From: Hydrogenophilales bacterium 28-61-23
GTDB taxonomy: Bacteria > Pseudomonadota > Gammaproteobacteria > Burkholderiales > Thiobacillaceae
Assembly (NCBI GenBank): GCA_002281555.1
Contig: NCGJ01000001.1
Span: 1-64,000, forward strand
Length of the DNA: 64,000 bases
Direction of reading: 5' to 3'
The position numbers were made by a program, and so were the translations under genes. Below, piece by piece: positions 1-64,000 of the stretch (the first letter of the stretch is position 1; each line of letters opens with the position of its first letter). The notes beneath the pieces are model-generated. The model did no database searches, was not told where the DNA came from, and was given only the letters and a program-made list of their open reading frames with translations.

Positions 1-98
1 CCGACTTCTATGCCACACGGGAGATTCCCGCCAATGGCCATGAAGCCGGAACGGACGAGGTTCCGTTCGCTGACGAAAGTGACGACATCCCGTTCTGA
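1..98 (+). CDS. ssb: Single-stranded DNA-binding protein, C-terminal end only
   Basis: Reading in the frame whose codons begin at base 3, the last 31 codons give an acidic, low-complexity tail that ends in DESDDIPF followed by TGA at 96-98. The acidic tip with terminal D-D-I-P-F is the hallmark of bacterial SSB, where it docks partner proteins such as exonuclease I, PriA and RecO. The OB-fold part lies upstream of the window. A terminator follows within 25 bases. The gene sits directly before a tRNA fragment, so it could be either the chromosomal ssb or one carried by an integrated element; the visible part cannot decide. Confidence 0.85.
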   Translation, partial: DFYATREIPANGHEAGTDEVPFADESDDIPF

Positions 99-120
99 TC
101 CTTGATCGTGTAATACCCCG

Positions 121-154
121 ACCCCGCTTGGTCTCTGGCCGGCGGGGTTTTTTT
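121..154 (+). terminator. Rho-independent terminator of ssb
   Basis: The arms CCCCGC (122-127) and GCGGGG (142-147) can pair and are followed by a run of seven T. This is a standard intrinsic terminator 23 bases after the ssb stop codon. Confidence 0.85.
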
Positions 155-219
155 GTCTAAACACCGCCTCGGAAGTCGCATATAATCTAGCCGTACCCAA
201 TCTATTTTGTTTAGACAAA
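152..219. repeat. 12-bp perfect inverted repeat around a promoter-like site
   Basis: TTTGTCTAAACA at 152-163 is repeated as its exact reverse complement at 208-219. Between the arms lies TATAAT at 181-186 with TAAACA at 158-163, 17 bases upstream, so the left arm overlaps a possible -35 box. A third partial copy, GTCTAA, lies at 224-229. The arrangement could be an operator pair or the recombinase-binding arms of an integration site; its role is not shown by sequence alone. Confidence 0.5.
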
Positions 220-257
220 TATCGTCTAACTTATTGATTATTAACCATTGCAAATGT

Positions 258-304
258 GCATGGGGTGCAGGGGGTCGGAAGTTCGAGTCTTCTCGCCCCG
301 ACCA
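258..304 (+). pseudogene. 3' fragment of tRNA-Pro(GGG), probable attachment-site scar
   Basis: From 258 to 304 the sequence matches the canonical tRNA-Pro from the anticodon arm on: loop ATGGGGT with anticodon GGG, 3' anticodon strand GCAGG, T arm GGAAG/TTCGAGT/CTTCT, acceptor strand CGCCCCG and ACCA at 301-304. The 5' half is missing: no CGGGGCG acceptor strand and no D arm occur in the 30-70 bases upstream, and the 5' anticodon strand diverges after three bases. A break inside the anticodon stem is what is left when a tRNA-targeting integrase copies only the 3' part of the tRNA. It cannot make a functional tRNA. Confidence 0.75.
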
Positions 305-333
305 TAAATATTCATCTCTCACCATCGCGGCGA

Positions 334-1080
334 ATGCGGATTCTGATCAGCAACGACGACGGCTATTTCGCACCAGGTATAGCCATCCTTACCGCGACAC
401 TCAAAAATCAAGGCCATGAAATTACCGTGGTTGCGCCTGAGCGTGATCGCAGCGGAGCGAGTAATTCTCTGACGCTTGACCGCCCTTTGATGGTGCGGCA
501 GTCCCCTTCTGGATTTAATTACGTCAATGGCACGCCAACCGATTGCGTGCATCTTGCCGTGACAGGCTTGCTACCGCAGTTGCCTGACATGGTGATTTCC
601 GGCATCAATCATGGTGCCAACATGGGCGATGACACCGTGTATTCAGGAACCGTCGCCGCCGCGACGGAAGGCTTCCTTCTCGGTATTCCATCAATAGCTG
701 TGTCTCTGGCAAATATTCAGGCTGAGCATTTTTCAACAGCTGCGGATTTTGTTGCCGGCTTGGTTCAACGTTTTTCTGCTCAGCCTTTTCCAGAACATAT
801 CCTGCTCAATGTAAACGTGCCTGACGTTGCCGCGGAAGCGATCACAGGTGTCGAAGTGACCAGGCTTGGGCGCCGTCACAAGGCGCAAGACACGGTAAAG
901 ACGATAAATCCACGGAATCAAACGATGTATTGGGTGGGCGCCGCCGGTGCCGCGCAAGATGCCGGGCCGGGCACGGATTTTCATGCTGTAGCTCAAGGCC
1001 GGATATCTTTGACCCCTTTGCAATTGGATTTGACGCGGTATTCGCAAATGGGCGTTATCGAAGATTGGTTGTCTCGATGA
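334..1080 (+). CDS. surE: 5'/3'-nucleotidase SurE
   Basis: SurE is a metal-dependent phosphatase that hydrolyses nucleoside 5'- and 3'-monophosphates and is linked to stationary-phase survival. The ATG at 334 gives 248 residues, the usual length. The protein opens with [10 protein letters not shown], whose D8-D9 pair binds the metal, and contains the conserved SGASNS loop and the GTPTDCV and [10 protein letters not shown] motifs of the family. A longer in-frame start at 256 would read through the tRNA remnant and adds nothing conserved. The stop overlaps the pcm start by four bases, and surE leads a surE-pcm-nlpD-rpoS cluster common in beta- and gammaproteobacteria. Confidence 0.97.
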
Positions 1081-1733
1081 CGGTGAGCGGTATTGGCATG
1101 ACTTCACAACGCGCGCGCGCGCGGATGCTGGAGCGGCTGAAAGAGCAGGGGATTAAAGATCCAGTTGTTCTGGCCGCGATGAACGCCGTACCTCGGCATC
1201 CGTTTCTGGAAGAGAGTATCCAGCAACGTGCTTATGACGATACACCTCTACCCATAGGCCAAGGCCAGACCATTTCAAGCCCATATACCGTCGCCCGTAG
1301 TTGTGAATTGGTTTTTCGTGGCCAAACGCTGGATCGGGTCCTGGAAATTGGCGGGGGGTGCGGATATCAGGCCGCAGTTTTATCAAAACTAGCGAAGGAA
1401 GTGCTCAGTCTGGAGAGAATCGCCAAGTTGGTTGGCAGGGCAAGACTGACGTTACGCGAACTACGCATCAACAATGTGTTGATCAAAAATGTCGACGGCA
1501 CTTTGGGATACAGATCCGCCGCGCCATTCGATGCCATAGTTGTTGCCGCCGTGATGCCTTACATACCGGAAGAACTAAAACTGCAACTCAAGCCTGGCGG
1601 CCGATTGGTCGCGCCGGTTGGTGCCGGGGAGTCCCAGCGTCTGATCGTGGTTGAAGCCGAGCCTGAGGGCGGATTCAAAGAAAGAGAATTGGAGGCGGTG
1701 AAATTTGTGCCTCTGCTCTCCGGGGTGAGTTGA
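1077..1733 (+). CDS. pcm: Protein-L-isoaspartate O-methyltransferase
   Basis: Pcm repairs aged proteins by methylating isoaspartyl residues with S-adenosylmethionine. The 218-residue product has the TISSP segment near residue 65 and the SAM-binding motif [12 protein letters not shown] at 88-98. Most homologs have GTGSG at this place, so the middle Gly-Gly-Cys is a mild variation. The ATG at 1077 overlaps the surE stop (ATGA), giving translational coupling; a second ATG at 1098 is possible. A longer frame extends upstream inside surE and is not credible. Together with SurE, NlpD and RpoS this forms a stationary-phase maintenance cluster. Confidence 0.96.
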
Positions 1734-2482
1734 TCCGGCACGCGTTTCTGGGTTTTTTGTTGGTGCCGCTTTTGCTTTTGTTAGCGGGATGTGCCAGCAA
1801 ACCGATTCCCGCCCCTGTTCGGGAGTCAAGCCATGCTTTCAAATCGCCGCCTTCCACCCCGGTGGGGCACTACCGTATTCAGAACGGGGATACGTTATTC
1901 AAAATAGCTTTTGAATATGGTCTTGATTACCGCGATCTGGCTGCATGGAATGATTTGCCGGACCCGGCTCAGATCCGTGGCGGCAATCTGTTGCGTCTGA
2001 CTCCTCCGAAATCCGTTGTCACAACCGCGCCGTTACCGGTCAAGCCACCGGTTGTTTCACGGCTCATCAAAACTGAAACTCCCGCCCCCGCCGAGGTCGC
2101 TGATGAAGCGCCGCCGGATTCCTGGCTCTGGCCAAGCAAGGGTGGATTGCTTGTGCGTTTTGGCGATGGCATGAGCAAAGGCATCGATATAGGTGGCGCG
2201 CCAGGATATGTTGTACAGGCCGCAGCGGCGGGCAAGGTGGTCTACGCTGGCTCCGGCTTGCGTGGCTATGGAAAACTTATCATCATCCGCCACAACAAAA
2301 CATTACTCTCCGCCTACGCTCACAATTCCCGCATTCTGGTATCTGAAGGGCAAAAAGTAGCGCGTGGGCAGCCCGTCGCCGAGATGGGGGATACAGATAC
2401 CGACAGGGTGAAATTGCATTTTGAGATTCGCGAGTATGGCAAACCCGTGGATCCGCTCAATTACCTGCCGAAACAGAGTTGA
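1730..2482 (+). CDS. nlpD: NlpD-type LysM/M23 lipoprotein (amidase activator)
   Basis: The product (250 residues) has a lipoprotein signal peptide ending LLAG-C21, a LysM peptidoglycan-binding domain at about 48-92, a proline-rich linker, and a C-terminal M23 peptidase fold at about 150-245. As in E. coli NlpD the M23 catalytic metal ligands are absent, so the domain probably activates a cell-wall amidase during daughter-cell separation rather than cutting peptidoglycan. The only start that keeps the signal peptide is TTG at 1730, overlapping the pcm stop. In many proteobacteria the main rpoS promoter lies inside nlpD; no convincing one was located here by eye. Confidence 0.94.
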
Positions 2483-2490
2483 GGGCGAAC

Positions 2491-3435
2491 ATGCAGGAAG
2501 ATATTTATCTTGAATCTGTGGATCCGGAGTCAGAGTCGAGCGCGGAGATCGACCTGGAAATCATCCAGGAAACGCTACATGCCGATGCCGAACAGGACTT
2601 GGATGAGATTCCCGATGTCACCCAAATCTATCTGAACGAGATCGGTCGAGAGGGGCTGTTGACCCAGCCGGAAGAGCGGGCACTTGCCTTCCGCGTGCGC
2701 CAGGGCGATTTCGAGGCGCGCCAGAAAATGATTGAGCATAACTTGCGCTTGGTGGTGAACATTGCCAAGCATTACCTCAATCGTGGCCTCACCTTGCTGG
2801 ATCTTATTGAGGAAGGCAATCTCGGCCTGATGCACGCGCTCGATAAATTCGAGCCGGAACGTGGTTTCAGGTTTTCCACCTATGCCACCTGGTGGATCCG
2901 CCAGAATATCGAGCGGGCGATCATGAATCAGTCCCGCACCATCCGTTTGCCAGTTCACGTTATCAAGGAACTGAATATTTTCCTGCGCGCTCAGCGCCAT
3001 CTGGAAACGCATGGCGTGCCGGATGCCGGCCCGGAAGAGATTGCCCACCTGACCGGCAAGCCGGTGGAGGATGTGCGGCGCTTGTTATCCTTGAATGATC
3101 GCGTCGCCTCGCTGGATGCGCCGCTCGATATCGATCCCACCTTGTCGATAGGCGAGGCGATCGCGGATGAGCATTCCGAACGGCCCGAAGACATGCTGCA
3201 GATCGCGGAGCTCGAGCACCACGTGCAGACCTGGTTGGCTGAGCTCAGTGAAAGACACCGTTGGGTTATCGAGCGACGTTTCGGTTTCAACGATGAGGAT
3301 GTCGCGACGCTTGAGGAACTGGCCACCCATCTTGGCGTGACCCGCGAGCGAGTCCGCCAGATTCAGCTTGAGGCATTGCAGACTTTGCGTCGTATCTTGC
3401 GCAGAACCGGCATGTCGAAAGAAGGTTTGATATGA
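2491..3435 (+). CDS. rpoS: RNA polymerase sigma factor RpoS (sigma-S)
   Basis: This 314-residue sigma-70-family protein has region 1.2 ([11 protein letters not shown]), region 2 with [12 protein letters not shown], the core-binding [10 protein letters not shown] and the -10-recognition segment [11 protein letters not shown], region 3, and a region 4 helix-turn-helix near [10 protein letters not shown]. Its size and position behind nlpD identify it as sigma-S, the stationary-phase and general stress sigma factor, rather than RpoD. ATG 2491 is preferred over an in-frame TTG at 2479, which overlaps the nlpD stop, because the family starts near MQEDIYLE. The last four bases overlap the next gene. 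It is a plausible user of the stress promoters described at 45-62 kb. Confidence 0.97.
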
Positions 3436-4103
3436 AATCGGCCCTGGATTGGAGCGCAATCGATACGGTTCTGCTCGATATGGATGGGACGCTGCTGGAT
3501 CTGCATTTCGATAACCATTTCTGGCAGATTTATGTGCCGGAAAAGTTTGCCGAACAACATGGTCTGCCCCACGCCGAGGCGCATGCCGAATGTTTCCGAC
3601 GCTATAACGCCAAAGCCGGTACGCTGGATTGGTATTGCGTGGATTACTGGACGCAGCAACTCGAACTCGACATCGTGCAACTGAAGCGGGAGTTGTCGCA
3701 TCTGATCGCGGTACATCCGGATGTGATCGACTTTCTCGCCGCTTTGAAAAAGACGGGTAAGCGGATTGTTCTGGTGACCAACGCCCACCGCAAAAGTCTC
3801 AATCTGAAGATGGATAGAACCGGTCTGGCCGTGCATTTCGATGCCATGCATGTTTCGCACGAATATGGCATCGCCAAGGAAGACCCCGCATTCTGGGCTG
3901 CTTTACGGTGCAGCGAGCCGTTCGATCCCGCGCGCACTTTATTGGTCGATGACAGCCTGCCGGTTTTGCGTTCCGCCCGAGAATTCGGTATCGCGCATTT
4001 ACTTGCGATCCTGCAGCCCGATACCCGGCAACCGGATAAAGATGTGGCGGACTTCGCTGCGATCCGTCGATTCAGTGAAATTAACCCCGACCTCCGGGGC
4101 TAA
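3432..4103 (+). CDS. HAD-family hydrolase, YrfG-type GMP/IMP nucleotidase
   Basis: A haloacid dehalogenase-type phosphatase of 223 residues. Motif I is [10 protein letters not shown] at about 14-23 with the nucleophile Asp, motif II is VLVTNA, and motif III/IV ends in [10 protein letters not shown]. The cap insert and overall length resemble E. coli YrfG, which dephosphorylates GMP and IMP; the substrate is inferred. The start ATG overlaps the rpoS stop (ATGA), so it is probably translated from the rpoS message, an arrangement that would tie nucleotide salvage to stationary phase like SurE at the other end of the cluster. Confidence 0.85.
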
Positions 4104-4118
4104 TCGCAAGCACCCTCT

Positions 4119-4149
4119 AGCCGGATTCCGGCTCCACACGCAGTGTGGA
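4119..4149. terminator. Two abutting hairpins between convergent genes
   Basis: A 7-bp palindrome AGCCGGA/TCCGGCT (4119-4133) is followed at once by TCCACAC/GTGTGGA (4133-4149, loop GCA). They lie between the HAD gene and the convergent gene at 4165 and could stop transcription from both sides, although no T-run follows. Confidence 0.45.
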
Positions 4150-4164
4150 TTGCAAGTGTGTGCC

Positions 4165-4536
4165 TCAGCACTCGAGTATCAGTGCAGCGGCGACACGCCG
4201 CCCCTCGGCCGCCAGAATGTTGTAGGTACGGCACGCCGCCGCTGTATCCATAACTTCCACCCCGATGCGCGCCTTCATGAGCCCCGCGTAGAGGGCCGGG
4301 GAGGGAAAACGCAAGGTTGCGCCGCTGCCTAGCAGAATGATTTCCGGTGCGCGTATGAGCAAGGTTTCAAAATGTTCGGACGAAAGCCGATCGATGTGGT
4401 CGACCCAACCGGCAATGATTTCGTCGGGCAATACGATGATGCTGGCTTCATGGCGCACGCCATTGACCAGGAGGTGATCGCGTCCATAGCCGGAAATCAC
4501 GTTGGTGCCGATGCTTCTGGATAAATGCAGTTTCAT
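4165..4536 (-). CDS. Mth938-domain (DUF498/NDUFAF3-like) protein
   Basis: This 123-residue protein resembles the small alpha/beta proteins of the DUF498 family, related to the mitochondrial complex I assembly factor NDUFAF3: a GYGRDHLLVNG strand near the N-terminus, the central LLIRAPEIILLGSGATLRFP core, and the closing IGVEVMDTAAACRTYNILAAEGRRVAAALI helix-strand unit (quoted here in pieces: MDTAAACRTYNIL, EGRRVAAAL). The bacterial role is not established. It stands alone on the minus strand, divergent from alaC, with about 100 bases between the two starts for promoters. Confidence 0.85.
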   Translation of the reverse strand: MKLHLSRSIGTNVISGYGRDHLLVNGVRHEASIIVLPDEIIAGWVDHIDRLSSEHFETLLIRAPEIILLGSGATLRFPSPALYAGLMKARIGVEVMDTAAACRTYNILAAEGRRVAAALILEC

Positions 4537-4634
4537 GCGGGTAGGAGGGTAACAGGGGGATCAGTTTGCCCGTGGATTGGGCACTCGAGTAAGATTACAC
4601 GCTTTTACACAGCCCGCCTTTATAAAGCCCCGCG

Positions 4635-5822
4635 ATGGACGAGTTCCCTAGAATCACACGACTGCCGCCTTACGTTTTCAACATTACCGGCGACCTGAAA
4701 ATGGCTGCTCGGCGGCGGGGCGAAGACATTATCGACTTCGGCATGGGCAATCCGGATCAGCCCACGCCACCGCATATCGTCGAGAAAATGATCGAGACCG
4801 CGCGCCGCGGCGATACCCACCGATACTCGGTTTCAAAGGGTATTCCACGTCTGCGCAAAGCAATCTGCAACTGGTACAAGACGCGTTACGACGTCGATCT
4901 CGATCCCGAGAAAGAGGCCATCGCCACCATCGGATCGAAGGAGGGCATCGCCCACCTGGCGCTTGCGACCCTGGATCGAGGCGATATCGTGCTGGTTCCG
5001 AATCCCAGTTATCCGATCCATATCTACGGCCCGGTGATTGCCGGGGCGGACATCCGCCATCTGCCGATGGTGCCCGGGGTGAACTTCTTCGAGGAAATGG
5101 AGAAGGCGATCAAGGATTTCTGGCCGCGTCCCAAGATGCTGATACTCAACTTCCCCAGCAACCCCACCACGCAGTGCGTGGAGCTCGAATTCTTCGAGAA
5201 GGTGGTGGCGATGGCGAGGGAGTACGGCATTCTGGTCGTGCATGACATCGCCTATGCCGACATCGTGTTCGACGGCTACAAAGCGCCCTCGATCATGCAG
5301 GTGCCCGGGGCCAAAGACGTGGCGGTGGAGTTTTTCACGTTGTCCAAGAGCTACAACATGCCCGGTTGGCGAGTCGGCTTCATGGTTGGCAACGCCAAGC
5401 TGGTCGCGGCGCTGGCGCGGATCAAGAGCTATCATGATTACGGCACGTTCACGCCCATCCAGGTCGCGGCCATCGCCGCGCTGGAAGGCCCGCAGGATTG
5501 CGTGGAAGACATTCGCCTGATGTATCAGAAGCGGCGCGATGCGCTGGTCAAAGGGTTGAACGAAGTCGGCTGGAAGGTCGAGGCGCCGAAGGCCACCATG
5601 TTCCTGTGGACGCCGATTCCCGAACCCTATGCGCATATGAAGTCGCTGGAATTCTCCAAAAAAGTGCTCGCCGATGCCAAGGTCGCTGTCAGCCCCGGCG
5701 TCGGATTTGGCGACTACGGCGACGACCACGTGCGTTTCGCCCTGATCGAAAATGAAATGCGCACCCGCCAGGCTATTCGCGGCTTGCGCGACATGTTCAA
5801 GAAAGATGGATTGCTGAAATGA
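4635..5822 (+). CDS. alaC: AlaC-type pyruvate/alanine aminotransferase
   Basis: A class I/II pyridoxal-phosphate aminotransferase (395 residues). It has the N-terminal [14 protein letters not shown] substrate motif, the cofactor-contact [11 protein letters not shown] segment, and the Schiff-base lysine in [14 protein letters not shown]. The sequence style is that of AlaC/YfdZ enzymes, which make alanine from pyruvate and glutamate. Its stop overlaps the hom start by four bases, so it is co-transcribed with hom and thrC; that link is common in betaproteobacteria and suggests a shared amino-acid biosynthesis operon. The exact amino donor cannot be read from sequence. Confidence 0.9.
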
Positions 5823-7132
5823 AACCAATCAACGTAGGTCTGCTCGGCATCGGTACCGTCGGCGGTGGCACCTGGACCGTTTTGAACCGTAACCAGGAAG
5901 AAATTACCCGCCGCGCCGGCCGCCCGATCCGGATTACCGCCGTGGCCGATCGCAACCTTGAACTGGCTCGCTCGTTGGTGGGCGATCAGGTCATGCTCAC
6001 CGACGATGCGTTCAGTCTGGTGCGCGATCCCGCTATCGATATCGTCGTCGAACTCATCGGCGGCTACACCACGGCCAGGGAACTGGTGCTGGAAGCCATC
6101 GAGAATGGCAAACACGTCGTCACCGCCAACAAGGCGCTACTGGCGGTGCATGGCAACGAAATCTTCGCCGCGGCGCAGAAGAAGGGGGTCATGGTGGCGT
6201 TCGAAGCCGCTGTGGCGGGCGGCATTCCTATCATCAAGGCGCTGCGCGAAGGCCTTTCCGCCAACCGCATCCAATGGATCGCCGGCATCATCAACGGCAC
6301 CACCAATTTCATCCTGTCCGAAATGCGTGACAAGGGGTTGTCTTTCGACGCGGCGCTGAAGGATGCGCAGAATCTGGGTTATGCCGAAGCCGATCCCACC
6401 TTCGATATCGAAGGCATCGACGCCGCGCACAAGGCCACCTTGATGGCATCCATCGCGTTCGGGATTCCGGTGCAGTTCGACAAGGCCTACGTCGAGGGCA
6501 TCACCAAGCTGCAGGCCAAGGACATCCGTTACGCCGAACAACTGGGTTATCGCATCAAGTTGCTGGGTATCGCCAAACGCAAGGAAAACGGCGTCGAACT
6601 GCGCGTGCATCCGACCCTGATCCCCGCCAAGCGCTTGATAGCCAACGTCGAAGGCGCGATGAACGCGGTGCTGGTGCAAGGCGATGCCGTGGGCGCGACG
6701 CTTTATTACGGCAAGGGCGCCGGCGCGGAGCCCACGGCGTCGTCGGTGATTGCCGATCTGGTCGACGTCACCCGTTTGCATACCGCCGACAAACGTCATC
6801 GCGTACCGCATCTGGCATTCCAGCCGGATCAGCTGACCGACTTTCCGATCCTGCCGATCGAAGAAGTCGAAACCGCTTATTACCTGCGCATGCGCGCCGC
6901 CGACAAGCCCGGCGTGCTGGCCGACATCACCCGCATCCTGGCCGATCTCGAAATTTCCATTGATGCGATGCTGCAAAAGGAACCGGCCGAAGGCGAGGAT
7001 CAGACCGATATCGTGTTGCTGACACATATCGCCAAGGAAAAAGCGGTCAACGCGGCGATGAAGAAAATCGAAGCGCTGTCCAGCATCGCCGGCCATATCA
7101 CCCGCATCCGTCTTGAAGAGTTGAACGGCTGA
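5819..7132 (+). CDS. hom: Homoserine dehydrogenase
   Basis: Hom reduces aspartate semialdehyde to homoserine, the branch point to threonine and methionine. The 437-residue protein has an N-terminal NAD(P)-binding [13 protein letters not shown] motif, the catalytic-domain segments [22 protein letters not shown] and [19 protein letters not shown], and a C-terminal ACT domain from about residue 355 that usually confers threonine feedback inhibition. It is the monofunctional form without aspartokinase. The start overlaps the alaC stop and thrC follows after one base. Confidence 0.97.
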
Positions 7133-7133
7133 C

Positions 7134-8567
7134 ATGCGCTACCTCAGCACCCGCGGCAATGCGCCCGCTCTGACCTTCTCGAAAATCCTGCTCGGCGGCC
7201 TGGCGCCGGATGGCGGTCTGTATCTGCCGGAAACCTATCCGCAATTCTCAGCGGCGGAACTAGCGTTCATGCGCGATATGGATTATCGGCAACTGGCCTT
7301 TGCCGTGTTGTCGCGCCTGGCCGACGACATCGAGCCGGACGATCTCAGAGCGTTGATCGACAAGACTTACACCACGGCGACTTACAGCCATGGGCGTAAA
7401 GACTCCGATTTCAGCCAGATCACGCCGGTGCGCAAGCTGGAAGACGATTTGTACATACTGGAACTGTCCAACGGCCCGACCCTGGCATTCAAGGACATGG
7501 CCATGCAGTTGCTCGGCAATCTGTTCGAGTACGCACTCGATCAAGCCGGACAAGATATCAACATCCTTGGCGCCACCTCGGGCGATACCGGTTCCGCCGC
7601 CGAATATGCCATGCGCGGCAAGCACAATGTGCGCGTGTTCATGCTGTCGCCGGTCGCCGGCATGACCCGCTTTCAGCAGGCGCAGATGTACACCCTGCAA
7701 GATGCCAACATCTTCAATATCGCGGTACGCGGCGTGTTCGACGACTGCCAGGACATGGTCAAGAGCGTTTCCAACGACCTCGATTTCAAAGCGAAATATC
7801 GGATTGGCGCGGTCAATTCCATCAACTGGGCGCGGGTTGCCGCTCAGACGGTGTATTACTTCAAGGCCTACTTCGCGGTGACCGACAGCAACGAGCAGCA
7901 GGTCAGTTTCTCGGTGCCTTCCGGCAATTTCGGCAACGTCTGTGCCGGCCATATCGCGCGCATGATGGGCCTGCCAGTGCACAAGCTGATCGTTGCCACC
8001 AACGAGAATGACGTCCTCGACGAATTTTTCCGTACTGGCGTCTACCGGCCGCGCGCCGCCGCCGAGACCCTGCATACCTCCAGCCCGTCGATGGATATTT
8101 CGAAGGCGTCCAATTTCGAACGCTTCATCGCCGATTTGACCGGACGCGATACGGCGCAGGTTGCCGAGTTGTGGAAAGCGGTCGATGCCGGCGGTAGTTT
8201 CGACCTGAAACCAAGCGGGCTGTTTGAGCAAATCCGCAACTACGCCATCGAATCCGGCGCCAGCAGTCACGCGGACCGGATGCGGACCATACGCATGGCT
8301 TGGGAAAAATACAGCACGATGATCGACACCCACACCGCCGACGGCTTGAAAGTGGGTCTGGAGCATCGCGAAGCTGGCATTCCCCTGGTTTGTCTGGAAA
8401 CGGCTTTGGCGGCCAAATTCGAGGACAGCATACGCGAAGCCCTGGGCGTGCGGCCCGAGCGTCCCGCCGGACTGGAAAACCTCGAAACGCTGCCGCAGCG
8501 GGTCGAGACCATGAACGCCGATGTGGCGGCAATACAAGCCTATATCGCTCGCCATGCCAACGACTGA
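7134..8567 (+). CDS. thrC: Threonine synthase
   Basis: ThrC converts O-phosphohomoserine to threonine with pyridoxal phosphate. The 477 residues start with MRYLSTRGNAP, typical of the long class of bacterial threonine synthases. The PLP lysine is in GPTLAFKDMAMQ, and GATSGDTGSAA and SVPSGNFGN bind phosphate and substrate. The gene begins one base after the hom stop. No thrB homoserine kinase lies in the cluster, so it must be encoded elsewhere. Confidence 0.97.
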   Translation: MRYLSTRGNAPALTFSKILLGGLAPDGGLYLPETYPQFSAAELAFMRDMDYRQLAFAVLSRLADDIEPDDLRALIDKTYTTATYSHGRKDSDFSQITPVRKLEDDLYILELSNGPTLAFKDMAMQLLGNLFEYALDQAGQDINILGATSGDTGSAAEYAMRGKHNVRVFMLSPVAGMTRFQQAQMYTLQDANIFNIAVRGVFDDCQDMVKSVSNDLDFKAKYRIGAVNSINWARVAAQTVYYFKAYFAVTDSNEQQVSFSVPSGNFGNVCAGHIARMMGLPVHKLIVATNENDVLDEFFRTGVYRPRAAAETLHTSSPSMDISKASNFERFIADLTGRDTAQVAELWKAVDAGGSFDLKPSGLFEQIRNYAIESGASSHADRMRTIRMAWEKYSTMIDTHTADGLKVGLEHREAGIPLVCLETALAAKFEDSIREALGVRPERPAGLENLETLPQRVETMNADVAAIQAYIARHAND

Positions 8568-8587
8568 CGCCAACGATTGAGCGGGTT

Positions 8588-8983
8588 ATGACTCTGAGGC
8601 GCAGCGTTGTTTTTTTATTGCTGGGCCTCTGGCTCGGCTTGCTGCCTGGGTTTGGCAAGGCATTCTGGCAGGGCGGAGCGCCTCGCCCCGGCGCGGAAAT
8701 TCAGGTCGCGGAACTGCCGCCCGAGGCGCGCCAGACCCTGCAACTGATCAAGCGCGGCGGCCCATTTCCGTATGCCAGAGACGGCATTCCATTCGGCAAC
8801 CGTGAAGGTCTGCTGCCAGCGCAACAGCGCAACTACTACCGCGAATACACCGTGCCGACGCCAGGATTGAAGCACCGCGGCGCGCGGCGGATCATTGCCG
8901 GCAGAGCGGGCGATTACTGGTATAGCGCCGATCACTATCGAACTTTCAAACGCATCCGGGAAACATCTGGCGGAGCGCGATGA
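8588..8983 (+). CDS. Secreted barnase-type guanyl-specific ribonuclease
   Basis: The 131-residue product has an N-terminal signal peptide (MTLRRSVVFLLLGLWLGLLP) and a microbial RNase N1/T1 domain at about 55-126. The barnase active-site set can be placed: Glu86 in YYREYTVPTPG as general base, Arg100/Arg101, and His116 in SADHYRTF as general acid. It therefore probably cleaves RNA outside the cytoplasm. The barstar gene starts two bases after the stop, the usual toxin-inhibitor order that protects the producer. Whether the enzyme scavenges nucleotides or attacks competitors cannot be told; no dedicated secretion domain is fused. A longer frame from 8300 overlaps thrC and is rejected. Confidence 0.9.
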   Translation: MTLRRSVVFLLLGLWLGLLPGFGKAFWQGGAPRPGAEIQVAELPPEARQTLQLIKRGGPFPYARDGIPFGNREGLLPAQQRNYYREYTVPTPGLKHRGARRIIAGRAGDYWYSADHYRTFKRIRETSGGAR

Positions 8984-8984
8984 C

Positions 8985-9392
8985 ATGAACAGAGATTCGA
9001 AAGTTGAACAGGCGGTAACGGAAATTCTTGCTCAACCGGCTTTGAACGGTGTGTACCGGTTGACCTCCACGTTTGCCGGATCGATGCCCGTGCTGGATGG
9101 CCGCGCCTTGACGGATCGGCGGGACTTGTTGGGTGCAATTGGGCGCGCCCTCGATTTCCCCGATTACTACGGCGCGAACTGGGATGCTCTGGATGAATGC
9201 CTGCGTGACCTCAGTTGGCGCGACGGACCAATCAGCCTGTTGATCGAACACGCGGAAGCCATCCCGGATGCGGCGATGGCGACGTTGGTTGAGATTTTTT
9301 TGCAGGCTGCCCAAGGCTGGGCTGAGCAAGAGCGAGTGTTCAGCCTGTTTGTGGCCGGACTCGAGCGCCGCGATATTCCCTTGCTGGCTTAG
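8985..9392 (+). CDS. Barstar-family ribonuclease inhibitor
   Basis: This 135-residue cytoplasmic protein carries a barstar domain at about 33-125. The inhibitor helix YYGANWDALDECLRDL (61-76) aligns with barstar's YGENLDALWDCL, with Asp67 and an acidic Asp70/Glu71 in place of the residues that fill the barnase active site. It starts one base past the RNase stop, so the two are co-translated. The pairing makes the function as immunity to the upstream RNase near certain; the N-terminal 30 residues are an extension over classical barstar. Confidence 0.92.
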   Translation: MNRDSKVEQAVTEILAQPALNGVYRLTSTFAGSMPVLDGRALTDRRDLLGAIGRALDFPDYYGANWDALDECLRDLSWRDGPISLLIEHAEAIPDAAMATLVEIFLQAAQGWAEQERVFSLFVAGLERRDIPLLA

Positions 9393-9410
9393 CAGGGCAT
9401 CGAGGTTTGT

Positions 9411-10628
9411 TCAATGCACCTGATCGTCTCGGTGGCGTCGCCAGATCGCGGTCATCACCAAACTGATAAACAAGCCGAAAACCCCGAGCACCCAGTGAAT
9501 ATGGACACCGTGTCCGACCATCAGGGTGTAGGCGCCGAGTAACACCAGGATGCCGATGTTCTCGTTGAAATTCTGGATGGCAATGGAATGTCCGGCGCCC
9601 ATCAGCAAGTGGCCTCGATGTTGCAGCAGTGCATTGAGCGGTACGACGAAAAAGCCGGACAGCACGCCGATCAGCAGGAGCATGACGGCGGCGATATACC
9701 AATTAGTCACAAAAATGAGCGCAATGACCGTCAGGCCGAGGAGGATGCCCGCCGGCAGGACTTTGATCGATGTCTCGAGTTGTATCCATTTGCCGGCCAT
9801 GGCCGCGCCTATCGCGATACCGACAGCCGACATTGCGGTCAATTGAGTCGATTGGGTCAAGTCGAAATTGAGATTGACCGCCGCCCATGACAAGACCACG
9901 AGCCGCAAAGTCGCGCCTACGCCCCAGAACAGGGTGGTTACCGCGAGAGACACCTGGCCGAGCGGATCTTTCCACAGCAGCCTGAAGGAATGCCAAAAAT
10001 CATGCATCAAAAACATCGGGTTGCGCTTGGGCATGCGGTGGTCGATGGGTAAGCGCGGGATATACAGATTGATCCAGGCCGCTATCAGATAGAGGCTCAA
10101 GATGATCACGATGGCGAATTTTGGAACCGAAATCGAATCGGCGATGCCCCAGTTGTCCAGCGCGGTACCCATGAACCCCGGGCTGATCAACAAGCCGCCA
10201 ATAATTGCGCCGAGGATGATGGCGACGACGGTTGCGCCTTCCATCCAACTGTTTGCCTTGACGAGCAAGGCGGGGGGGAGGAACTCGGTCAGGATGCCGT
10301 ATTTGGCCGGGGAATACGCCGCGGCGCCTAGACCCACGATGGCGTAGGCATAGAGCGGTTGCATGCCAGCCAGCATGGCGATGCAACCGATCACCTTGAT
10401 TGCATTGCTGATGAACATGACCCGCCCCTTCGGGTTCGAGTCGGCAAAAGCCCCGACAAATGGAGCCAATAAAATATATGAAATGATGAAAAACTGCTGC
10501 AGCAGGGGAATGTGCCAATCCGGCGCCGAAAGCGACATGAGCAATGCAATCGCAGCGAAGAGCAAGGCATTATCTGCAAGTGCCGAAAAAAACTGGGCCG
10601 TGAGAATGGTGTAGAAACCGCGATTCAT
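9411..10628 (-). CDS. lplT: Lysophospholipid transporter LplT (MFS)
   Basis: A 405-residue major facilitator superfamily protein with about 12 hydrophobic segments. The start MNRGFYTILTAQFFSALADNAL and the LLQQFFIISYILLAPFVGAFAD segment are characteristic of LplT, which flips lysophospholipids across the inner membrane for re-acylation. In enterobacteria lplT is fused to or beside the acyltransferase gene aas; no acyltransferase is adjacent here, so the partner must lie elsewhere. The gene converges with barstar, 18 bases apart. Confidence 0.88.
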   Translation of the reverse strand: MNRGFYTILTAQFFSALADNALLFAAIALLMSLSAPDWHIPLLQQFFIISYILLAPFVGAFADSNPKGRVMFISNAIKVIGCIAMLAGMQPLYAYAIVGLGAAAYSPAKYGILTEFLPPALLVKANSWMEGATVVAIILGAIIGGLLISPGFMGTALDNWGIADSISVPKFAIVIILSLYLIAAWINLYIPRLPIDHRMPKRNPMFLMHDFWHSFRLLWKDPLGQVSLAVTTLFWGVGATLRLVVLSWAAVNLNFDLTQSTQLTAMSAVGIAIGAAMAGKWIQLETSIKVLPAGILLGLTVIALIFVTNWYIAAVMLLLIGVLSGFFVVPLNALLQHRGHLLMGAGHSIAIQNFNENIGILVLLGAYTLMVGHGVHIHWVLGVFGLFISLVMTAIWRRHRDDQVH

Positions 10629-10835
10629 CTGGCCTGTGGGTGATGGTTGAATGAAATTGGTGGAGGGGTTCGAATCAGGCGCGCTTTATAACACGGCTCG
10701 ATTTCACTGAGATATCACTACCAATGCGCCGACAGCGACGCTCTCGATTTCCGCATGCAGAAACAAGCCTGGCAGGTAATGAGTTGCAGGTTGCATGGTA
10801 ATAAGCTCGAGCGTCGAGGCTGTCATAAATAAGTA

Positions 10836-10858
10836 AATTATGATTGAATCGCATAATT
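10836..10858 (+). promoter_or_regulatory. LysR-type operator (AATTATG-N9-CATAATT)
   Basis: AATTATG at 10836-10842 is mirrored by CATAATT at 10852-10858 with nine bases between. It contains the T-N11-A core of LysR-family recognition sites and lies 22 bases before the ATG of the LysR gene, so autoregulation, and perhaps control of the divergent lplT gene 210 bases away, is likely. The rest of 10629-10835 shows nothing definite. Confidence 0.6.
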
Positions 10859-10879
10859 AAAATTTATCTGCACATAAAA

Positions 10880-11803
10880 ATGGCTGACCGCCGTCTACAA
10901 GTTTTTCATACCGTTGCCAAACAGCTTTCTTTCACCAAGGCGGCGGAATTGCTGTTTATGACCCAGCCTGCCGTGACCTTTCAGGTTAAGCAGCTTGAAG
11001 AGCATTTCAACACTCGCTTGTTCGAACGATCGCATGGCAAGATTTCTCTCACCCCGGCGGGTGAATTGGCGCTGGATTACGCGGAGCGGATTCTTGGCAT
11101 GACCGGGGAAATGGAAGCGCGCATATCCGAACTGACCGGACAAATCAGCGGGCCGCTGCTGATTGGCGCATCGACCACGATTGCCGAGTACATGCTGCCG
11201 CGCATGCTGGGTGCGTTCAAGCAAAAGCACCCGGAAACACAGGCGAGATTGACGGTCGCCAATTCCGAGACGATCGAAAACAAGGTGGCCGATCATATGC
11301 TCGATGTCGGTTTGATCGAATCCGCCTCGCATCACCCTAATTTGATTACCCGGGTGTGTTGTGAGGATGAGTTGGTGATGATTTGCGCTCCGTTTTCGGA
11401 TCTGGCCAATCTCGCCAATGTCACGCCCAGGCAAGTCGCATCGCATCCTTACATCAGCCGGGAGTCTGGTTCGGGAACACGTGAGTGCATTGATGATTTT
11501 TTCCGAAACAACGGTGTTCCCCTGGACGAACTAAACATCGTCATGGAATTGGGCAGTCGTGAGGCGATCAAGGGTGCGGTCGCGGCGGGTTTGGGCGTGG
11601 CGGTGCTTTCAAATACCACGGTTTCGAAGGAAATTCGCCTGGGTGAGCTGGTCTCGATCCCCTTGGACCCGCCTCTGCGCCGTCAGCTATCGATCGTTTA
11701 TCCGCAGGAAAAATTTCGCAGCAAGTTATTGCAGTCGTTCCTGGATTTCCTTGAACAAAACCCGATGGGTCTCAACCACTCGCTGCTCAAGAGCAAGCAA
11801 TGA
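10880..11803 (+). CDS. LysR-family transcriptional regulator (CbbR/CysL-like)
   Basis: The 307-residue protein has a winged helix-turn-helix at residues 1-65 (FTKAAELLFMTQPAVTFQVK is the recognition region) and a periplasmic-binding-like effector domain from about 90. The sequence resembles the CbbR/CysL branch, but the effector and targets cannot be assigned. ATG 10880 (MADRRLQ) is chosen over an in-frame TTG at 10844 because LysR proteins start just before this point and the upstream stretch is the operator. The stop overlaps the next small gene by four bases. Confidence 0.85.
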   Translation: MADRRLQVFHTVAKQLSFTKAAELLFMTQPAVTFQVKQLEEHFNTRLFERSHGKISLTPAGELALDYAERILGMTGEMEARISELTGQISGPLLIGASTTIAEYMLPRMLGAFKQKHPETQARLTVANSETIENKVADHMLDVGLIESASHHPNLITRVCCEDELVMICAPFSDLANLANVTPRQVASHPYISRESGSGTRECIDDFFRNNGVPLDELNIVMELGSREAIKGAVAAGLGVAVLSNTTVSKEIRLGELVSIPLDPPLRRQLSIVYPQEKFRSKLLQSFLDFLEQNPMGLNHSLLKSKQ

Positions 11804-12147
11804 CATTGGCTGAGCGGCGGCTGTTGCGTTTGTTCCGGTCTCTGCCGGAAGCCAAACAGGCGAGCTTGCTCGACTTTGCCGAGTTTTTGCAGGTGCGTGA
11901 AATTCCCGAGCCCGAAGCCGTTTCGCTAACGCCGCTGAGCATCGAGCGTCCGGCTCAGGAAAGTGTCGTCAAAGCCATCAAGCGCTTGCGCGAAACCTAT
12001 CCCATGCTCGACCGCGCCAAACTTATCCACGAAACCTCCGCGCTGATGAGCCAGCACCTCGTGCAAGGTCGAACCGCGCTCGAAGTCATCAATGATCTCG
12101 AGGCGTTATTCGCACGCCATTTCCAGACCCTGCAAAACCCGCAGTAG
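11800..12147 (+). CDS. Conserved small protein of unknown function, coupled to the LysR gene
   Basis: I do not recognise a named family with confidence. The 115-residue product is rich in charged helices, with an N-terminal RLFRSLPEAKQASLLDFAEFL stretch (in pieces: RLFRSLPEAKQ, LLDFAEFLQ) reminiscent of small DUF2281-like or antitoxin-type helical proteins, and no signal peptide or membrane segment. Its ATG overlaps the LysR stop (ATGA), which argues for a real gene and for joint expression with the regulator. Confidence 0.6.
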   Translation: MTLAERRLLRLFRSLPEAKQASLLDFAEFLQVREIPEPEAVSLTPLSIERPAQESVVKAIKRLRETYPMLDRAKLIHETSALMSQHLVQGRTALEVINDLEALFARHFQTLQNPQ

Positions 12148-12196
12148 CGTTGAACGCCCGGCTGCCGGAGAATTCCAGCAACGATAAGGAATCGAC

Positions 12197-12895
12197 ATGA
12201 GCAACGTAGATCAAGCCGAACTGGACAAATTCAGCCAACTCGCCCACCGCTGGTGGGATACCAATTCCGAATTCAAACCCTTGCATGACATCAATCCGCT
12301 GCGTCTGGAATGGATTGCCAGGCTGGCCGGTGGTTTGCAAGGCAAGCGCGTTGTCGATGTCGGTTGCGGCGGCGGAATTTTGTCGGAAGGCATGGCGCTG
12401 CAAGGCGCGCAAGTCACCGGTATCGATCTGGCGGAAAAACCGCTCAAGGTCGCCAGGCTGCATCAGCTCGAGTCGGGTGTGCAGGTGGATTACCGGCTCA
12501 TCGCGGCCGAGGAGTTGGCCGCCGCGGAGCCGGCAAGCTTCGATGTCGTCACCTGCATGGAAATGCTGGAGCACGTGCCGGACCCGGTCTCGGTGATGAC
12601 CGCCTGCGCTCGCATGGTCAAACCGGATGGATGGGTGTTTTTCTCCACGCTCAACCGCAATCCGAAAAGTTATCTGTTCGCCATCGTCGGCGCCGAGTAT
12701 GTGTTGAACATGCTGCCCAAAGGCACGCACGACTGGTCGAAATTCATCAAGCCGCATGAGCTTGCCGCCTTCGCTCGCCAAGCCGGGCTGGAATCAGTGG
12801 AACTGATGGGCATGACTTACAACCCATTCACGCAGACCTACCGACTCGAACGCGATACCGACGTGAATTACTTGCTGGCTTGCCGTCGCGCCTGA
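12197..12895 (+). CDS. ubiG: Ubiquinone biosynthesis O-methyltransferase UbiG
   Basis: UbiG carries out both O-methylations of ubiquinone synthesis using SAM. The 232-residue protein starts with the family segment [17 protein letters not shown], has SAM motif [15 protein letters not shown] at about 51-64, and the later [21 protein letters not shown] region typical of UbiG (pieces: [20 protein letters not shown]). Ubiquinone use fits an aerobic or facultative respiratory proteobacterium. A good ribosome-binding region (ATAAGGA) precedes the ATG. gph follows after 20 bases, a frequent pair. Confidence 0.95.
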
Positions 12896-12915
12896 TACAG
12901 ACGAGCAAGGGGTGT

Positions 12916-13587
12916 ATGCAATTGCGGGCCAGTACGGTTTTGTTCGATCTTGATGGCACGCTGGTCGATACCGCGCCAGACTTGGGCGCCGCACTCAATG
13001 CAATGCGGCAAAAACGCGGACTCAGCCCCATTCCCGAATCCGAGTGTCGACCGCAGTCTTCGCATGGCGCGCAGGGGCTGATTCAACTTGGATTCAAGGT
13101 AGATCGTCGGCACCCGGATTTTTCCGCGCTGCGTCAGGAGTTTCTGGATCACTATGAAACGAATCTGACCTGCAATTCGCCCCTGTTCCCCGGTATGGCG
13201 GCGGTACTTGAAGAACTCGATGCCAGCGAGATCAAATGGGGCGTCGTCACCAATAAACCGGCCCGGTTCACACAACCTTTGCTCGATCACCTCGGCTTAA
13301 CCAAGCGCGCCGTATTTGTCGTTTCCGGCGACACCTGCGCTCAGGCAAAGCCGCATCCGGCTCCATTGCTGCACGCCTGCCAACTGGCTCAAGTCACCGT
13401 GCGGGAATGCATTTATGTGGGCGATGCCGAGCGCGACATACAAGCCGCCAATGCCGCCGGCATGCCGGCGCTGGTTGCTCTGTATGGCTATCTGGGGCAA
13501 GATGATCGCCCGATGGACTGGGGCGCGCGTGGCTATATCAATACTCCGGCTGAATTGCTCGATTGGGTCATCGATAAAACTTTGTGA
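12916..13587 (+). CDS. gph: Phosphoglycolate phosphatase (HAD family)
   Basis: Gph dephosphorylates 2-phosphoglycolate formed by DNA repair or by Rubisco. The 223-residue HAD protein has the nucleophile motif VLFDLDGTLVDTAPDLG at about 8-24, motif II VVTNKPA, motif III lysine in AKPHPAP and motif IV YVGDAERDI. The ATG at 12916, preceded by AAGGGG, is chosen; an upstream TTG at 12880 would overlap ubiG without adding conserved residues. Downstream of ubiG it may equally be the N-acetylmuramate-6-P or generic phosphatase branch, but Gph is the most likely. Confidence 0.87.
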   Translation: MQLRASTVLFDLDGTLVDTAPDLGAALNAMRQKRGLSPIPESECRPQSSHGAQGLIQLGFKVDRRHPDFSALRQEFLDHYETNLTCNSPLFPGMAAVLEELDASEIKWGVVTNKPARFTQPLLDHLGLTKRAVFVVSGDTCAQAKPHPAPLLHACQLAQVTVRECIYVGDAERDIQAANAAGMPALVALYGYLGQDDRPMDWGARGYINTPAELLDWVIDKTL

Positions 13588-13599
13588 TTTCGGGCTTGT

Positions 13600-13983
13600 T
13601 CAAGCCCAGTACTTGGCTTTTTCGGGTAACACCCAGCGAATGCCGCCTTTTGGATCGGCCTTGTCGCCCAGATAGCGCGGAATCACATGGATATGCAGGT
13701 GCGGCACGCTCTGACCACCGGCAACGCCCTGATTGATGCCGATGTTGTAGCCATCGGGATGATGCAATGCGTCTATCACTGTTTTGGCTTTGGTGAGCGC
13801 CTGCAACAAGGCGTGCTGTTCTTCCGCGCTGGCGTCGAACAGGGTCGGGAAGTGGCGCTTGGGGATGACCACGGCATGTCCTGGGGAAACCGGAAATCCG
13901 TCTTTGTAAACGACGGTCAGTTCATCTTCCGCCAGGATGCGGGCGGGGTCGAGCACACAGAAAGGGCAGGCTTTTGCGACCAT
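13600..13983 (-). CDS. HIT-family nucleotide hydrolase
   Basis: This 127-residue histidine-triad protein begins MVAKACPFC and ends with the catalytic HLHIHVIPR triad, the active site by which HIT enzymes cleave nucleoside phosphoramidates or dinucleotides. The Cys-Pro-Phe-Cys near the N-terminus is common in this subgroup. The frame is open to 14142, but the extra 53 residues are poorly conserved in style and overlap the pyrG leader, so the ATG at 13983 is preferred. It converges with gph, 12 bases apart. Confidence 0.88.
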   Translation of the reverse strand: MVAKACPFCVLDPARILAEDELTVVYKDGFPVSPGHAVVIPKRHFPTLFDASAEEQHALLQALTKAKTVIDALHHPDGYNIGINQGVAGGQSVPHLHIHVIPRYLGDKADPKGGIRWVLPEKAKYWA

Positions 13984-14086
13984 GGTTTGGCGTTGTTTCC
14001 GATTTGTTCCAAGAATTTCGATTATCGGGGCAATGTAAAACTCCCGGCAAACACGAGGGCCGGCAGAAAGATAAATTACTCGGTGA

Positions 14087-16638
<2,552 letters not shown>

Positions 16639-16663
16639 ATCGCGCCCGTTGCGTACCCCGTGA

Positions 16664-17980
<1,317 letters not shown>

Positions 17981-17981
17981 A

Positions 17982-18296
17982 ATGCGCCCTCTGGCCTGGA
18001 CGTTGGCGGTGCTGATCGTGCTGCTGCAATACCCGCTCTGGCTGGGTAAGGGCAGTTGGCTGCGAGTGCATGAACTGGAACGGGATATTGCCGCGCAGAA
18101 AACCGCCAACCAGGCTCTGGAAGCGCGCAACGAGCAACTGGCCGCCGAAGCTCAGGATTTGCATGCGGGCTACGATGCGCTCGATGAACGCGCGCGCTTT
18201 GAACTGGGTATGGTGCGCAACGATGAGGTTTTCTTCCACGTCATGGAGCCGGTTGTGAGCAATTCGCTGCCGGCCCCGCAACAAGGGCAGAGGTAA
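17982..18296 (+). CDS. ftsB: Cell division protein FtsB
   Basis: FtsB is a bitopic septum protein that joins FtsL and FtsQ in the divisome. The 104-residue product has one N-terminal membrane helix (about residues 4-21, then WLGKGSW), a coiled coil with LERDIAAQKTANQALEARN, and the conserved DALDERARFELGMVRNDEVFF end (pieces: DERARFELGM, DEVFFHV). It starts one base after eno, the standard proteobacterial arrangement. Confidence 0.95.
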   Translation: MRPLAWTLAVLIVLLQYPLWLGKGSWLRVHELERDIAAQKTANQALEARNEQLAAEAQDLHAGYDALDERARFELGMVRNDEVFFHVMEPVVSNSLPAPQQGQR

Positions 18297-18303
18297 TCCG
18301 GCC

Positions 18304-19650
18304 ATGATGACCACGCTTCAGATTGTTTTGGCCATCGTCGGCGTCGTTCTGATCGCCGTCATCGTCATCTATAACCTGCTGCAGGAACGACGCTTCCGCA
18401 AGGAAGCCGAGAAAATGTTTTCGCATAAACGCGAAGATGTAATGCTGGGTGAATCGGTTCGCACCGATTCAAGTAATCGACAGGCGGAAACGCGTATCCA
18501 TCTGACCGATCAGGCATCCCCCGCGCCCGAAGTCAAACATGTGGTAGACGAGGCGGATGCACCGTTGCCGAGCATGGATACGATGCGTCGGCCGCAGCCC
18601 GGTTCCATTCTGAGTTCTCTGGAATCCATCGACTCGTCTGTGCCCGAGGCGTCGTTCAAGCCCCGCCAGCCGGCTAATGCATCCGAACCGACGCAAATGT
18701 CGAAGTCGCAGCCGATACAAACGCCGGCTGTCGCGCAAGCGCAAGAAAATCCGCTGTCGTCCGGCGCTACGCGAGCGGCTATTCCCGAGCCCTATGCAGA
18801 CGAAGAGGGTACGTCGCAGGATGCGGAAACAACCATGCTTAACGGGCTGGATACTCGAACCGAGTACATTGCCAGACTCAAATTTGTCGCGCCGACCATG
18901 GCCAATTTCGGGCCGTTGCTGTCGACCTTGCGTCGAATCGGCAAGCCGCTGCGCGCTTTTGGCCGTCGTGCGGACGGCGCGTGGGAAGCCTTGAGCAGCC
19001 ACCCTCGCGTCGCTTTCGATCTGATCGAATTCGGTCTGCAACTGGCCGACCGCAGCGGCGCTTTGTCGCAAGATCATCTCGACATGTTCACCCGGGCTTT
19101 GTACGAGTTCGCGGCGGAGCAGGGCGGGGCGGTGTCCTGCCCGGATAAGGAGGAGGCGCTATTGCTGGCCCGCGACCTCGACTTGTTCTGCATGGATGTC
19201 GATGTTTTGATCGGCCTCAATGTGGTCTCGGCCGACAGCCGCCCGTTCACAAGCGAGGCGATGCACGGTCTGGCCCTGGAGGCGCGCCTCAGCCTGGAAA
19301 CGGATGGCAGTTTCCATGCCCGCGATGCGTTTGGCCATACGCTGTTCACCCTGGCCAACCAGGGCGAGGAACCGTTTCCGCGCGATGGCCGCGGTCTCAC
19401 CACTCATGGCATCACGCTGTTGTTCGATGTGCCGCGTGTCGCCGATGGTCTGGCTGTTTTCGACCGCATGACACAACTGGGTTTCGATCTCGCGACGCGA
19501 CTTGAAGGACGCCTGGTCGACGATAACGGTCGTGTGGTCGGCGAGGAAAGCCTGAATCGAGACCGTGCTCGACTCCTGGCGTTCTACCAGCGTATGGAAG
19601 CACAAGGCATTCCGGCGGGCGGTGAGCGGTCCTTGCGATTGTTCGTCTGA
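18304..19650 (+). CDS. zipA: ZipA-like FtsZ-binding division protein
   Basis: A 448-residue protein with an N-terminal membrane anchor (about residues 5-25), a long charged, proline- and serine-rich linker, and a C-terminal domain from about 290 to 430 that matches the ZipA FtsZ-binding fold (DGRGLTTHGITLLFDVPRV and FDRMTQLGFDLATRLEG regions). ZipA tethers the FtsZ ring to the inner membrane. Placement directly before ligA is the usual betaproteobacterial and gammaproteobacterial context. The linker is longer than in E. coli ZipA. Confidence 0.85.
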   Translation: MMTTLQIVLAIVGVVLIAVIVIYNLLQERRFRKEAEKMFSHKREDVMLGESVRTDSSNRQAETRIHLTDQASPAPEVKHVVDEADAPLPSMDTMRRPQPGSILSSLESIDSSVPEASFKPRQPANASEPTQMSKSQPIQTPAVAQAQENPLSSGATRAAIPEPYADEEGTSQDAETTMLNGLDTRTEYIARLKFVAPTMANFGPLLSTLRRIGKPLRAFGRRADGAWEALSSHPRVAFDLIEFGLQLADRSGALSQDHLDMFTRALYEFAAEQGGAVSCPDKEEALLLARDLDLFCMDVDVLIGLNVVSADSRPFTSEAMHGLALEARLSLETDGSFHARDAFGHTLFTLANQGEEPFPRDGRGLTTHGITLLFDVPRVADGLAVFDRMTQLGFDLATRLEGRLVDDNGRVVGEESLNRDRARLLAFYQRMEAQGIPAGGERSLRLFV

Positions 19651-19657
19651 TTCCTGA

Positions 19658-22608
<2,951 letters not shown>

Positions 22609-22614
22609 GCCTTC

Positions 22615-22638
22615 AGGGGTGCGTTCAGTCGCACCCCT
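22615..22638. terminator. Bidirectional hairpin between galU and the SDR gene
   Basis: AGGGGTGCG (22615-22623) pairs perfectly with CGCACCCCT (22630-22638), loop six bases. It overlaps the last codons of the convergent SDR gene and sits seven bases after galU, so it probably ends both transcripts. Confidence 0.6.
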
Positions 22639-23377
22639 CGAAGATCCGGCCGCGCACATCCGCGCTGTCCGGCCCCATCAGATAAAGCAGGCGGGGCAGC
22701 AAATCATCGGGTTGTGGCAGATTGTCCTTGGCTTCTCCCGGATGCGTCTTGGCGCGTTGCGGGGAATTGATCGGGCCGGGAATGATCAGATTGATGCGCA
22801 TCGGGCTGTCGGCCCATTCGTCGGCTTGTACCCTGAAATACGCTTCCAGCGCGGCTTTCGACACGGCAAAGCCGCCCCAATAGGCGACCGGCTGATGTCC
22901 ATGGCTTTCGCCAACCAGGATTACGCCAGCGCTTTTATCGCCAACCCCGCTTGCCGCCAGATAGTCGGCGCAGACCCGGTTGATGGCGGCGGGCGCGGCG
23001 GCATTGACCTTGAACAGTTTCATCCAGTCTTCAACGCTTTCCAGTGCTTGGGGCGCCAGCGATTCGAAGGCCGCTGCGCAATGCAGGATGCCATCCAGGC
23101 GGCCGAACTGATAACCGATGGCCTCGGCCATGGCGTCGAAATGGGCATCGCCAGATGCCGCCAGATCCATGGGGAAAATGGCCGGCTGCGGGCCGCCAAT
23201 GGCCAGGATTTCGTCATAGACCTGCTCCAGCTTGCGCACGGAGCGTCCCAGCAAGATGACGGTCGCGCCATGTCGCGCATAGGCGATGGCGGCGGCGCGG
23301 CCGAGGCCCTGGCCGGCGCCGGTGACCAGGATGGTGCGGTTTTTGAGTAGATCCGGGGCGGGGGTGTAAGGGTTCAT
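22625..23377 (-). CDS. YciK-type short-chain dehydrogenase/reductase
   Basis: A 250-residue SDR with the NAD(P) motif ILVTGAGQGLGRAAA at about 16-30 and a Tyr/Ser-less variant of the usual active site: the segment after VILVGESHGHQPVAYWGGFAVSKAAL has Tyr and the SK of the family Lys (pieces: GESHGHQPVAYWGG, AVSKAALEAY). The overall pattern is that of E. coli YciK, whose substrate is unknown. It starts seven bases before hpnE ends, on the same strand, so it may belong to the tail of the hpn operon. Confidence 0.85.
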   Translation of the reverse strand: MNPYTPAPDLLKNRTILVTGAGQGLGRAAAIAYARHGATVILLGRSVRKLEQVYDEILAIGGPQPAIFPMDLAASGDAHFDAMAEAIGYQFGRLDGILHCAAAFESLAPQALESVEDWMKLFKVNAAAPAAINRVCADYLAASGVGDKSAGVILVGESHGHQPVAYWGGFAVSKAALEAYFRVQADEWADSPMRINLIIPGPINSPQRAKTHPGEAKDNLPQPDDLLPRLLYLMGPDSADVRGRIFEGCD

Positions 23378-23384
23378 TTGGCGT

Positions 23385-24677
23385 TCATTTTCGGTCGGCG
23401 ATGATCAGGCGGGCGCATTCTACGCCGCTGCGCACCGCGCCCTCTAGGGTGGCCGGATAAGCCTGAGCGGGGTCGGCGCCGGCGGTGTAATCGCCGGCCA
23501 GATAAAGGCCGTTCAGGGGGGGGTGATTTCCGGGTCGTTTCAGGTCGGGCGTACAGGCATAGGTGGCGCGTTTTTCGATGATCGTTTTCCAATCCAGCAG
23601 CGTGGGCAGCGGGCCGAGTTGCCGGGTGAGCAGGTTCAGATATTCATCGCGCAGCGCATCCGGGGTCCGTGCCAGATGCGGGCCTTGCGCGCTCATGACG
23701 ATGGCGACCATGCCAGGCGCGATGTCGTTACGCTCAAACGCCCAGGGCGCCTGGCTGTCGCCCAGACCCAGCATGGGGAAGGGGAACGCCGGCGGCGCGG
23801 CGAAGCGCAGCCAGAGCGTGAGGATAGGCTGCCAGGTGTAGCCGGAAACTTGAGCCGCGATGCTTGCGAGTTCCGGCAGGCCAGACAGCAAAGCGGGCAG
23901 GCGAGCGGGGTGGACAGCCAGCACCAGCTTGGACACGGCGATATCCGGCCCGCCCAGGAAAAAGCCATTCCCCTGCCGGGCCAGCATGTCGACCTTGTTG
24001 GCGAGATGTACCTCGCCGCCGTGTTCGGCGAGATGGGTTAGGGCGACGTCGGCCAGCAAACCGCCCAGATCCGCCCGATTCATCAGCACATCGCTGTCCG
24101 CACGCACGCCGGCCAGACTGTCGCGCAATACATTGCAAAAGACCTGGCCGGAAGCCGTTTCCAGCGGCGTATTGAGCGCGGCGATACAGATCGGCGCCCA
24201 AAGTTGCGCAACGAGATGGGCCGGTTGGCCTTGCTGACGAAGCAGCTCGCTGGCGGCCATGTCGGCGGGCAACCTGAAGTCGAGCGCTTGCAGAGCGCGC
24301 ATGAAACGCGCGGCGGCAAATTTTTCGCCCAAGCGCAAACCGCTTGCGAAAAGAAGGCCGAAGATGAGATGCAGCGGGGCCGGCAGTTTGGGAAGTCGAA
24401 GATGGAAGCCGGGCGCGCGCAGCTCCAGCGGCCGGCGTTCAAGTTTGTCCAGGCTGCCCAGGCGCGCCAACAGTCGCTCGGTTTCTCGATACGCGCCAAT
24501 CATCAGATGCTGGCCGTTGTCGATGGCAATGCCATTCCAGTCCACCCGGCGGGCGCGGCCGCCCAGCTGTCGGGCGGCTTCGTACAGCGCGACCGGTACA
24601 CCCTGGTCGACCAATTCGACCGCGCAGGCAATACCGGCCCAACCGCCGCCGACGATGGCGACCGGCGCCTCCGGCAT
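23385..24677 (-). CDS. hpnE: Hydroxysqualene dehydroxylase HpnE
   Basis: HpnE is an FAD-dependent amine-oxidase/phytoene-desaturase-like enzyme that reduces hydroxysqualene to squalene, the last of three steps from farnesyl diphosphate. The 430-residue protein opens with the dinucleotide-binding VAIVGGGWAGIACAVEL and has GGRARRVDW, DNGQHLMIGAY and the closing GLYLAGDYTAG motif. ATG 24677, five bases after the hpnD stop, is chosen; an alternative 39 bases upstream would overlap hpnD. Genes hpnC, hpnD and hpnE are consecutive and co-oriented. No squalene-hopene cyclase is in the window. Confidence 0.92.
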   Translation of the reverse strand: MPEAPVAIVGGGWAGIACAVELVDQGVPVALYEAARQLGGRARRVDWNGIAIDNGQHLMIGAYRETERLLARLGSLDKLERRPLELRAPGFHLRLPKLPAPLHLIFGLLFASGLRLGEKFAAARFMRALQALDFRLPADMAASELLRQQGQPAHLVAQLWAPICIAALNTPLETASGQVFCNVLRDSLAGVRADSDVLMNRADLGGLLADVALTHLAEHGGEVHLANKVDMLARQGNGFFLGGPDIAVSKLVLAVHPARLPALLSGLPELASIAAQVSGYTWQPILTLWLRFAAPPAFPFPMLGLGDSQAPWAFERNDIAPGMVAIVMSAQGPHLARTPDALRDEYLNLLTRQLGPLPTLLDWKTIIEKRATYACTPDLKRPGNHPPLNGLYLAGDYTAGADPAQAYPATLEGAVRSGVECARLIIADRK

Positions 24678-24682
24678 GTCGA

Positions 24683-25531
24683 TCAGGCCTTGATCCAGGT
24701 TCGCCAGGCCAGCCATAGTTTGCGTATCGGGGTCAGCGATGTGCGGCGGTCCAGCACCTGAAAACCATCGGCGCGAATTTCATCGAGCAAGGCACGATAA
24801 ATGGCGGCCATGATCAGCCCGGGGCGTTGCGCCTTGCGGTCGTCGGCGGGGAGCAAAGCGAATGCCTCGTCATAGGTCTGCAGTGCGCGCCGGGTTTGAA
24901 ATTCCATCAGGCGACGGAAGTTATCGCTCATGCGTGCTTGCAACAGATCGGAAGGGTGGACGCCGAATTGCGCCAGCTCGTCCTCCGGCAGATAGATGCG
25001 GCCCCGGCGCGCGTCCTCGCCGACATCCCGAATGATGTTGGTGAGTTGGAAAGCCAGCCCCAGTTTGTTGGCGTATTTCAAGGTGGCGCGGTCGCTGATG
25101 CCGAAGATCGACGCGGCGACTTCCCCGACCACGCCGGCCACGCGGTGGCAGTAAAGGCGCAAGGCCTTGAAATCCGGATAGCGCACGGGTTGGCTCAGGT
25201 CCATCTCCATGCCATCGATGATCTGCTCGAAGGCATCCTGCGGCAGGTGATACGGCGCGATGGCTTCGGCCAGCGCCAGGGTGACCGGATGGCCCGGGTT
25301 GCCGGCATAGAGTCGCGCGATTTCATCGTGCCACCAAGCCAGCTTGGTGCGCGCCAGGTTGCTGTCATGGCATTCGTCGGCGATATCGTCCACTTCGCGG
25401 CAGAAGGCATAGAACGCGACGATTGCGCGGCGTCGCTCCGGCGCCAGGAAGCGGAAGCTGTAATAGAAACTGGAGCCGCTGGCGGCGGCTTTTGCCTGGC
25501 AATAGTCGTGCGGGTTCATCTCCGCCGGCAT
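24683..25531 (-). CDS. hpnD: Presqualene diphosphate synthase HpnD
   Basis: HpnD condenses two farnesyl diphosphates to presqualene diphosphate. The 282-residue squalene/phytoene synthase fold shows SFYYSFRFLA, the first aspartate-rich motif FCREVDDIADE and the second LTNIIRDVGEDARRGRIYLP (just within 20 residues). The ATG at 25531 lies one base after the hpnC stop; other candidates are at 25558 and 25519. The product feeds HpnC and HpnE. Confidence 0.93.
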   Translation of the reverse strand: MPAEMNPHDYCQAKAAASGSSFYYSFRFLAPERRRAIVAFYAFCREVDDIADECHDSNLARTKLAWWHDEIARLYAGNPGHPVTLALAEAIAPYHLPQDAFEQIIDGMEMDLSQPVRYPDFKALRLYCHRVAGVVGEVAASIFGISDRATLKYANKLGLAFQLTNIIRDVGEDARRGRIYLPEDELAQFGVHPSDLLQARMSDNFRRLMEFQTRRALQTYDEAFALLPADDRKAQRPGLIMAAIYRALLDEIRADGFQVLDRRTSLTPIRKLWLAWRTWIKA

Positions 25532-25532
25532 T

Positions 25533-26435
25533 TCAGTGCCCGCAACCGCCGCTGCCACAAGACGATGCGGCAGTGGCGCGCGCTTGGCGCGTGTAGCTTG
25601 CGCGCCAGAGCATATTCAGCCAATCCTTCCAGCCAAGCTTTGGGCGCCGCTGGAATATGTCGCCGCGGCTTTCATGCAGTTGGAACAGGATGCGTTCGCC
25701 GCCAAGAATGATCAGGCGCATTTCGAATCCGGCGCGGCCGTGCAATGCGCGCCCCAGAGGCGCGCCGGCTTGCAACATGCGGCGGGCGCGTTCGATCTGG
25801 CCTTTCATGAACTGTTGCCAGAGCGCGTCGCAGCGGCCTTCGGCGATCTGCCGTTCGCTGATGCCAAATTTGGCCATTTCATCCTGAGGCAGGTAAACCC
25901 GATTCTTCCGCCAGTCGACGGCCACGTCCTGGAGGAAGTTGATCAATTGCAAGGCGGAACAAATGCCATCCGACCAGGCTTGGTGTTTGGCGTCGTTGTC
26001 GCCGTAGAGTTTGAGCAGCAAACGACCGATGGGGTTGGCCGAGCGTTTGCAATAGTCCATGACCTCGCCGAAATGGGCATAGCGGGTTTTGCTGCAATCC
26101 TGCTCGAAAGCAGACAGCAAGTCGTGGAACAGTCCATAGGGCAGATCAAATTGCCGGATATGCGGTGCCAGCGCTTTGAACACGGGGTGATCGACTGATT
26201 TTTCGTCCACCTCGCCACGCTCCAATGCGTGCAGATAGCCGTGATAGGCGGCCAGTTTTGCCAGGCGGGTCTCGGCGGAGTCATCGCCTTCATCGGCGAA
26301 ATCGTCGGCGCTACGGGCAAATGCGTAGATAGCCCGGATCGGGGCGCGTAAACGGGCAGGCAGGAATATTGAGCCGACGGGAAAGTTCTCGTAGTGCCCA
26401 GGATTCATCAGCTTGTTCTGAATATCCTTGTTCAT
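25533..26435 (-). CDS. hpnC: Hydroxysqualene synthase HpnC
   Basis: HpnC turns presqualene diphosphate into hydroxysqualene. The 300-residue protein starts near MNPGHYENFPVGSIFLPARL, has the first acidic motif FARSADDFADEGDD and the second LINFLQDVAVDWRKNRVYLP, with Asp-Trp in place of the Asp-Ala seen in HpnD, as is usual for HpnC. ATG codons at 26435 and 26408 are both possible; no strong ribosome site favours either, and the longer form to 26477 is less likely. It is the first gene of the minus-strand hpnCDE operon, divergent from tRNA-Leu. Confidence 0.92.
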   Translation of the reverse strand: MNKDIQNKLMNPGHYENFPVGSIFLPARLRAPIRAIYAFARSADDFADEGDDSAETRLAKLAAYHGYLHALERGEVDEKSVDHPVFKALAPHIRQFDLPYGLFHDLLSAFEQDCSKTRYAHFGEVMDYCKRSANPIGRLLLKLYGDNDAKHQAWSDGICSALQLINFLQDVAVDWRKNRVYLPQDEMAKFGISERQIAEGRCDALWQQFMKGQIERARRMLQAGAPLGRALHGRAGFEMRLIILGGERILFQLHESRGDIFQRRPKLGWKDWLNMLWRASYTRQARATAASSCGSGGCGH

Positions 26436-26522
26436 TTCAATTAAATCAATAAGTTGCGCATGGGCGCCGAGAAACATCGGCTGGCGTGGGAGGGGGCGCG
26501 TAGTTTACACTCGCATAGTTTT

Positions 26523-26606
26523 GCGAAAGTGGCGGAATTGGTAGACGCACTGGATTTAGGTTCCAGCGCCTATGGCGTGGGGGTTCGAGTCCCCCCTTTC
26601 GCACCA
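26523..26606 (+). tRNA. tRNA-Leu (anticodon TAG)
   Basis: A complete cloverleaf of 84 bases including encoded CCA. The acceptor GCGAAAG pairs with CTTTCGC; the anticodon arm is CTGGA-TTTAGGT-TCCAG with anticodon TAG; a long variable arm (CGCCTATGGCG) marks a class II leucine tRNA; the T arm is GGGGG-TTCGAGT-CCCCC. Confidence 0.96.
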
Positions 26607-26761
26607 GCGATTTTTGGTTGCATGACTGTCAAAACTCTGAATTTGTTGTTTTTCACGCAAGCAACTACAACTTGGATCACTCCAGTCACCTTGTTTTGCG
26701 GGCGTTCAGGCTTTGGCGCAACTTGGCATGAATATTGTATTGAATACTTAAGGAAAACCTT

Positions 26762-28048
26762 ATGACTGCAACCGTGGAAACCCTTGACGGCCTGAACCGC
26801 CGCCTCACCCTTAACTTGAACCAGGCCTCCATCGAGGCTGAGGTGAGCAAGCGTCTCGCACAAGTCGGGCGCACCGTTCGCATGGATGGTTTCCGTCCTG
26901 GGAAGGCGCCCAAAAACCTGGTCGCCGCGCGTTATTCCGGTGAAATTCGAAATGAAGTGTTTGGCGATGCCCTGCAACAGCAATTCAGCGCGGCAATCCA
27001 GGCCAATAACCTGCATGTGGCGGGGTATCCGCGCTTTACTCCCGCCGAAGGCGGCGCTTTCAGCGCAACTTTTGAGGTTTTCCCGGAGATCAAGTTGGGC
27101 GATTTGTCTCAGATTAAGCTGACACGCCCAGTCGTGGATGTCTCCGATGCCGATGTCGACCGTACTCTGGATGTGCTGCGCAAGCAGCGCGTTCAATTCC
27201 ACGCCGTGGAGCGCGAGGCGAAAACGGGCGACCGCATCCATATCGACTATGTGGGCCAGATCGATGGAGTTGCGTTCCCGGGCGGTGAAGCCAAGGATTT
27301 TCCGGTAGTTCTGGGTGAAGGCCGCACGCTGAAAGAATTCGAGGGCAGCTTGAGCGGCATGAAAACCGGTGAGAGCAAAAGTTTCAATGTGACTTTCCCG
27401 GATGACTATTTCGCCAAGGAATTGGCTGGCAAAACAGCCACCTTCAACGTCACGGTGAAGTCGGTTCATGAACCGCACATCCCCGAAGTCGACGCCAAGT
27501 TTGCCCAGAGCCTGGGCATTGCCGATGGCAATGTCGAGCATCTGCGCGCCGAGATTCGCACCAATCTGTCGCGTGAAGCCAAACGTCGCGTGCAGGCCAG
27601 GGTAAAGGAACAAGTCCTCAACGGATTGCTCGACGCCACACCGATTGAAGTGCCCAGCAATTTGGTGGCAATGGAGCGTTCCGCGTTGATGGAAAAGGCG
27701 GTGACCGACCTGAAGGCGCGTGGCATGAAAGAAGCCGATATCAAGCTGAGCGAAGCAGTTTTTGAACCTCAGGCAAAACGCCGAGTCTCTTTGGGACTGC
27801 TCATGGATGCCATCGTGCTTGAGCAAAAAATTGTCGCTCCCGAAGATCAGGTGCGCGCGATGGTCGATGAGTTCGCCCAGAGCTACGAAGATCCGTCCGA
27901 GGTGGTCGGCTGGTATTACCAGGATGCTTCCCGCCTGAAAGAGGCCAAAGCGCTGGTGCTGGAAGAAAACATCGTCAACTGGTTGCTTGAACATGCACAG
28001 GTGACGGACGAAACGACAACGCTGGAAGCTTTGATGGGGAATTCTTGA
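26762..28048 (+). CDS. tig: Trigger factor
   Basis: Trigger factor is the ribosome-bound chaperone and prolyl isomerase. The 428 residues show the ribosome-docking loop near [16 protein letters not shown] (Gly-Phe-Arg-Pro-Gly-Lys), a central FKBP-type isomerase domain from about 150 to 240 ([20 protein letters not shown], in range) and the long C-terminal chaperone arms. It heads the tig-clpP-clpX-lon proteostasis block, and its stop overlaps the clpP ATG by one base. About 155 bases separate it from tRNA-Leu; no clear promoter was recognised. Confidence 0.97.
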
Positions 28049-28671
28049 TGAATAACTGGACACAGGAACCTTCCGGCCTGGGGCATCTCCCCATGGTCAT
28101 TGAGCAGAGCGGTCGAGGCGAACGTGCTTACGACATCTATTCCCGCCTGCTCAAGGAACGCGTGGTTTTCATGGTCGGCCCGGTCAACGACATGACCGCC
28201 AACGTGGTAGTTGCGCAGTTGCTGTTCCTGGAATCGGAAAACCCGGACAAGGACATTTACCTGTACATCAACTCGCCTGGCGGTTCCATTACGTCCGGCA
28301 TGGCGATCTACGACACCATGCGCTTCATCAAACCCGATGTATCGACGTTGTGCATCGGCCAAGCTGCCAGCATGGGCGCGTTTCTGCTGTCCGCCGGTGC
28401 CAAAGGCAAGCGCTTCGTATTGCCGAATTCCCGAGTCATGATTCACCAGCCGCTCGGTGGTTTTCAGGGCCAGGCAACGGACATCGAAATTCACGCCAGG
28501 GAAATCCTGTACCTGAAGGAAAAGCTCAATGGACTGCTGGCTGAACATACCGGTCAGCCTATCGAAACCATTGAACGCGATACTGATCGCGACAACTTTA
28601 TGAGCGCTGAAACCGCCGTTGCTTACGGTTTGGCGGACAAGGTGCTGGCAAACCGCAACGACCCCGCGTAA
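28048..28671 (+). CDS. clpP: ATP-dependent Clp protease proteolytic subunit
   Basis: ClpP forms the 14-subunit serine protease chamber served by ClpX. The 207-residue protein has the catalytic Ser108 in [11 protein letters not shown] and His133 in [10 protein letters not shown], with the Asp further on near [10 protein letters not shown]. The ATG at 28048 shares its first base with the tig stop. A TTG one codon upstream is possible but less likely. Confidence 0.98.
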
Positions 28672-28722
28672 ACTTGACTTAAATTATCGGGTATTTGTAA
28701 CAAACCACGCACGGAGCGCAAC

Positions 28723-29985
28723 ATGGTCGAGAAATCAGGCGACGAAAAACTTCTTTATTGCTCCTTCTGCGGCAAAAGCCAACATGAAGTGCGCAAGCTT
28801 ATTGCCGGGCCTAGCGTCTTTATTTGCGATGAGTGCGTCGATCTCTGTCTGGACATCATTCGTGAAGATGTCGGCAAGGAAGTCGATAAAGAAAATAGTG
28901 ACCGTCTGCCCACGCCACAGGAAATCAGCGCGGTGCTGGACCAATATGTGATTGGCCAGAGCACCGCCAAGAAGGCCTTGGCGGTCGCGGTATACAACCA
29001 CTACAAGCGCTTGCGTCAACCTGGCGGCAGCAAGGATGACGAAGTCGAACTGGCCAAGAGCAATATCCTGTTGATCGGCCCGACCGGCTCCGGCAAGACG
29101 TTGCTGGCGCAAACGCTGGCGCGCCAGCTCAATGTGCCGTTCGTGATTTCCGACGCCACCACGTTGACCGAAGCCGGTTATGTCGGCGAAGACGTCGAAA
29201 ACATCATCCAGAAGCTGTTGCAGAAGTGTGATTACGATGTCGAAAAAGCCAAGAACGGCATTGTTTACATCGATGAAATCGACAAAATTTCGCGCCGTTC
29301 AGAAAATCCATCCATTACACGCGATGTTTCGGGTGAGGGCGTGCAGCAGGCACTACTGAAGCTGATCGAGGGCACGGTCGCGTCAATTCCGCCGCAGGGT
29401 GGGCGCAAGCACCCGAACCAGGAATACATCCAGGTCGATACCACCAACATTCTGTTCATTGTCGGCGGCGCGTTCAGCGGTCTTGAGCGGGTGATTCGCG
29501 AGCGTACCGAGAAGTCCGGCATTGGCTTCGGCGCTGAAGTTCAGAGCAAGGACAACCGCAAGGATATCGGCGAAGTGTTCCGCATGGTCGAACCGGAAGA
29601 TCTGATCAAATTCGGTCTGATTCCAGAATTTGTCGGCCGTCTGCCGGTGATCGCAACCCTGGAAGAACTCGACGTGGCCGCTTTGAAGCAGATTCTGACG
29701 GTGCCCAAGAACGCCCTCACACGGCAGTTTGAAAAGCTGTTCAAGATGGAAGGCGTGGAACTGGAGTTTCGAGAGGAAGCGCTCACCGCCATCGCCAATC
29801 GCGCCATCAAGCGCAAGACTGGTGCGCGTGGTTTGCGTTCGATCATCGAACATTCCTTGTTGGACATCATGTTCGATCTGCCAGGCATGAAAGACGTGTC
29901 CAAAGTCGTCGTCGACGAGAAAACCGTGGTTGGCGAGGGCAAACCATTGCTGATTTACGCCGAACAAGCCAAGGCCGCGGGTTAA
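28723..29985 (+). CDS. clpX: ATP-dependent Clp protease ATPase subunit ClpX
   Basis: ClpX unfolds substrates and passes them to ClpP. The 420-residue AAA+ protein has the N-terminal zinc domain with Cys13, Cys16, Cys35 and Cys38, Walker [15 protein letters not shown], Walker [11 protein letters not shown], the pore loop GYVGEDVE, and the IGF-type ClpP-docking loop (SGIGFGAE). A 51-base gap after clpP contains a TTGACT box at 28675 that might be a weak promoter. Confidence 0.98.
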
Positions 29986-30006
29986 AGCCTGGTTTCAAAT
30001 GCACCC

Positions 30007-30033
30007 CCGCCGGGTTGAAATTCTTCCCGGCGG
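30007..30033 (+). terminator. Hairpin between clpX and lon
   Basis: CCGCCGGG (30007-30014) and CCCGGCGG (30026-30033) form a perfect 8-bp stem with an 11-base loop, 22 bases after the clpX stop. There is no T-run, so it may attenuate rather than fully stop read-through into lon. Confidence 0.45.
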
Positions 30034-30081
30034 TCTCATGTAGCTCAAACTGCATAGGCGGCAAGACCGCCGGAGAACATC

Positions 30082-32496
30082 ATGAGCCAAAGCGCCCAAT
30101 TCACTGACCCCGTTACCCTGCCCTTATTGCCATTGCGCGATGTGGTCGTGTTCCCGCACATGGTGATCCCGCTGTTCGTGGGCCGTCCCAAGTCGATCAA
30201 GGCTTTGGAACTTGCCATGGAGACGGGCAAACATATCTTGCTGGTAGCGCAGAAATCCGCGGCCAAGGACGAACCCAGCTTCGACGATCTTTACGAAGTG
30301 GGTGCCATCGCCAGCATCCTGCAAATGCTCAAGCTGCCGGATGGCACCGTGAAAGTGCTGGTTGAAGGCAATTTGCGTGTTGCGATTCAGGAATTCATCG
30401 ACGCCGACAGCCACTTCATGGCGCGTGGCGAACAACTGCCGGAAACCGGCAACGAAGATCCAGAAATCGAGGCGATGCGGCGTGCATTGCTGGCGCAGTT
30501 CGATAATTACGTCAAACTCAATAAAAAAATTCCACCGGAAATTCTCGCCTCACTGGCTGGAATCGACGACGCGGGCCGCCTCACCGATACCATCGCGGCC
30601 CACCTGCCGCTGAAGCTGGAACAGAAGCAGGCCATTCTGGAAATGACCGATCTGAAAGCCCGTTTAGACCATCTCATGGGCTTCATGGAAACCGAGATCG
30701 ATATTCTGCAGGTAGAAAAGCGCATCCGCGGCCGCGTCAAGCGCCAGATGGAAAAGAGCCAGCGCGAGTACTACCTGAACGAACAGGTCAAAGCGATCCA
30801 GAAGGAACTCGGCGATGTCGATGAGGCTGGCGATGTCGAGGAACTCGACAAGCGCATCAAGGCCGCGCGCATGTCCAAGGAAGCGGCTAAAAAAGCCGAA
30901 TCCGAGCTGAAGAAACTGAAGATGATGTCGCCCATGTCGGCCGAAGCCACCGTGGTGCGTACTTACATCGAGACCTTGATCAACCTGCCCTGGTACAAGA
31001 AAACCAAAATCAGCAAGGACTTGCAGCGGGCACAGGAAATTCTCGATGAAGACCACTACGGCCTGGAAAAGGTCAAGGAACGCATCGTCGAATACCTCGC
31101 CGTGCAGGAACGCGTGGGCAAGCTCAAGGCGCCCATCCTTTGCCTGGTCGGGCCGCCAGGCGTCGGCAAGACCTCCCTTGGCCAGTCCATTGCACGCGCC
31201 ACCAACCGCAAGTACGTGCGCATGGCCCTGGGCGGCGTGCGCGACGAAGCCGAGATACGCGGCCATCGTCGTACCTACATCGGCTCCATGCCGGGCAAGA
31301 TCCTGCAAAGCCTGACCAAGGCGACAGTGCGCAACCCCTTCTTCCTGCTGGACGAAGTGGACAAGCTCGGCCAGGATTTCCGCGGCGATCCGTCATCCGC
31401 TTTGCTGGAAGTGCTCGACCCCGAGCAGAACCATACCTTTCAGGATCATTATGTCGAGGTCGATTACGACCTCTCCGACGTGATGTTCGTCGCCACCGCC
31501 AACTCCCTCAATATCCCGGCGCCGTTGCTGGATCGTATGGAGGTGATTCGTCTGTCCGGCTACACCGAAGACGAAAAGGTCAATATTGCCCAGCGTTATC
31601 TGTTGCCCAAGCAGATGAAGAACAACGGCCTGAAAGAGACCGATCTCAACGTCAGCGAAGCCGCCTTACGCGATATCGTGCGTTATTACACACGTGAATC
31701 CGGTGTGCGCAGCATGGAACGGGAAGTCTCCAAGATCTGCCGAAAAGCCGTTACCGCTCAAGCGCTGAAGAAGGCCAAGGGCAAAATCAGCGTAACGCCG
31801 CGCAATCTGGAGAAGTATCTCGGCGTTCAGCGCTACACCTACGGTATGGCCGAGAAAAACAATCAGGTCGGGCAAATTACCGGGTTGGCCTGGACCGAGG
31901 TTGGCGGTGAGTTGCTGACTATCGAAGCCTCGCTGATGCCTGGCAAAGGCCTGATTACACGCACCGGCCAACTCGGCGATGTAATGAAAGAGTCGATTGA
32001 AGCCGCGCGTACAGTGATGCGCAGCCGTGCGAAATCGTTAGGAATCAATGTCGAGATGTTCGAAAAAAACGACATGCACATACATATGCCGGAAGGTGCC
32101 ACACCGAAGGATGGTCCTTCCGCGGGCGCCGCCATCACCACCGCGATGGTCTCGGTATTCACGGGTATTCCGGTTCGCTGCGATGTCGCAATGACCGGAG
32201 AAATAACATTACGTGGTGAAGTCCTGCCCATCGGCGGTCTCAAGGAAAAGCTTTTGGCTGCGCACCGAGGCGGCATCAAGAAGGTTTTGATTCCGGAAGG
32301 CAACGTCAAAGACCTCACCGAAATCCCGGACAACATTAAAAATCGTTTGGAGATTCGGCCAGTCAAATGGATCGAGCAGGTGCTCGCGGAGACACTGGAA
32401 CGTCTACCCGTTCCACTTGCTGAGGATGTGGTAGCAGAAACGACTGCCCCCATTCAGCCTGCTCCAAGTGACCCGACTGTGGTCATCAAGCATTGA
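30082..32496 (+). CDS. lon: ATP-dependent protease Lon
   Basis: The 804-residue protein is a LonA protease: an N-terminal substrate-binding LAN domain (LPLLPLRDVVVFPHMVIPL), a coiled-coil region, an AAA+ module with Walker A VGPPGVGKTSLG and Walker B NPFFLLDEVDK, and a C-terminal Ser-Lys protease with the Ser in KDGPSAGAAI and the Lys about 43 residues later in GLKEKLLAAHRGG. It degrades misfolded and regulatory proteins. In many betaproteobacteria hupB follows lon; here tRNA-Val and an islet follow instead. Confidence 0.98.
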   Translation: MSQSAQFTDPVTLPLLPLRDVVVFPHMVIPLFVGRPKSIKALELAMETGKHILLVAQKSAAKDEPSFDDLYEVGAIASILQMLKLPDGTVKVLVEGNLRVAIQEFIDADSHFMARGEQLPETGNEDPEIEAMRRALLAQFDNYVKLNKKIPPEILASLAGIDDAGRLTDTIAAHLPLKLEQKQAILEMTDLKARLDHLMGFMETEIDILQVEKRIRGRVKRQMEKSQREYYLNEQVKAIQKELGDVDEAGDVEELDKRIKAARMSKEAAKKAESELKKLKMMSPMSAEATVVRTYIETLINLPWYKKTKISKDLQRAQEILDEDHYGLEKVKERIVEYLAVQERVGKLKAPILCLVGPPGVGKTSLGQSIARATNRKYVRMALGGVRDEAEIRGHRRTYIGSMPGKILQSLTKATVRNPFFLLDEVDKLGQDFRGDPSSALLEVLDPEQNHTFQDHYVEVDYDLSDVMFVATANSLNIPAPLLDRMEVIRLSGYTEDEKVNIAQRYLLPKQMKNNGLKETDLNVSEAALRDIVRYYTRESGVRSMEREVSKICRKAVTAQALKKAKGKISVTPRNLEKYLGVQRYTYGMAEKNNQVGQITGLAWTEVGGELLTIEASLMPGKGLITRTGQLGDVMKESIEAARTVMRSRAKSLGINVEMFEKNDMHIHMPEGATPKDGPSAGAAITTAMVSVFTGIPVRCDVAMTGEITLRGEVLPIGGLKEKLLAAHRGGIKKVLIPEGNVKDLTEIPDNIKNRLEIRPVKWIEQVLAETLERLPVPLAEDVVAETTAPIQPAPSDPTVVIKH

Positions 32497-32535
32497 CGTG
32501 GTGATATAAAACCTTCATATTTCCGCCGTGAATGC

Positions 32536-32611
32536 GGGTGCTTAGCTCAGTTGGTAGAGCGTCTGCCTTACACGCAGAATGTCAGCGGTTCGAGCCCGTT
32601 AGCACCCACCA
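32536..32611 (+). tRNA. tRNA-Val (anticodon TAC)
   Basis: A 76-base cloverleaf with encoded CCA. Acceptor GGGTGCT pairs with AGCACCC, the D arm is standard, the anticodon arm CTGCC-TTACACG-CAGAA region carries TAC, and the T arm is GCGG-TTCGAGC-CCGT. It lies 39 bases after lon and next to phage-derived debris, so it may have served as an integration site. Confidence 0.95.
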
Positions 32612-32877
32612 AACAGCAGTTTTAAGAAGTCCAAGGAAGTCCAAGAAACCCGCCTAAGTGCGGGTTTTTTATTGGATTTTTGTCCGGCAAGGGCGTTACT
32701 CGCCAAGCGCCGTTTGCGCTCGTTCAGCGCGTTCAAAATGTCATCATTGGTCAGCAAGCGGCTGGCTTGCATGTGTGCAGAGCATTTGCTGTAACCCGCT
32801 TGGATCGCGGCGGCTGTCGCGCTGCCTGAAAGAGAAAACTCTTCCACGAATCGTGCCTGCCGCGCCATCAGCATCAC
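32599..32877 (-). pseudogene. Truncated phage terminase small subunit
   Basis: The first 55 or so residues of this minus-strand frame (MARQARFVEEFSLSG, AAIQAGYSKCSAHMQASRLL, DDILNALNERKR) match the N-terminal DNA-binding domain of phage terminase small subunits. The similarity ends near 32700; the remaining codons run through the tRNA-Val terminator and into the tRNA itself, so the C-terminal oligomerisation and large-subunit-contact parts are gone. It is a remnant of a prophage at tRNA-Val, cut by a deletion. The start overlaps the end of the VapC-like gene by four bases, perhaps by chance. Confidence 0.7.
32646..32672 (+). terminator. Terminator of tRNA-Val
   Basis: AACCCGC (32647-32653) pairs with GCGGGTT (32660-32666) and runs into six T. 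This is a strong intrinsic terminator 35 bases after the tRNA. Confidence 0.85.
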
Positions 32878-33284
32878 GCCACCAACCAGACATTCAACCC
32901 GGCAACACGCTGAAACGCGGCATCGCCGGTAAAGAACAGATGCTCAGCCCCCAACTGCAAACATGAAGCCGCCTGCAAGGCATCCGGCGTGCGCAGGCCA
33001 TGCCGGGCGCGAATGACGGTGGCCAACTCCACCACGTCTCGCGTCAATTCCACCCAGATCAGGTCAGGCCGCGCGAAGAAAGCATCAAAAGCCGCCAGGG
33101 TTGCATGGTCATCCAGCCGCATCGGGCGAATTCGGCATTCCAGCCACGACAAGCGGCTGACTGCGGCCCCCAAATCCGGATAGACCTGAACCGCCTCGGC
33201 CAGGGCGGCATTCACCCGGCTGGCGAACGGGGCCGCGCCTTCAATGCGGTAGATCAACGCATTGGCGTCAAAGAAGGCAATCAA
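32874..33284 (-). CDS. VapC-type PIN-domain toxin
   Basis: A 136-residue PIN-domain ribonuclease. The first acidic residue is in AFFDANALIYRIEG, the central Glu in LSWLECRI, and the last Asp residues in RTPDALQAASCLQLGAEHLFFTGDAAF (pieces: TPDALQAASCLQ, FFTGDAAF). Such toxins cleave tRNA or rRNA unless held by the antitoxin. The likely start is TTG at 33284, which overlaps the antitoxin stop (33281) and is preceded by GGGGCG; the frame continues upstream without homology. The pair sits in the islet behind tRNA-Val and may stabilise it. Confidence 0.87.
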   Translation of the reverse strand: MIAFFDANALIYRIEGAAPFASRVNAALAEAVQVYPDLGAAVSRLSWLECRIRPMRLDDHATLAAFDAFFARPDLIWVELTRDVVELATVIRARHGLRTPDALQAASCLQLGAEHLFFTGDAAFQRVAGLNVWLVA

Positions 33285-33562
33285 GCATCGCCCCAGGCAT
33301 CGCGTTCCGCCTGAACGTCGGCGTCGATCTCGGCCTTGCTGCGTGTGCCTGCGGCGGGCTGGCTCAGCAGCCACTGCACCGCGCTTACGCCTGACGGTGT
33401 GGTCACTCGCATCTGCAGCAGACGCTGATACTCCTCCTCGGATAGCACGACAGCGGCGGGGCGATTGCGCTTGAGAATATGCAGCGGGCCGCGCGACAAG
33501 CCATCTTCAATGGCGGCCATGCCACGGCGTTTGATTTCAGAGGTGGTAACAGTATTGTTCAT
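33281..33562 (-). CDS. Phd/YefM-type antitoxin of the VapC-like toxin
   Basis: This 93-residue protein has the N-terminal Phd/YefM DNA-binding fold (VTTSEIKRRGMAAIEDGL, then HILKRNRPAAVVLSEEEYQRLL in part) and a flexible acidic C-terminal tail that would wrap the toxin. The ATG at 33562 is preferred over one nine bases upstream. Its stop overlaps the toxin start, the classical antitoxin-first order. The upstream region is rich in GTAC repeats that fit autoregulation. Confidence 0.85.
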   Translation of the reverse strand: MNNTVTTSEIKRRGMAAIEDGLSRGPLHILKRNRPAAVVLSEEEYQRLLQMRVTTPSGVSAVQWLLSQPAAGTRSKAEIDADVQAERDAWGDA

Positions 33563-33573
33563 GGCACACATTC

Positions 33574-33635
33574 GGTACTGATAATGGCGAATTGTACCAA
33601 TATAAGTACTGTTATCAATTATTTAGGTACTGTAC
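33574..33635 (-). promoter_or_regulatory. Operator-like repeats upstream of the toxin-antitoxin pair
   Basis: Four GTAC-centred elements follow one another: GGTACTGATAA at 33574, TTGTACC at 33592, AGTACTGTTATC at 33605, and GGTACTGTAC at 33626. The regular arrays of about 11-21 bases suggest binding of several antitoxin dimers. The spacing to the antitoxin start is 12 bases. Confidence 0.5.
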
Positions 33636-33870
33636 ACCCTGAAGCGCTTGGGATTGGGGCCTATAGCGGCTTTACTTTGGCGGCATCCAAAATTTCCGTG
33701 CTGTGGTTTTTTATTGTTTTTTTCCGGTAATGGCTCGCGTCGGTCCAACAGCGTCCACCCCGCTGTATGGGTAAGCCCAGTCTTCCTTGCCTTGGTGACG
33801 TCCATCTTATGCCACTCCTGGAAGACTATATTTCGAGGGAAACTCAACACGAATCCAATGCGTTCCTGAT
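33636..33870. other. Stretch without a recognisable gene
   Basis: Short frames on both strands (up to 75 codons) show no family resemblance, signal peptide or ribosome site. The composition is less G+C-rich than the synthase gene that follows. It is probably the boundary of the tRNA-Val islet. Confidence 0.5.
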
Positions 33871-36800
33871 TTAACCTGGGGCTGCCAGCCTCACCTCCAC
33901 CACGTGTTCCCGATGGTCATCCAGCAGCGGAATCGCTGGCTCGTGCAGCACGATGCCATCGACCGTCACTCCGTATTTGCCATTCTCGTCGCCGGCATGA
34001 ATTTGCACGACGGTGATGTGGTAGACCGTTTCGCGATAGCGGTAGTGAAACTTGAACCCCGGCCAGTGCGCCGGCAGGCAGGGTTCAACATATAACTTGT
34101 CCACTTCCAGCCTCAGGCCGAGCAGCGATTCGACGATCAGCCGGTACATCCAGCCGGCCGAGCCGGTGTACCAGGTCCAGCCGCCGCGGCCGGTGTGGGG
34201 CGCCACGGCGTAGACGTCGGCGGCCATGACGTAGGGTTCCACCTTGTAGGTGGCGATGGCCTCTTTCGATTTCGCGTGGTTGGCCGGGTTGATCAGGGTG
34301 GTCAGCTCCCAGGCGCGGCGGCTGTCGCCCTGGGCGGCGAAGGCCATCGCCGCCCAGATCGCGGCGTGGGTGTACTGGCCGCCGTTTTCGCGCACACCCG
34401 GCACATAGCCCTTGATGTAGCCGGGGTCCAGGTCGGTCTGGTCGAACGGCGGGGCGAGCAACTGGACCAGGGCCGAGTCGCGCCTTACCAGACGCTCGTC
34501 CACCGCCTGCATGGCGCGGCGGCAGCGTTCGGCGTCGCCGGCCCCGGACAGCACCGACCAGCTTTGCGAGATCGAGTCGATTTGGCATTCAACGTTGCCG
34601 GCGGAGCCGAGCGGGGTGCCGTCGTCGAACCAGGCGCGGCGATACCAGGCGCCGTCCCAGGCGTTCTGTTCGATGTGGTCGCGCAGGCGCGTGCCTTCCA
34701 GCGCGCAGAAGTCGGCAAAAGCGGGGTCGGCATGGCGACGCGCCAGGGCGCCGAACTGGCTCAGCACTTCGTGGAGGAAGAAGCCCAGCCATACGCTCTC
34801 GCCCTTGCCGTGGATGCCGACCCGGTTCATGCCGTCGTTCCAGTCGCCGGAGCCGATCAGCGGCAGGCCGTGCTCGCCGAAACGCAGCCCGTGGCGGATG
34901 GCGCGCACACAGTGCTGGTACAGGCTCTCTGTGCTCTCTGAGCGGCCGGGCAAGTCATAGTAGGACTCGTCTTCGGGATTGAGCGGGCGACCCTCCAGAA
35001 AATGGACCGGTTCCTCCAGCACGCCGGTATCGCCGGTGCAAAGTACATAACGGCTGGTGGCCAGGGCCAGCCACAGATAATCGTCGGAACAGAGTGTGCG
35101 CACGCCGCGACCGGAGGGCGGGTGCCACCAGTGCTGAACATCGCCCTCGCGGAACTGGCGGCTCGCGCTCAACAACAGTTGCGCGCGCAGCAAATGCGGT
35201 TCTGCGTGGACCAGCGCCATCGCATCCTGCAACTGGTCGCGGAAGCCGAAAGCGCCGCCGGACTGGTAATAGCCGCTGCGCGCCCACATCCGGCAGGCCA
35301 GGGTCTGATACAGCAGCCAGCCGTTGGTCAGCACGTTGAGCGATTCGTCGGGCGTCTCCACCTGCACCGCGCCCAGGCTGTGGTTCCAGAACTGCCAGAC
35401 GGATTCGAGCTCCCGGCGCGCGGCGTCGTTGCCGCTGAAACGATGCACCAGGCGGTTGGCATCCTCCCCGCCAGGTATGCCGCCGAGGCCGAGCAGGAAC
35501 ACGATCTCGCGTTCCTGGCCGTCGCCCAGTATGAAGCCCACCTGAAGCGCGGCGCAGGGGTCGAGGCCGCTGCCCAGCTTGCCGGACAGGTGCGTGCGCG
35601 CCATCGCCGCCGGATTCTCCAGACTGCCGTTGCGGCCGATGAATTCGGCGCGGTCGCAGGTGCTGGTTCGGTTCGTGTCATCCACGTGGAAGAAGGCGAC
35701 CCGGTCGGGGAATTCGCTGTTGTAGTGGTTGCGCGCGTAGAGCACGCCGCTGTAGGGATCGACCTCGGTGGTCACATGCATGGCCGATTTCGGCCGCAGG
35801 TCGCCCAGCACCCATTCCACGTAGCCGGTGGCGGAAAGCCGGCGTGCCCGGCCTGAGGTGTTGCGCACCTTGAGCACGGAAAATTTCACCGCCGCGTCTG
35901 TAGCCACATAGACCCACAGCTCCGAGTAGATGCCGGCCTCGGTATGTTCGAACACGCTGTAACCAAAGCCGTGCCGGCTGACGTAGGGCGTGGCGCCGCG
36001 TCGGGGCAGCGGCGTCGGCGACCAGAACTGTCCTGTTTCCTCGTCGCGCAGGTAAAAGGCCTCGCCGCTCGCGTCGCATACCGGGTCGTTGTGCCAGGGC
36101 GTGAGGCGGAACTCGTGCGCGTTCTCGCCCCAGGTATAGGCCTGGCCGCTTTCCGAGATGACGCTGCCGAAGTGCGGATTGGCCAGCACGTTCACCCACG
36201 GCGCCGGGGTGAGCTGTGCGGACGTGGTGGTGATGACGTACTCGCGCCCATCCGGGGTGAAGCCGCCGAGGCCGTTGGCCAGAATCAGATCGCGGCGTGG
36301 CAATTCGAAGGCGGCGGGCGCCTCGTCCTGCCGCGGCCGGCTCGGCGCCAGGCGCGGCACGCGCACTTCCAGCGCACCCGGACGGTCGAGTTGTTCCGCC
36401 AGGGTTCCCTGGCTGTCGCTGAGGCTGATCCGGGCGACGGTGTGGAACAGGATGCGGTCTTCCTCCGAGATCTGCTCCGCGGAGCGCACGAAGATGCCAC
36501 CCGGCCGGTCCATCACCTGGCCTTCCACACCCACTACGCCCACCGCAACCAGGCCCAGAATCTGGTCTTGCAGCACCTGCCGGTAACCGGCGCGGTCTTC
36601 GTTCCAGATCACCAGATCCACCACCAGCCCCTTCAGGCGCCAGTAGGCATGGGCCTGGATGAGCTGGCGCACCAGTTCGATGTTGGCCAGGTCGGCAATG
36701 CGCAACAGGACGATGGGCAGGTCGCCGGAGATGGCATAGCCCCAGAGGCCGGATTGGCCGCGCCGGTTTTTCATCAGCACGCTGCTGTCGGCACGCAGCG

Positions 36801-39800
36801 ACTTGTTGGCGTAAAGGATCGAGTTGGCCAGGCGACCGAACAGTTGCGCGTCCGCCTCGCTGGCGTTGATCTGGCGCAACACCACCTGGGCGTGGGTCCA
36901 GGCCAGCTCGAAGACGCGGTCGGCCAGGCGGCGATCCTGATATTTCTCGACCAGGCCGAGGGCCGCGACGCGGCTGTCGCCGATGCCGTAGACCAGGTCC
37001 ACGCTTACCGATTGCTCGGGTTCGAGGGTGATGCGGCAGCGGATGGCGACGACCGGATCGAGCACCGAGCCCTGGCTGCCGGACAGCGACCCGGCCGCGT
37101 CCAACGCCTGGGGCGCGGCGCCGCTACGGCCACGACCGATGAAGCGGGCGCGGTCGGTCTCGTAAGTCAGTTCGTCGACCTGGGCATCGTGCACCGACAT
37201 CAGGTGGAACAGCCAGGGCGAGCGCTCTTCGCGCGAGCGCGGGCGGCGGGTGCAGAGGATGGCCTGGCGCGGCTCGACGATTTCGGTCTGCACGAACAGA
37301 TTGCTGAAGGCCGGATGCAGGACATCGGCGGCGGCGGGCGCCAGCACCACTTCCGCGTAACTGGTGACTTCAAGGGTCCGACGCTCGGCGGCGCGGTTGG
37401 TGATGCGCACCCGGCGCAGTTCGATGTCGTCTTCCGGCGACACGACGATATCGGTGTGGGTGTCGAAATCGAAATCGTCGCCCTTGTTGTTGTTTTTATC
37501 GCGGCGGCGAAATTCGGCGCGGCCTTCCGAGAAGATCGCCTCGTAGTGATCCGCGCGGCGCAGCGTGGGATGGTGCGCGGTGGACCAGACCGTGCCGCTC
37601 TCCACGTCGCGCAGGTAACAGAAGGTGCCCCAAGGGTCGCGGGTGCCGTCCTCGCGCCAACGGGTTACGGCCAGGTCGTTCCAGCGGCTGTAGCCGCCGC
37701 CGGCCTGGGTGACCATGACGTGATAGCGACCGTTGGACAGCAATTGCACTTCCGGGAGCGGTGTGTCGGGATTGACCAGCACGCGGATCGGCATCTCCGG
37801 ACTGCCCGCGCCGGCCTGGAGGCCGGTAAGTTCGGCGCTGTGGGCATAGAACGCCGAGGCGCGGGGAATCCGCTCCTGCAACAACAGCAGGGTGGACTGG
37901 AACAGCGGGTCGGCGGCAAAGCGTTTCTGCATCGGCCGATCCAGCAAAAGGTAGGCCAGAGCGAGCAAGCTCATGCCCTGGTGATGGGCCATGTAGGAGC
38001 GCACCAGGGCATGGGATTCGCCACGCCGTTGCCGGGCCGGGGTGTAGTCGATGGCTTCATGAAAGCCGAACTGGCCTTCCGCCCCGGCGGCGCTGAGCCG
38101 TTGCAGATTCAGGCAGGCCGCCTCCGGCGCCACCATCAGCGCCAGTACCGTGGCATAGGGCGCGACCACCAGGTCCTCGCCGAGTCCGCGTTTAAGTCCC
38201 AGGCCGGGCACGCCGAAGGCGCGGTACTGGTAGTTGAGATGCACGTCCACGGTGTTGTAGCCGGATTCCGACATGCCCCAGGGCAGGCCAAGTTGCTGGC
38301 CGTATTCGATCTGCCGCGCCACCGCCGCCTGGGCGGTCTGGTCGAGCAGCGTGTTGTCGTAGGTCGGCATCACCAGTTGCGGCATCAGGTACTCGAACAT
38401 CGAGCCGCTCCAGGACAGCAGGATCGGCTCGCCGCCAGCGCTGGTGAGCAGGCGCCCGAGGGCGAACCAGCTTTCCTGTGGAAGTTGCCCCTGGGCGATG
38501 GCGATGAATACGCTGAGCCGGGCTTCCGAAGCCAGCAGATCGTAGTAACTCGCGTCACGCCGCCGCTCGTCGACGCTGTAGCCGATGCACAACAGACGCG
38601 CCGCCTTGTCGTACAGGAAACCGTATTCCATGTTCGCCAGCTCGCCGGCCCGCAGGGCCAATTGCTGGATGGTTGCGATGCGGGCCTGGGCATGTTCGCT
38701 GGCTTGTTCGATGTGCCGGCGCAGATCGGCCAGCCACGCCGTTTGTACGGGTGTCGCGCTCGCGTCGAGCCGGCTCGCGAGACGGCTCGACCACATCACA
38801 GCCAGCCCGGCCAGGGCGCGTAGCGTCGGCATGGCGTTGATTTCAGCAAAGTCGTCGAGCCCGATCGGCGCTTCAGGCAGTCCGGTCCAGGGCGCAAGAA
38901 AGGCCAGATCGTCGCGGGCCGCCTGACATTGCCGGGCCAGCGCCCCAGCCCACCAGCCCGCATGGCTGGCGGGCTCATAGGCGATATCCTCGGCCACCGC
39001 GGCGGCGGCCCGTACCAGTCGGTCCAGCAGAAGCCGCGCCGCCGGCAGCGTGGCCGGGCGCGCGCCGTGCGCGGATTCGCGGGCGGATTCGAGCGCTTTC
39101 CGAAACTGGACCAGCGCGGCCGGCGCGGGATCGCCGGTGGCTTCCTCCAATATTCCCAATGTGTCGCGCAGACCGTCCAGGCAGCGTAGCTCCAGAATCG
39201 GACGGTCGAGCAGCGCGAGCAGGCCTGGGCGCAGGGTCAATAGATGGCCGGCCAGATTGCCGCTGTCCACCGTCGAGATGTAAATCGGGTGCAGCGGTCG
39301 CAGGGTTTGCGTGTCATACCAGTTGTAGAAATGGCCCCGATGGCGTTCCAACCCCGCCATCGTCTCCAGGGTGTTGGCGGTGCGCTCCAGCAGCTGCCCG
39401 CCCGGGATGTAACCGAAGTCGTGGGCGGACAGATTCGCCAGCAGCGCCAGCCCGATATTGGTCGGCGAGGTGCGATGCGCCAGCACAGCCTCCCGGTATT
39501 CCTGGTAGTTGTCCGGCGGCAACCAATGGTCCTCCGGGCCGACGAAGGTCTCGAAGAAAGCCCAGGTCTTGCGCGCGATGCGGCCGAGAAACCGGGTCTG
39601 TTCGTCGCTCAGCCGGGCCTCGCGGCGCTCCAGCGGCAGGCTGATCCACCAGGCGATGGCGGGGGAGAGCAGCCACAGCAGCAGGATGGGGCCGGCCACC
39701 GGCAGCGCGCCCGGATTCACCGCCGCCAGGATGATGGCGGTGGCGACGGCGAGGATGCAGGCGAAGCCCATGTCGCGGAACGAGGCGGCGAGGTCGCCGC

Positions 39801-42687
39801 GGCTCAGACGCTCCTGGTCGCCGGAGGGGTTCCATTCCAGCAGCCGTTGGTGCGTGAACAGCAAGCGCCCCAGTGTGCGCAGGATCGCATCCAGGCTGTA
39901 GTAGGCCTCATGCGGCAGTGTCATCAGGACAAAGCCTGCCTGAACGAAGCGCTGGCCGGCGGCGTGGGCGGCGCTGGTGAGGTGCTGGACCGCCCGCATG
40001 TCGTCCGGTTTGCGCAGCACATCCAGCAGGGTGGCCAGCAGTGGCGGGATCAGAAGGACGCCGAGTATCGCCAGGGTCCAGAAAACGGTCGAAGAAAACA
40101 GCGTCCAGCCGAGCAGCAACAGCAGCGTCAACGCCGCCGGCACCAGGCTGCGGCGCAGGTTGTCCAACAATTTCCAGCGCGACAGCATGGAGAGCGGGTT
40201 GCGCCGGCGCACTCCATCGGGGCTGCGCAGCCACGGCAGCAGCCACGCCACGAGTTGCCAATCGCCGCGAATCCAGCGGTAGCGGCGGTTGACGTCGGCG
40301 CCGTAGCGGCCTGGGTACTCCTCGTACAACTGCACGTCGCTCAATAATCCGGCGCGGGTGTAGCAGCCTTCCAGAAGATCGTGGCTGAGCACGCGATTCT
40401 CGCGAAAGCGCCCCTTCAGCGTTTGTTCGAACGCGGCGACGTCGTAGATGCCCTTGCCGATGAACGAGCCTTCCTGGAACGCATCCTGGTAGACGTCGGA
40501 GACAGTACGGGTATACGGGTCTATGCCCGGTTCGCCGCCGTTCAGGCGCGCATAGCGCGATTGGCTGGTGGCCGGCAGACAGACGCTCACACGCGGCTGC
40601 AGGATGCCGTAGCCGGCGCGGACCCGCCCCAGGGTCGCGTCATAGATCGGACGGTTGAGCGGATGCGCCATGGTGCCGACGAACTGGCGCGCGGCGTCGC
40701 GCGGCAGTTGCGTGTCGGTGTCCAGAGTGATCACGTATTTCACGCCGGTGAGTGCCGCGGTCGCGCCGACCAGCAGCGAGAAACCGTCGCTGTCGCCTTC
40801 GCATAGCAGGGCATTCAGGTCCGCCAGCTTGCCGCGCTTGCGCTCGTAACCCATCCAGGTCCGGTCATGCGGGTTCCAGCGGCGCGGGCGATGCAGCAGA
40901 AAGAAGATGTCGTTCTTACCTGCCGCGTAGTGCGCATTCAGGGCTTCGATCCGCTCCCGGGCCAGCGCCAGCAGCGGCGCGTCCTCAGGCAGGGTTTCCT
41001 CGGCAGCGTCGCAAAAGTCGGTCAACAGGCCGAACAGCAGGTTGTCGTCGCGATTGGCCAGGAAGCGCACTTCCAGCGCCTCGGCCAGGCTATCGATGTT
41101 GCGCTTACCGGTGAGCATGGTCGGGACCACCACCAGGGCGCGCGATTGCGCCGGAATGCCGGCAGAGAAGTCCATGCGAGGCAGCGGATGCGGCGACGCC
41201 AGCATCGTGGCCAGCCAGTTCACCAGCGCGACCGCGAGCTGGCCGGTGGCCAGCAGCACAAGGATGCCAGTCAGAATGAGCGCCCAATCGGCAACCCCGT
41301 TGGCAACCCGGTCAGCCCACGCCTCCGCCAGCGGACCCGCGGCGAGGAGCAGCGTGACCAGCATGATGGAGCCCAGATACAGCGGCAACGGAGATCGGCT
41401 GGCCCAGCGCCGAAGACTCGCGACCAGGGGCAGGCGCGCCTGGGTGGCGCTTTCCAGCTCGGGCCGGCCGCGGTCGATCAGGTAATAGCCCACATGCGCG
41501 CTTCGGTCGGCCGCCCCGCTGCGGGCCGCGCTCCCCCGCGCCAGTTCGATCGCGCGGCTGGCCACCGCGTCCTCGGAGAGCTCGCTGGTCTTCGCGATTT
41601 CCTCAATGCAGTGGCGGTAGCTGTCGCGGCTGGCGAAGTCCATCCCGGCGTAGGCCGCGCCCGGGTCCATGCGCAGGATCTGTTCGACCGCGCTCATGGC
41701 CTCGACGAACTCGCGCCAGTCCATGGTTCCGAGCAGGCGCAGACTGCCGATGCTGTTGCTGATCGAGACCTGGTCGGCGGCCTGATGCTGGTTGCCGGAG
41801 CGCACCAACTGCTCGATGCTCAGGCCCGACTCGGCCAGTTGTTGTTCGATCCAGGTCAGCGGCAAGGCCAGGGCGGGGCCCTGGCCTTGCAGACGGCGAG
41901 CCAGCTCCGACACAAACGGGGCGGTCAGTGGCGGTTTCGAGTGCGCCATGTCCGCGATCACCAGGATCAGGTTTTTGGGATCGCGGTGGGTGATGTCCGC
42001 CAGCAAATCCGCCCAGATGACAGCGAGATCGCGGTCTCTTACCCCGTCGGCGATGCGCGCCGCGACGCGCCGCAGATTCTCGATCAAGGCCAGGCGCAGC
42101 ATGATCGGAATGGCCCACAACTCGCCCAGCTTGAGCGGGGTCGTCATCTGGTAGGACGCGACGAAACGGCTGAGGCTGCCCGGATCCACCCGTCCATCGC
42201 CGTGGGCGATGGTCTCCAGGGCGATGTCATACACGCGCGGCAGTCCAGCCGAAGCGCCGTCGGCCAGATTCGGCAGTTCACGGCTGTAGCCCTTGGGCAG
42301 GTGGCGCCGGGCGGTGCGAACCTGTTCCTCGATGATGTAGAGGTTATCGAGCAGCCATTCCCCGGCCGGCGTGATGCGGTGCTTCGCCTCGACCGCCGCC
42401 GTCAATTTTTTACAGGTCTCGCTCAGCACCGCCTCGTTCGAGGCCAGTCGCGCCAGCAACTGGTCCGATACCCGTCCCGGCGTCAAACGATGGGTGGAAG
42501 CGAGACGCACGCCGTGCTGCGCCATCTGATCGGCACTGAACAACTCGGACCGGAGCGGCGCTTCTTTATCCGGATGAATGCGATACAAACTGTCGCCGCG
42601 CAGCCGCGCGTTCAGTCGCCTCGAGTACCCGGTGAGCGTTGTGATGAAGGTCAAATCAGGAGCCCTTCCCAGGCAATGGAATTTCAA
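33871..42687 (-). CDS. Cyclic beta-1,2-glucan synthase (NdvB type, GT84-GH94)
   Basis: At 2938 residues this is the size of NdvB/Cgs, the inner-membrane enzyme that starts, elongates and cyclises periplasmic beta-1,2-glucan from UDP-glucose. In order: an N-terminal region (1 to about 430), membrane helices around 440-490, a GT84 glycosyltransferase domain (about 520-860; ITLDTDTQLPRDAARQ, RVLSHDLLEG, RWIRGDWQL), more membrane helices (about 880-1010), a glucoamylase-like domain with GLGEDLVVAPYATVLALM and YMAHHQGMSLLALAYLL, and tandem GH94-type phosphorylase-like domains ending WTWYTGSAGWMYRL. The start codon is probably TTG 42687; the first in-frame ATG would cut conserved sequence. It lies 27 bases after the AI-2E-family gene. 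Osmoadaptation or envelope protection is the likely role. Confidence 0.93.
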   Translation of the reverse strand: MKFHCLGRAPDLTFITTLTGYSRRLNARLRGDSLYRIHPDKEAPLRSELFSADQMAQHGVRLASTHRLTPGRVSDQLLARLASNEAVLSETCKKLTAAVEAKHRITPAGEWLLDNLYIIEEQVRTARRHLPKGYSRELPNLADGASAGLPRVYDIALETIAHGDGRVDPGSLSRFVASYQMTTPLKLGELWAIPIMLRLALIENLRRVAARIADGVRDRDLAVIWADLLADITHRDPKNLILVIADMAHSKPPLTAPFVSELARRLQGQGPALALPLTWIEQQLAESGLSIEQLVRSGNQHQAADQVSISNSIGSLRLLGTMDWREFVEAMSAVEQILRMDPGAAYAGMDFASRDSYRHCIEEIAKTSELSEDAVASRAIELARGSAARSGAADRSAHVGYYLIDRGRPELESATQARLPLVASLRRWASRSPLPLYLGSIMLVTLLLAAGPLAEAWADRVANGVADWALILTGILVLLATGQLAVALVNWLATMLASPHPLPRMDFSAGIPAQSRALVVVPTMLTGKRNIDSLAEALEVRFLANRDDNLLFGLLTDFCDAAEETLPEDAPLLALARERIEALNAHYAAGKNDIFFLLHRPRRWNPHDRTWMGYERKRGKLADLNALLCEGDSDGFSLLVGATAALTGVKYVITLDTDTQLPRDAARQFVGTMAHPLNRPIYDATLGRVRAGYGILQPRVSVCLPATSQSRYARLNGGEPGIDPYTRTVSDVYQDAFQEGSFIGKGIYDVAAFEQTLKGRFRENRVLSHDLLEGCYTRAGLLSDVQLYEEYPGRYGADVNRRYRWIRGDWQLVAWLLPWLRSPDGVRRRNPLSMLSRWKLLDNLRRSLVPAALTLLLLLGWTLFSSTVFWTLAILGVLLIPPLLATLLDVLRKPDDMRAVQHLTSAAHAAGQRFVQAGFVLMTLPHEAYYSLDAILRTLGRLLFTHQRLLEWNPSGDQERLSRGDLAASFRDMGFACILAVATAIILAAVNPGALPVAGPILLLWLLSPAIAWWISLPLERREARLSDEQTRFLGRIARKTWAFFETFVGPEDHWLPPDNYQEYREAVLAHRTSPTNIGLALLANLSAHDFGYIPGGQLLERTANTLETMAGLERHRGHFYNWYDTQTLRPLHPIYISTVDSGNLAGHLLTLRPGLLALLDRPILELRCLDGLRDTLGILEEATGDPAPAALVQFRKALESARESAHGARPATLPAARLLLDRLVRAAAAVAEDIAYEPASHAGWWAGALARQCQAARDDLAFLAPWTGLPEAPIGLDDFAEINAMPTLRALAGLAVMWSSRLASRLDASATPVQTAWLADLRRHIEQASEHAQARIATIQQLALRAGELANMEYGFLYDKAARLLCIGYSVDERRRDASYYDLLASEARLSVFIAIAQGQLPQESWFALGRLLTSAGGEPILLSWSGSMFEYLMPQLVMPTYDNTLLDQTAQAAVARQIEYGQQLGLPWGMSESGYNTVDVHLNYQYRAFGVPGLGLKRGLGEDLVVAPYATVLALMVAPEAACLNLQRLSAAGAEGQFGFHEAIDYTPARQRRGESHALVRSYMAHHQGMSLLALAYLLLDRPMQKRFAADPLFQSTLLLLQERIPRASAFYAHSAELTGLQAGAGSPEMPIRVLVNPDTPLPEVQLLSNGRYHVMVTQAGGGYSRWNDLAVTRWREDGTRDPWGTFCYLRDVESGTVWSTAHHPTLRRADHYEAIFSEGRAEFRRRDKNNNKGDDFDFDTHTDIVVSPEDDIELRRVRITNRAAERRTLEVTSYAEVVLAPAAADVLHPAFSNLFVQTEIVEPRQAILCTRRPRSREERSPWLFHLMSVHDAQVDELTYETDRARFIGRGRSGAAPQALDAAGSLSGSQGSVLDPVVAIRCRITLEPEQSVSVDLVYGIGDSRVAALGLVEKYQDRRLADRVFELAWTHAQVVLRQINASEADAQLFGRLANSILYANKSLRADSSVLMKNRRGQSGLWGYAISGDLPIVLLRIADLANIELVRQLIQAHAYWRLKGLVVDLVIWNEDRAGYRQVLQDQILGLVAVGVVGVEGQVMDRPGGIFVRSAEQISEEDRILFHTVARISLSDSQGTLAEQLDRPGALEVRVPRLAPSRPRQDEAPAAFELPRRDLILANGLGGFTPDGREYVITTTSAQLTPAPWVNVLANPHFGSVISESGQAYTWGENAHEFRLTPWHNDPVCDASGEAFYLRDEETGQFWSPTPLPRRGATPYVSRHGFGYSVFEHTEAGIYSELWVYVATDAAVKFSVLKVRNTSGRARRLSATGYVEWVLGDLRPKSAMHVTTEVDPYSGVLYARNHYNSEFPDRVAFFHVDDTNRTSTCDRAEFIGRNGSLENPAAMARTHLSGKLGSGLDPCAALQVGFILGDGQEREIVFLLGLGGIPGGEDANRLVHRFSGNDAARRELESVWQFWNHSLGAVQVETPDESLNVLTNGWLLYQTLACRMWARSGYYQSGGAFGFRDQLQDAMALVHAEPHLLRAQLLLSASRQFREGDVQHWWHPPSGRGVRTLCSDDYLWLALATSRYVLCTGDTGVLEEPVHFLEGRPLNPEDESYYDLPGRSESTESLYQHCVRAIRHGLRFGEHGLPLIGSGDWNDGMNRVGIHGKGESVWLGFFLHEVLSQFGALARRHADPAFADFCALEGTRLRDHIEQNAWDGAWYRRAWFDDGTPLGSAGNVECQIDSISQSWSVLSGAGDAERCRRAMQAVDERLVRRDSALVQLLAPPFDQTDLDPGYIKGYVPGVRENGGQYTHAAIWAAMAFAAQGDSRRAWELTTLINPANHAKSKEAIATYKVEPYVMAADVYAVAPHTGRGGWTWYTGSAGWMYRLIVESLLGLRLEVDKLYVEPCLPAHWPGFKFHYRYRETVYHITVVQIHAGDENGKYGVTVDGIVLHEPAIPLLDDHREHVVEVRLAAPG

Positions 42688-42714
42688 TGCGCCAGATCGC
42701 GCGCGGGGATGCCG

Positions 42715-43881
42715 CTAATCTCCCAGCAACTCGGCCACCGGCTCAAGTTGCTCGACATGCTGCGCCACCACTTTTACCAGTACCGTGATCGGCATACTCA
42801 GCAGCATGCCCCAGACGCCCCACAGCCAAGTCCAGAACAGCAGCGAGACGAACACCGCCGCCGTGTTCATGCGCGCGATCCTGCCGGTCAGCCAGGTGGT
42901 GATGAAGGTGCCGACGGCGGTGGCGATCGCCAGCGAGATGCCAGCCGCGAACAGCGCCGGCGCCAGCGCGTCGAACTGCATGTAGGCGGCCATGCCGATC
43001 GCGGCGGCGGTAACCGCCGGACCGAAATAAGGAATGATGTGCAGCAGGCCGGCGGCTACGCCCCAAGCGCCGGCGTTGTCGAGGCCGATCCAGCGCAGCG
43101 CGATCCAGGTGAACAGCCCGACCAGCACGTTGGTCGCCAACAGCATCAGCATGTAGCGCTGGATGGAGGCGTTGATGTCGTCCAGGATATGGACGGTGAT
43201 CTTCTTGTTCGACAACGACGGTCCGGTGAGCCGCACCAGCTTGCGCTTGTAGGTGTCGCCGGACAGCAGCAGAAAGAAAGTCAGAAACAGCACCATGGCG
43301 GCTTGGCCGATCATCCCGGCGGCGCCCATTGAACCCGACCAGAGGAAGTCGCCGAATTTGAAGCCGGGCGTATCGATGACCACGCGCGTGGTTCGCTGTT
43401 TCGGCGTCGCGGCGACCCCGGCCGCCTGGCTCGTCGCTTTTTCCAACTCGCCGGCGGCGGTTTGCATCTTCCGCATGGTGCTGTCCTTACCCTCACGCAG
43501 ACTGGCAAGCCCGGTCGACAACTCACTGACCGCCGCCGGCAACTGATCGAGTATGGTCTGTACCTGTCCACGTAACGCGTAGCTACCCAGGACGAGCGCC
43601 GCCACGACCGCCGCCATCACGATGCTGGCGCCCGCCCAGCGCGGGATCTTTGTCCATTCGAGCCAGACCACCAGCGGGTTCAGTGTGTAGGCGAACAGGA
43701 TGCCGAGCAGCAGGGAAATGACAAAGCTCTGTGCCCACTCCAAGGCAAAGATCACTGCCACGCTGGCGAGGATGGTCAGCGCCAATCCATGCCCGACCTT
43801 GGGCAGGCTGATTGCGGGCGACGACCCGGCGGATTGTTCGGCCGGGGGCAATTCCACTTCAGTCAACGCGCTTGCCGGCAT
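42715..43881 (-). CDS. AI-2E-family (PerM-like) membrane transporter
   Basis: The 388-residue protein has about eight hydrophobic helices, with a soluble insert near 115-185 and the family's GLLHIIPYFGPAVTAA and FWTWLWGVWGMLLSMPI signatures. Members export small molecules or ions; the link to autoinducer-2 is only historical for some. Its start overlaps the 3' end of the YihY-type gene by 23 bases and the glucan synthase follows closely, so the three form an operon. A role in moving glucan or substituents is possible but only inferred from position. Confidence 0.87.
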   Translation of the reverse strand: MPASALTEVELPPAEQSAGSSPAISLPKVGHGLALTILASVAVIFALEWAQSFVISLLLGILFAYTLNPLVVWLEWTKIPRWAGASIVMAAVVAALVLGSYALRGQVQTILDQLPAAVSELSTGLASLREGKDSTMRKMQTAAGELEKATSQAAGVAATPKQRTTRVVIDTPGFKFGDFLWSGSMGAAGMIGQAAMVLFLTFFLLLSGDTYKRKLVRLTGPSLSNKKITVHILDDINASIQRYMLMLLATNVLVGLFTWIALRWIGLDNAGAWGVAAGLLHIIPYFGPAVTAAAIGMAAYMQFDALAPALFAAGISLAIATAVGTFITTWLTGRIARMNTAAVFVSLLFWTWLWGVWGMLLSMPITVLVKVVAQHVEQLEPVAELLGD

Positions 43882-44851
43882 GGGAAGCCACCTCGGTGTT
43901 TGGATCGGACTGCGCCGGGCGCAGGCTGCCGAAGCCCAGCGCGTATTGCCGCGTGAATTCCGCGCCGAGAAAGAAAATCTGCGCCGAGTAATACACCCAG
44001 AGCAGCAACGCGATCAGCGACCCGGCCGCGCCGAAGCTCGATGCCACGCCGCTGTTGCCCAGATATAAACCAATCGCATATTTCCCCAGGCTGAACAGCG
44101 CCGCCGTGAAGAACGCGCCGATCCAGACATCGCGCCACGATAGCGGCGCCTCCGGCAGCGTTTTGTAGATCACCGCGAACAGGCCGGCGATGACGCCAAA
44201 CGAAACCAGAGAAGCGGCCGTCGCGAGCAGCTCGAAGGAACCGCCCCAGACCCAGTCCGCATAACGTTCGAGCATGGCCAGCGCGGCGCTGACAACCAGC
44301 GAGACGAGCAGCAGGAAAGTCAGCACCAGCACCAGTCCGAAGGACAGGAGGCGGGTTCTCAACAGCATGCCGAAAGCCGATTGATGCGGTTTGTCGATGC
44401 CCCACAATTCATCCAGGCTGCCCTTCAATTCGACGAAGACGCTGGTGGTGGCCAGCAGCAGTAAAACGCTGGCGACGAGCGTCGCCATCAGCCCGGAGGC
44501 GGGGTCGCGCGCGCCGGCCAGCAAGGCCTGGATCGCCAGCGCACCATTCGTTCCGACCAGTCCGCGCACCTGGGCGACGATCTCGCCCTGAGCCGCCTCG
44601 GCGCCGAAGAAATAGCCGGCGACCGCGATCGCTAGTACCAGGATGGGCGTCATGGAAAACAAGGTATAGAAGGCCAGCGCGGCGCCTTTGCTGTCGGCCC
44701 GATGATCGATCCAGGCCGTCAGCGATTGCATCAGGACGATCTTCAGACGCCTGAGCCAGTGTGTAGGTGCGAATGCGTTGGCACAGCGGCGCTGGATAGC
44801 GCGAATGAATTCGCACCCGTATCCACGCTGGCTGTCGATTTCACGCGGCAA
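43859..44851 (-). CDS. YihY/BrkB-type inner-membrane protein
   Basis: About six membrane helices and the family core KGAALAFYTLFSMTPILVLAIA, GSLDELWGI, and LIALLLWVYYSAQIFFLGAEF (in pieces: ALAFYTLFSMTP, LLLWVYYSAQIFFLGAEF) identify the YihY/BrkB family, once misnamed RNase BN. Function is unknown. The start is uncertain: GTG 44881, TTG 44851 (preceded by GGGAG) and ATG 44731 are all in frame; conserved residues LRRLKIVL before ATG 44731 favour an upstream start, so 44851 is given. It opens the operon with the AI-2E-family protein and glucan synthase. Confidence 0.85.
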   Translation of the reverse strand: MPREIDSQRGYGCEFIRAIQRRCANAFAPTHWLRRLKIVLMQSLTAWIDHRADSKGAALAFYTLFSMTPILVLAIAVAGYFFGAEAAQGEIVAQVRGLVGTNGALAIQALLAGARDPASGLMATLVASVLLLLATTSVFVELKGSLDELWGIDKPHQSAFGMLLRTRLLSFGLVLVLTFLLLVSLVVSAALAMLERYADWVWGGSFELLATAASLVSFGVIAGLFAVIYKTLPEAPLSWRDVWIGAFFTAALFSLGKYAIGLYLGNSGVASSFGAAGSLIALLLWVYYSAQIFFLGAEFTRQYALGFGSLRPAQSDPNTEVASHAGKRVD

Positions 44852-44868
44852 AACGCTCTCCCGACGGA

Positions 44869-44895
44869 CGCGGCCGGACACGATGTCCGGCCGCG
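44869..44895 (-). terminator. 12-bp hairpin downstream of the first BON gene
   Basis: CGCGGCCGGACA (44869-44880) and its exact complement (44884-44895) form a 12-bp stem with the three-base loop CGA, 20 bases beyond the stop of the BON gene. No T-run follows on the minus strand. Confidence 0.6.
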
Positions 44896-44914
44896 GTTTG
44901 ACATCAAAAAACGC

Positions 44915-45229
44915 TTACTTGAGGCGCATGTCGTTGGTGACGGCTTTCACGCCTTTGATGCCGCGCGCCAGCTCGATCGCCCTGTTTGCCGCATCCTGCG
45001 AGCTCACGAAGCCGCTCAGTTGAACCTCGCCCTTGAAGGTTTTGACATTGATCTCCGTGGCCTTGGTGGCGGGATCGTCGAGCAGGGCCGCTTTCAACTT
45101 GGTGGTGATCCAGCTGTCGTCAATGTACTCGCCAGCCCCCTGCTGCTGCGGCGTGGACGAACAACCCACTGCAGACACCAGCGTGGCGGCCAGAAAAACT
45201 GCGGAAAGATATTTGTTGAGTTGTTTCAT
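44915..45229 (-). CDS. BON-domain lipoprotein 1
   Basis: A 104-residue protein with a lipoprotein signal peptide ending VSAVG-C23 and one BON domain (about 35-104) with the IDDSWITTKLKAALLDD start, VQLSGFVSSQ strand turn and closing NDMRLK. BON domains bind phospholipid and are found in OsmY-type envelope stress proteins. It is the first of three near-identical paralogs in the window (next at 45358 and 60912). It follows BON2 on the same strand after 128 bases with a hairpin between, so read-through from the BON2 promoter is possible. Confidence 0.92.
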   Translation of the reverse strand: MKQLNKYLSAVFLAATLVSAVGCSSTPQQQGAGEYIDDSWITTKLKAALLDDPATKATEINVKTFKGEVQLSGFVSSQDAANRAIELARGIKGVKAVTNDMRLK

Positions 45230-45313
45230 GGTTGATTCTCCAGATGTGAGTAAAACGGAACTGCCCGGTATCGATTGGGCTGTGGGATTTCTGACGAATG
45301 ACCGACGCGACCG

Positions 45314-45336
45314 CTGCCGGACGCAAGGTCCGGCAG
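45314..45336 (-). terminator. Hairpin between BON2 and BON1
   Basis: CTGCCGGAC (45314-45322) pairs with GTCCGGCAG (45328-45336), loop five bases, 21 bases after the BON2 stop. Without a T-run it may act as a partial terminator or an mRNA-stabilising element between the two genes. Confidence 0.5.
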
Positions 45337-45357
45337 GAATTCGCTATCGGCCGTGCC

Positions 45358-45672
45358 TCACTTGAGTCGCATGTCGTTCTTGACGGATTTCACGCCCTCG
45401 GTGCCGCTTGCCACCCCGACCGCCCTGTTCGCCGCCTCTTGCGAGCTCACGAAACCGCTCAGTTGAACCACGCCCTTGAAGGTCTCAACCTTGATCTCGG
45501 CGACCTTCAGCATCGGATCGTCAAGGATGGCCGCCTTCACCTTGGCGGTGATGACGGTGTCGTCGATGTACTGGCCGGTGCCTTCCTTCTGCGGGGTGGA
45601 CGAGCAACCTGCCGCGGATATCAGCGAGGCGGCCAGGAAGACTGCGGAAAGGTACTTGTTGAGGTTTTTCAT
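45358..45672 (-). CDS. BON-domain lipoprotein 2
   Basis: A 104-residue paralog of the neighbouring BON lipoprotein, with the lipobox ISAAG-C23 and the same BON core (VQLSGFVSSQ, NDMRLK). The ATG at 45672 has GGAG nine bases upstream; the open frame continues to 46128 but that part is the promoter region. The conserved promoter motif at 45739-45780 drives it. The first 21 transcribed-region bases (45744 down to 45724) are nearly identical to those of BON3 at 61297-61277, so their regulation was duplicated with the gene. Confidence 0.92.
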   Translation of the reverse strand: MKNLNKYLSAVFLAASLISAAGCSSTPQKEGTGQYIDDTVITAKVKAAILDDPMLKVAEIKVETFKGVVQLSGFVSSQEAANRAVGVASGTEGVKSVKNDMRLK

Positions 45673-45738
45673 GTTGGGTTCTCCAGATGAGGGTGAAAGG
45701 ACTTCTCTATTTCGCGCGCCGTGCGAAACCTGAATGGC

Positions 45739-45780
45739 AGCGTAGATGCCAAGGCTGGTGCTGTCGGTACGCTGTCGCAC
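45739..45780 (-). promoter_or_regulatory. Stress-motif promoter of BON2
   Basis: On the minus strand: GTGCG-ACAG-CGTAC (45780-45767), then CGAC, 22 bases in all to the hexamer TACGCT (45744-45739), with C before it. The palindrome centre is 41.5 bases before the inferred start. The remainder of 45673-46110 holds a divergent copy toward the PEP-CTERM gene and nothing else. Confidence 0.65.
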
Positions 45781-45953
45781 ATAGCGCGGAGGAATCACGC
45801 GACACGACCCAATGGCCAATACCCAATGGCCAAGACAGCGCAAGCGGGGAGGGGGAGGCGAACGCAAGGGCTTGTTGCACGCTAATGCGACCTGGTACGG
45901 ACGCTCGCAGCGGTCGGCATGGACAGTCGTCGCAAGCGAGCGTCGGCGCTTAT

Positions 45954-45995
45954 GTGCGTCTCCGCACAGACACCGCCACATCGGCACCATAGGAT
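45954..45995 (+). promoter_or_regulatory. Stress-motif promoter of the PEP-CTERM gene
   Basis: GTGCG-TCTC-CGCAC (45954-45967, arms perfectly complementary), AGAC, then TAGGAT at 45990-45995 after exactly 22 bases. TAGGAT matches four of six -10 consensus positions. It faces the gene starting at 46111. Confidence 0.65.
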
Positions 45996-46005
45996 CGGCG
46001 CGTCG

Positions 46006-46037
46006 GAGACTGTCCGATGTCGAGACTGTCCGATGTC
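46006..46037 (+). repeat. 16-bp perfect tandem duplication in the leader of the PEP-CTERM gene
   Basis: GAGACTGTCCGATGTC occurs twice without interruption (46006-46021 and 46022-46037). It lies just after the inferred transcription start and 73 bases before the ATG, so it would be in the untranslated leader. Confidence 0.85.
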
Positions 46038-46110
46038 TTATCCCTTCGTTTTCATGCGGTATCGATTCATCCGGTTTGATCGTTACCAACAACCGTTCAG
46101 GAGTACTGAG

Positions 46111-47022
46111 ATGGCAATGCCAAAACAATTATCGATACTGTCATTGGCCATGATCGGCGCGCTTTGCGGCGTCGTTCCAGCGTGGGCTACGCCATTGCTG
46201 GGTTCGGATCTGGCCAGCTTTACGGTGCTGGGCGCCGAGACGGTGACCAATGTCCCCACCAGCACCATCAACGGAAATGTCGGTGTCTGGCCAGGTAGCG
46301 CACTCCCGGGCTTTGCCTCCGTTTCAGGCACCGCGACAGCGGACGGGCAGGTGACCGGAGGACTGGTTCACTCAAACACCGCGCTCGCGCTGTCGGCTCA
46401 GGCTCAACTCACCACAGCAAGAAACAATCTTGATTCTCTGGGGACAGGTACCACCCTGACACTTGCCGACATGGTTGGACTCATCCTCGCGCCGGGCGTC
46501 TATACCGTTCATGCGGGAACAACCAATTTATCGGGCGCGCTCACGCTCGACGGTCAGGGCAACGCCAACGCAGTCTGGGTATTCCAGATGGATTCGGATC
46601 TGATCACCTCGCCCAACTCGGTCGTGAACGTGATCAATACCGGCGCCGGCGCCGGCGTGTATTGGAATGTCCGCAGCTCCGCGACCATCGGTACAGATAC
46701 TGAATTCATGGGCAACATCCTCGCGCTCACCAGCATCACCCTGAAAACCGAGGCAACAAATCTTTGCGGCAGAGCCTTGGCGGATACGGGTGCGGTGACC
46801 TTGGAAATGAACACGCTCTCCGGCATTTGCGCGGGTGATCTGTTTGGCGCCAATGGCTTGAGCGGCGGTCTGGATGTCACCGCCCAGGGAGTTGCCTTCC
46901 TTCCGTCCACACCCATTGGCGGCGGGAGCGTACCCGAACCCGCCACAATGGCGCTGCTGGGACTCGGATTCGTGGGCCTTGGACTGTCTCGGCGTTGGCG
47001 CGCGGCCGAGATAAACAGCTAA
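46111..47022 (+). CDS. PEP-CTERM protein with DUF3494 (ice-binding-like) domain
   Basis: The 303-residue product has a signal peptide (cleavage near PAWA-TP, residue 26), a DUF3494 beta-solenoid domain (about 28-255; ASFTVLGAETVTNVPTSTING in part, GDLGVWP-like GNVGVWPGSALPGF, and VWVFQMDSDLIT), and a C-terminal PEP-CTERM sorting signal: VPEPATMALLGLGFVGLGL followed by Arg-Arg. DUF3494 is the fold of microbial ice-binding and antifreeze proteins and of some adhesins. PEP-CTERM proteins are processed by exosortase and tied to exopolysaccharide matrix. AGGAG precedes the ATG. The exosortase is outside the window. Confidence 0.9.
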   Translation: MAMPKQLSILSLAMIGALCGVVPAWATPLLGSDLASFTVLGAETVTNVPTSTINGNVGVWPGSALPGFASVSGTATADGQVTGGLVHSNTALALSAQAQLTTARNNLDSLGTGTTLTLADMVGLILAPGVYTVHAGTTNLSGALTLDGQGNANAVWVFQMDSDLITSPNSVVNVINTGAGAGVYWNVRSSATIGTDTEFMGNILALTSITLKTEATNLCGRALADTGAVTLEMNTLSGICAGDLFGANGLSGGLDVTAQGVAFLPSTPIGGGSVPEPATMALLGLGFVGLGLSRRWRAAEINS

Positions 47023-47035
47023 GCGATGGAGCGAG

Positions 47036-47064
47036 CCGACCGCGTCGTGACGCGGTCGGTTTGT
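47036..47064 (+). terminator. Terminator of the PEP-CTERM gene
   Basis: CCGACCGCGTC (47036-47046) and GACGCGGTCGG (47049-47059) make an 11-bp perfect stem followed by TTTGT, 13 bases after the stop codon. Confidence 0.8.
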
Positions 47065-47096
47065 ACGGCGGGTTTTACTCAAGCTCCACACAGCCG

Positions 47097-49574
47097 TCAG
47101 CGTGGCGCTTCGTCATCACTGGCGGCCAGCAAGTGCCCGAAGTCCTCGGCTGACAAGGGATAGCTGAACAGAAAACCTTGTACTTCGTCGCATTGCCGGG
47201 CCTGGAGAAACTCGAGCTGCGCCTGGGTTTCCACACCCTCGGCAATGACCTGCTGGTTGAGGTTTTTCCCCATGCCGATCACCGCGCTGACGATGGTCGC
47301 GCCATCCGGATTGGTGGCGATGTCGCGCACGAACGATTGGTCGATCTTCAGCGTGTCGATCGGGAATCGCTGCAGATAACTCAGGCTCGAATAGCCGGTG
47401 CCGAAGTCGTCGATGGCTAGTCGCACGCCCATGGACTTGAGTGTTTCCAGCACTGTCGCCGAGGACTCGGCCGCGTGCATGAGGATGCCTTCGGTCAACT
47501 CCAGTTCGAGATAGCGCGGCGCCAGGCCAGTCTCTTTCAGGATCAGGGCAAGATTTTCCAGAAAATCCTTGTGCCTTAACTCCACGGCGGAAATGTTGAC
47601 CGCCACGCGCACGGCGGCTTGGCCGGCATCGAGCCAGGCTTGAACTTGCCGGCAGGCCTCGCGCAGCACCCAGCGGCCGATCGGCACGATCAGGCCGCAT
47701 TCTTCCGCTATCGACACGAACTGCCCCGGATAGACGAGGCCGAGTTCCGGATCCTGCCAGCGGATCAGCGCCTCGGCGCCGGTCATCGCGCCGGTGGCGA
47801 GATCGATCTGCGGCTGGTAGTGCAGGACAAACTCGCACTGTCTGAGGGCGCGGCGCAGACTGCTTTCGACCTCCATCCGATGCACCGCGCTGGTGTTCAT
47901 GTCGGGCCGGAAAAACTGGAAGCTGTTGCGGCCGCTGGCCTTGGCGTGAAACATCGCGGTGTCCGCGTTCTGCATCAAGGCGTCGACGTTGTTGCCGTCA
48001 TCCGGATAGATGCTGATGCCGATGCTCAGCGTGATATGGATTTCATGCCCGTCGATCAGGTGCGGCAAGGCGAACGCGGCGAGCAACTTTTCCGCCACGT
48101 GGGTCGCGTCTTTAATCTGCTCGATTTCGGCCAGCAGGATCACGAATTCGTCGCCGCCCTGACGGCATACCGTGTCCGTGGCGCGCACCCCCGCTACCAG
48201 ACGATCGGCGACCGACTGCAGCAACGAATCGCCGATCGCATGCCCGAGCGAGTCGTTGATGTTCTTGAAATGATCCAGATCCAGGAACAGCAGCGCGACT
48301 TGTTTGCGGTGCCGGTTGGCCAACCCGAACGCCTGGTAGAGCCGCTCGGTCAGCAGTATGCGATTGGGCAAACCGGTGAGAAAGTCGTGATGCGCCTGAT
48401 GCGCCATGCGCAACGACATGGCTCGCGATGCGCTGACGTCGTGGAACACCAGCACCGCGCCGACCACCGTGCCTTCCCGGTTGTGTATCGGCGCGGCGGA
48501 ATCCTCGATCGCCGATTCGAAGCCGTCGCGGCGGATCAGCACGCAATCCGCGGCCAGCCCAACGGTCTTGTCCTCCTTGATGGCGCGCTGCGCCGGATTC
48601 GCCGCGACTTCACGGTTGGTGCCGTCGATGATCCTGAATACCTCGGCCAGTGGTTGACCGAACGCGGCTTCACGCGACCATCCGGTCATCGCCTCCGCCA
48701 CCAGATTCAGATAAGTGACCTTGCCCTGGAGGTCGGTGGTCAGCACGGCGTCGCCGATGGAGTTGAGGGTGACCTGGGCGCGCTCCTTTTCCTCGAACAA
48801 CGCCTCTTCCGCCGCTTTGCGCTCGCCGATGTCTTCCAGCGTTATCACGCGCGCGTTCGGTTCGAATCCCTCGCGCAGGGCGGCGCTGTTGAGGCGCGTC
48901 CAGACCACGCTCTTGTCCTCTTGCAGGAAGCGGAACTCGGTCTGGAATGGCTCCTGTCCCCGCATGGCGGCGCGCCACTCGAGCAGAACCCGTTCGCGAT
49001 CCTCCGGGTGGATCGCCATGCTCCAGTTGGTGCCCAGCGCCTGGTCGAAGCTCAGCCCCGAGATTTTTTGATAGGCCGCGTTGGTATAGACGCAATCGCC
49101 CTGCGCGTCGGAGACGAAGATGCCCAGCGGCGAGGCATCGCTTATCGCGCGGAAGCGCGCCTCGCTGCCTCGCAATGCGATGCGCGCAGCCTGACGCTCG
49201 ATGACATAAGCCACGGCGCGCGGCCACCAGTGAGCGTCGATATGGGTTTTGGAAAAATAGTCATGCGCGCCGCGTTGCACAGCCTGGCGCGCAATATCCT
49301 CATCGCTCGCGCCGCTCAGAACCAGAATCAGGGCATTCGGCGCGACTTTGAAGACCTGATCGTAGGCATCGAGGCCCTGGCCGTCGGGCAAGCTCAGATC
49401 GAGCAGGATCACCTCGACCGCCGCGCGGTCCAGCTGTTCGAGCGCGGCGGAGAGTTGTGTCACCCATTCGACATGGAACGAACGCTCGCCCGCGCCAGCC
49501 AGCGCGGCCTGGATCAGATTGGCATCGGCGGCATCGCCCTCGACGAGCAGAACGGTAGTCGGGATATCGCTCAT
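47097..49574 (-). CDS. Response regulator with PAS, GGDEF and EAL domains
   Basis: An 825-residue cyclic-di-GMP protein: receiver domain at about 1-125 (LLLDLSLPDGQGLDAYD with the phosphoacceptor Asp), two PAS domains at about 140-260 and 265-385, a GGDEF domain with an intact R-Q-GGDEF motif, and an EAL domain starting GAEALIRWQDPELG with intact metal ligands (DDFGTGYSSL, later AEGVET). Both synthase and phosphodiesterase sites look complete, so net activity cannot be predicted. ATG 49574 starts MSDIPTTVLLVEGD; the longer frame adds low-complexity sequence. No kinase is adjacent. It converges with the PEP-CTERM gene, hinting at biofilm-matrix control. Confidence 0.93.
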   Translation of the reverse strand: MSDIPTTVLLVEGDAADANLIQAALAGAGERSFHVEWVTQLSAALEQLDRAAVEVILLDLSLPDGQGLDAYDQVFKVAPNALILVLSGASDEDIARQAVQRGAHDYFSKTHIDAHWWPRAVAYVIERQAARIALRGSEARFRAISDASPLGIFVSDAQGDCVYTNAAYQKISGLSFDQALGTNWSMAIHPEDRERVLLEWRAAMRGQEPFQTEFRFLQEDKSVVWTRLNSAALREGFEPNARVITLEDIGERKAAEEALFEEKERAQVTLNSIGDAVLTTDLQGKVTYLNLVAEAMTGWSREAAFGQPLAEVFRIIDGTNREVAANPAQRAIKEDKTVGLAADCVLIRRDGFESAIEDSAAPIHNREGTVVGAVLVFHDVSASRAMSLRMAHQAHHDFLTGLPNRILLTERLYQAFGLANRHRKQVALLFLDLDHFKNINDSLGHAIGDSLLQSVADRLVAGVRATDTVCRQGGDEFVILLAEIEQIKDATHVAEKLLAAFALPHLIDGHEIHITLSIGISIYPDDGNNVDALMQNADTAMFHAKASGRNSFQFFRPDMNTSAVHRMEVESSLRRALRQCEFVLHYQPQIDLATGAMTGAEALIRWQDPELGLVYPGQFVSIAEECGLIVPIGRWVLREACRQVQAWLDAGQAAVRVAVNISAVELRHKDFLENLALILKETGLAPRYLELELTEGILMHAAESSATVLETLKSMGVRLAIDDFGTGYSSLSYLQRFPIDTLKIDQSFVRDIATNPDGATIVSAVIGMGKNLNQQVIAEGVETQAQLEFLQARQCDEVQGFLFSYPLSAEDFGHLLAASDDEAPR

Positions 49575-49611
49575 GGCAACGGTACTCGCGGGATGAGGAT
49601 GAAGTAAGCGC

Positions 49612-49827
49612 CTATTCCCGCTGGAGATCCGGTTGCACGCGCAGATTGCCTTCCCAATCGCAGCCGAGCGAACCGCAGCGGTAGCGGTAGACCGGCATGA
49701 AGAAGTTGATGTACATGTCGAAGGTTCGCCGCTGGACGCGGTACACCGAACCGTTGCAGCAGGGGCAGATGCCGCCGAAAGCGACATGCGGTACAAGCGG
49801 CGGGACTAAATGGCTAAGACTCGTCAT
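49612..49827 (-). CDS. Small zinc-ribbon-like protein
   Basis: A 71-residue product with CPCC near residue 22 and CGSLGC near 52, a pair of cysteine knuckles that could hold zinc, with aromatic-rich sequence between (YINFFMPVYRYRC). I do not recognise a named family; proteins of this style are often phage or plasmid transcription-associated (Ogr/Delta-like) zinc fingers. The ATG at 49827 is inferred from the start of conserved-looking sequence. It lies between the GGDEF-EAL gene and csbD on the same strand. Confidence 0.55.
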   Translation of the reverse strand: MTSLSHLVPPLVPHVAFGGICPCCNGSVYRVQRRTFDMYINFFMPVYRYRCGSLGCDWEGNLRVQPDLQRE

Positions 49828-49918
49828 GAATGCGGTTCTTTCAGGAAAGGTCGGCCCCGATACTTTGCGCGGCGATGTGCCGCGCGCAGATCCGGGCCGG
49901 TAAAAACGGTCTGGACGG

Positions 49919-50122
49919 TCAGTCCTTGTTACGCGCTTCAAACTCCTTGATCTGCTTCTCGGCTTCGTCTTTAGTGATGCCGTAGCTCTCCTGGATCTTG
50001 CCGACCAGCTCGTCGCGCTTGCCGGCAATCACATCGAGGTGATCGTCGGTCAGCTTGCCCCACTGCGCTTGAACCTTGCCTCTGAATTGTTTCCAGTTGC
50101 CTTTGACGATATCCCAGTTCAT
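49919..50122 (-). CDS. CsbD-family general stress protein
   Basis: The 67-residue protein MNWDIVKGNWKQFRG... with VQAQWGKLTDDHLDVIAGKR matches the CsbD family (E. coli YjbJ), small helical, highly abundant stationary-phase and osmotic-stress proteins, often RpoS-dependent in proteobacteria. Their biochemical role is unknown. AAGGAG lies seven bases before the ATG. A hairpin GCGCGGC/GCCGCGC at 49867-49885 may end the transcript. The stress motif lies 142 bases upstream. Confidence 0.93.
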   Translation of the reverse strand: MNWDIVKGNWKQFRGKVQAQWGKLTDDHLDVIAGKRDELVGKIQESYGITKDEAEKQIKEFEARNKD

Positions 50123-50239
50123 TTGAATCTCCTTTGTTCGGAATTCGACCGGCGGAATTACCCGTCGAGCATTCTTCGTCGCTGCTTAATTCACGCCCAC
50201 TCGCGGCGCGGTTCGTTGTTGAACGTCGAATACACGGCC

Positions 50240-50281
50240 AGATTGGTGGAAACGCCGGGCGCGGTCTGTGCGTTGGGGCAC
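50240..50281 (-). promoter_or_regulatory. Stress-motif promoter of csbD
   Basis: On the minus strand GTGCC-CCAA-CGCAC (50281-50268), AGACC, then CAATCT at 50245-50240 after 22 bases. One arm position departs from the others. The rest of the 304-base gap between csbD and the gene at 50427 shows nothing further. Confidence 0.5.
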
Positions 50282-50426
50282 ACAGCCGAGCATTTTCTCG
50301 AAGGCATGGATACCGGCATGTCACCCGGACGCGTGGCACTGGGCATGCTCTGTTCGCCAGCGAACAGTGAACCGGAGAGATTCATGGCAAGTTGGCGTCC
50401 TATCCGATATCCGGAAGGAGTGGATC

Positions 50427-50822
50427 ATGTCCATACGCTTTATTGCCGGTCTGGCGGCCGTGCTCGTGCTTGCTTTTTCCGGTTCCTCGCTGGCCCAGGA
50501 GCCGGCCAGTCTGCGCGAGTTAAAACAACTCCAGGTCTTGCTGGCGGTGATCAACTCGGAACTCAAGTCCGATCTCGACCAGATCCTGGTGTTGCAGGAG
50601 GCGATCAAGGCGAATGCGCGGCCGCTGCTGGAGGCGCAGGGACGCACACCCGACCCGGTTTCGTTCGATGCCGTGGCCGCGTCGCAGCGATTGGCGATCC
50701 AGCGCGAAACGGCGCTCAACGCCCGGCTCGACGCGCTGCTGGCGCGCAGCGCGGCGCTCGACGCTAAAAAGCTGCCGATCCTGGATCGGATGCGGGAAAT
50801 CGGCCTTGCTCCACAGCGTTGA
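50427..50822 (+). CDS. Secreted helical protein of unknown function
   Basis: A 131-residue product with a signal peptide (MSIRFIAGLAAVLVLAFSGS, cleavage after SLA near residue 23) and a mature part that is almost entirely alpha-helical and leucine/alanine-rich, suggesting a periplasmic coiled-coil protein. I do not recognise a family. GGAAGGAG precedes the ATG at 50427 by seven bases, which fixes the start; the frame is open further upstream. The AsmA-like gene follows after 43 bases. Confidence 0.7.
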   Translation: MSIRFIAGLAAVLVLAFSGSSLAQEPASLRELKQLQVLLAVINSELKSDLDQILVLQEAIKANARPLLEAQGRTPDPVSFDAVAASQRLAIQRETALNARLDALLARSAALDAKKLPILDRMREIGLAPQR

Positions 50823-50865
50823 CCGCTCACCTGTGGCGAACGCCTCTTCCCGTTCCCGGACAACC

Positions 50866-52797
50866 ATGACTTTGCCTCGTTCGCTCAAATGGATTGCCGG
50901 TGCTTTGCTCGCGCCCATCATGCTGGTGGCGCTGTTCATCGCCGTTTTCGGCTGGAATTTGCTGCGCGCCCCGGTCGAGCGCATCGCGCTGGAAAAAACC
51001 GGGCGCGTACTGGCGATCGGTGGCGATATCGAAGTCGAGTTCGGCTGGCCGCTGCCGCGCATTCATGCCGGCGCGACGACGTTCGCGAATCCGGCCTGGG
51101 CGAGGGAAAAACAGATGGTCGCGGCCGATGCGGTGGAGGTCGTTATCGACTTGCCGCAACTGCTCCGGGGCGGCATCGTCATTCCCGAACTGCGCCTCAA
51201 GCGTCCGTTGATCTTTCTGGAGCAAGGCGCTGATGGCCGCAAGAACTGGCTGCTGGACCGCAAGCAACAGGACGAAAAAGCGCGTATCCATGTCGGTCGC
51301 CTGGTACTGGATCAGGGTGTGCTCGGCTACGACGATGCCGGGCGCAACACCCATATCCGGGCGGAACTCTCCACCTCGGACACGCGACCCGCCGGCAAAG
51401 AGCTGACCTTCACTGCACACGGGCAATACAAAGGCCAGCCCCTCACCGCGCGCGGCACTGGCGGGCCGGTACTGGGCTTGCGCGACACGACACTGCCTTA
51501 TCGGCTGAGTACCGACTTCAGTCTGGGCAACACCAGCGTGAAAGCCGACGGCAGCATCACCAATCTGCTCAAGCCTGCCGCGATGGACTTGCGCGTCGCC
51601 CTGCGCGGCGAGAGTCTGGCGCAGCTCTATCCGCTGCTGGGCATTACCTTTCCGGAATCCCGCGCTTTCGTGTCGGAAGGGCGCGTCGTGCGCGGCAAGC
51701 AGCTATGGCGCTACGAAAAATTCACCGGCCGGATCGGCGACAGCGACATCGCGGGCACCTTCCAGATCGATAGCGCCGGCAAACGCCGGGTCATGAAAGG
51801 CGAGCTGGTTTCCAATCTGCTCTATTTCTCCGATCTGCGTACTCTGATGGGCGCGCGTGTCGGCAACCCGCAAGACGCCCGGTTGGCACAACGGGCGGTG
51901 GCGCCGACGACGCCTACGCATGCGCGGCTGCTGCCGGACATCCCGCTCAAAAACGAGCGCTGGCATCGCGGCGATGCGGAAGTGACCCTGCGCGCCAAAA
52001 CCTTCCGCCGCGCCAAGGGGCTGCCGCTGGAAAACCTGGTGACTCATCTCAGTCTGCGCGATGCCGAGTTGACCTTCGATCCGCTCGATTTCGGGCTCGC
52101 CGGCGGCCACATCAAGGGGGTGATCAAACTGGATGGACGCGGCAACCCGATCCTGACGCACGCCCAGGTGCGGGCCAGCAAACTTCAGCTTGCCAAGCTG
52201 TTTCCGAGCGTCAAGTTACCCAAGCACAGCATCGGCCAGATCGACGGCGAGTTCGATCTGGCCGGAAGCGGCAACTCGGTCGCGCGCATGCTGGCCAGCT
52301 CCAGCGGCAAAGTTGGACTGGTCGTCGCCCGAGGCGAGATCAGCCAGTTGATGATGGAAAAAATCGGCCTGCATCTGTGGGAAACGCTGCAACTGAATGT
52401 GACCGGTGACAAACTGGTCAAATTGCACTGTGGCGTGGCCGACTTCGCCGTCAAGGACGGCGTCATGCACGCCAACGCGCTGATCTTCGACACCGAAGTC
52501 ACCACGCTTATCGGCACCGGCAACATCGATCTGGGCCAGGAAAAACTGGATGTCACGCTGAATCAGAAAACCAAGAACACCAGCCTATTTTCCATGCGCA
52601 GCCCGATCCACATTCGCGGCAGCTTCGCCCGGCCCGAGGTCGAAGTCGACAAGGCACGCCTGACCGCGCGCACGCTCGGCGCGATCGCGCTGGGCATGGT
52701 CAATCCGGTGCTTGCGCTGATCCCGTTGGTCGATACCGGTACGGGAAAGGACAGCGATTGCGCGCAACTGGTGCGCGATGCACGGGCGTTGCCGTAA
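50866..52797 (+). CDS. AsmA-family envelope protein
   Basis: The 643-residue protein has an N-terminal membrane anchor (about residues 8-30) and the AsmA layout: the N-terminal block with RAPVERIALEKTGRVLAIGG and a C-terminal AsmA_2 block with GEFDLAGSGNSVARMLASSSG (pieces: ALEKTGRVLAI, AGSGNSVARML). AsmA-like proteins form periplasmic beta-groove bridges that carry phospholipid to the outer membrane. A second, partial copy of the last 65 codons lies at 53280-53480. With the Mla-type operon at 55-58 kb it suggests attention to envelope lipid balance. Confidence 0.88.
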   Translation: MTLPRSLKWIAGALLAPIMLVALFIAVFGWNLLRAPVERIALEKTGRVLAIGGDIEVEFGWPLPRIHAGATTFANPAWAREKQMVAADAVEVVIDLPQLLRGGIVIPELRLKRPLIFLEQGADGRKNWLLDRKQQDEKARIHVGRLVLDQGVLGYDDAGRNTHIRAELSTSDTRPAGKELTFTAHGQYKGQPLTARGTGGPVLGLRDTTLPYRLSTDFSLGNTSVKADGSITNLLKPAAMDLRVALRGESLAQLYPLLGITFPESRAFVSEGRVVRGKQLWRYEKFTGRIGDSDIAGTFQIDSAGKRRVMKGELVSNLLYFSDLRTLMGARVGNPQDARLAQRAVAPTTPTHARLLPDIPLKNERWHRGDAEVTLRAKTFRRAKGLPLENLVTHLSLRDAELTFDPLDFGLAGGHIKGVIKLDGRGNPILTHAQVRASKLQLAKLFPSVKLPKHSIGQIDGEFDLAGSGNSVARMLASSSGKVGLVVARGEISQLMMEKIGLHLWETLQLNVTGDKLVKLHCGVADFAVKDGVMHANALIFDTEVTTLIGTGNIDLGQEKLDVTLNQKTKNTSLFSMRSPIHIRGSFARPEVEVDKARLTARTLGAIALGMVNPVLALIPLVDTGTGKDSDCAQLVRDARALP

Positions 52798-52974
52798 GCA
52801 AAGCCCCCGGACTTCCGACCAAATACCAGGCCTTGATCGCAAGGGAAAAGGGTCGCCCGCATCGACGCGAAATCGGCGACCGATTCTGGCTGTCTTCCAA
52901 CCCGAGGACGGATGGCTGCTCCCTGGAAGGGGCGTGTGGCGGTGACGGGAAAGGGCTCGTACAAGACCGTCTCT

Positions 52975-53016
52975 GTACGACATCGCACAGACCAGCGTTG
53001 GTTTTCAGCCTACTTT
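52975..53016 (+). promoter_or_regulatory. Stress-motif promoter upstream of the 26-residue peptide
   Basis: GTACG-ACAT-CGCAC (52975-52988), AGAC, then TACTTT at 53011-53016 after exactly 22 bases, preceded by C. The 332-base gap 52798-53129 holds nothing else recognisable. Confidence 0.65.
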
Positions 53017-53129
53017 TCAATCGTGGCAATGGTCTTCGATTGATTGATTTCAACTCCGCCACGTACTGCCTGCGGCAGCCGTCGCGGGCGATTTGAATCG
53101 AAGATGGCGACATCAACTGTACGGAGTCG

Positions 53130-53210
53130 ATGATGGGAAAATATCTCTTGGGTTGGCTTTTGGGTGTTCCGGTCGTGGTGCTGGTCATTATTTATCTGTT
53201 TTTTAATTAG
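53130..53210 (+). CDS. 26-residue single-span membrane peptide
   Basis: The frame encodes MMGKYLLGWLLGV, then PVVVLVIIYLFFN: a lysine followed by a hydrophobic span of about 20 residues with a Gly-Val-Pro kink. GGAG lies seven bases before tandem ATG codons (53130, 53133). A dedicated stress-motif promoter ends 113 bases upstream. Small proteins of this shape (short basic head, one helix, bulky aromatic tail) are common stress-induced membrane peptides in proteobacteria. Too short for standard gene callers; support comes from ribosome site, promoter and composition. Confidence 0.65.
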   Translation: MMGKYLLGWLLGVPVVVLVIIYLFFN

Positions 53211-53279
53211 GTCGGGCAACGGCGACAGGCTTTCTGTTAAAGCTGGGGAGCCGAGGTTGCAGCGGCAAGCTGTCACCGG

Positions 53280-53480
53280 CGCCCCATCGCGATCCACATT
53301 CGCGGCAGCATCGCCCGGCTCGAAGTCGACAAGACTCATTTGACCGCGCATACGCTCGGCGCGATTGCACTGGGCATGGTCAATCCCGCGCTGGCGCCGA
53401 TCCCGTTGATCGATACCGGTACGGGAAAGGACAGCGATTGCGCGCAACTGGTGCGCGATGCCCGGGCTTTGTCGCGCTGA
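53280..53480 (+). pseudogene. Duplicated 3' end of the AsmA-like gene
   Basis: About 200 bases match the last part of the AsmA-like gene (52600-52797) at the DNA level, still in frame to a TGA at 53478: IHIRGS, LTAHTLGAIALGMVNPALAPIP and DTGTGKDSDCAQLVRDARAL (20 residues) against the same segments of the intact gene. A six-base in-frame deletion and several substitutions separate them. No start, promoter or upstream domain is present, so it is the stump of a second AsmA copy or of a segmental duplication. Confidence 0.8.
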
Positions 53481-53498
53481 GTGGAAATCCTGTTTCGT

Positions 53499-53540
53499 GT
53501 TCGTTGTCGTACAGACGCTTGCCAGCACTTGCGTCACCCT
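53499..53540 (+). promoter_or_regulatory. Stress-motif promoter of the DsrC-like gene
   Basis: GTTCG-TTGT-CGTAC (53499-53512), AGAC, then CACCCT at 53535-53540 after 22 bases. The -10-like box is weak. It points to the gene starting at 53668. Confidence 0.5.
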
Positions 53541-53667
53541 GCGGACAAGGACATGGCGATGACATAAGCCTCCGCCCCGAAACGACGGCGTCAAACCCGA
53601 TTTTCGGCGAGTGGTTTTAACGCTATGCACGAGCGCGCGAAACAAGTTGAACAACAGGAGGTTGACC

Positions 53668-54036
53668 ATGAACCAAGCTACACAGGATTTCATCCGCCCG
53701 GGTTACGAAACCCAGCCCATCCCCGACTTTCCCTATGCGCCCAGCGACTGGTCGCGAGCAAGCGCCGAGGAATTGGCCCAGTCGGAAGGACTGACGCTGA
53801 CCGAAGCGCACTGGCGGGTCGTGCGTGCGTTGCAGGCGTTCTATGCGCAGCATGAGGAACCCAGCGTGAACGCGCGCGAACTGCATGACGCGCTCGACGA
53901 GGATTTCCATATCGAAGGCGGCATCAGGTATCTCTACACCCTCTTCCCCAAGGGGCCCTTGGCCCAAGGCTGCCTGCTGGCTGGCTTGCAAGCGCCAGCG
54001 GGAACACAGGATCAGGGCTTCGGCAGCGCGGTCTGA
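53668..54036 (+). CDS. DsrC/TusE-family sulfur-carrier-like protein lacking the terminal cysteine
   Basis: The 122-residue protein has the DsrC/TusE fold signatures LTEAHWRVVRALQAFY and IRYLYTLFPKGPLAQGC. In DsrC two cysteines on the C-terminal arm carry sulfur; TusE keeps only the last. Here Cys102 corresponds to the inner DsrC cysteine, while the penultimate Cys of the usual LPKPxxC end is replaced by a tail without cysteine (AGTQDQGFGSAV). It therefore cannot work as a standard sulfur carrier and may be a regulatory member of the family. GGAGG precedes the ATG. No dsrAB or tusBCD genes are near. Confidence 0.85.
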   Translation: MNQATQDFIRPGYETQPIPDFPYAPSDWSRASAEELAQSEGLTLTEAHWRVVRALQAFYAQHEEPSVNARELHDALDEDFHIEGGIRYLYTLFPKGPLAQGCLLAGLQAPAGTQDQGFGSAV

Positions 54037-54267
54037 ATGATCGTGGTCGGGCGGAATTCGTAGGCCGCGCCGGCCCCGGGCGGGGAAGGTCGTATGTGTG
54101 CCATCGAACCGACCGCGCTTGCCTGTACGACCATGCTGAATTAAGCATCCGCGTTTCCATACGTGAACCCCATCAGTCGCCGCACCAGGCGCAATGGGGA
54201 ACTGGCCACAAATAAGGATGTGCGATAGGCAATTCCGCCTGTCGGATTAAATACAAGGATATTTGCT

Positions 54268-54720
54268 ATGAATCTGTTTAAACGCAATGTGTTGGCGGCC
54301 GCGCTGTTGGCCGCGCTTGTCTCTCCCGCCGCCGTCATGGCCGATCAAGTTCCGGCGCCCACCGAGGCCGTCGAGCAACCCGCCGCTACCCCCGCGGCGG
54401 ATCGCATGGATTTGATGCAGACCATGCGCAACCGGATGTTCGAGATGATGCAGGCCACGGACCCGGCCAAGCGCAAGGAACTGATGGATGCCCAGGTGAA
54501 AGACATGGAGGCCATGAAAAAGATGGCACCCCCCGCTGGTATGGGTATGGGCATGGGCATGGGCATGGGACCGGGTGCCGGCATGATGGGCCCGAGAGGC
54601 AGGTGCGATCAGCGGATTGACCGTGCCCGCCTTGCCGATACCAACAGCCAGCGCCTGGATGCTTTGGAAAAACGCATGGACTTGATGCAAGCCACGTTGC
54701 AGATGCTGCTGCGCGACTGA
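54268..54720 (+). CDS. Secreted methionine-rich protein with Gly-Met repeat
   Basis: A 150-residue product with a signal peptide (cleavage near VMA-DQ, residue 25), a methionine-rich helical part (MDLMQTMRNRMFEMMQ), a (Gly-Met)n stretch at 91-101 followed by a glycine/methionine linker, and a C-terminal helix LEKRMDLMQATLQMLL. The repeated MDLMQ motif at both ends suggests an internal duplication. Methionine clusters can bind copper(I) or silver or act as oxidant sinks; this is inference. No named family was recognised. Confidence 0.75.
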   Translation: MNLFKRNVLAAALLAALVSPAAVMADQVPAPTEAVEQPAATPAADRMDLMQTMRNRMFEMMQATDPAKRKELMDAQVKDMEAMKKMAPPAGMGMGMGMGMGPGAGMMGPRGRCDQRIDRARLADTNSQRLDALEKRMDLMQATLQMLLRD

Positions 54721-54752
54721 GTCGGGTCCGGGCAACGCCAGCCTTCCACGAT

Positions 54753-54777
54753 AACGGCGCCTGCGGGCGCCGTTTGC
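54753..54777 (+). terminator. Terminator after the methionine-rich protein
   Basis: AACGGCGCC (54753-54761) pairs with GGCGCCGTT (54766-54774), followed by T, 33 bases after the stop codon. Confidence 0.7.
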
Positions 54778-54846
54778 TCTCTCAAGATTTGCTAATAAAC
54801 CCCCGGCGGTCGCGGCCCCCATTTGTCCAAAGTGGAAACCATGAAT

Positions 54847-55524
54847 TCAGTGTTTGCTGGCGGCGTCCTGGGAACCTCGGCTGAGCGCCGTTTCCGCGCA
54901 GAAATCCGCCAACTGTTTCAGCACGGTCTGTACCGCCTGATTGGCCGCGACGACGCCGCCGTAGGTGTCTTCGCTGGATGCCGCAACGCTGGTGTCGAAT
55001 TCTCGGGTGGCCAGCACCCGGCGCGTGTTGTTGTCGACCAGGTAGGCGCGCAAGGTGAAACGCACGCGACTTGGCGGGCTGATGAAATCATGCTGCAGAC
55101 GGACAATTTCGCTGTCGAGCCGCAGGTCACCGGCCGCCGCGCTCGGCGTCAGCACGACCGCGCGGAACGCGCCGCCGTGCTCGACCGCGCTGACGATGAG
55201 CGGGGCGAGCATGCGCGCCGGTGTGTCGACCCATTCGCTGTGCGCGAAGTATTCGAGCTGGTGCGCCGCGCGCGCATAGATGATGCGTTGGCTGTCGAAG
55301 CCGGAGGCGGCATGCGGCGGATTGACGATCAGCGTGGGCGCTGTTTGCGGCAATGTTGCCGCCGCCCGGGGCTCGATCCGCACGCTGTCGAGCGAATAAA
55401 AGGCGGGTTGCGATGCCGCCGGTGGACGCAGCGCGCCACAGCCGGCCAGCGCCAACAACAGGCCGGCGGCGCCAAGTCGGCATAGGCGCGCGAAAGATAG
55501 CCGGTTCATAGATAGGCGGTTCAT
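54847..55524 (-). CDS. ABC-type transport auxiliary lipoprotein (PqiC/MlaC-like role)
   Basis: A 225-residue lipoprotein with a signal peptide ending LLALAG-C29 and the fold of the 'ABC-type transport auxiliary lipoprotein' family (PF03886, PqiC-like), with YSLDSVRIEP and IIYARAAHQLEYFAHSEWVD (20 residues). Such proteins sit at the outer membrane and receive lipid from MCE-domain tubes. A second start at 55509 is possible. It is last in the permease-ATPase-MCE-lipoprotein operon, overlapping the MCE gene by four bases. Confidence 0.88.
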   Translation of the reverse strand: MNRLSMNRLSFARLCRLGAAGLLLALAGCGALRPPAASQPAFYSLDSVRIEPRAAATLPQTAPTLIVNPPHAASGFDSQRIIYARAAHQLEYFAHSEWVDTPARMLAPLIVSAVEHGGAFRAVVLTPSAAAGDLRLDSEIVRLQHDFISPPSRVRFTLRAYLVDNNTRRVLATREFDTSVAASSEDTYGGVVAANQAVQTVLKQLADFCAETALSRGSQDAASKH

Positions 55525-56459
55525 GGCTGGCGTGCTCCTCTGGATGACTCTCCCGGCCCTTCCGGCAGCGGCTTGTGGCCGAACAGCAGGCTGGACGGAT
55601 TGCGTTCGGTTTGTTCGCTCAGGCGCCGCAACGAGGTCGACAACACGCTGAGTTCGCCGAGCAGGCGTTCCAGCTCAGGCAGGGTCTCCGCGCTGAAGCG
55701 CTTCATGTCGGCGCCGACCGAGTTGGCTGTTTTTCCGGCGCCGGCGACCTCGTTGCCCATTTTCTCGATGGCCTCGGCGCTGTGGCCGATTTGATCGATC
55801 ACGGGCCGGAGCTGCGCTGTTGCCTGTGAGGTGTTTTTGAACGTGCGGGCAGCATCGGCCATACCGGCGTCGAGCGTGTCTTTGCGGGCGGCGAGGGTGT
55901 GCGCCACGATGGCGATGTCGGCGAGCGCGTTCTTGAACGAAGCCTGGTTTTCGTCGCTGAGAATGGCATTGATGTTGTTCGAGGTGTTATCCAGCTTGCT
56001 CAGCACGTTGGTCAGCACGTTCTCCAGGCGCGCGCCGAGCGAAGGCTGGGTGCGGATCACCGGATATTTGCCGCCGGCGGCGGCGCGCAGCGGCGGCGAA
56101 CCCTTGGCGCCGCCGCTGAGTTCGACATAGGCGATGCCGGTCAGGCCCTGGGTTTTCAGCACCGCGACGGTGTCCACCTTGATCGGCGTGCCGCGCTCGA
56201 TGGCGAAGAGCAGATTTACCCGTTCCGGGTTGTCGGGGGCGAGCTGGATTTGTCGCACTTTGCCGACGTCGACGCCGTTGTATTTGACCGGTGCATTCAC
56301 ATTAAGACCATCGACCGACTCGTCTTCGATGGCCAGATACATGTCGTATTGCTTTTGAAACGAACCGCCCGAGGCGAGCCAGAGCACGCCAGCCACCAGC
56401 ACTGCGCCGAGTGCCAGCACGAAGGCGCCGACGATGGCGTAGTTCACTTTGGTTTCCAT
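55521..56459 (-). CDS. MCE/MlaD-family periplasmic lipid-binding protein
   Basis: The 312-residue protein has one N-terminal membrane helix (about 9-30), one MCE domain (about 40-120; VKYNGVDVGKVRQIQLAPD, GLTGIAYVELSGG), and a long helical tail. MCE proteins form hexameric rings through which phospholipid passes between the inner-membrane ABC transporter and outer-membrane partners. The start overlaps the ATPase gene by 16 bases. The subunit order matches Mla/Pqi-type importers. Confidence 0.92.
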   Translation of the reverse strand: METKVNYAIVGAFVLALGAVLVAGVLWLASGGSFQKQYDMYLAIEDESVDGLNVNAPVKYNGVDVGKVRQIQLAPDNPERVNLLFAIERGTPIKVDTVAVLKTQGLTGIAYVELSGGAKGSPPLRAAAGGKYPVIRTQPSLGARLENVLTNVLSKLDNTSNNINAILSDENQASFKNALADIAIVAHTLAARKDTLDAGMADAARTFKNTSQATAQLRPVIDQIGHSAEAIEKMGNEVAGAGKTANSVGADMKRFSAETLPELERLLGELSVLSTSLRRLSEQTERNPSSLLFGHKPLPEGPGESSRGARQP

Positions 56460-57271
56460 GCTGGCCTTTCCGTGTTTTCGTGGGTGTTTTCGTGGGTTTT
56501 TTCCGCGCCGCCCGTCCGCGCGGACCGCCCGCGCGGGCCGTCGAAGAATTTCCGGATGGCCGGGTTATCCATTGCGGCGAGTTCATCCATCGAGCCGATG
56601 CCTTGCACCTTGCCATCGGCGAGCACGGCGACGCGGTCGGCCACCTGCCATAACAGATCGAGGTCGTGCGTGATCATCACGATGGTGAGGCCGAACTGGT
56701 CGCGCAACTTGCGCACCAGTTGGTCGACTTCGCCGGCGCTGTCCGGGTCGAGACCGGCGGTGGGCTCGTCGAGAAACAGCAGTTCCGGGTCGAGCGCCAG
56801 GGCGCGGGCGAGGGAGGCGCGCTTCAGCATGCCGCCGCTGAGTTCGGCCGGGTACTGGGCTCCGACTTCGGGTTTGAGGCCGGTCATGGCCAACTTCCAG
56901 GCCGCGATTTTGTCGATCAACGGGTCATCCAGCCCGGTGTGCTCGCGCAGTGGCAGGCCGATGTTTTCCGCCACCGTCAACGAACCGAACAGGCCGCCAT
57001 GCTGGAACATCACGCCCCAGCGCTGGCGCAGCGCCAGCGCGTCGGCGTCGGCAATGTCTTGCAGATCGACGCCAAGGACACGAATCGAACCCGAGTCCGG
57101 CTTTTGCAACAGGATCATTTCGCGCAGCAGCGTCGATTTGCCGGAACCGCTGCCGCCCACCAGGGCGAAAATCTCGGCGCGTCTCACTTCGAGGTCGAGG
57201 CCGGCATGCACGACATGGTCGCCGAAGCGGGTCGACACCTGGCTGAGTTCGATCGCGGCGGTGTCTGGCAT
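56444..57271 (-). CDS. Mla-type ABC transporter ATPase
   Basis: A 275-residue ATPase with Walker A LVGGSGSGKSTLLR, the signature LSGGMLKRASLARAL, Walker B LLFLDEPTAGLDP and the switch His in MITHDLD. It resembles MlaF and powers lipid movement by the neighbouring permease. A single base separates it from the permease stop. Confidence 0.93.
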   Translation of the reverse strand: MPDTAAIELSQVSTRFGDHVVHAGLDLEVRRAEIFALVGGSGSGKSTLLREMILLQKPDSGSIRVLGVDLQDIADADALALRQRWGVMFQHGGLFGSLTVAENIGLPLREHTGLDDPLIDKIAAWKLAMTGLKPEVGAQYPAELSGGMLKRASLARALALDPELLFLDEPTAGLDPDSAGEVDQLVRKLRDQFGLTIVMITHDLDLLWQVADRVAVLADGKVQGIGSMDELAAMDNPAIRKFFDGPRGRSARTGGAEKTHENTHENTERPAWKPK

Positions 57272-57272
57272 G

Positions 57273-58397
57273 TCAGAGGCCCAGCGTGCTGAAGGCGATG
57301 GAGAACAGGGCGTCGGCCACGATCACCAGGAAGATAGCCTGTACCACGCTGCGCGTGGTCTGGCGGCCGACGCTGTCGGCGCCGCCGTGGGTGCGGAAGC
57401 CCTGAAAACAGCCGACCACGGCGATGATGCCGGCGAATACCGGGGCCTTGCAGATGCCGATCAGATAGGACGTCACGCTGACCGCCTTGACGAAACGGTC
57501 GAGAAATTCGGGGAAGCCGATGCCCAACTGCGCGCGCGCCATGATCATGCCGCCGAACACGCCAAGCGCGTCGGCGAACACGGTCAGCAGCGGCATCACC
57601 AGTAACAGCGCGAGTATCTTCGGCAGCACCAGCAGTTCCAGCGGGGCGATGCCGAGCGTGCGCATGGCGTCGATCTCCTCGGTCACCGCCATGGTGCCGA
57701 TCTGCGCGGCATAGGCGGAACCAGAGCGCCCGGCGATGATGATGGCGGTGATCAAGGGCGCGAACTCGCGCAGCATGGACAAGCCGACCAGATCGGCAAC
57801 GAAGATATTGGCGCCGTATTGCCGAAGCTGGTCGGCGCCCTGATAGGCGACCACGATGCCGAGCAGGAACGACAACAGCCCGACGATGGGCAGCGCATCG
57901 AAGCCGGCCGTGCGGATGTTGTACAGGATCGGCCGCCAGCGGATGCGCGCGGGGTGCGCCAGCCAGCCGGCAAACGCCGCCACGCATTCGCCGATGAAGC
58001 TGAGCAGCGCCACAGCCTGTTCGAACGCTTCCGCGGCGCTCTCTCCGATGTGTTCAAGCATGGTCGGGCTGGCGGCGGCCGCCGGCCGGTCAGTCTGCTC
58101 GCCGAGGTGTTGCGCCACGGCGGCCAGCAGTTTGGCGAATTCCGGGCGCAAGCCATTCAGGGTGACGACGCTGCCTTCGCCACGCAGTCGCTGTAACAGC
58201 TTTTGCAGCAGCCACGCACCGGCCGAGTCCATCGCCTCGATGCCGGTGCCATCGGCGATTACCGTGGCAGCCCCATGCACCGCCGCAAGCCGCTGTTCGA
58301 TGTCGCCGATGCCGCGCGCGCTCCAGCAGCCCGACAAGGCAAGCTCTTGCGGCGTCGGCTGGGCGATTGCGGCGGGGTTCGGCGACAGGCGTGTCAT
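57273..58397 (-). CDS. MlaE-family permease with N-terminal STAS domain
   Basis: The 374-residue protein joins a STAS-like domain (about 20-110, with DSAGAWLLQKLLQRL) to a MlaE permease domain with five or so helices (AYQGADQLRQYGANIFVADL region, GRSGSAYAAQIGTMAVTEEIDAM in part). In E. coli the STAS protein MlaB is separate, so this is a natural fusion. It opens the four-gene minus-strand lipid-transport operon. Confidence 0.92.
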   Translation of the reverse strand: MTRLSPNPAAIAQPTPQELALSGCWSARGIGDIEQRLAAVHGAATVIADGTGIEAMDSAGAWLLQKLLQRLRGEGSVVTLNGLRPEFAKLLAAVAQHLGEQTDRPAAAASPTMLEHIGESAAEAFEQAVALLSFIGECVAAFAGWLAHPARIRWRPILYNIRTAGFDALPIVGLLSFLLGIVVAYQGADQLRQYGANIFVADLVGLSMLREFAPLITAIIIAGRSGSAYAAQIGTMAVTEEIDAMRTLGIAPLELLVLPKILALLLVMPLLTVFADALGVFGGMIMARAQLGIGFPEFLDRFVKAVSVTSYLIGICKAPVFAGIIAVVGCFQGFRTHGGADSVGRQTTRSVVQAIFLVIVADALFSIAFSTLGL

Positions 58398-58436
58398 GGA
58401 TCGTGGCGCCAGGATTGCTCGACCGGCAGCGGCAGC

Positions 58437-58628
58437 TCAGCGCCCGTCCGGCCCGGCTTTGTCCACTTTTTTATCGCCGTAGAACGGGAGATTGCCATCG
58501 GCCTCGAAGCGCTTTTTCGCGCTGGGCCGGTAGATCCAGGCCACGATGAGCAGAAACAGCAAGGGGAGGCCGATGAACAGGCCGTATTTCGCGAACAGAT
58601 CGACGAGTTGGTCCATTTGATTCTCCAT
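58437..58628 (-). CDS. CcoQ/FixQ-like small membrane protein
   Basis: The 63-residue protein has one hydrophobic span (about residues 16-32) followed by YRPSAKKRFEADGNLPF, the signature of the cbb3 cytochrome oxidase subunit CcoQ (FixQ). No ccoN, ccoO or ccoP gene is near, so it is an orphan, either a spare CcoQ or a stress-linked relative. It lies 39 bases before the Mla-type operon on the same strand and could be co-transcribed with it. Confidence 0.75.
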   Translation of the reverse strand: MENQMDQLVDLFAKYGLFIGLPLLFLLIVAWIYRPSAKKRFEADGNLPFYGDKKVDKAGPDGR

Positions 58629-58783
58629 TGAGGTTTTCGGCGGGCTGCAACACTGGACTGCCCGGCCAAGGCTGAGGTCGGCATAAATCCCTCACGCTCC
58701 CCGTGGCGGCGGTCTTTGTCGTGTCGCGCGGGACATCCGTTCCCTGGCCATGCCGAGTCAAGCTGGCGAAAAACCGGGCATGT

Positions 58784-59071
58784 TCACGGATGGGCAATCG
58801 GCCTTTCCGTGAACAGATATTCGTTGAGCTGGGAGGAAAAGCTTGGGTCTTGGCGCCGTATCCACTCCAGCAACATGGCGGCATGCTCTTTTTCCTCGTC
58901 GCGATTGTGCTGAAGGATGGCCTTGAGTTCCGTGTCCCGGCATGCATCCGCGCGTTGGTTGTACCAATCGACGGCTTCCAGTTCTTCCATCAAAGCAACA
59001 ATGGCTCTGTGCATGTCGCGCGTGTCCGTGGACAGCTCCTCTATGGGTTCGTGATAACCGACGCTGGACAT
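58784..59071 (-). CDS. Encapsulin-type ferritin-like protein without cargo tail
   Basis: The 95-residue protein closely resembles encapsulated ferritin (EncFtn): ETRDMHRAIV-like TDTRDMHRAIVALMEELEAV, VDWYNQRADAC, and HNRDEEKEHAAMLLEWIRR. The ferroxidase ligands can be placed at Glu30, Glu60 and His63. Normal EncFtn proteins continue with a tail ending in an encapsulin-targeting peptide (LGIGSL type). This one stops at TERPIAHP, and no encapsulin gene is adjacent. It probably works as a free ferroxidase. A stress-motif promoter lies upstream. Confidence 0.9.
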   Translation of the reverse strand: MSSVGYHEPIEELSTDTRDMHRAIVALMEELEAVDWYNQRADACRDTELKAILQHNRDEEKEHAAMLLEWIRRQDPSFSSQLNEYLFTERPIAHP

Positions 59072-59132
59072 TTTTTTCTCCTGATTGATTGAGTACCGGG
59101 TTCTTGGCGCTAAACATCCGATCGCCAAGGCA

Positions 59133-59174
59133 AGGCTAGTTCCACGATCCAGCGCAGTCGGTACGCTGTCGTAC
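59133..59174 (-). promoter_or_regulatory. Stress-motif promoter of the ferritin-like gene
   Basis: On the minus strand a perfect GTACG-ACAG-CGTAC (59174-59161), CGAC, then TAGCCT (59138-59133) after exactly 22 bases, preceded by C. It is the best palindrome of the set. Confidence 0.7.
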
Positions 59175-59252
59175 ATAAGGCAACATGAGGAGATGGTCTT
59201 GGCGCGGGTGTCGGCTATCCCTTGCCGACGAGCTTATAGACGAGCGACATGG

Positions 59253-59300
59253 CCGCGTAGGCGCTGAAGCGCCAACGATTCCGCTGCCCAACCTACGCGG
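59253..59300 (-). terminator. Nested hairpins at the end of the FMN reductase gene
   Basis: CCGCGTAGG (59253-59261) and CCTACGCGG (59292-59300) form an outer 9-bp stem; inside it GGCGCT-GA-AGCGCC (59260-59273) forms a second hairpin. The outer arm overlaps the TAG stop of the reductase. It may be a terminator or a copy of a dispersed GTAGG-type palindromic repeat. Confidence 0.55.
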
Positions 59301-59862
59301 TCTGGTTCTTGTTCGCCGCGTTGATTTTTACCAACTGCACCAGCGCGGCCAGCAGCTTGCGGATGTGTTCCCGGGTCGGCATATCGGTCAGTCTGCCGCC
59401 TGGATCGAAGCGCTGGGCGGCATTGCCGATCATCACTTCCGGCTGGCTGACCACCGGCATGCCGAAGGCGACCAGGATCTGGCGCAGGTGGTATTGCGCC
59501 CGGGCCGTGCCCAGATTGCCGGGAGAAGCGCCCATAATCGCCGCCGGTTTGTCGGTCCAGGCGCTTTCGCCAAAGGGTCTGGAGGCCCAGTCGATGGCGT
59601 TCTTGAGCACGCCTGGAACCGAATAGTTGTATTCCGGCGTGGCAAACAGGATGCCATCGGCGGCCAGAATCTGTCGCTTGAGTTCAAACACGGCGGCCGG
59701 CAACTTCATTTCGAGGTCCTGATTGAACAGTGGAATGCCATGCAGTTCGATCAGGTTAAGCACCACGCCGTCGGGCAATAGTTCCCGCGCCGCCTTGAGT
59801 GCGTAGTGGTTGAAGGAGTCTTTGCGCAGACTGCCGACGATGCCCAGAATTTTGATCTCATT
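59293..59862 (-). CDS. NAD(P)H-dependent FMN reductase (flavodoxin-like)
   Basis: The 189-residue protein has the flavodoxin-like FMN site GIVGSLRKDSFNHYAL at the N-terminus and ATPEYNYSVPGVLKNAIDW, typical of the NADPH-dependent FMN/quinone/chromate reductase family (ChrR/YieF-like). Such enzymes reduce quinones or metals by two electrons and protect against redox cycling. ATG 59862 has AGGCG upstream. A stress-motif promoter is 33-74 bases upstream. Confidence 0.9.
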   Translation of the reverse strand, partial: NEIKILGIVGSLRKDSFNHYALKAARELLPDGVVLNLIELHGIPLFNQDLEMKLPAAVFELKRQILAADGILFATPEYNYSVPGVLKNAIDWASRPFGESAWTDKPAAIMGASPGNLGTARAQYHLRQILVAFGMPVVSQPEVMIGNAAQRFDPGGRLTDMPTREHIRKLLAALVQLVKINAANKNQTA

Positions 59863-59894
59863 CATCTTCACGCCTCTTTTTCCATGTTTTGCCA

Positions 59895-59936
59895 AGACTG
59901 CCAGTACGGAATGCCCGGCGCTGTACGCCAGCGCAC
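59895..59936 (-). promoter_or_regulatory. Stress-motif promoter of the FMN reductase gene
   Basis: On the minus strand GTGCG-CTGG-CGTAC (59936-59923), AGC, then CAGTCT (59900-59895) after 22 bases. The palindrome is strong, the -10 box weak. Confidence 0.55.
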
Positions 59937-60035
59937 AGAGAAAAGGCGAGGACCAGGGTTAGCCCTGATTGGCAAGCAGCCGCAGCCAATATGGAAACCT
60001 GATGAGCAAGCTGTCTCAGCTACGCAGCGCGTGCC

Positions 60036-60069
60036 CCTTGCGTCCGCCTTACGAAGGGCGGACGCAAGG
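60036..60069 (-). terminator. 13-bp perfect inverted repeat after the glycine-rich stress gene
   Basis: CCTTGCGTCCGCC (60036-60048) and its complement (60057-60069) are separated by eight bases, 24 bases beyond the stop of the gene at 60093. It is the strongest hairpin in this part of the window, without a T-run. Confidence 0.65.
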
Positions 60070-60092
60070 CAGTAGGTCGGGCAAGGAAGCGA

Positions 60093-60695
60093 TCAGGCGG
60101 GCGCCATGCTGATGTCCTTGTAACTGCCAACCGCATCCTTGATGACTTCCCGTGCAATCGCCGTTTCCTGCTCCGTCCGGGTCTCCGCCACCAGCACGAT
60201 ATGACCATTTGCGATCGCATCGCCCACCAGGTCGGAAAGCCAGCCTTCCTTGTTGCCAGGACCGGCTGTCGCGCCGGCCGCGGCCCCGATAAAAGCGCCG
60301 ATGCTGGCACCCCAGCCCAGCAGCATCAGAGGCGCGACCAGCGGGCTGGCGATGAACAGCGTCACGCTCGTCGCCGCCAGCGCCACGCTTCCCAGTGCGC
60401 CAAGGCCGGTGCCCACAGCGCCGCCGATTGCGCTATCCACCAATACGTCCTTCAGCACACCGTCGCTCTTCACTTCCTGCGCAGGAGTAGACGAGGTGGA
60501 GTCGGCTGTATAGATCTGCGGTTGTCCGCGCGGCAGCCCGGGCACCGATCCCTTCAGCAGCGTCGCGGCCTCGTCGGCTGCATAGATCTGCAGTTGTCCG
60601 CGCGGCAAGCCCTGCTCGATGAGCGTGGAGAGGGTGCTTTCAGCTTCGTCGCGGTGGGCAAAAAAGCCCGATACGTGGTGGCGATATTCATTCAT
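60093..60695 (-). CDS. Glycine-zipper stress protein with internal repeat
   Basis: The 200-residue protein begins MNEYRHHVSGFFAHRDEAES, the start style of 'general stress protein 17M'/DUF1269-type proteins whose N-terminal domain resembles a ferredoxin-like regulator. A 13-residue segment GLPRGQLQIYAAD (29-41) recurs as GLPRGQPQIYTAD (53-65). Residues about 90-165 are a glycine/alanine-rich zipper (GGAVGTGLGALGSVAL, GASIGAFIGAAAGATAGP) likely to insert in membrane. ATG 60695 has AGGAG upstream. A stress-motif promoter precedes it. Confidence 0.8.
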   Translation of the reverse strand: MNEYRHHVSGFFAHRDEAESTLSTLIEQGLPRGQLQIYAADEAATLLKGSVPGLPRGQPQIYTADSTSSTPAQEVKSDGVLKDVLVDSAIGGAVGTGLGALGSVALAATSVTLFIASPLVAPLMLLGWGASIGAFIGAAAGATAGPGNKEGWLSDLVGDAIANGHIVLVAETRTEQETAIAREVIKDAVGSYKDISMAPA

Positions 60696-60740
60696 GTTGT
60701 TTCTCCTGAGGATGACCCGTGCGTTAACGGATGGCGTTCG

Positions 60741-60782
60741 AGTCTCTCCGGAGCGCGGCGATCGGTCTGTACGACGTCGCAC
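60741..60782 (-). promoter_or_regulatory. Stress-motif promoter of the glycine-zipper gene
   Basis: On the minus strand GTGCG-ACGT-CGTAC (60782-60769), AGACC, then GAGACT (60746-60741) after 22 bases. Confidence 0.55.
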
Positions 60783-60911
60783 GTAGAAACCGATTGTCTG
60801 CGTGCGTTACCGAACGGAACACAGATCAGTCTCGGTGCACCTTGCGCGCTGGCCCGTCGCGTTTTGGCGCTTCGCTTGCTGTGTCCGCGCAGGATTGATC
60901 GCAACCCTCGC

Positions 60912-61220
60912 TTACCTGAGGCGCATGTCGTTGGTGACGCTTTTCACGCCGCTGGTGCCGCGCGCCAACTCGACAGCCTTGTCAACAGCGGCCTGCGAAC
61001 TCACAAAGCCGCTCAGTTGCACCACCCCCTTGAAGGTGCTGACATTGATCTGGTTATCCTTCGTCATGGGATCGTTGTAGATGGCCGCCTTTACCTTGGT
61101 GGTGACGTCGCTGTCTGCCAGGTACTGGCCAGTCTCCCGCGGCGTGGGCGAACAACCCATGGCGGACACCAGTGTGGCGGCCAGGAAAACTGCGGAAAGA
61201 TACTTGCTGATCTGTTTCAT
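60912..61220 (-). CDS. BON-domain lipoprotein 3
   Basis: The third BON lipoprotein (102 residues), with signal peptide ending VSAMG-C23 and the same core VQLSGFVSSQ and NDMRLR as the pair at 44.9-45.7 kb. It is 15 kb away but shares with BON2 both the palindrome and a 21-base block at the start of the transcript (19 of 21 identical). CAGGAG lies seven to ten bases before the ATG. Dispersed duplication with its promoter, or a common ancestor cluster later split, would explain this. Confidence 0.92.
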   Translation of the reverse strand: MKQISKYLSAVFLAATLVSAMGCSPTPRETGQYLADSDVTTKVKAAIYNDPMTKDNQINVSTFKGVVQLSGFVSSQAAVDKAVELARGTSGVKSVTNDMRLR

Positions 61221-61291
61221 GGTTGAGTCTCCTGAAGGTGGGAATGGCTTCGCCGGCAATTGCCGCCGTGCCAAGTCGAAACCTGAGTGGC

Positions 61292-61333
61292 AACGTAGTC
61301 CCGACGCCCACCGGGGTCTGTACGCTGCCGAAC
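61292..61333 (-). promoter_or_regulatory. Stress-motif promoter of BON3
   Basis: On the minus strand GTTCG-GCAG-CGTAC (61333-61320), AGACC, then TACGTT (61297-61292) after exactly 22 bases, preceded by C. Confidence 0.65.
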
Positions 61334-61464
61334 AAAATACAGAAGAGAGCAGGCTCCGGTCGGGCACGTCGGGCTGGATCGCGGCCTGATCCAGGATTTC
61401 GCGGGCGAACTCGAAGGTCTTGGATATCTCGCTGGCACAGTCGCCGCACACAGTGCAGGCTTGC

Positions 61465-61507
61465 GTTAGCCATCGCACAGACGACGGATTCCATCAACCC
61501 GCACCCT
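61465..61507 (+). promoter_or_regulatory. Weaker stress-motif copy upstream of the hydrolase gene
   Basis: GTTAG-CCAT-CGCAC (61465-61478), AGAC, then CACCCT at 61502-61507, here after 23 bases. One arm is degenerate. It faces the hydrolase gene at 61539, and together with the BON3 promoter accounts for the gap 61221-61538. Confidence 0.4.
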
Positions 61508-61538
61508 GTTCCTCCGCCAAACAACAAGGAGGCAAGTC

Positions 61539-62363
61539 ATGAGCACAATCACGACGCAGGACGGCACGCAGTTTTTTTACAAGGACTGGGGCAGCGGACC
61601 GCCGGTGGTGTTCAGCCACGGCTGGCCCCTCAGTTCGGATAGCTGGGAGGCGCAGATGCTGTTCCTGGCTTCCCATGGCTATCGTTGCATTGCGCATGAC
61701 CGTCGTGGCCATGGCCGGTCGAGCCAGACCTGGAGTGGCAATGAGATGGACACCTATGCCGACGACCTGGCGGAACTCATCGAAACGCTAGCCCTGAAGG
61801 ACGCCGTCCTGATCGGCTTCTCCGCCGGCGGCGGCGAAGTCGCCCGCTATATCGGTCGCCACGGTACGCAACGGGTGGCCAAGGCCGCGCTGATTGCCGC
61901 CGTGCCGCCGTTGATGCTGAAAACCGAGGCCAATCCCGGCGGCTTGCCGATGGAGAAGTTCGACGCGATTCGTCAGGGCGCCATCGCCGACCGCTCGCAG
62001 CTTTACAAGGACATTGCCAGCGGCCCGTTCTTTGGCGCCAACCGGCCCGGCGCCAAGGTCTCGCAAGGCATGATCGACGCGTTCTGGTTGCAGGGCATGC
62101 AGGCCGGCCACAAGAACACCTTCGACTGCATCAAGGCATTCTCCGAGACGGACTTCACCGAAGACCTCCTGAAGTTCGATGTGCCGACGCTGATCATTCA
62201 CGGCGACGATGACCAGATCGTGCCGATCGGCGCGGCGGCGCTCCGCTCAGCGAAGCTGGTCAAGAACTCGACCCTGAAGATCTACCCGGGCGCGCCCCAT
62301 GGCCTGGCGGATACGCACAAAGACCAGCTCAATGCCGACCTGCTGGCGTTCCTTCAATCTTGA
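61539..62363 (+). CDS. Alpha/beta hydrolase, non-haem chloroperoxidase/esterase type
   Basis: The 274-residue alpha/beta hydrolase has the oxyanion motif [15 protein letters not shown], the nucleophile elbow [17 protein letters not shown] (Ser in G-x-S-x-G), the acid in [13 protein letters not shown] and the His in [12 protein letters not shown]. The layout is that of cofactor-free haloperoxidases/arylesterases of the EstF/chloroperoxidase group; the natural substrate is probably an ester or lactone. AAGGAGG precedes the ATG by six bases. Confidence 0.92.
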
Positions 62364-62418
62364 GATCGCTCGGCCGGCTTTCGCCAATCCGTACAGAACG
62401 TACAGATTGGCCCCGTAA

Positions 62419-63531
62419 ATGGCTGTCCGTATAACGCACCGGCAAACCATGACCGTCCGCCAATATCTGCACACCGGTCAACGCACCTGCCATGCCGACG
62501 ATGGGCGCGAGGTTGCATGCGAAGGTTCCGGCCAGGACGCGTCGTTTGCCGTCGCCAGGCCCTGGCCGGAGCCGCGCTTCGAGTTTGCCAACGACGCGGT
62601 TCTGGATCGGCTGACCGGCCTGATCTGGTGCCGCAATGCCAATCTCGCGGAATTTCCCCTCACCTGGCGGGAGGCGCTGGATTTCGTCGCAACCATGAAC
62701 CGCGAACATCGATTCGGCCAGGGCGATTGGCGCCTGCCCAATCGCCGCGAATTGCGCAGTTTGCTCAGCCTGCAAACCAGATTGCCCGCCTTGCCCGAGC
62801 GACATCCATTCATCCATGTGTTCAACGGCTGGTATTGGACTGCGACCACGGCGGCCATCAGCCCGGCACATGCCTGGTATGTGGCGCTCGATGGCGCGCG
62901 CATGTTTTACGGCGGCAAAGATCAGTCCTTCATGCTCTGGCCGGTACGCGGCGCGGGTCTGAACATGCTTCCGCGTACGGGCCAATGCCAGTGCTTCGAT
63001 ACCGCCGGTAAAGTCATTTCATGCGTCGGAACCGGTCAGGATGGCGAATTTCGTTACGGCGCCGCGTGGCCTGAACCGCGCTTTGAAATGCTTCCCGCCG
63101 GCGTACTGGATCGCCTGACCGGCTTGCTCTGGCGCCATAGCGCAAACCTCACGGCGCAACCGGTGGTCTGGCGTGCGGCATTGGTGGCGGTGGCCGAACT
63201 TGACCGGGAAGGCGCGGGCAGCGCCTGGCGGCTGCCCACGATCAACGAACTGGAATCGCTGGTGGATTGCGCCAAGTACAGCCCGGCCTTGCCGTCCGGA
63301 CATCCCTTTGCCAACGTGCAGGACATTTACTGGTCATCCACCACCAGCCTGTTCGAGCCCGACTGGGCCTGGGCTCTGTACCTGGACAAAGGCGCGACCG
63401 GGGTCGGACAAAAGCGGTTGGCGGAATTTTCGGTATGGGCTGTGGCGGCAGCGCCGGTAAGTCCGCCAGTGGCTAAGGAGGCGCCGATTCATTCGATTCC
63501 GACGTTCGCGCGTAGGCGGGAACCCAGATGA
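62419..63531 (+). CDS. Tandem DUF1566 (Lcl C-terminal-type) protein
   Basis: The 370-residue protein is a duplication: repeat one (about 10-175) and repeat two (about 185-345) both carry a G-Q-x-x-C head, VLDRLTGLIW or VLDRLTGLLW, WRLPNRREL or WRLPTINEL, and a WYWTATT or IYWSSTT strand. This is the DUF1566/Lcl fold seen in surface, adhesin-like proteins. No signal peptide is visible. ATG 62419 and 62449 are both possible; a TATAAC box at 62430-62435 inside the first would fit the second. Confidence 0.85.
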   Translation: MAVRITHRQTMTVRQYLHTGQRTCHADDGREVACEGSGQDASFAVARPWPEPRFEFANDAVLDRLTGLIWCRNANLAEFPLTWREALDFVATMNREHRFGQGDWRLPNRRELRSLLSLQTRLPALPERHPFIHVFNGWYWTATTAAISPAHAWYVALDGARMFYGGKDQSFMLWPVRGAGLNMLPRTGQCQCFDTAGKVISCVGTGQDGEFRYGAAWPEPRFEMLPAGVLDRLTGLLWRHSANLTAQPVVWRAALVAVAELDREGAGSAWRLPTINELESLVDCAKYSPALPSGHPFANVQDIYWSSTTSLFEPDWAWALYLDKGATGVGQKRLAEFSVWAVAAAPVSPPVAKEAPIHSIPTFARRREPR

Positions 63532-63546
63532 ATCAAGGCCCGAGGA

Positions 63547-64000
63547 TCAAGCCTCCGCCATCAAGTCGATGTTTTCCTGGCTCACCAGCGGCGCGCCGAG
63601 CCGACGCGCCAGGCCTTCCGCGCCTTGCCGCATGACGATGCCATGGTTGCGGATGAACATCGGGCGGGCAAACGGGGCGATCAGCTTCATCCACCAGCGC
63701 GTGCCCAGCACATGCCACTCGTACTCGACGATGCTGACCTCGCCCTGGCGGGAGAAACGCCAGCGGCCGATGCCGGCCAGGTCGCCCTGAACGCTGCCCT
63801 CGATGGCCACGCACTTTTCGATGCGGGTGGCGCGCACTTCGAACGCCATCCGGTAGGGCAGGCGGCCATGCAGGAAATAGCGCAGAACGCTGTTGACACC
63901 GTCCGCGTCACCGGTCGAAACCAGTTCCACTTTCTGCACCCCCGGCCACCAGTCCGGCCAGCGCGGGGAATCGTGGATGGCGGCATACACCGCCTCCAGC
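63547..64000 (-). CDS. SRPBCC-family protein, partial
   Basis: The frame is open to the window edge; 151 codons are visible. The sequence WPDWWPGVQKVELVSTG, followed by beta strands such as RIEKCVAIEGSVQGDL and VEYEWHVLGTRWWMKL, is that of START-like (SRPBCC) ligand-binding proteins, which hold hydrophobic molecules such as polyketides or lipids. The start lies beyond 64000. It converges with the DUF1566 gene, 15 bases apart. Confidence 0.8.
   Translation of the reverse strand, partial: LEAVYAAIHDSPRWPDWWPGVQKVELVSTGDADGVNSVLRYFLHGRLPYRMAFEVRATRIEKCVAIEGSVQGDLAGIGRWRFSRQGEVSIVEYEWHVLGTRWWMKLIAPFARPMFIRNHGIVMRQGAEGLARRLGAPLVSQENIDLMAEA

Follow-up and report, generated by a model that had tools for sequence, protein, structure and literature searches.

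A palindrome that recurs before small genes in the 64,000-nucleotide window analysed here is very probably the operator of class II activators of the CRP/FNR superfamily encoded in the same accessory island. Its copies keep a fixed spacing to a -10 box, are conserved in other species, and are tied to a family of regulator genes that themselves carry the site. The sites are best read as marking a regulon of envelope and stress genes under CRP/FNR-family activators that also regulate their own genes. A regulator dimer would bind the palindrome centered at -41.5, replace the -35 element, and make contact with RNA polymerase on a -10 box of the sigma-70 type, which is the class II arrangement. It would switch on the regulator genes themselves, together with small envelope or stress targets (BON, CsbD, EncFtn-like, DsrC-like, FMN reductase, crystallin/glycine-zipper protein, and others).

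The initial annotation described nine copies of GTnCG-N4-CGYAC and a weaker tenth at 45739-61507, nearly all with AGAC or CGAC on the side facing the gene, and saw in them more order than chance allows in 16 kb. All ten places are present in the sequence, the weaker copy at 61465 has one mismatch, and GAC stands on the gene-facing flank of nine of the ten (the exception is 59923). The list of copies needs some correction. Eight of the nine are exact on one or both strands, but 50268 (GTGCGTTGGGGCAC) has one mismatch, and two exact copies of GTNCG-N4-CGNAC (50352 and 60802) as well as a weaker site at 54096, before the gene at 54268, had been missed. The impression of order was correct: this 15.8-kb interval contains 10 exact GTNCG-N4-CGNAC where the genome total of 85 would predict 0.38 (Poisson P about 1e-11), and 300 Markov shuffles of it gave a mean of 0.5 and a maximum of 3. 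The remainder of the 64 kb holds one. When one mismatch was allowed, the window as a whole was not enriched in the motif (50 against 49.2 expected); the signal thus lies in the exact matches and their placement. The reversed 14-mer, taken as control, has 117 copies in the genome and the motif itself 85; what sets the motif apart is clustering, not abundance. GTNCG-N4-CGNAC sits in the middle of an extended palindrome (approximately T-n-TGTnCG-N4-CGnACA-GA) whose 5-6-5 geometry is that of CRP/FNR operators. With the outer bases added, the 16-bp dyad TGTnCG-N4-CGnACA occurs 14 times in the genome and its reverse twice. A chance origin of the motif was dropped, as interval expectation, control patterns, and shuffles all fall far below the observed counts.

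Sites of the window and regulator genes are collected in Table 1. Genes were called with a home-made caller, and gene starts are therefore approximate. The site at 61465 is doubtful as an operator, having no -10 box at offset 37 and no match to the model R1 described below. The small hydrophobic peptide encoded after the 52974 operator had, beyond the own genome, one weak look-alike (locus L121, E 0.002) among the loci searched, L015 and above. All four regulator genes lie beyond the end of the window, and contig numbering continues that of the window.

Table 1. Putative operators in the window and CRP/FNR-like regulator genes on the same contig (PWM, weight-matrix score; R1 E, E-value with model R1; new, absent from the initial annotation)
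Feature	Position	Strand	Context	-10 box	Match and scores
Operator	45766-45781	(-)	before BON gene 45358-45672 (Pfam BON)	TACGCT 45739-45744	PWM 22.3; R1 E 5.6e-4
Operator	45953-45968	(+)	before ice-binding-like PEP-CTERM gene 46117-47022 (Pfam)	TAGGAT 45990-45995	exact 16-mer; R1 E 0.005
Operator	50267-50282	(-)	before csbD 49919-50122 (Pfam CsbD)	CAATCT 50240-50245	one mismatch; R1 E 0.015
Second operator, new	50351-50366	(.)	between csbD and gene 50427-50822		exact 16-mer
Operator	52974-52989	(+)	before 25/26-residue peptide gene	TACTTT 53011-53016	PWM 25.3; R1 E 0.004
Small hydrophobic peptide gene	53133-53210	(+)	25 aa, or 26 aa from ATG at 53130		
Operator	53498-53513	(+)	before DsrC/TusE-like gene 53668-54036 (Pfam DsrC)	CACCCT 53535-53540	exact 16-mer; R1 E 0.07
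Operator, new	54095-54110	(+)	before gene 54268-54720 (no Pfam match)	CATGCT 54132-54137	PWM 18.9; R1 E 8.4e-4
Operator	59160-59175	(-)	before EncFtn-like gene 58784-59071 (Pfam)	TAGCCT 59133-59138	R1 E 0.0015
Operator	59922-59937	(-)	before FMN reductase gene 59293-59865 (Pfam FMN_red)	CAGTCT 59895-59900	exact 16-mer; R1 E 0.036, scored on other strand
Operator	60768-60783	(-)	before gene 60093-60695 (glycine-rich, no Pfam match)	GAGACT at -10 place, 60741-60746	R1 E 0.39
Second, weaker operator	60801-60816	(.)	33 bp from 60768		PWM 15.8; R1 E 0.9
Operator	61319-61334	(-)	before BON gene 60912-61220 (Pfam BON)	TACGTT 61292-61297	exact 16-mer; R1 E 2.8e-4
Doubtful site	61464-61479	(+)	before alpha/beta hydrolase gene 61539-62363		PWM 13.1
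CRP/FNR-like gene	75660-76394	(+)	good site directly before, 75557		
CRP/FNR-like gene	105023-105742	(+)	good site directly before, 104907		
CRP/FNR-like gene	105777-106496	(-)	no site directly before		
CRP/FNR-like gene	109263-109970	(+)	good site directly before, 109154		

The sites continue past 61.5 kb, and contig positions 45.7-110.1 kb hold 19 exact copies where 1.2 are expected. Scanning the window together with the 60 kb of contig that follow it (124 kb) with a weight matrix built from other species' sites gave 37 places scoring at least 9: three before 44 kb (two of them inside genes, best score 12.3), 34 at 45.7-110.1 kb, and none beyond. After removal of two places in genes and one offset duplicate, 31 distinct, non-coding sites remain within the island, several of whose promoter regions hold two or three. 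The island is thus about four times longer than the interval first recognized, and it holds the likely regulators. Model R1, built from 50 foreign sites with a -10 box (from 66 selected), carries this box by selection and therefore is no test of it. In the own genome (3.5 Mb; 150 of 740 first-look candidates scored) R1 gave 31 matches at E up to 10, and 28 of them, corresponding to 25 distinct sites, fall within C7:45.7-110.1 kb. A genome-wide scan of the kind proposed in the initial annotation, here with a model from other species, thus finds the sites almost only in the island, and nine of the ten places listed there are recovered (61465 is missed). The best match of all, C15:40676, lies outside the island, another at C25:257948 precedes a further BON gene, and the remaining one, on C4, is weak. 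Across 61 genomes, 29 had an R1 match at E up to 0.1. Of 23 genomes in the genus (counting the own one; some are incomplete), 12 have the regulator, and the island is therefore probably accessory.

The position of the site relative to the promoter argues for activation. Among 126 foreign single-target sites, which were not chosen for a -10 box, TAnnnT-like bases appear at offset 37-42 from the site. [TC]AnnnT begins at offset 37 in 58 cases, at 38 in 16, and at 36 in 7, each other offset having about 2.5; on the far side it is found at 37 in 16 of the 126. Of the 12 own single-target sites, a count that excludes sites between divergent genes, 8 carry [TC]AnnnT precisely at offset 37 toward the gene, and none does on the far side. 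It is missing at 60768 and 110024 (both GAnnnT), 75557, and 83260, and the 104907 site has a perfect TATAAT. If the box is numbered -12 to -7, the center of the site falls at -41.5, the class II activator position. The site spans about -49 to -34, and the -35 place reads ACAGAC in the consensus, not a TTGACA-like sequence. A sigma-factor -35 element was rejected as the identity of the motif because of the dyad symmetry and the ordinary -10 box. It is unlikely that CRP/FNR-like proteins bind the site mainly as repressors blocking RNA polymerase at the -35 region. A repressor bound at -49 to -34 would block as well, and the promoter regions with two or three sites would suit it; however, repressor sites usually scatter, whereas the fixed center and the ACAGAC at the -35 place are the arrangement of a class II activator.

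Conservation was assessed in the best 80 of at least 589 confirmed loci, chosen by a protein relative of one regulator alone; the 80 are from other proteobacteria, of genera including Accumulibacter, Propionivibrio, Thiobacillus, Halomonas, Marinobacterium, Dyella, Steroidobacter, Collimonas, and Burkholderia. These loci reach at most 10 kb on each side of the regulator, so that targets farther away fall outside. Of the 80 loci, 45 contain the exact 16-mer, with 68 copies in all, against 10 for the best of 29 rearranged patterns and 0 to 4 in ten shuffles. Tolerating one mismatch raises the count to 276 sites in 75 loci; 211 of these are non-coding and upstream of a gene, whereas a control pattern has on average 9.8 such sites out of 55.2 (maximum 22). 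Nine of the 80 regulator-bearing loci have no promoter site. In an inverted-repeat scan of the same loci TGTnCG with a 4-bp gap ranks second. The top-ranked repeat, GCAnAC, was intragenic at every one of its 61 occurrences, 56 of which fall in genes with the regulator words QTAVC, QTAAC, or CNRHH.

The protein clusters downstream of the foreign sites comprise regulators (55 loci), BON-type proteins (13), a lipoprotein like that of own gene 103783 (12, its glycine-zipper match being below the Pfam cut-off), CsbD (11), PAS/response-regulator-like proteins (8), DUF3309 (4), DsrC-like proteins (2), and DUF5670 (2), named from the Pfam matches of own members or from reading. Several targets in the window are thus conserved targets, and related species have sites in front of regulator genes, BON genes, csbD, and similar genes, as the initial annotation required of a genuine regulon. 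Beyond the window, genes for a crystallin/glycine-zipper protein, a YflT-domain protein, and a DUF5670 protein are among the own direct targets. The idea of a shared stress regulon is therefore well supported as far as sharing is concerned, by both model and conservation, but the word "stress" derives from gene families only. Regarding its members, most of the listed sites match R1, but 61465 is doubtful and the EncFtn-like and FMN reductase genes appear in no cluster of two or more foreign loci.

The site is also tied to the regulators themselves. In other genomes, 87 of 159 distinct regulator genes have it upstream, and control patterns reach 11 at best, with a median of 3. Gene caller and word pattern kept just one own regulator in this set, and the counts omit it. 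When genes are sorted by the recognition-helix residue that follows RR, the site is found before 65 of 115 with E, 19 of 27 with V, 1 of 13 with S, 1 of 3 with A, and 1 of 1 with P. E-type and S-type genes differ (Fisher P 0.0008) in a comparison confounded by lineage and including 13 S-type genes only. A base-for-residue code for S-type helices was considered and dropped, as the looser GTNCG-like site before 8 of the 13 represents too few, lineage-bound cases. A variant CGnCCA half was seen in 8 of 23 V-type sites and in 0 of 82 E-type sites. Over 81 genomes the mean number of exact sites is 9.9 with at least two regulators (15 genomes), 5.1 with one (12), and 3.8 with none (54). The correlation of exact sites with regulator number has a rho of 0.56 (P 5e-8), against 0.20 (P 0.08) for the reversed pattern as control. 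In the 49 genomes of the family, rho is 0.61 for the motif, and the control pattern also rises, to a lesser degree (0.30, P 0.04). G058, an apparent exception, has a regulator gene fragment at a contig end. G004, of the same genus, has 11 model matches and no regulator found; our guess is an incomplete assembly. The four paralogues of the own island share one motif, and any of them may act at a given promoter.

It is very unlikely that another DNA-binding family owns the palindrome and that the CRP/FNR genes are merely its targets. That the regulator genes bear the site would be expected in that case too. Against it stand the CRP spacing and class II position of the site, its dependence on the recognition-helix residue (in 13 lineage-bound S-type genes), and the parallel between site and regulator numbers, a co-occurrence computed for CRP/FNR regulators only. 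A reading of the repeats as mobile or structural elements can practically be dismissed: in the relative G063, counted among the no-regulator genomes, a CRISPR-like array (28-bp repeat, 60-bp period) accounts for 28 of the 31 exact copies, but the own-island copies vary at the N positions, 31 of the 34 matrix matches are distinct and non-coding, and a -10 box follows at a fixed distance.

Operators of CRP/FNR-type activators thus remain the preferred identity of the sites, and the regulators have the corresponding architecture. All four carry a C-terminal Crp-type helix-turn-helix (PF13545, 49 to 57 bits, cut-off 27), and three an N-terminal PF00027 beta roll above the cut-off of 27.5 (33.8, 36.1, and 28.1 bits), which the Pfam search did not detect in the 109263 protein. 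The AF2 model of the 105023 protein has a CRP fold with further C-terminal helices (pLDDT 86.7, pTM 0.86); its best Foldseek match has E 8e-13, with TM 0.73 to a CRP, and the nearest solved structures are CRP, GlxR, and FNR. A CxC motif lies within the further helices. C142, H146, C219, and C221 are invariant in 47 regulator proteins chosen without the word pattern; in a set of 161 proteins, invariance of C219 and C221 was built in by the selection pattern and that of C142 and H146 was not. Judging from sequence, these residues are candidates for sensing metal or redox state, and they may come together as one site. A bolder proposal, which we put forward tentatively and would not yet bet on, is that a widespread undescribed clade of CRP/FNR activators in Beta- and Gammaproteobacteria uses the operator code TGTnCG-N4-CGnACA, has a C-terminal Cys3-His metal/redox sensor replacing the known N-terminal sensors, and governs an accessory stress island gained and lost with the regulators. 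The results offer a testable operator, promoter position, and regulator for many conserved small genes whose function is poorly understood (BON, CsbD, DUF5670, YflT-domain, and others), and for a widespread CRP/FNR clade without description in the literature searched. What signal its invariant cysteines and histidine would sense becomes a direct question.

The main text of PMC5343134 mentions neither Crp nor Fnr. No paper describing this site was found by title or abstract start in a search with preprints and most subscription journals outside its range, and papers matching a fragment of the motif letters were unrelated by title. The lxa (low-oxygen-activated) locus of Burkholderia cenocepacia is a clustered low-oxygen locus; it is similar in being clustered, and was considered as a candidate for the same system and dropped. 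FNR, ANR, and DNR belong to the same superfamily, with Foldseek matches to A. fischeri FNR, and FNR-type sites read TTGAT-N4-ATCAA. Membership in the FNR subfamily was rejected: the consensus is different, and the 105023 protein has no Cys before C142 and thus no N-terminal Fe-S motif or cysteine cluster. NtcA of cyanobacteria recognizes GTA-N8-TAC, a site of equal spacing that the GTACG-N4-CGTAC copies match. The NtcA model TIGR03697 is the only NCBIfam match of the regulators, very weak at 22.4 and 17.6 bits, far under the cut-off of 244.95; the inner CG is needed here, and lineage and targets differ. Another close parallel is with CRP class II promoters, where CRP binds TGTGA-N6-TCACA, a 16-bp 5-6-5 palindrome, centered at -41.5. 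Fold family, palindrome geometry, and center are alike, whereas the half-site here is TGTnCG instead of TGTGA, the consensus TGTgCG-N4-CGnACA is not the cAMP-CRP operator, and the regulators described here have further C-terminal helices with a CxC motif.

Within the window, the 3' end of an AsmA-family gene is present in two copies (87% identity over 191 columns), each followed by an operator, the predicted CRP/FNR-type palindrome TGTnCG-N4-CGnACA. Because this end is doubled with an operator behind each copy, the peptide unit (operator 52974 and a small hydrophobic peptide gene) and the DsrC-like unit (operator 53498 and its gene) may, judging from the sequence, stem from the duplication. 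Elsewhere, a regulon site precedes the gene for an ice-binding-like protein with a PEP-CTERM anchor, and a solitary FixQ/CcoQ-like cbb3 oxidase subunit gene adjoins the EncFtn-like gene.

Further along the contig, a collagen-repeat gene diverges from a gene whose single product combines a beta/gamma-crystallin domain with a glycine zipper; two regulon sites lie between the two. Genome-wide, the top-scoring match to R1, the model built only from other species' sites, falls outside the probably accessory island; a polysaccharide-deacetylase-like gene is close by.

The repeat of a CRISPR-like array in a relative (G063), together with the preceding T, contains the exact operator 16-mer, a pitfall when the motif is counted across whole genomes.

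CRP/FNR-like regulator genes were classed by the residue after RR in the recognition helix. At V-type paralogue genes the last ACA of the operator often has C replacing A, in 8 of 23 sites compared with none of 82 for the E-type. The site of the own V-type gene reads TGTGCGCTACCGACCA.

Coordinates of the features discussed (C7 continues the window's numbering)
Feature	Position	Details
AsmA-family 3' end copies	52604-52794; 53290-53474	
DsrC-like gene	53668-54036	
Ice-binding-like gene	46117-47022	
FixQ/CcoQ-like gene	58440-58616	
Crystallin/glycine-zipper gene	C7:76482-77294	
Collagen-repeat gene	C7:77670-77987	
Top model match	G000:C15:40676-40721	own genome
CRISPR-like array	G063:C1:473954-477929	loci L126/L129; 28-bp repeat, 60-bp period
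V-type variant operator	C7:109154 (own)	also L048, L049, L051, L056, L073, L084, L100, L117 (other proteobacteria)
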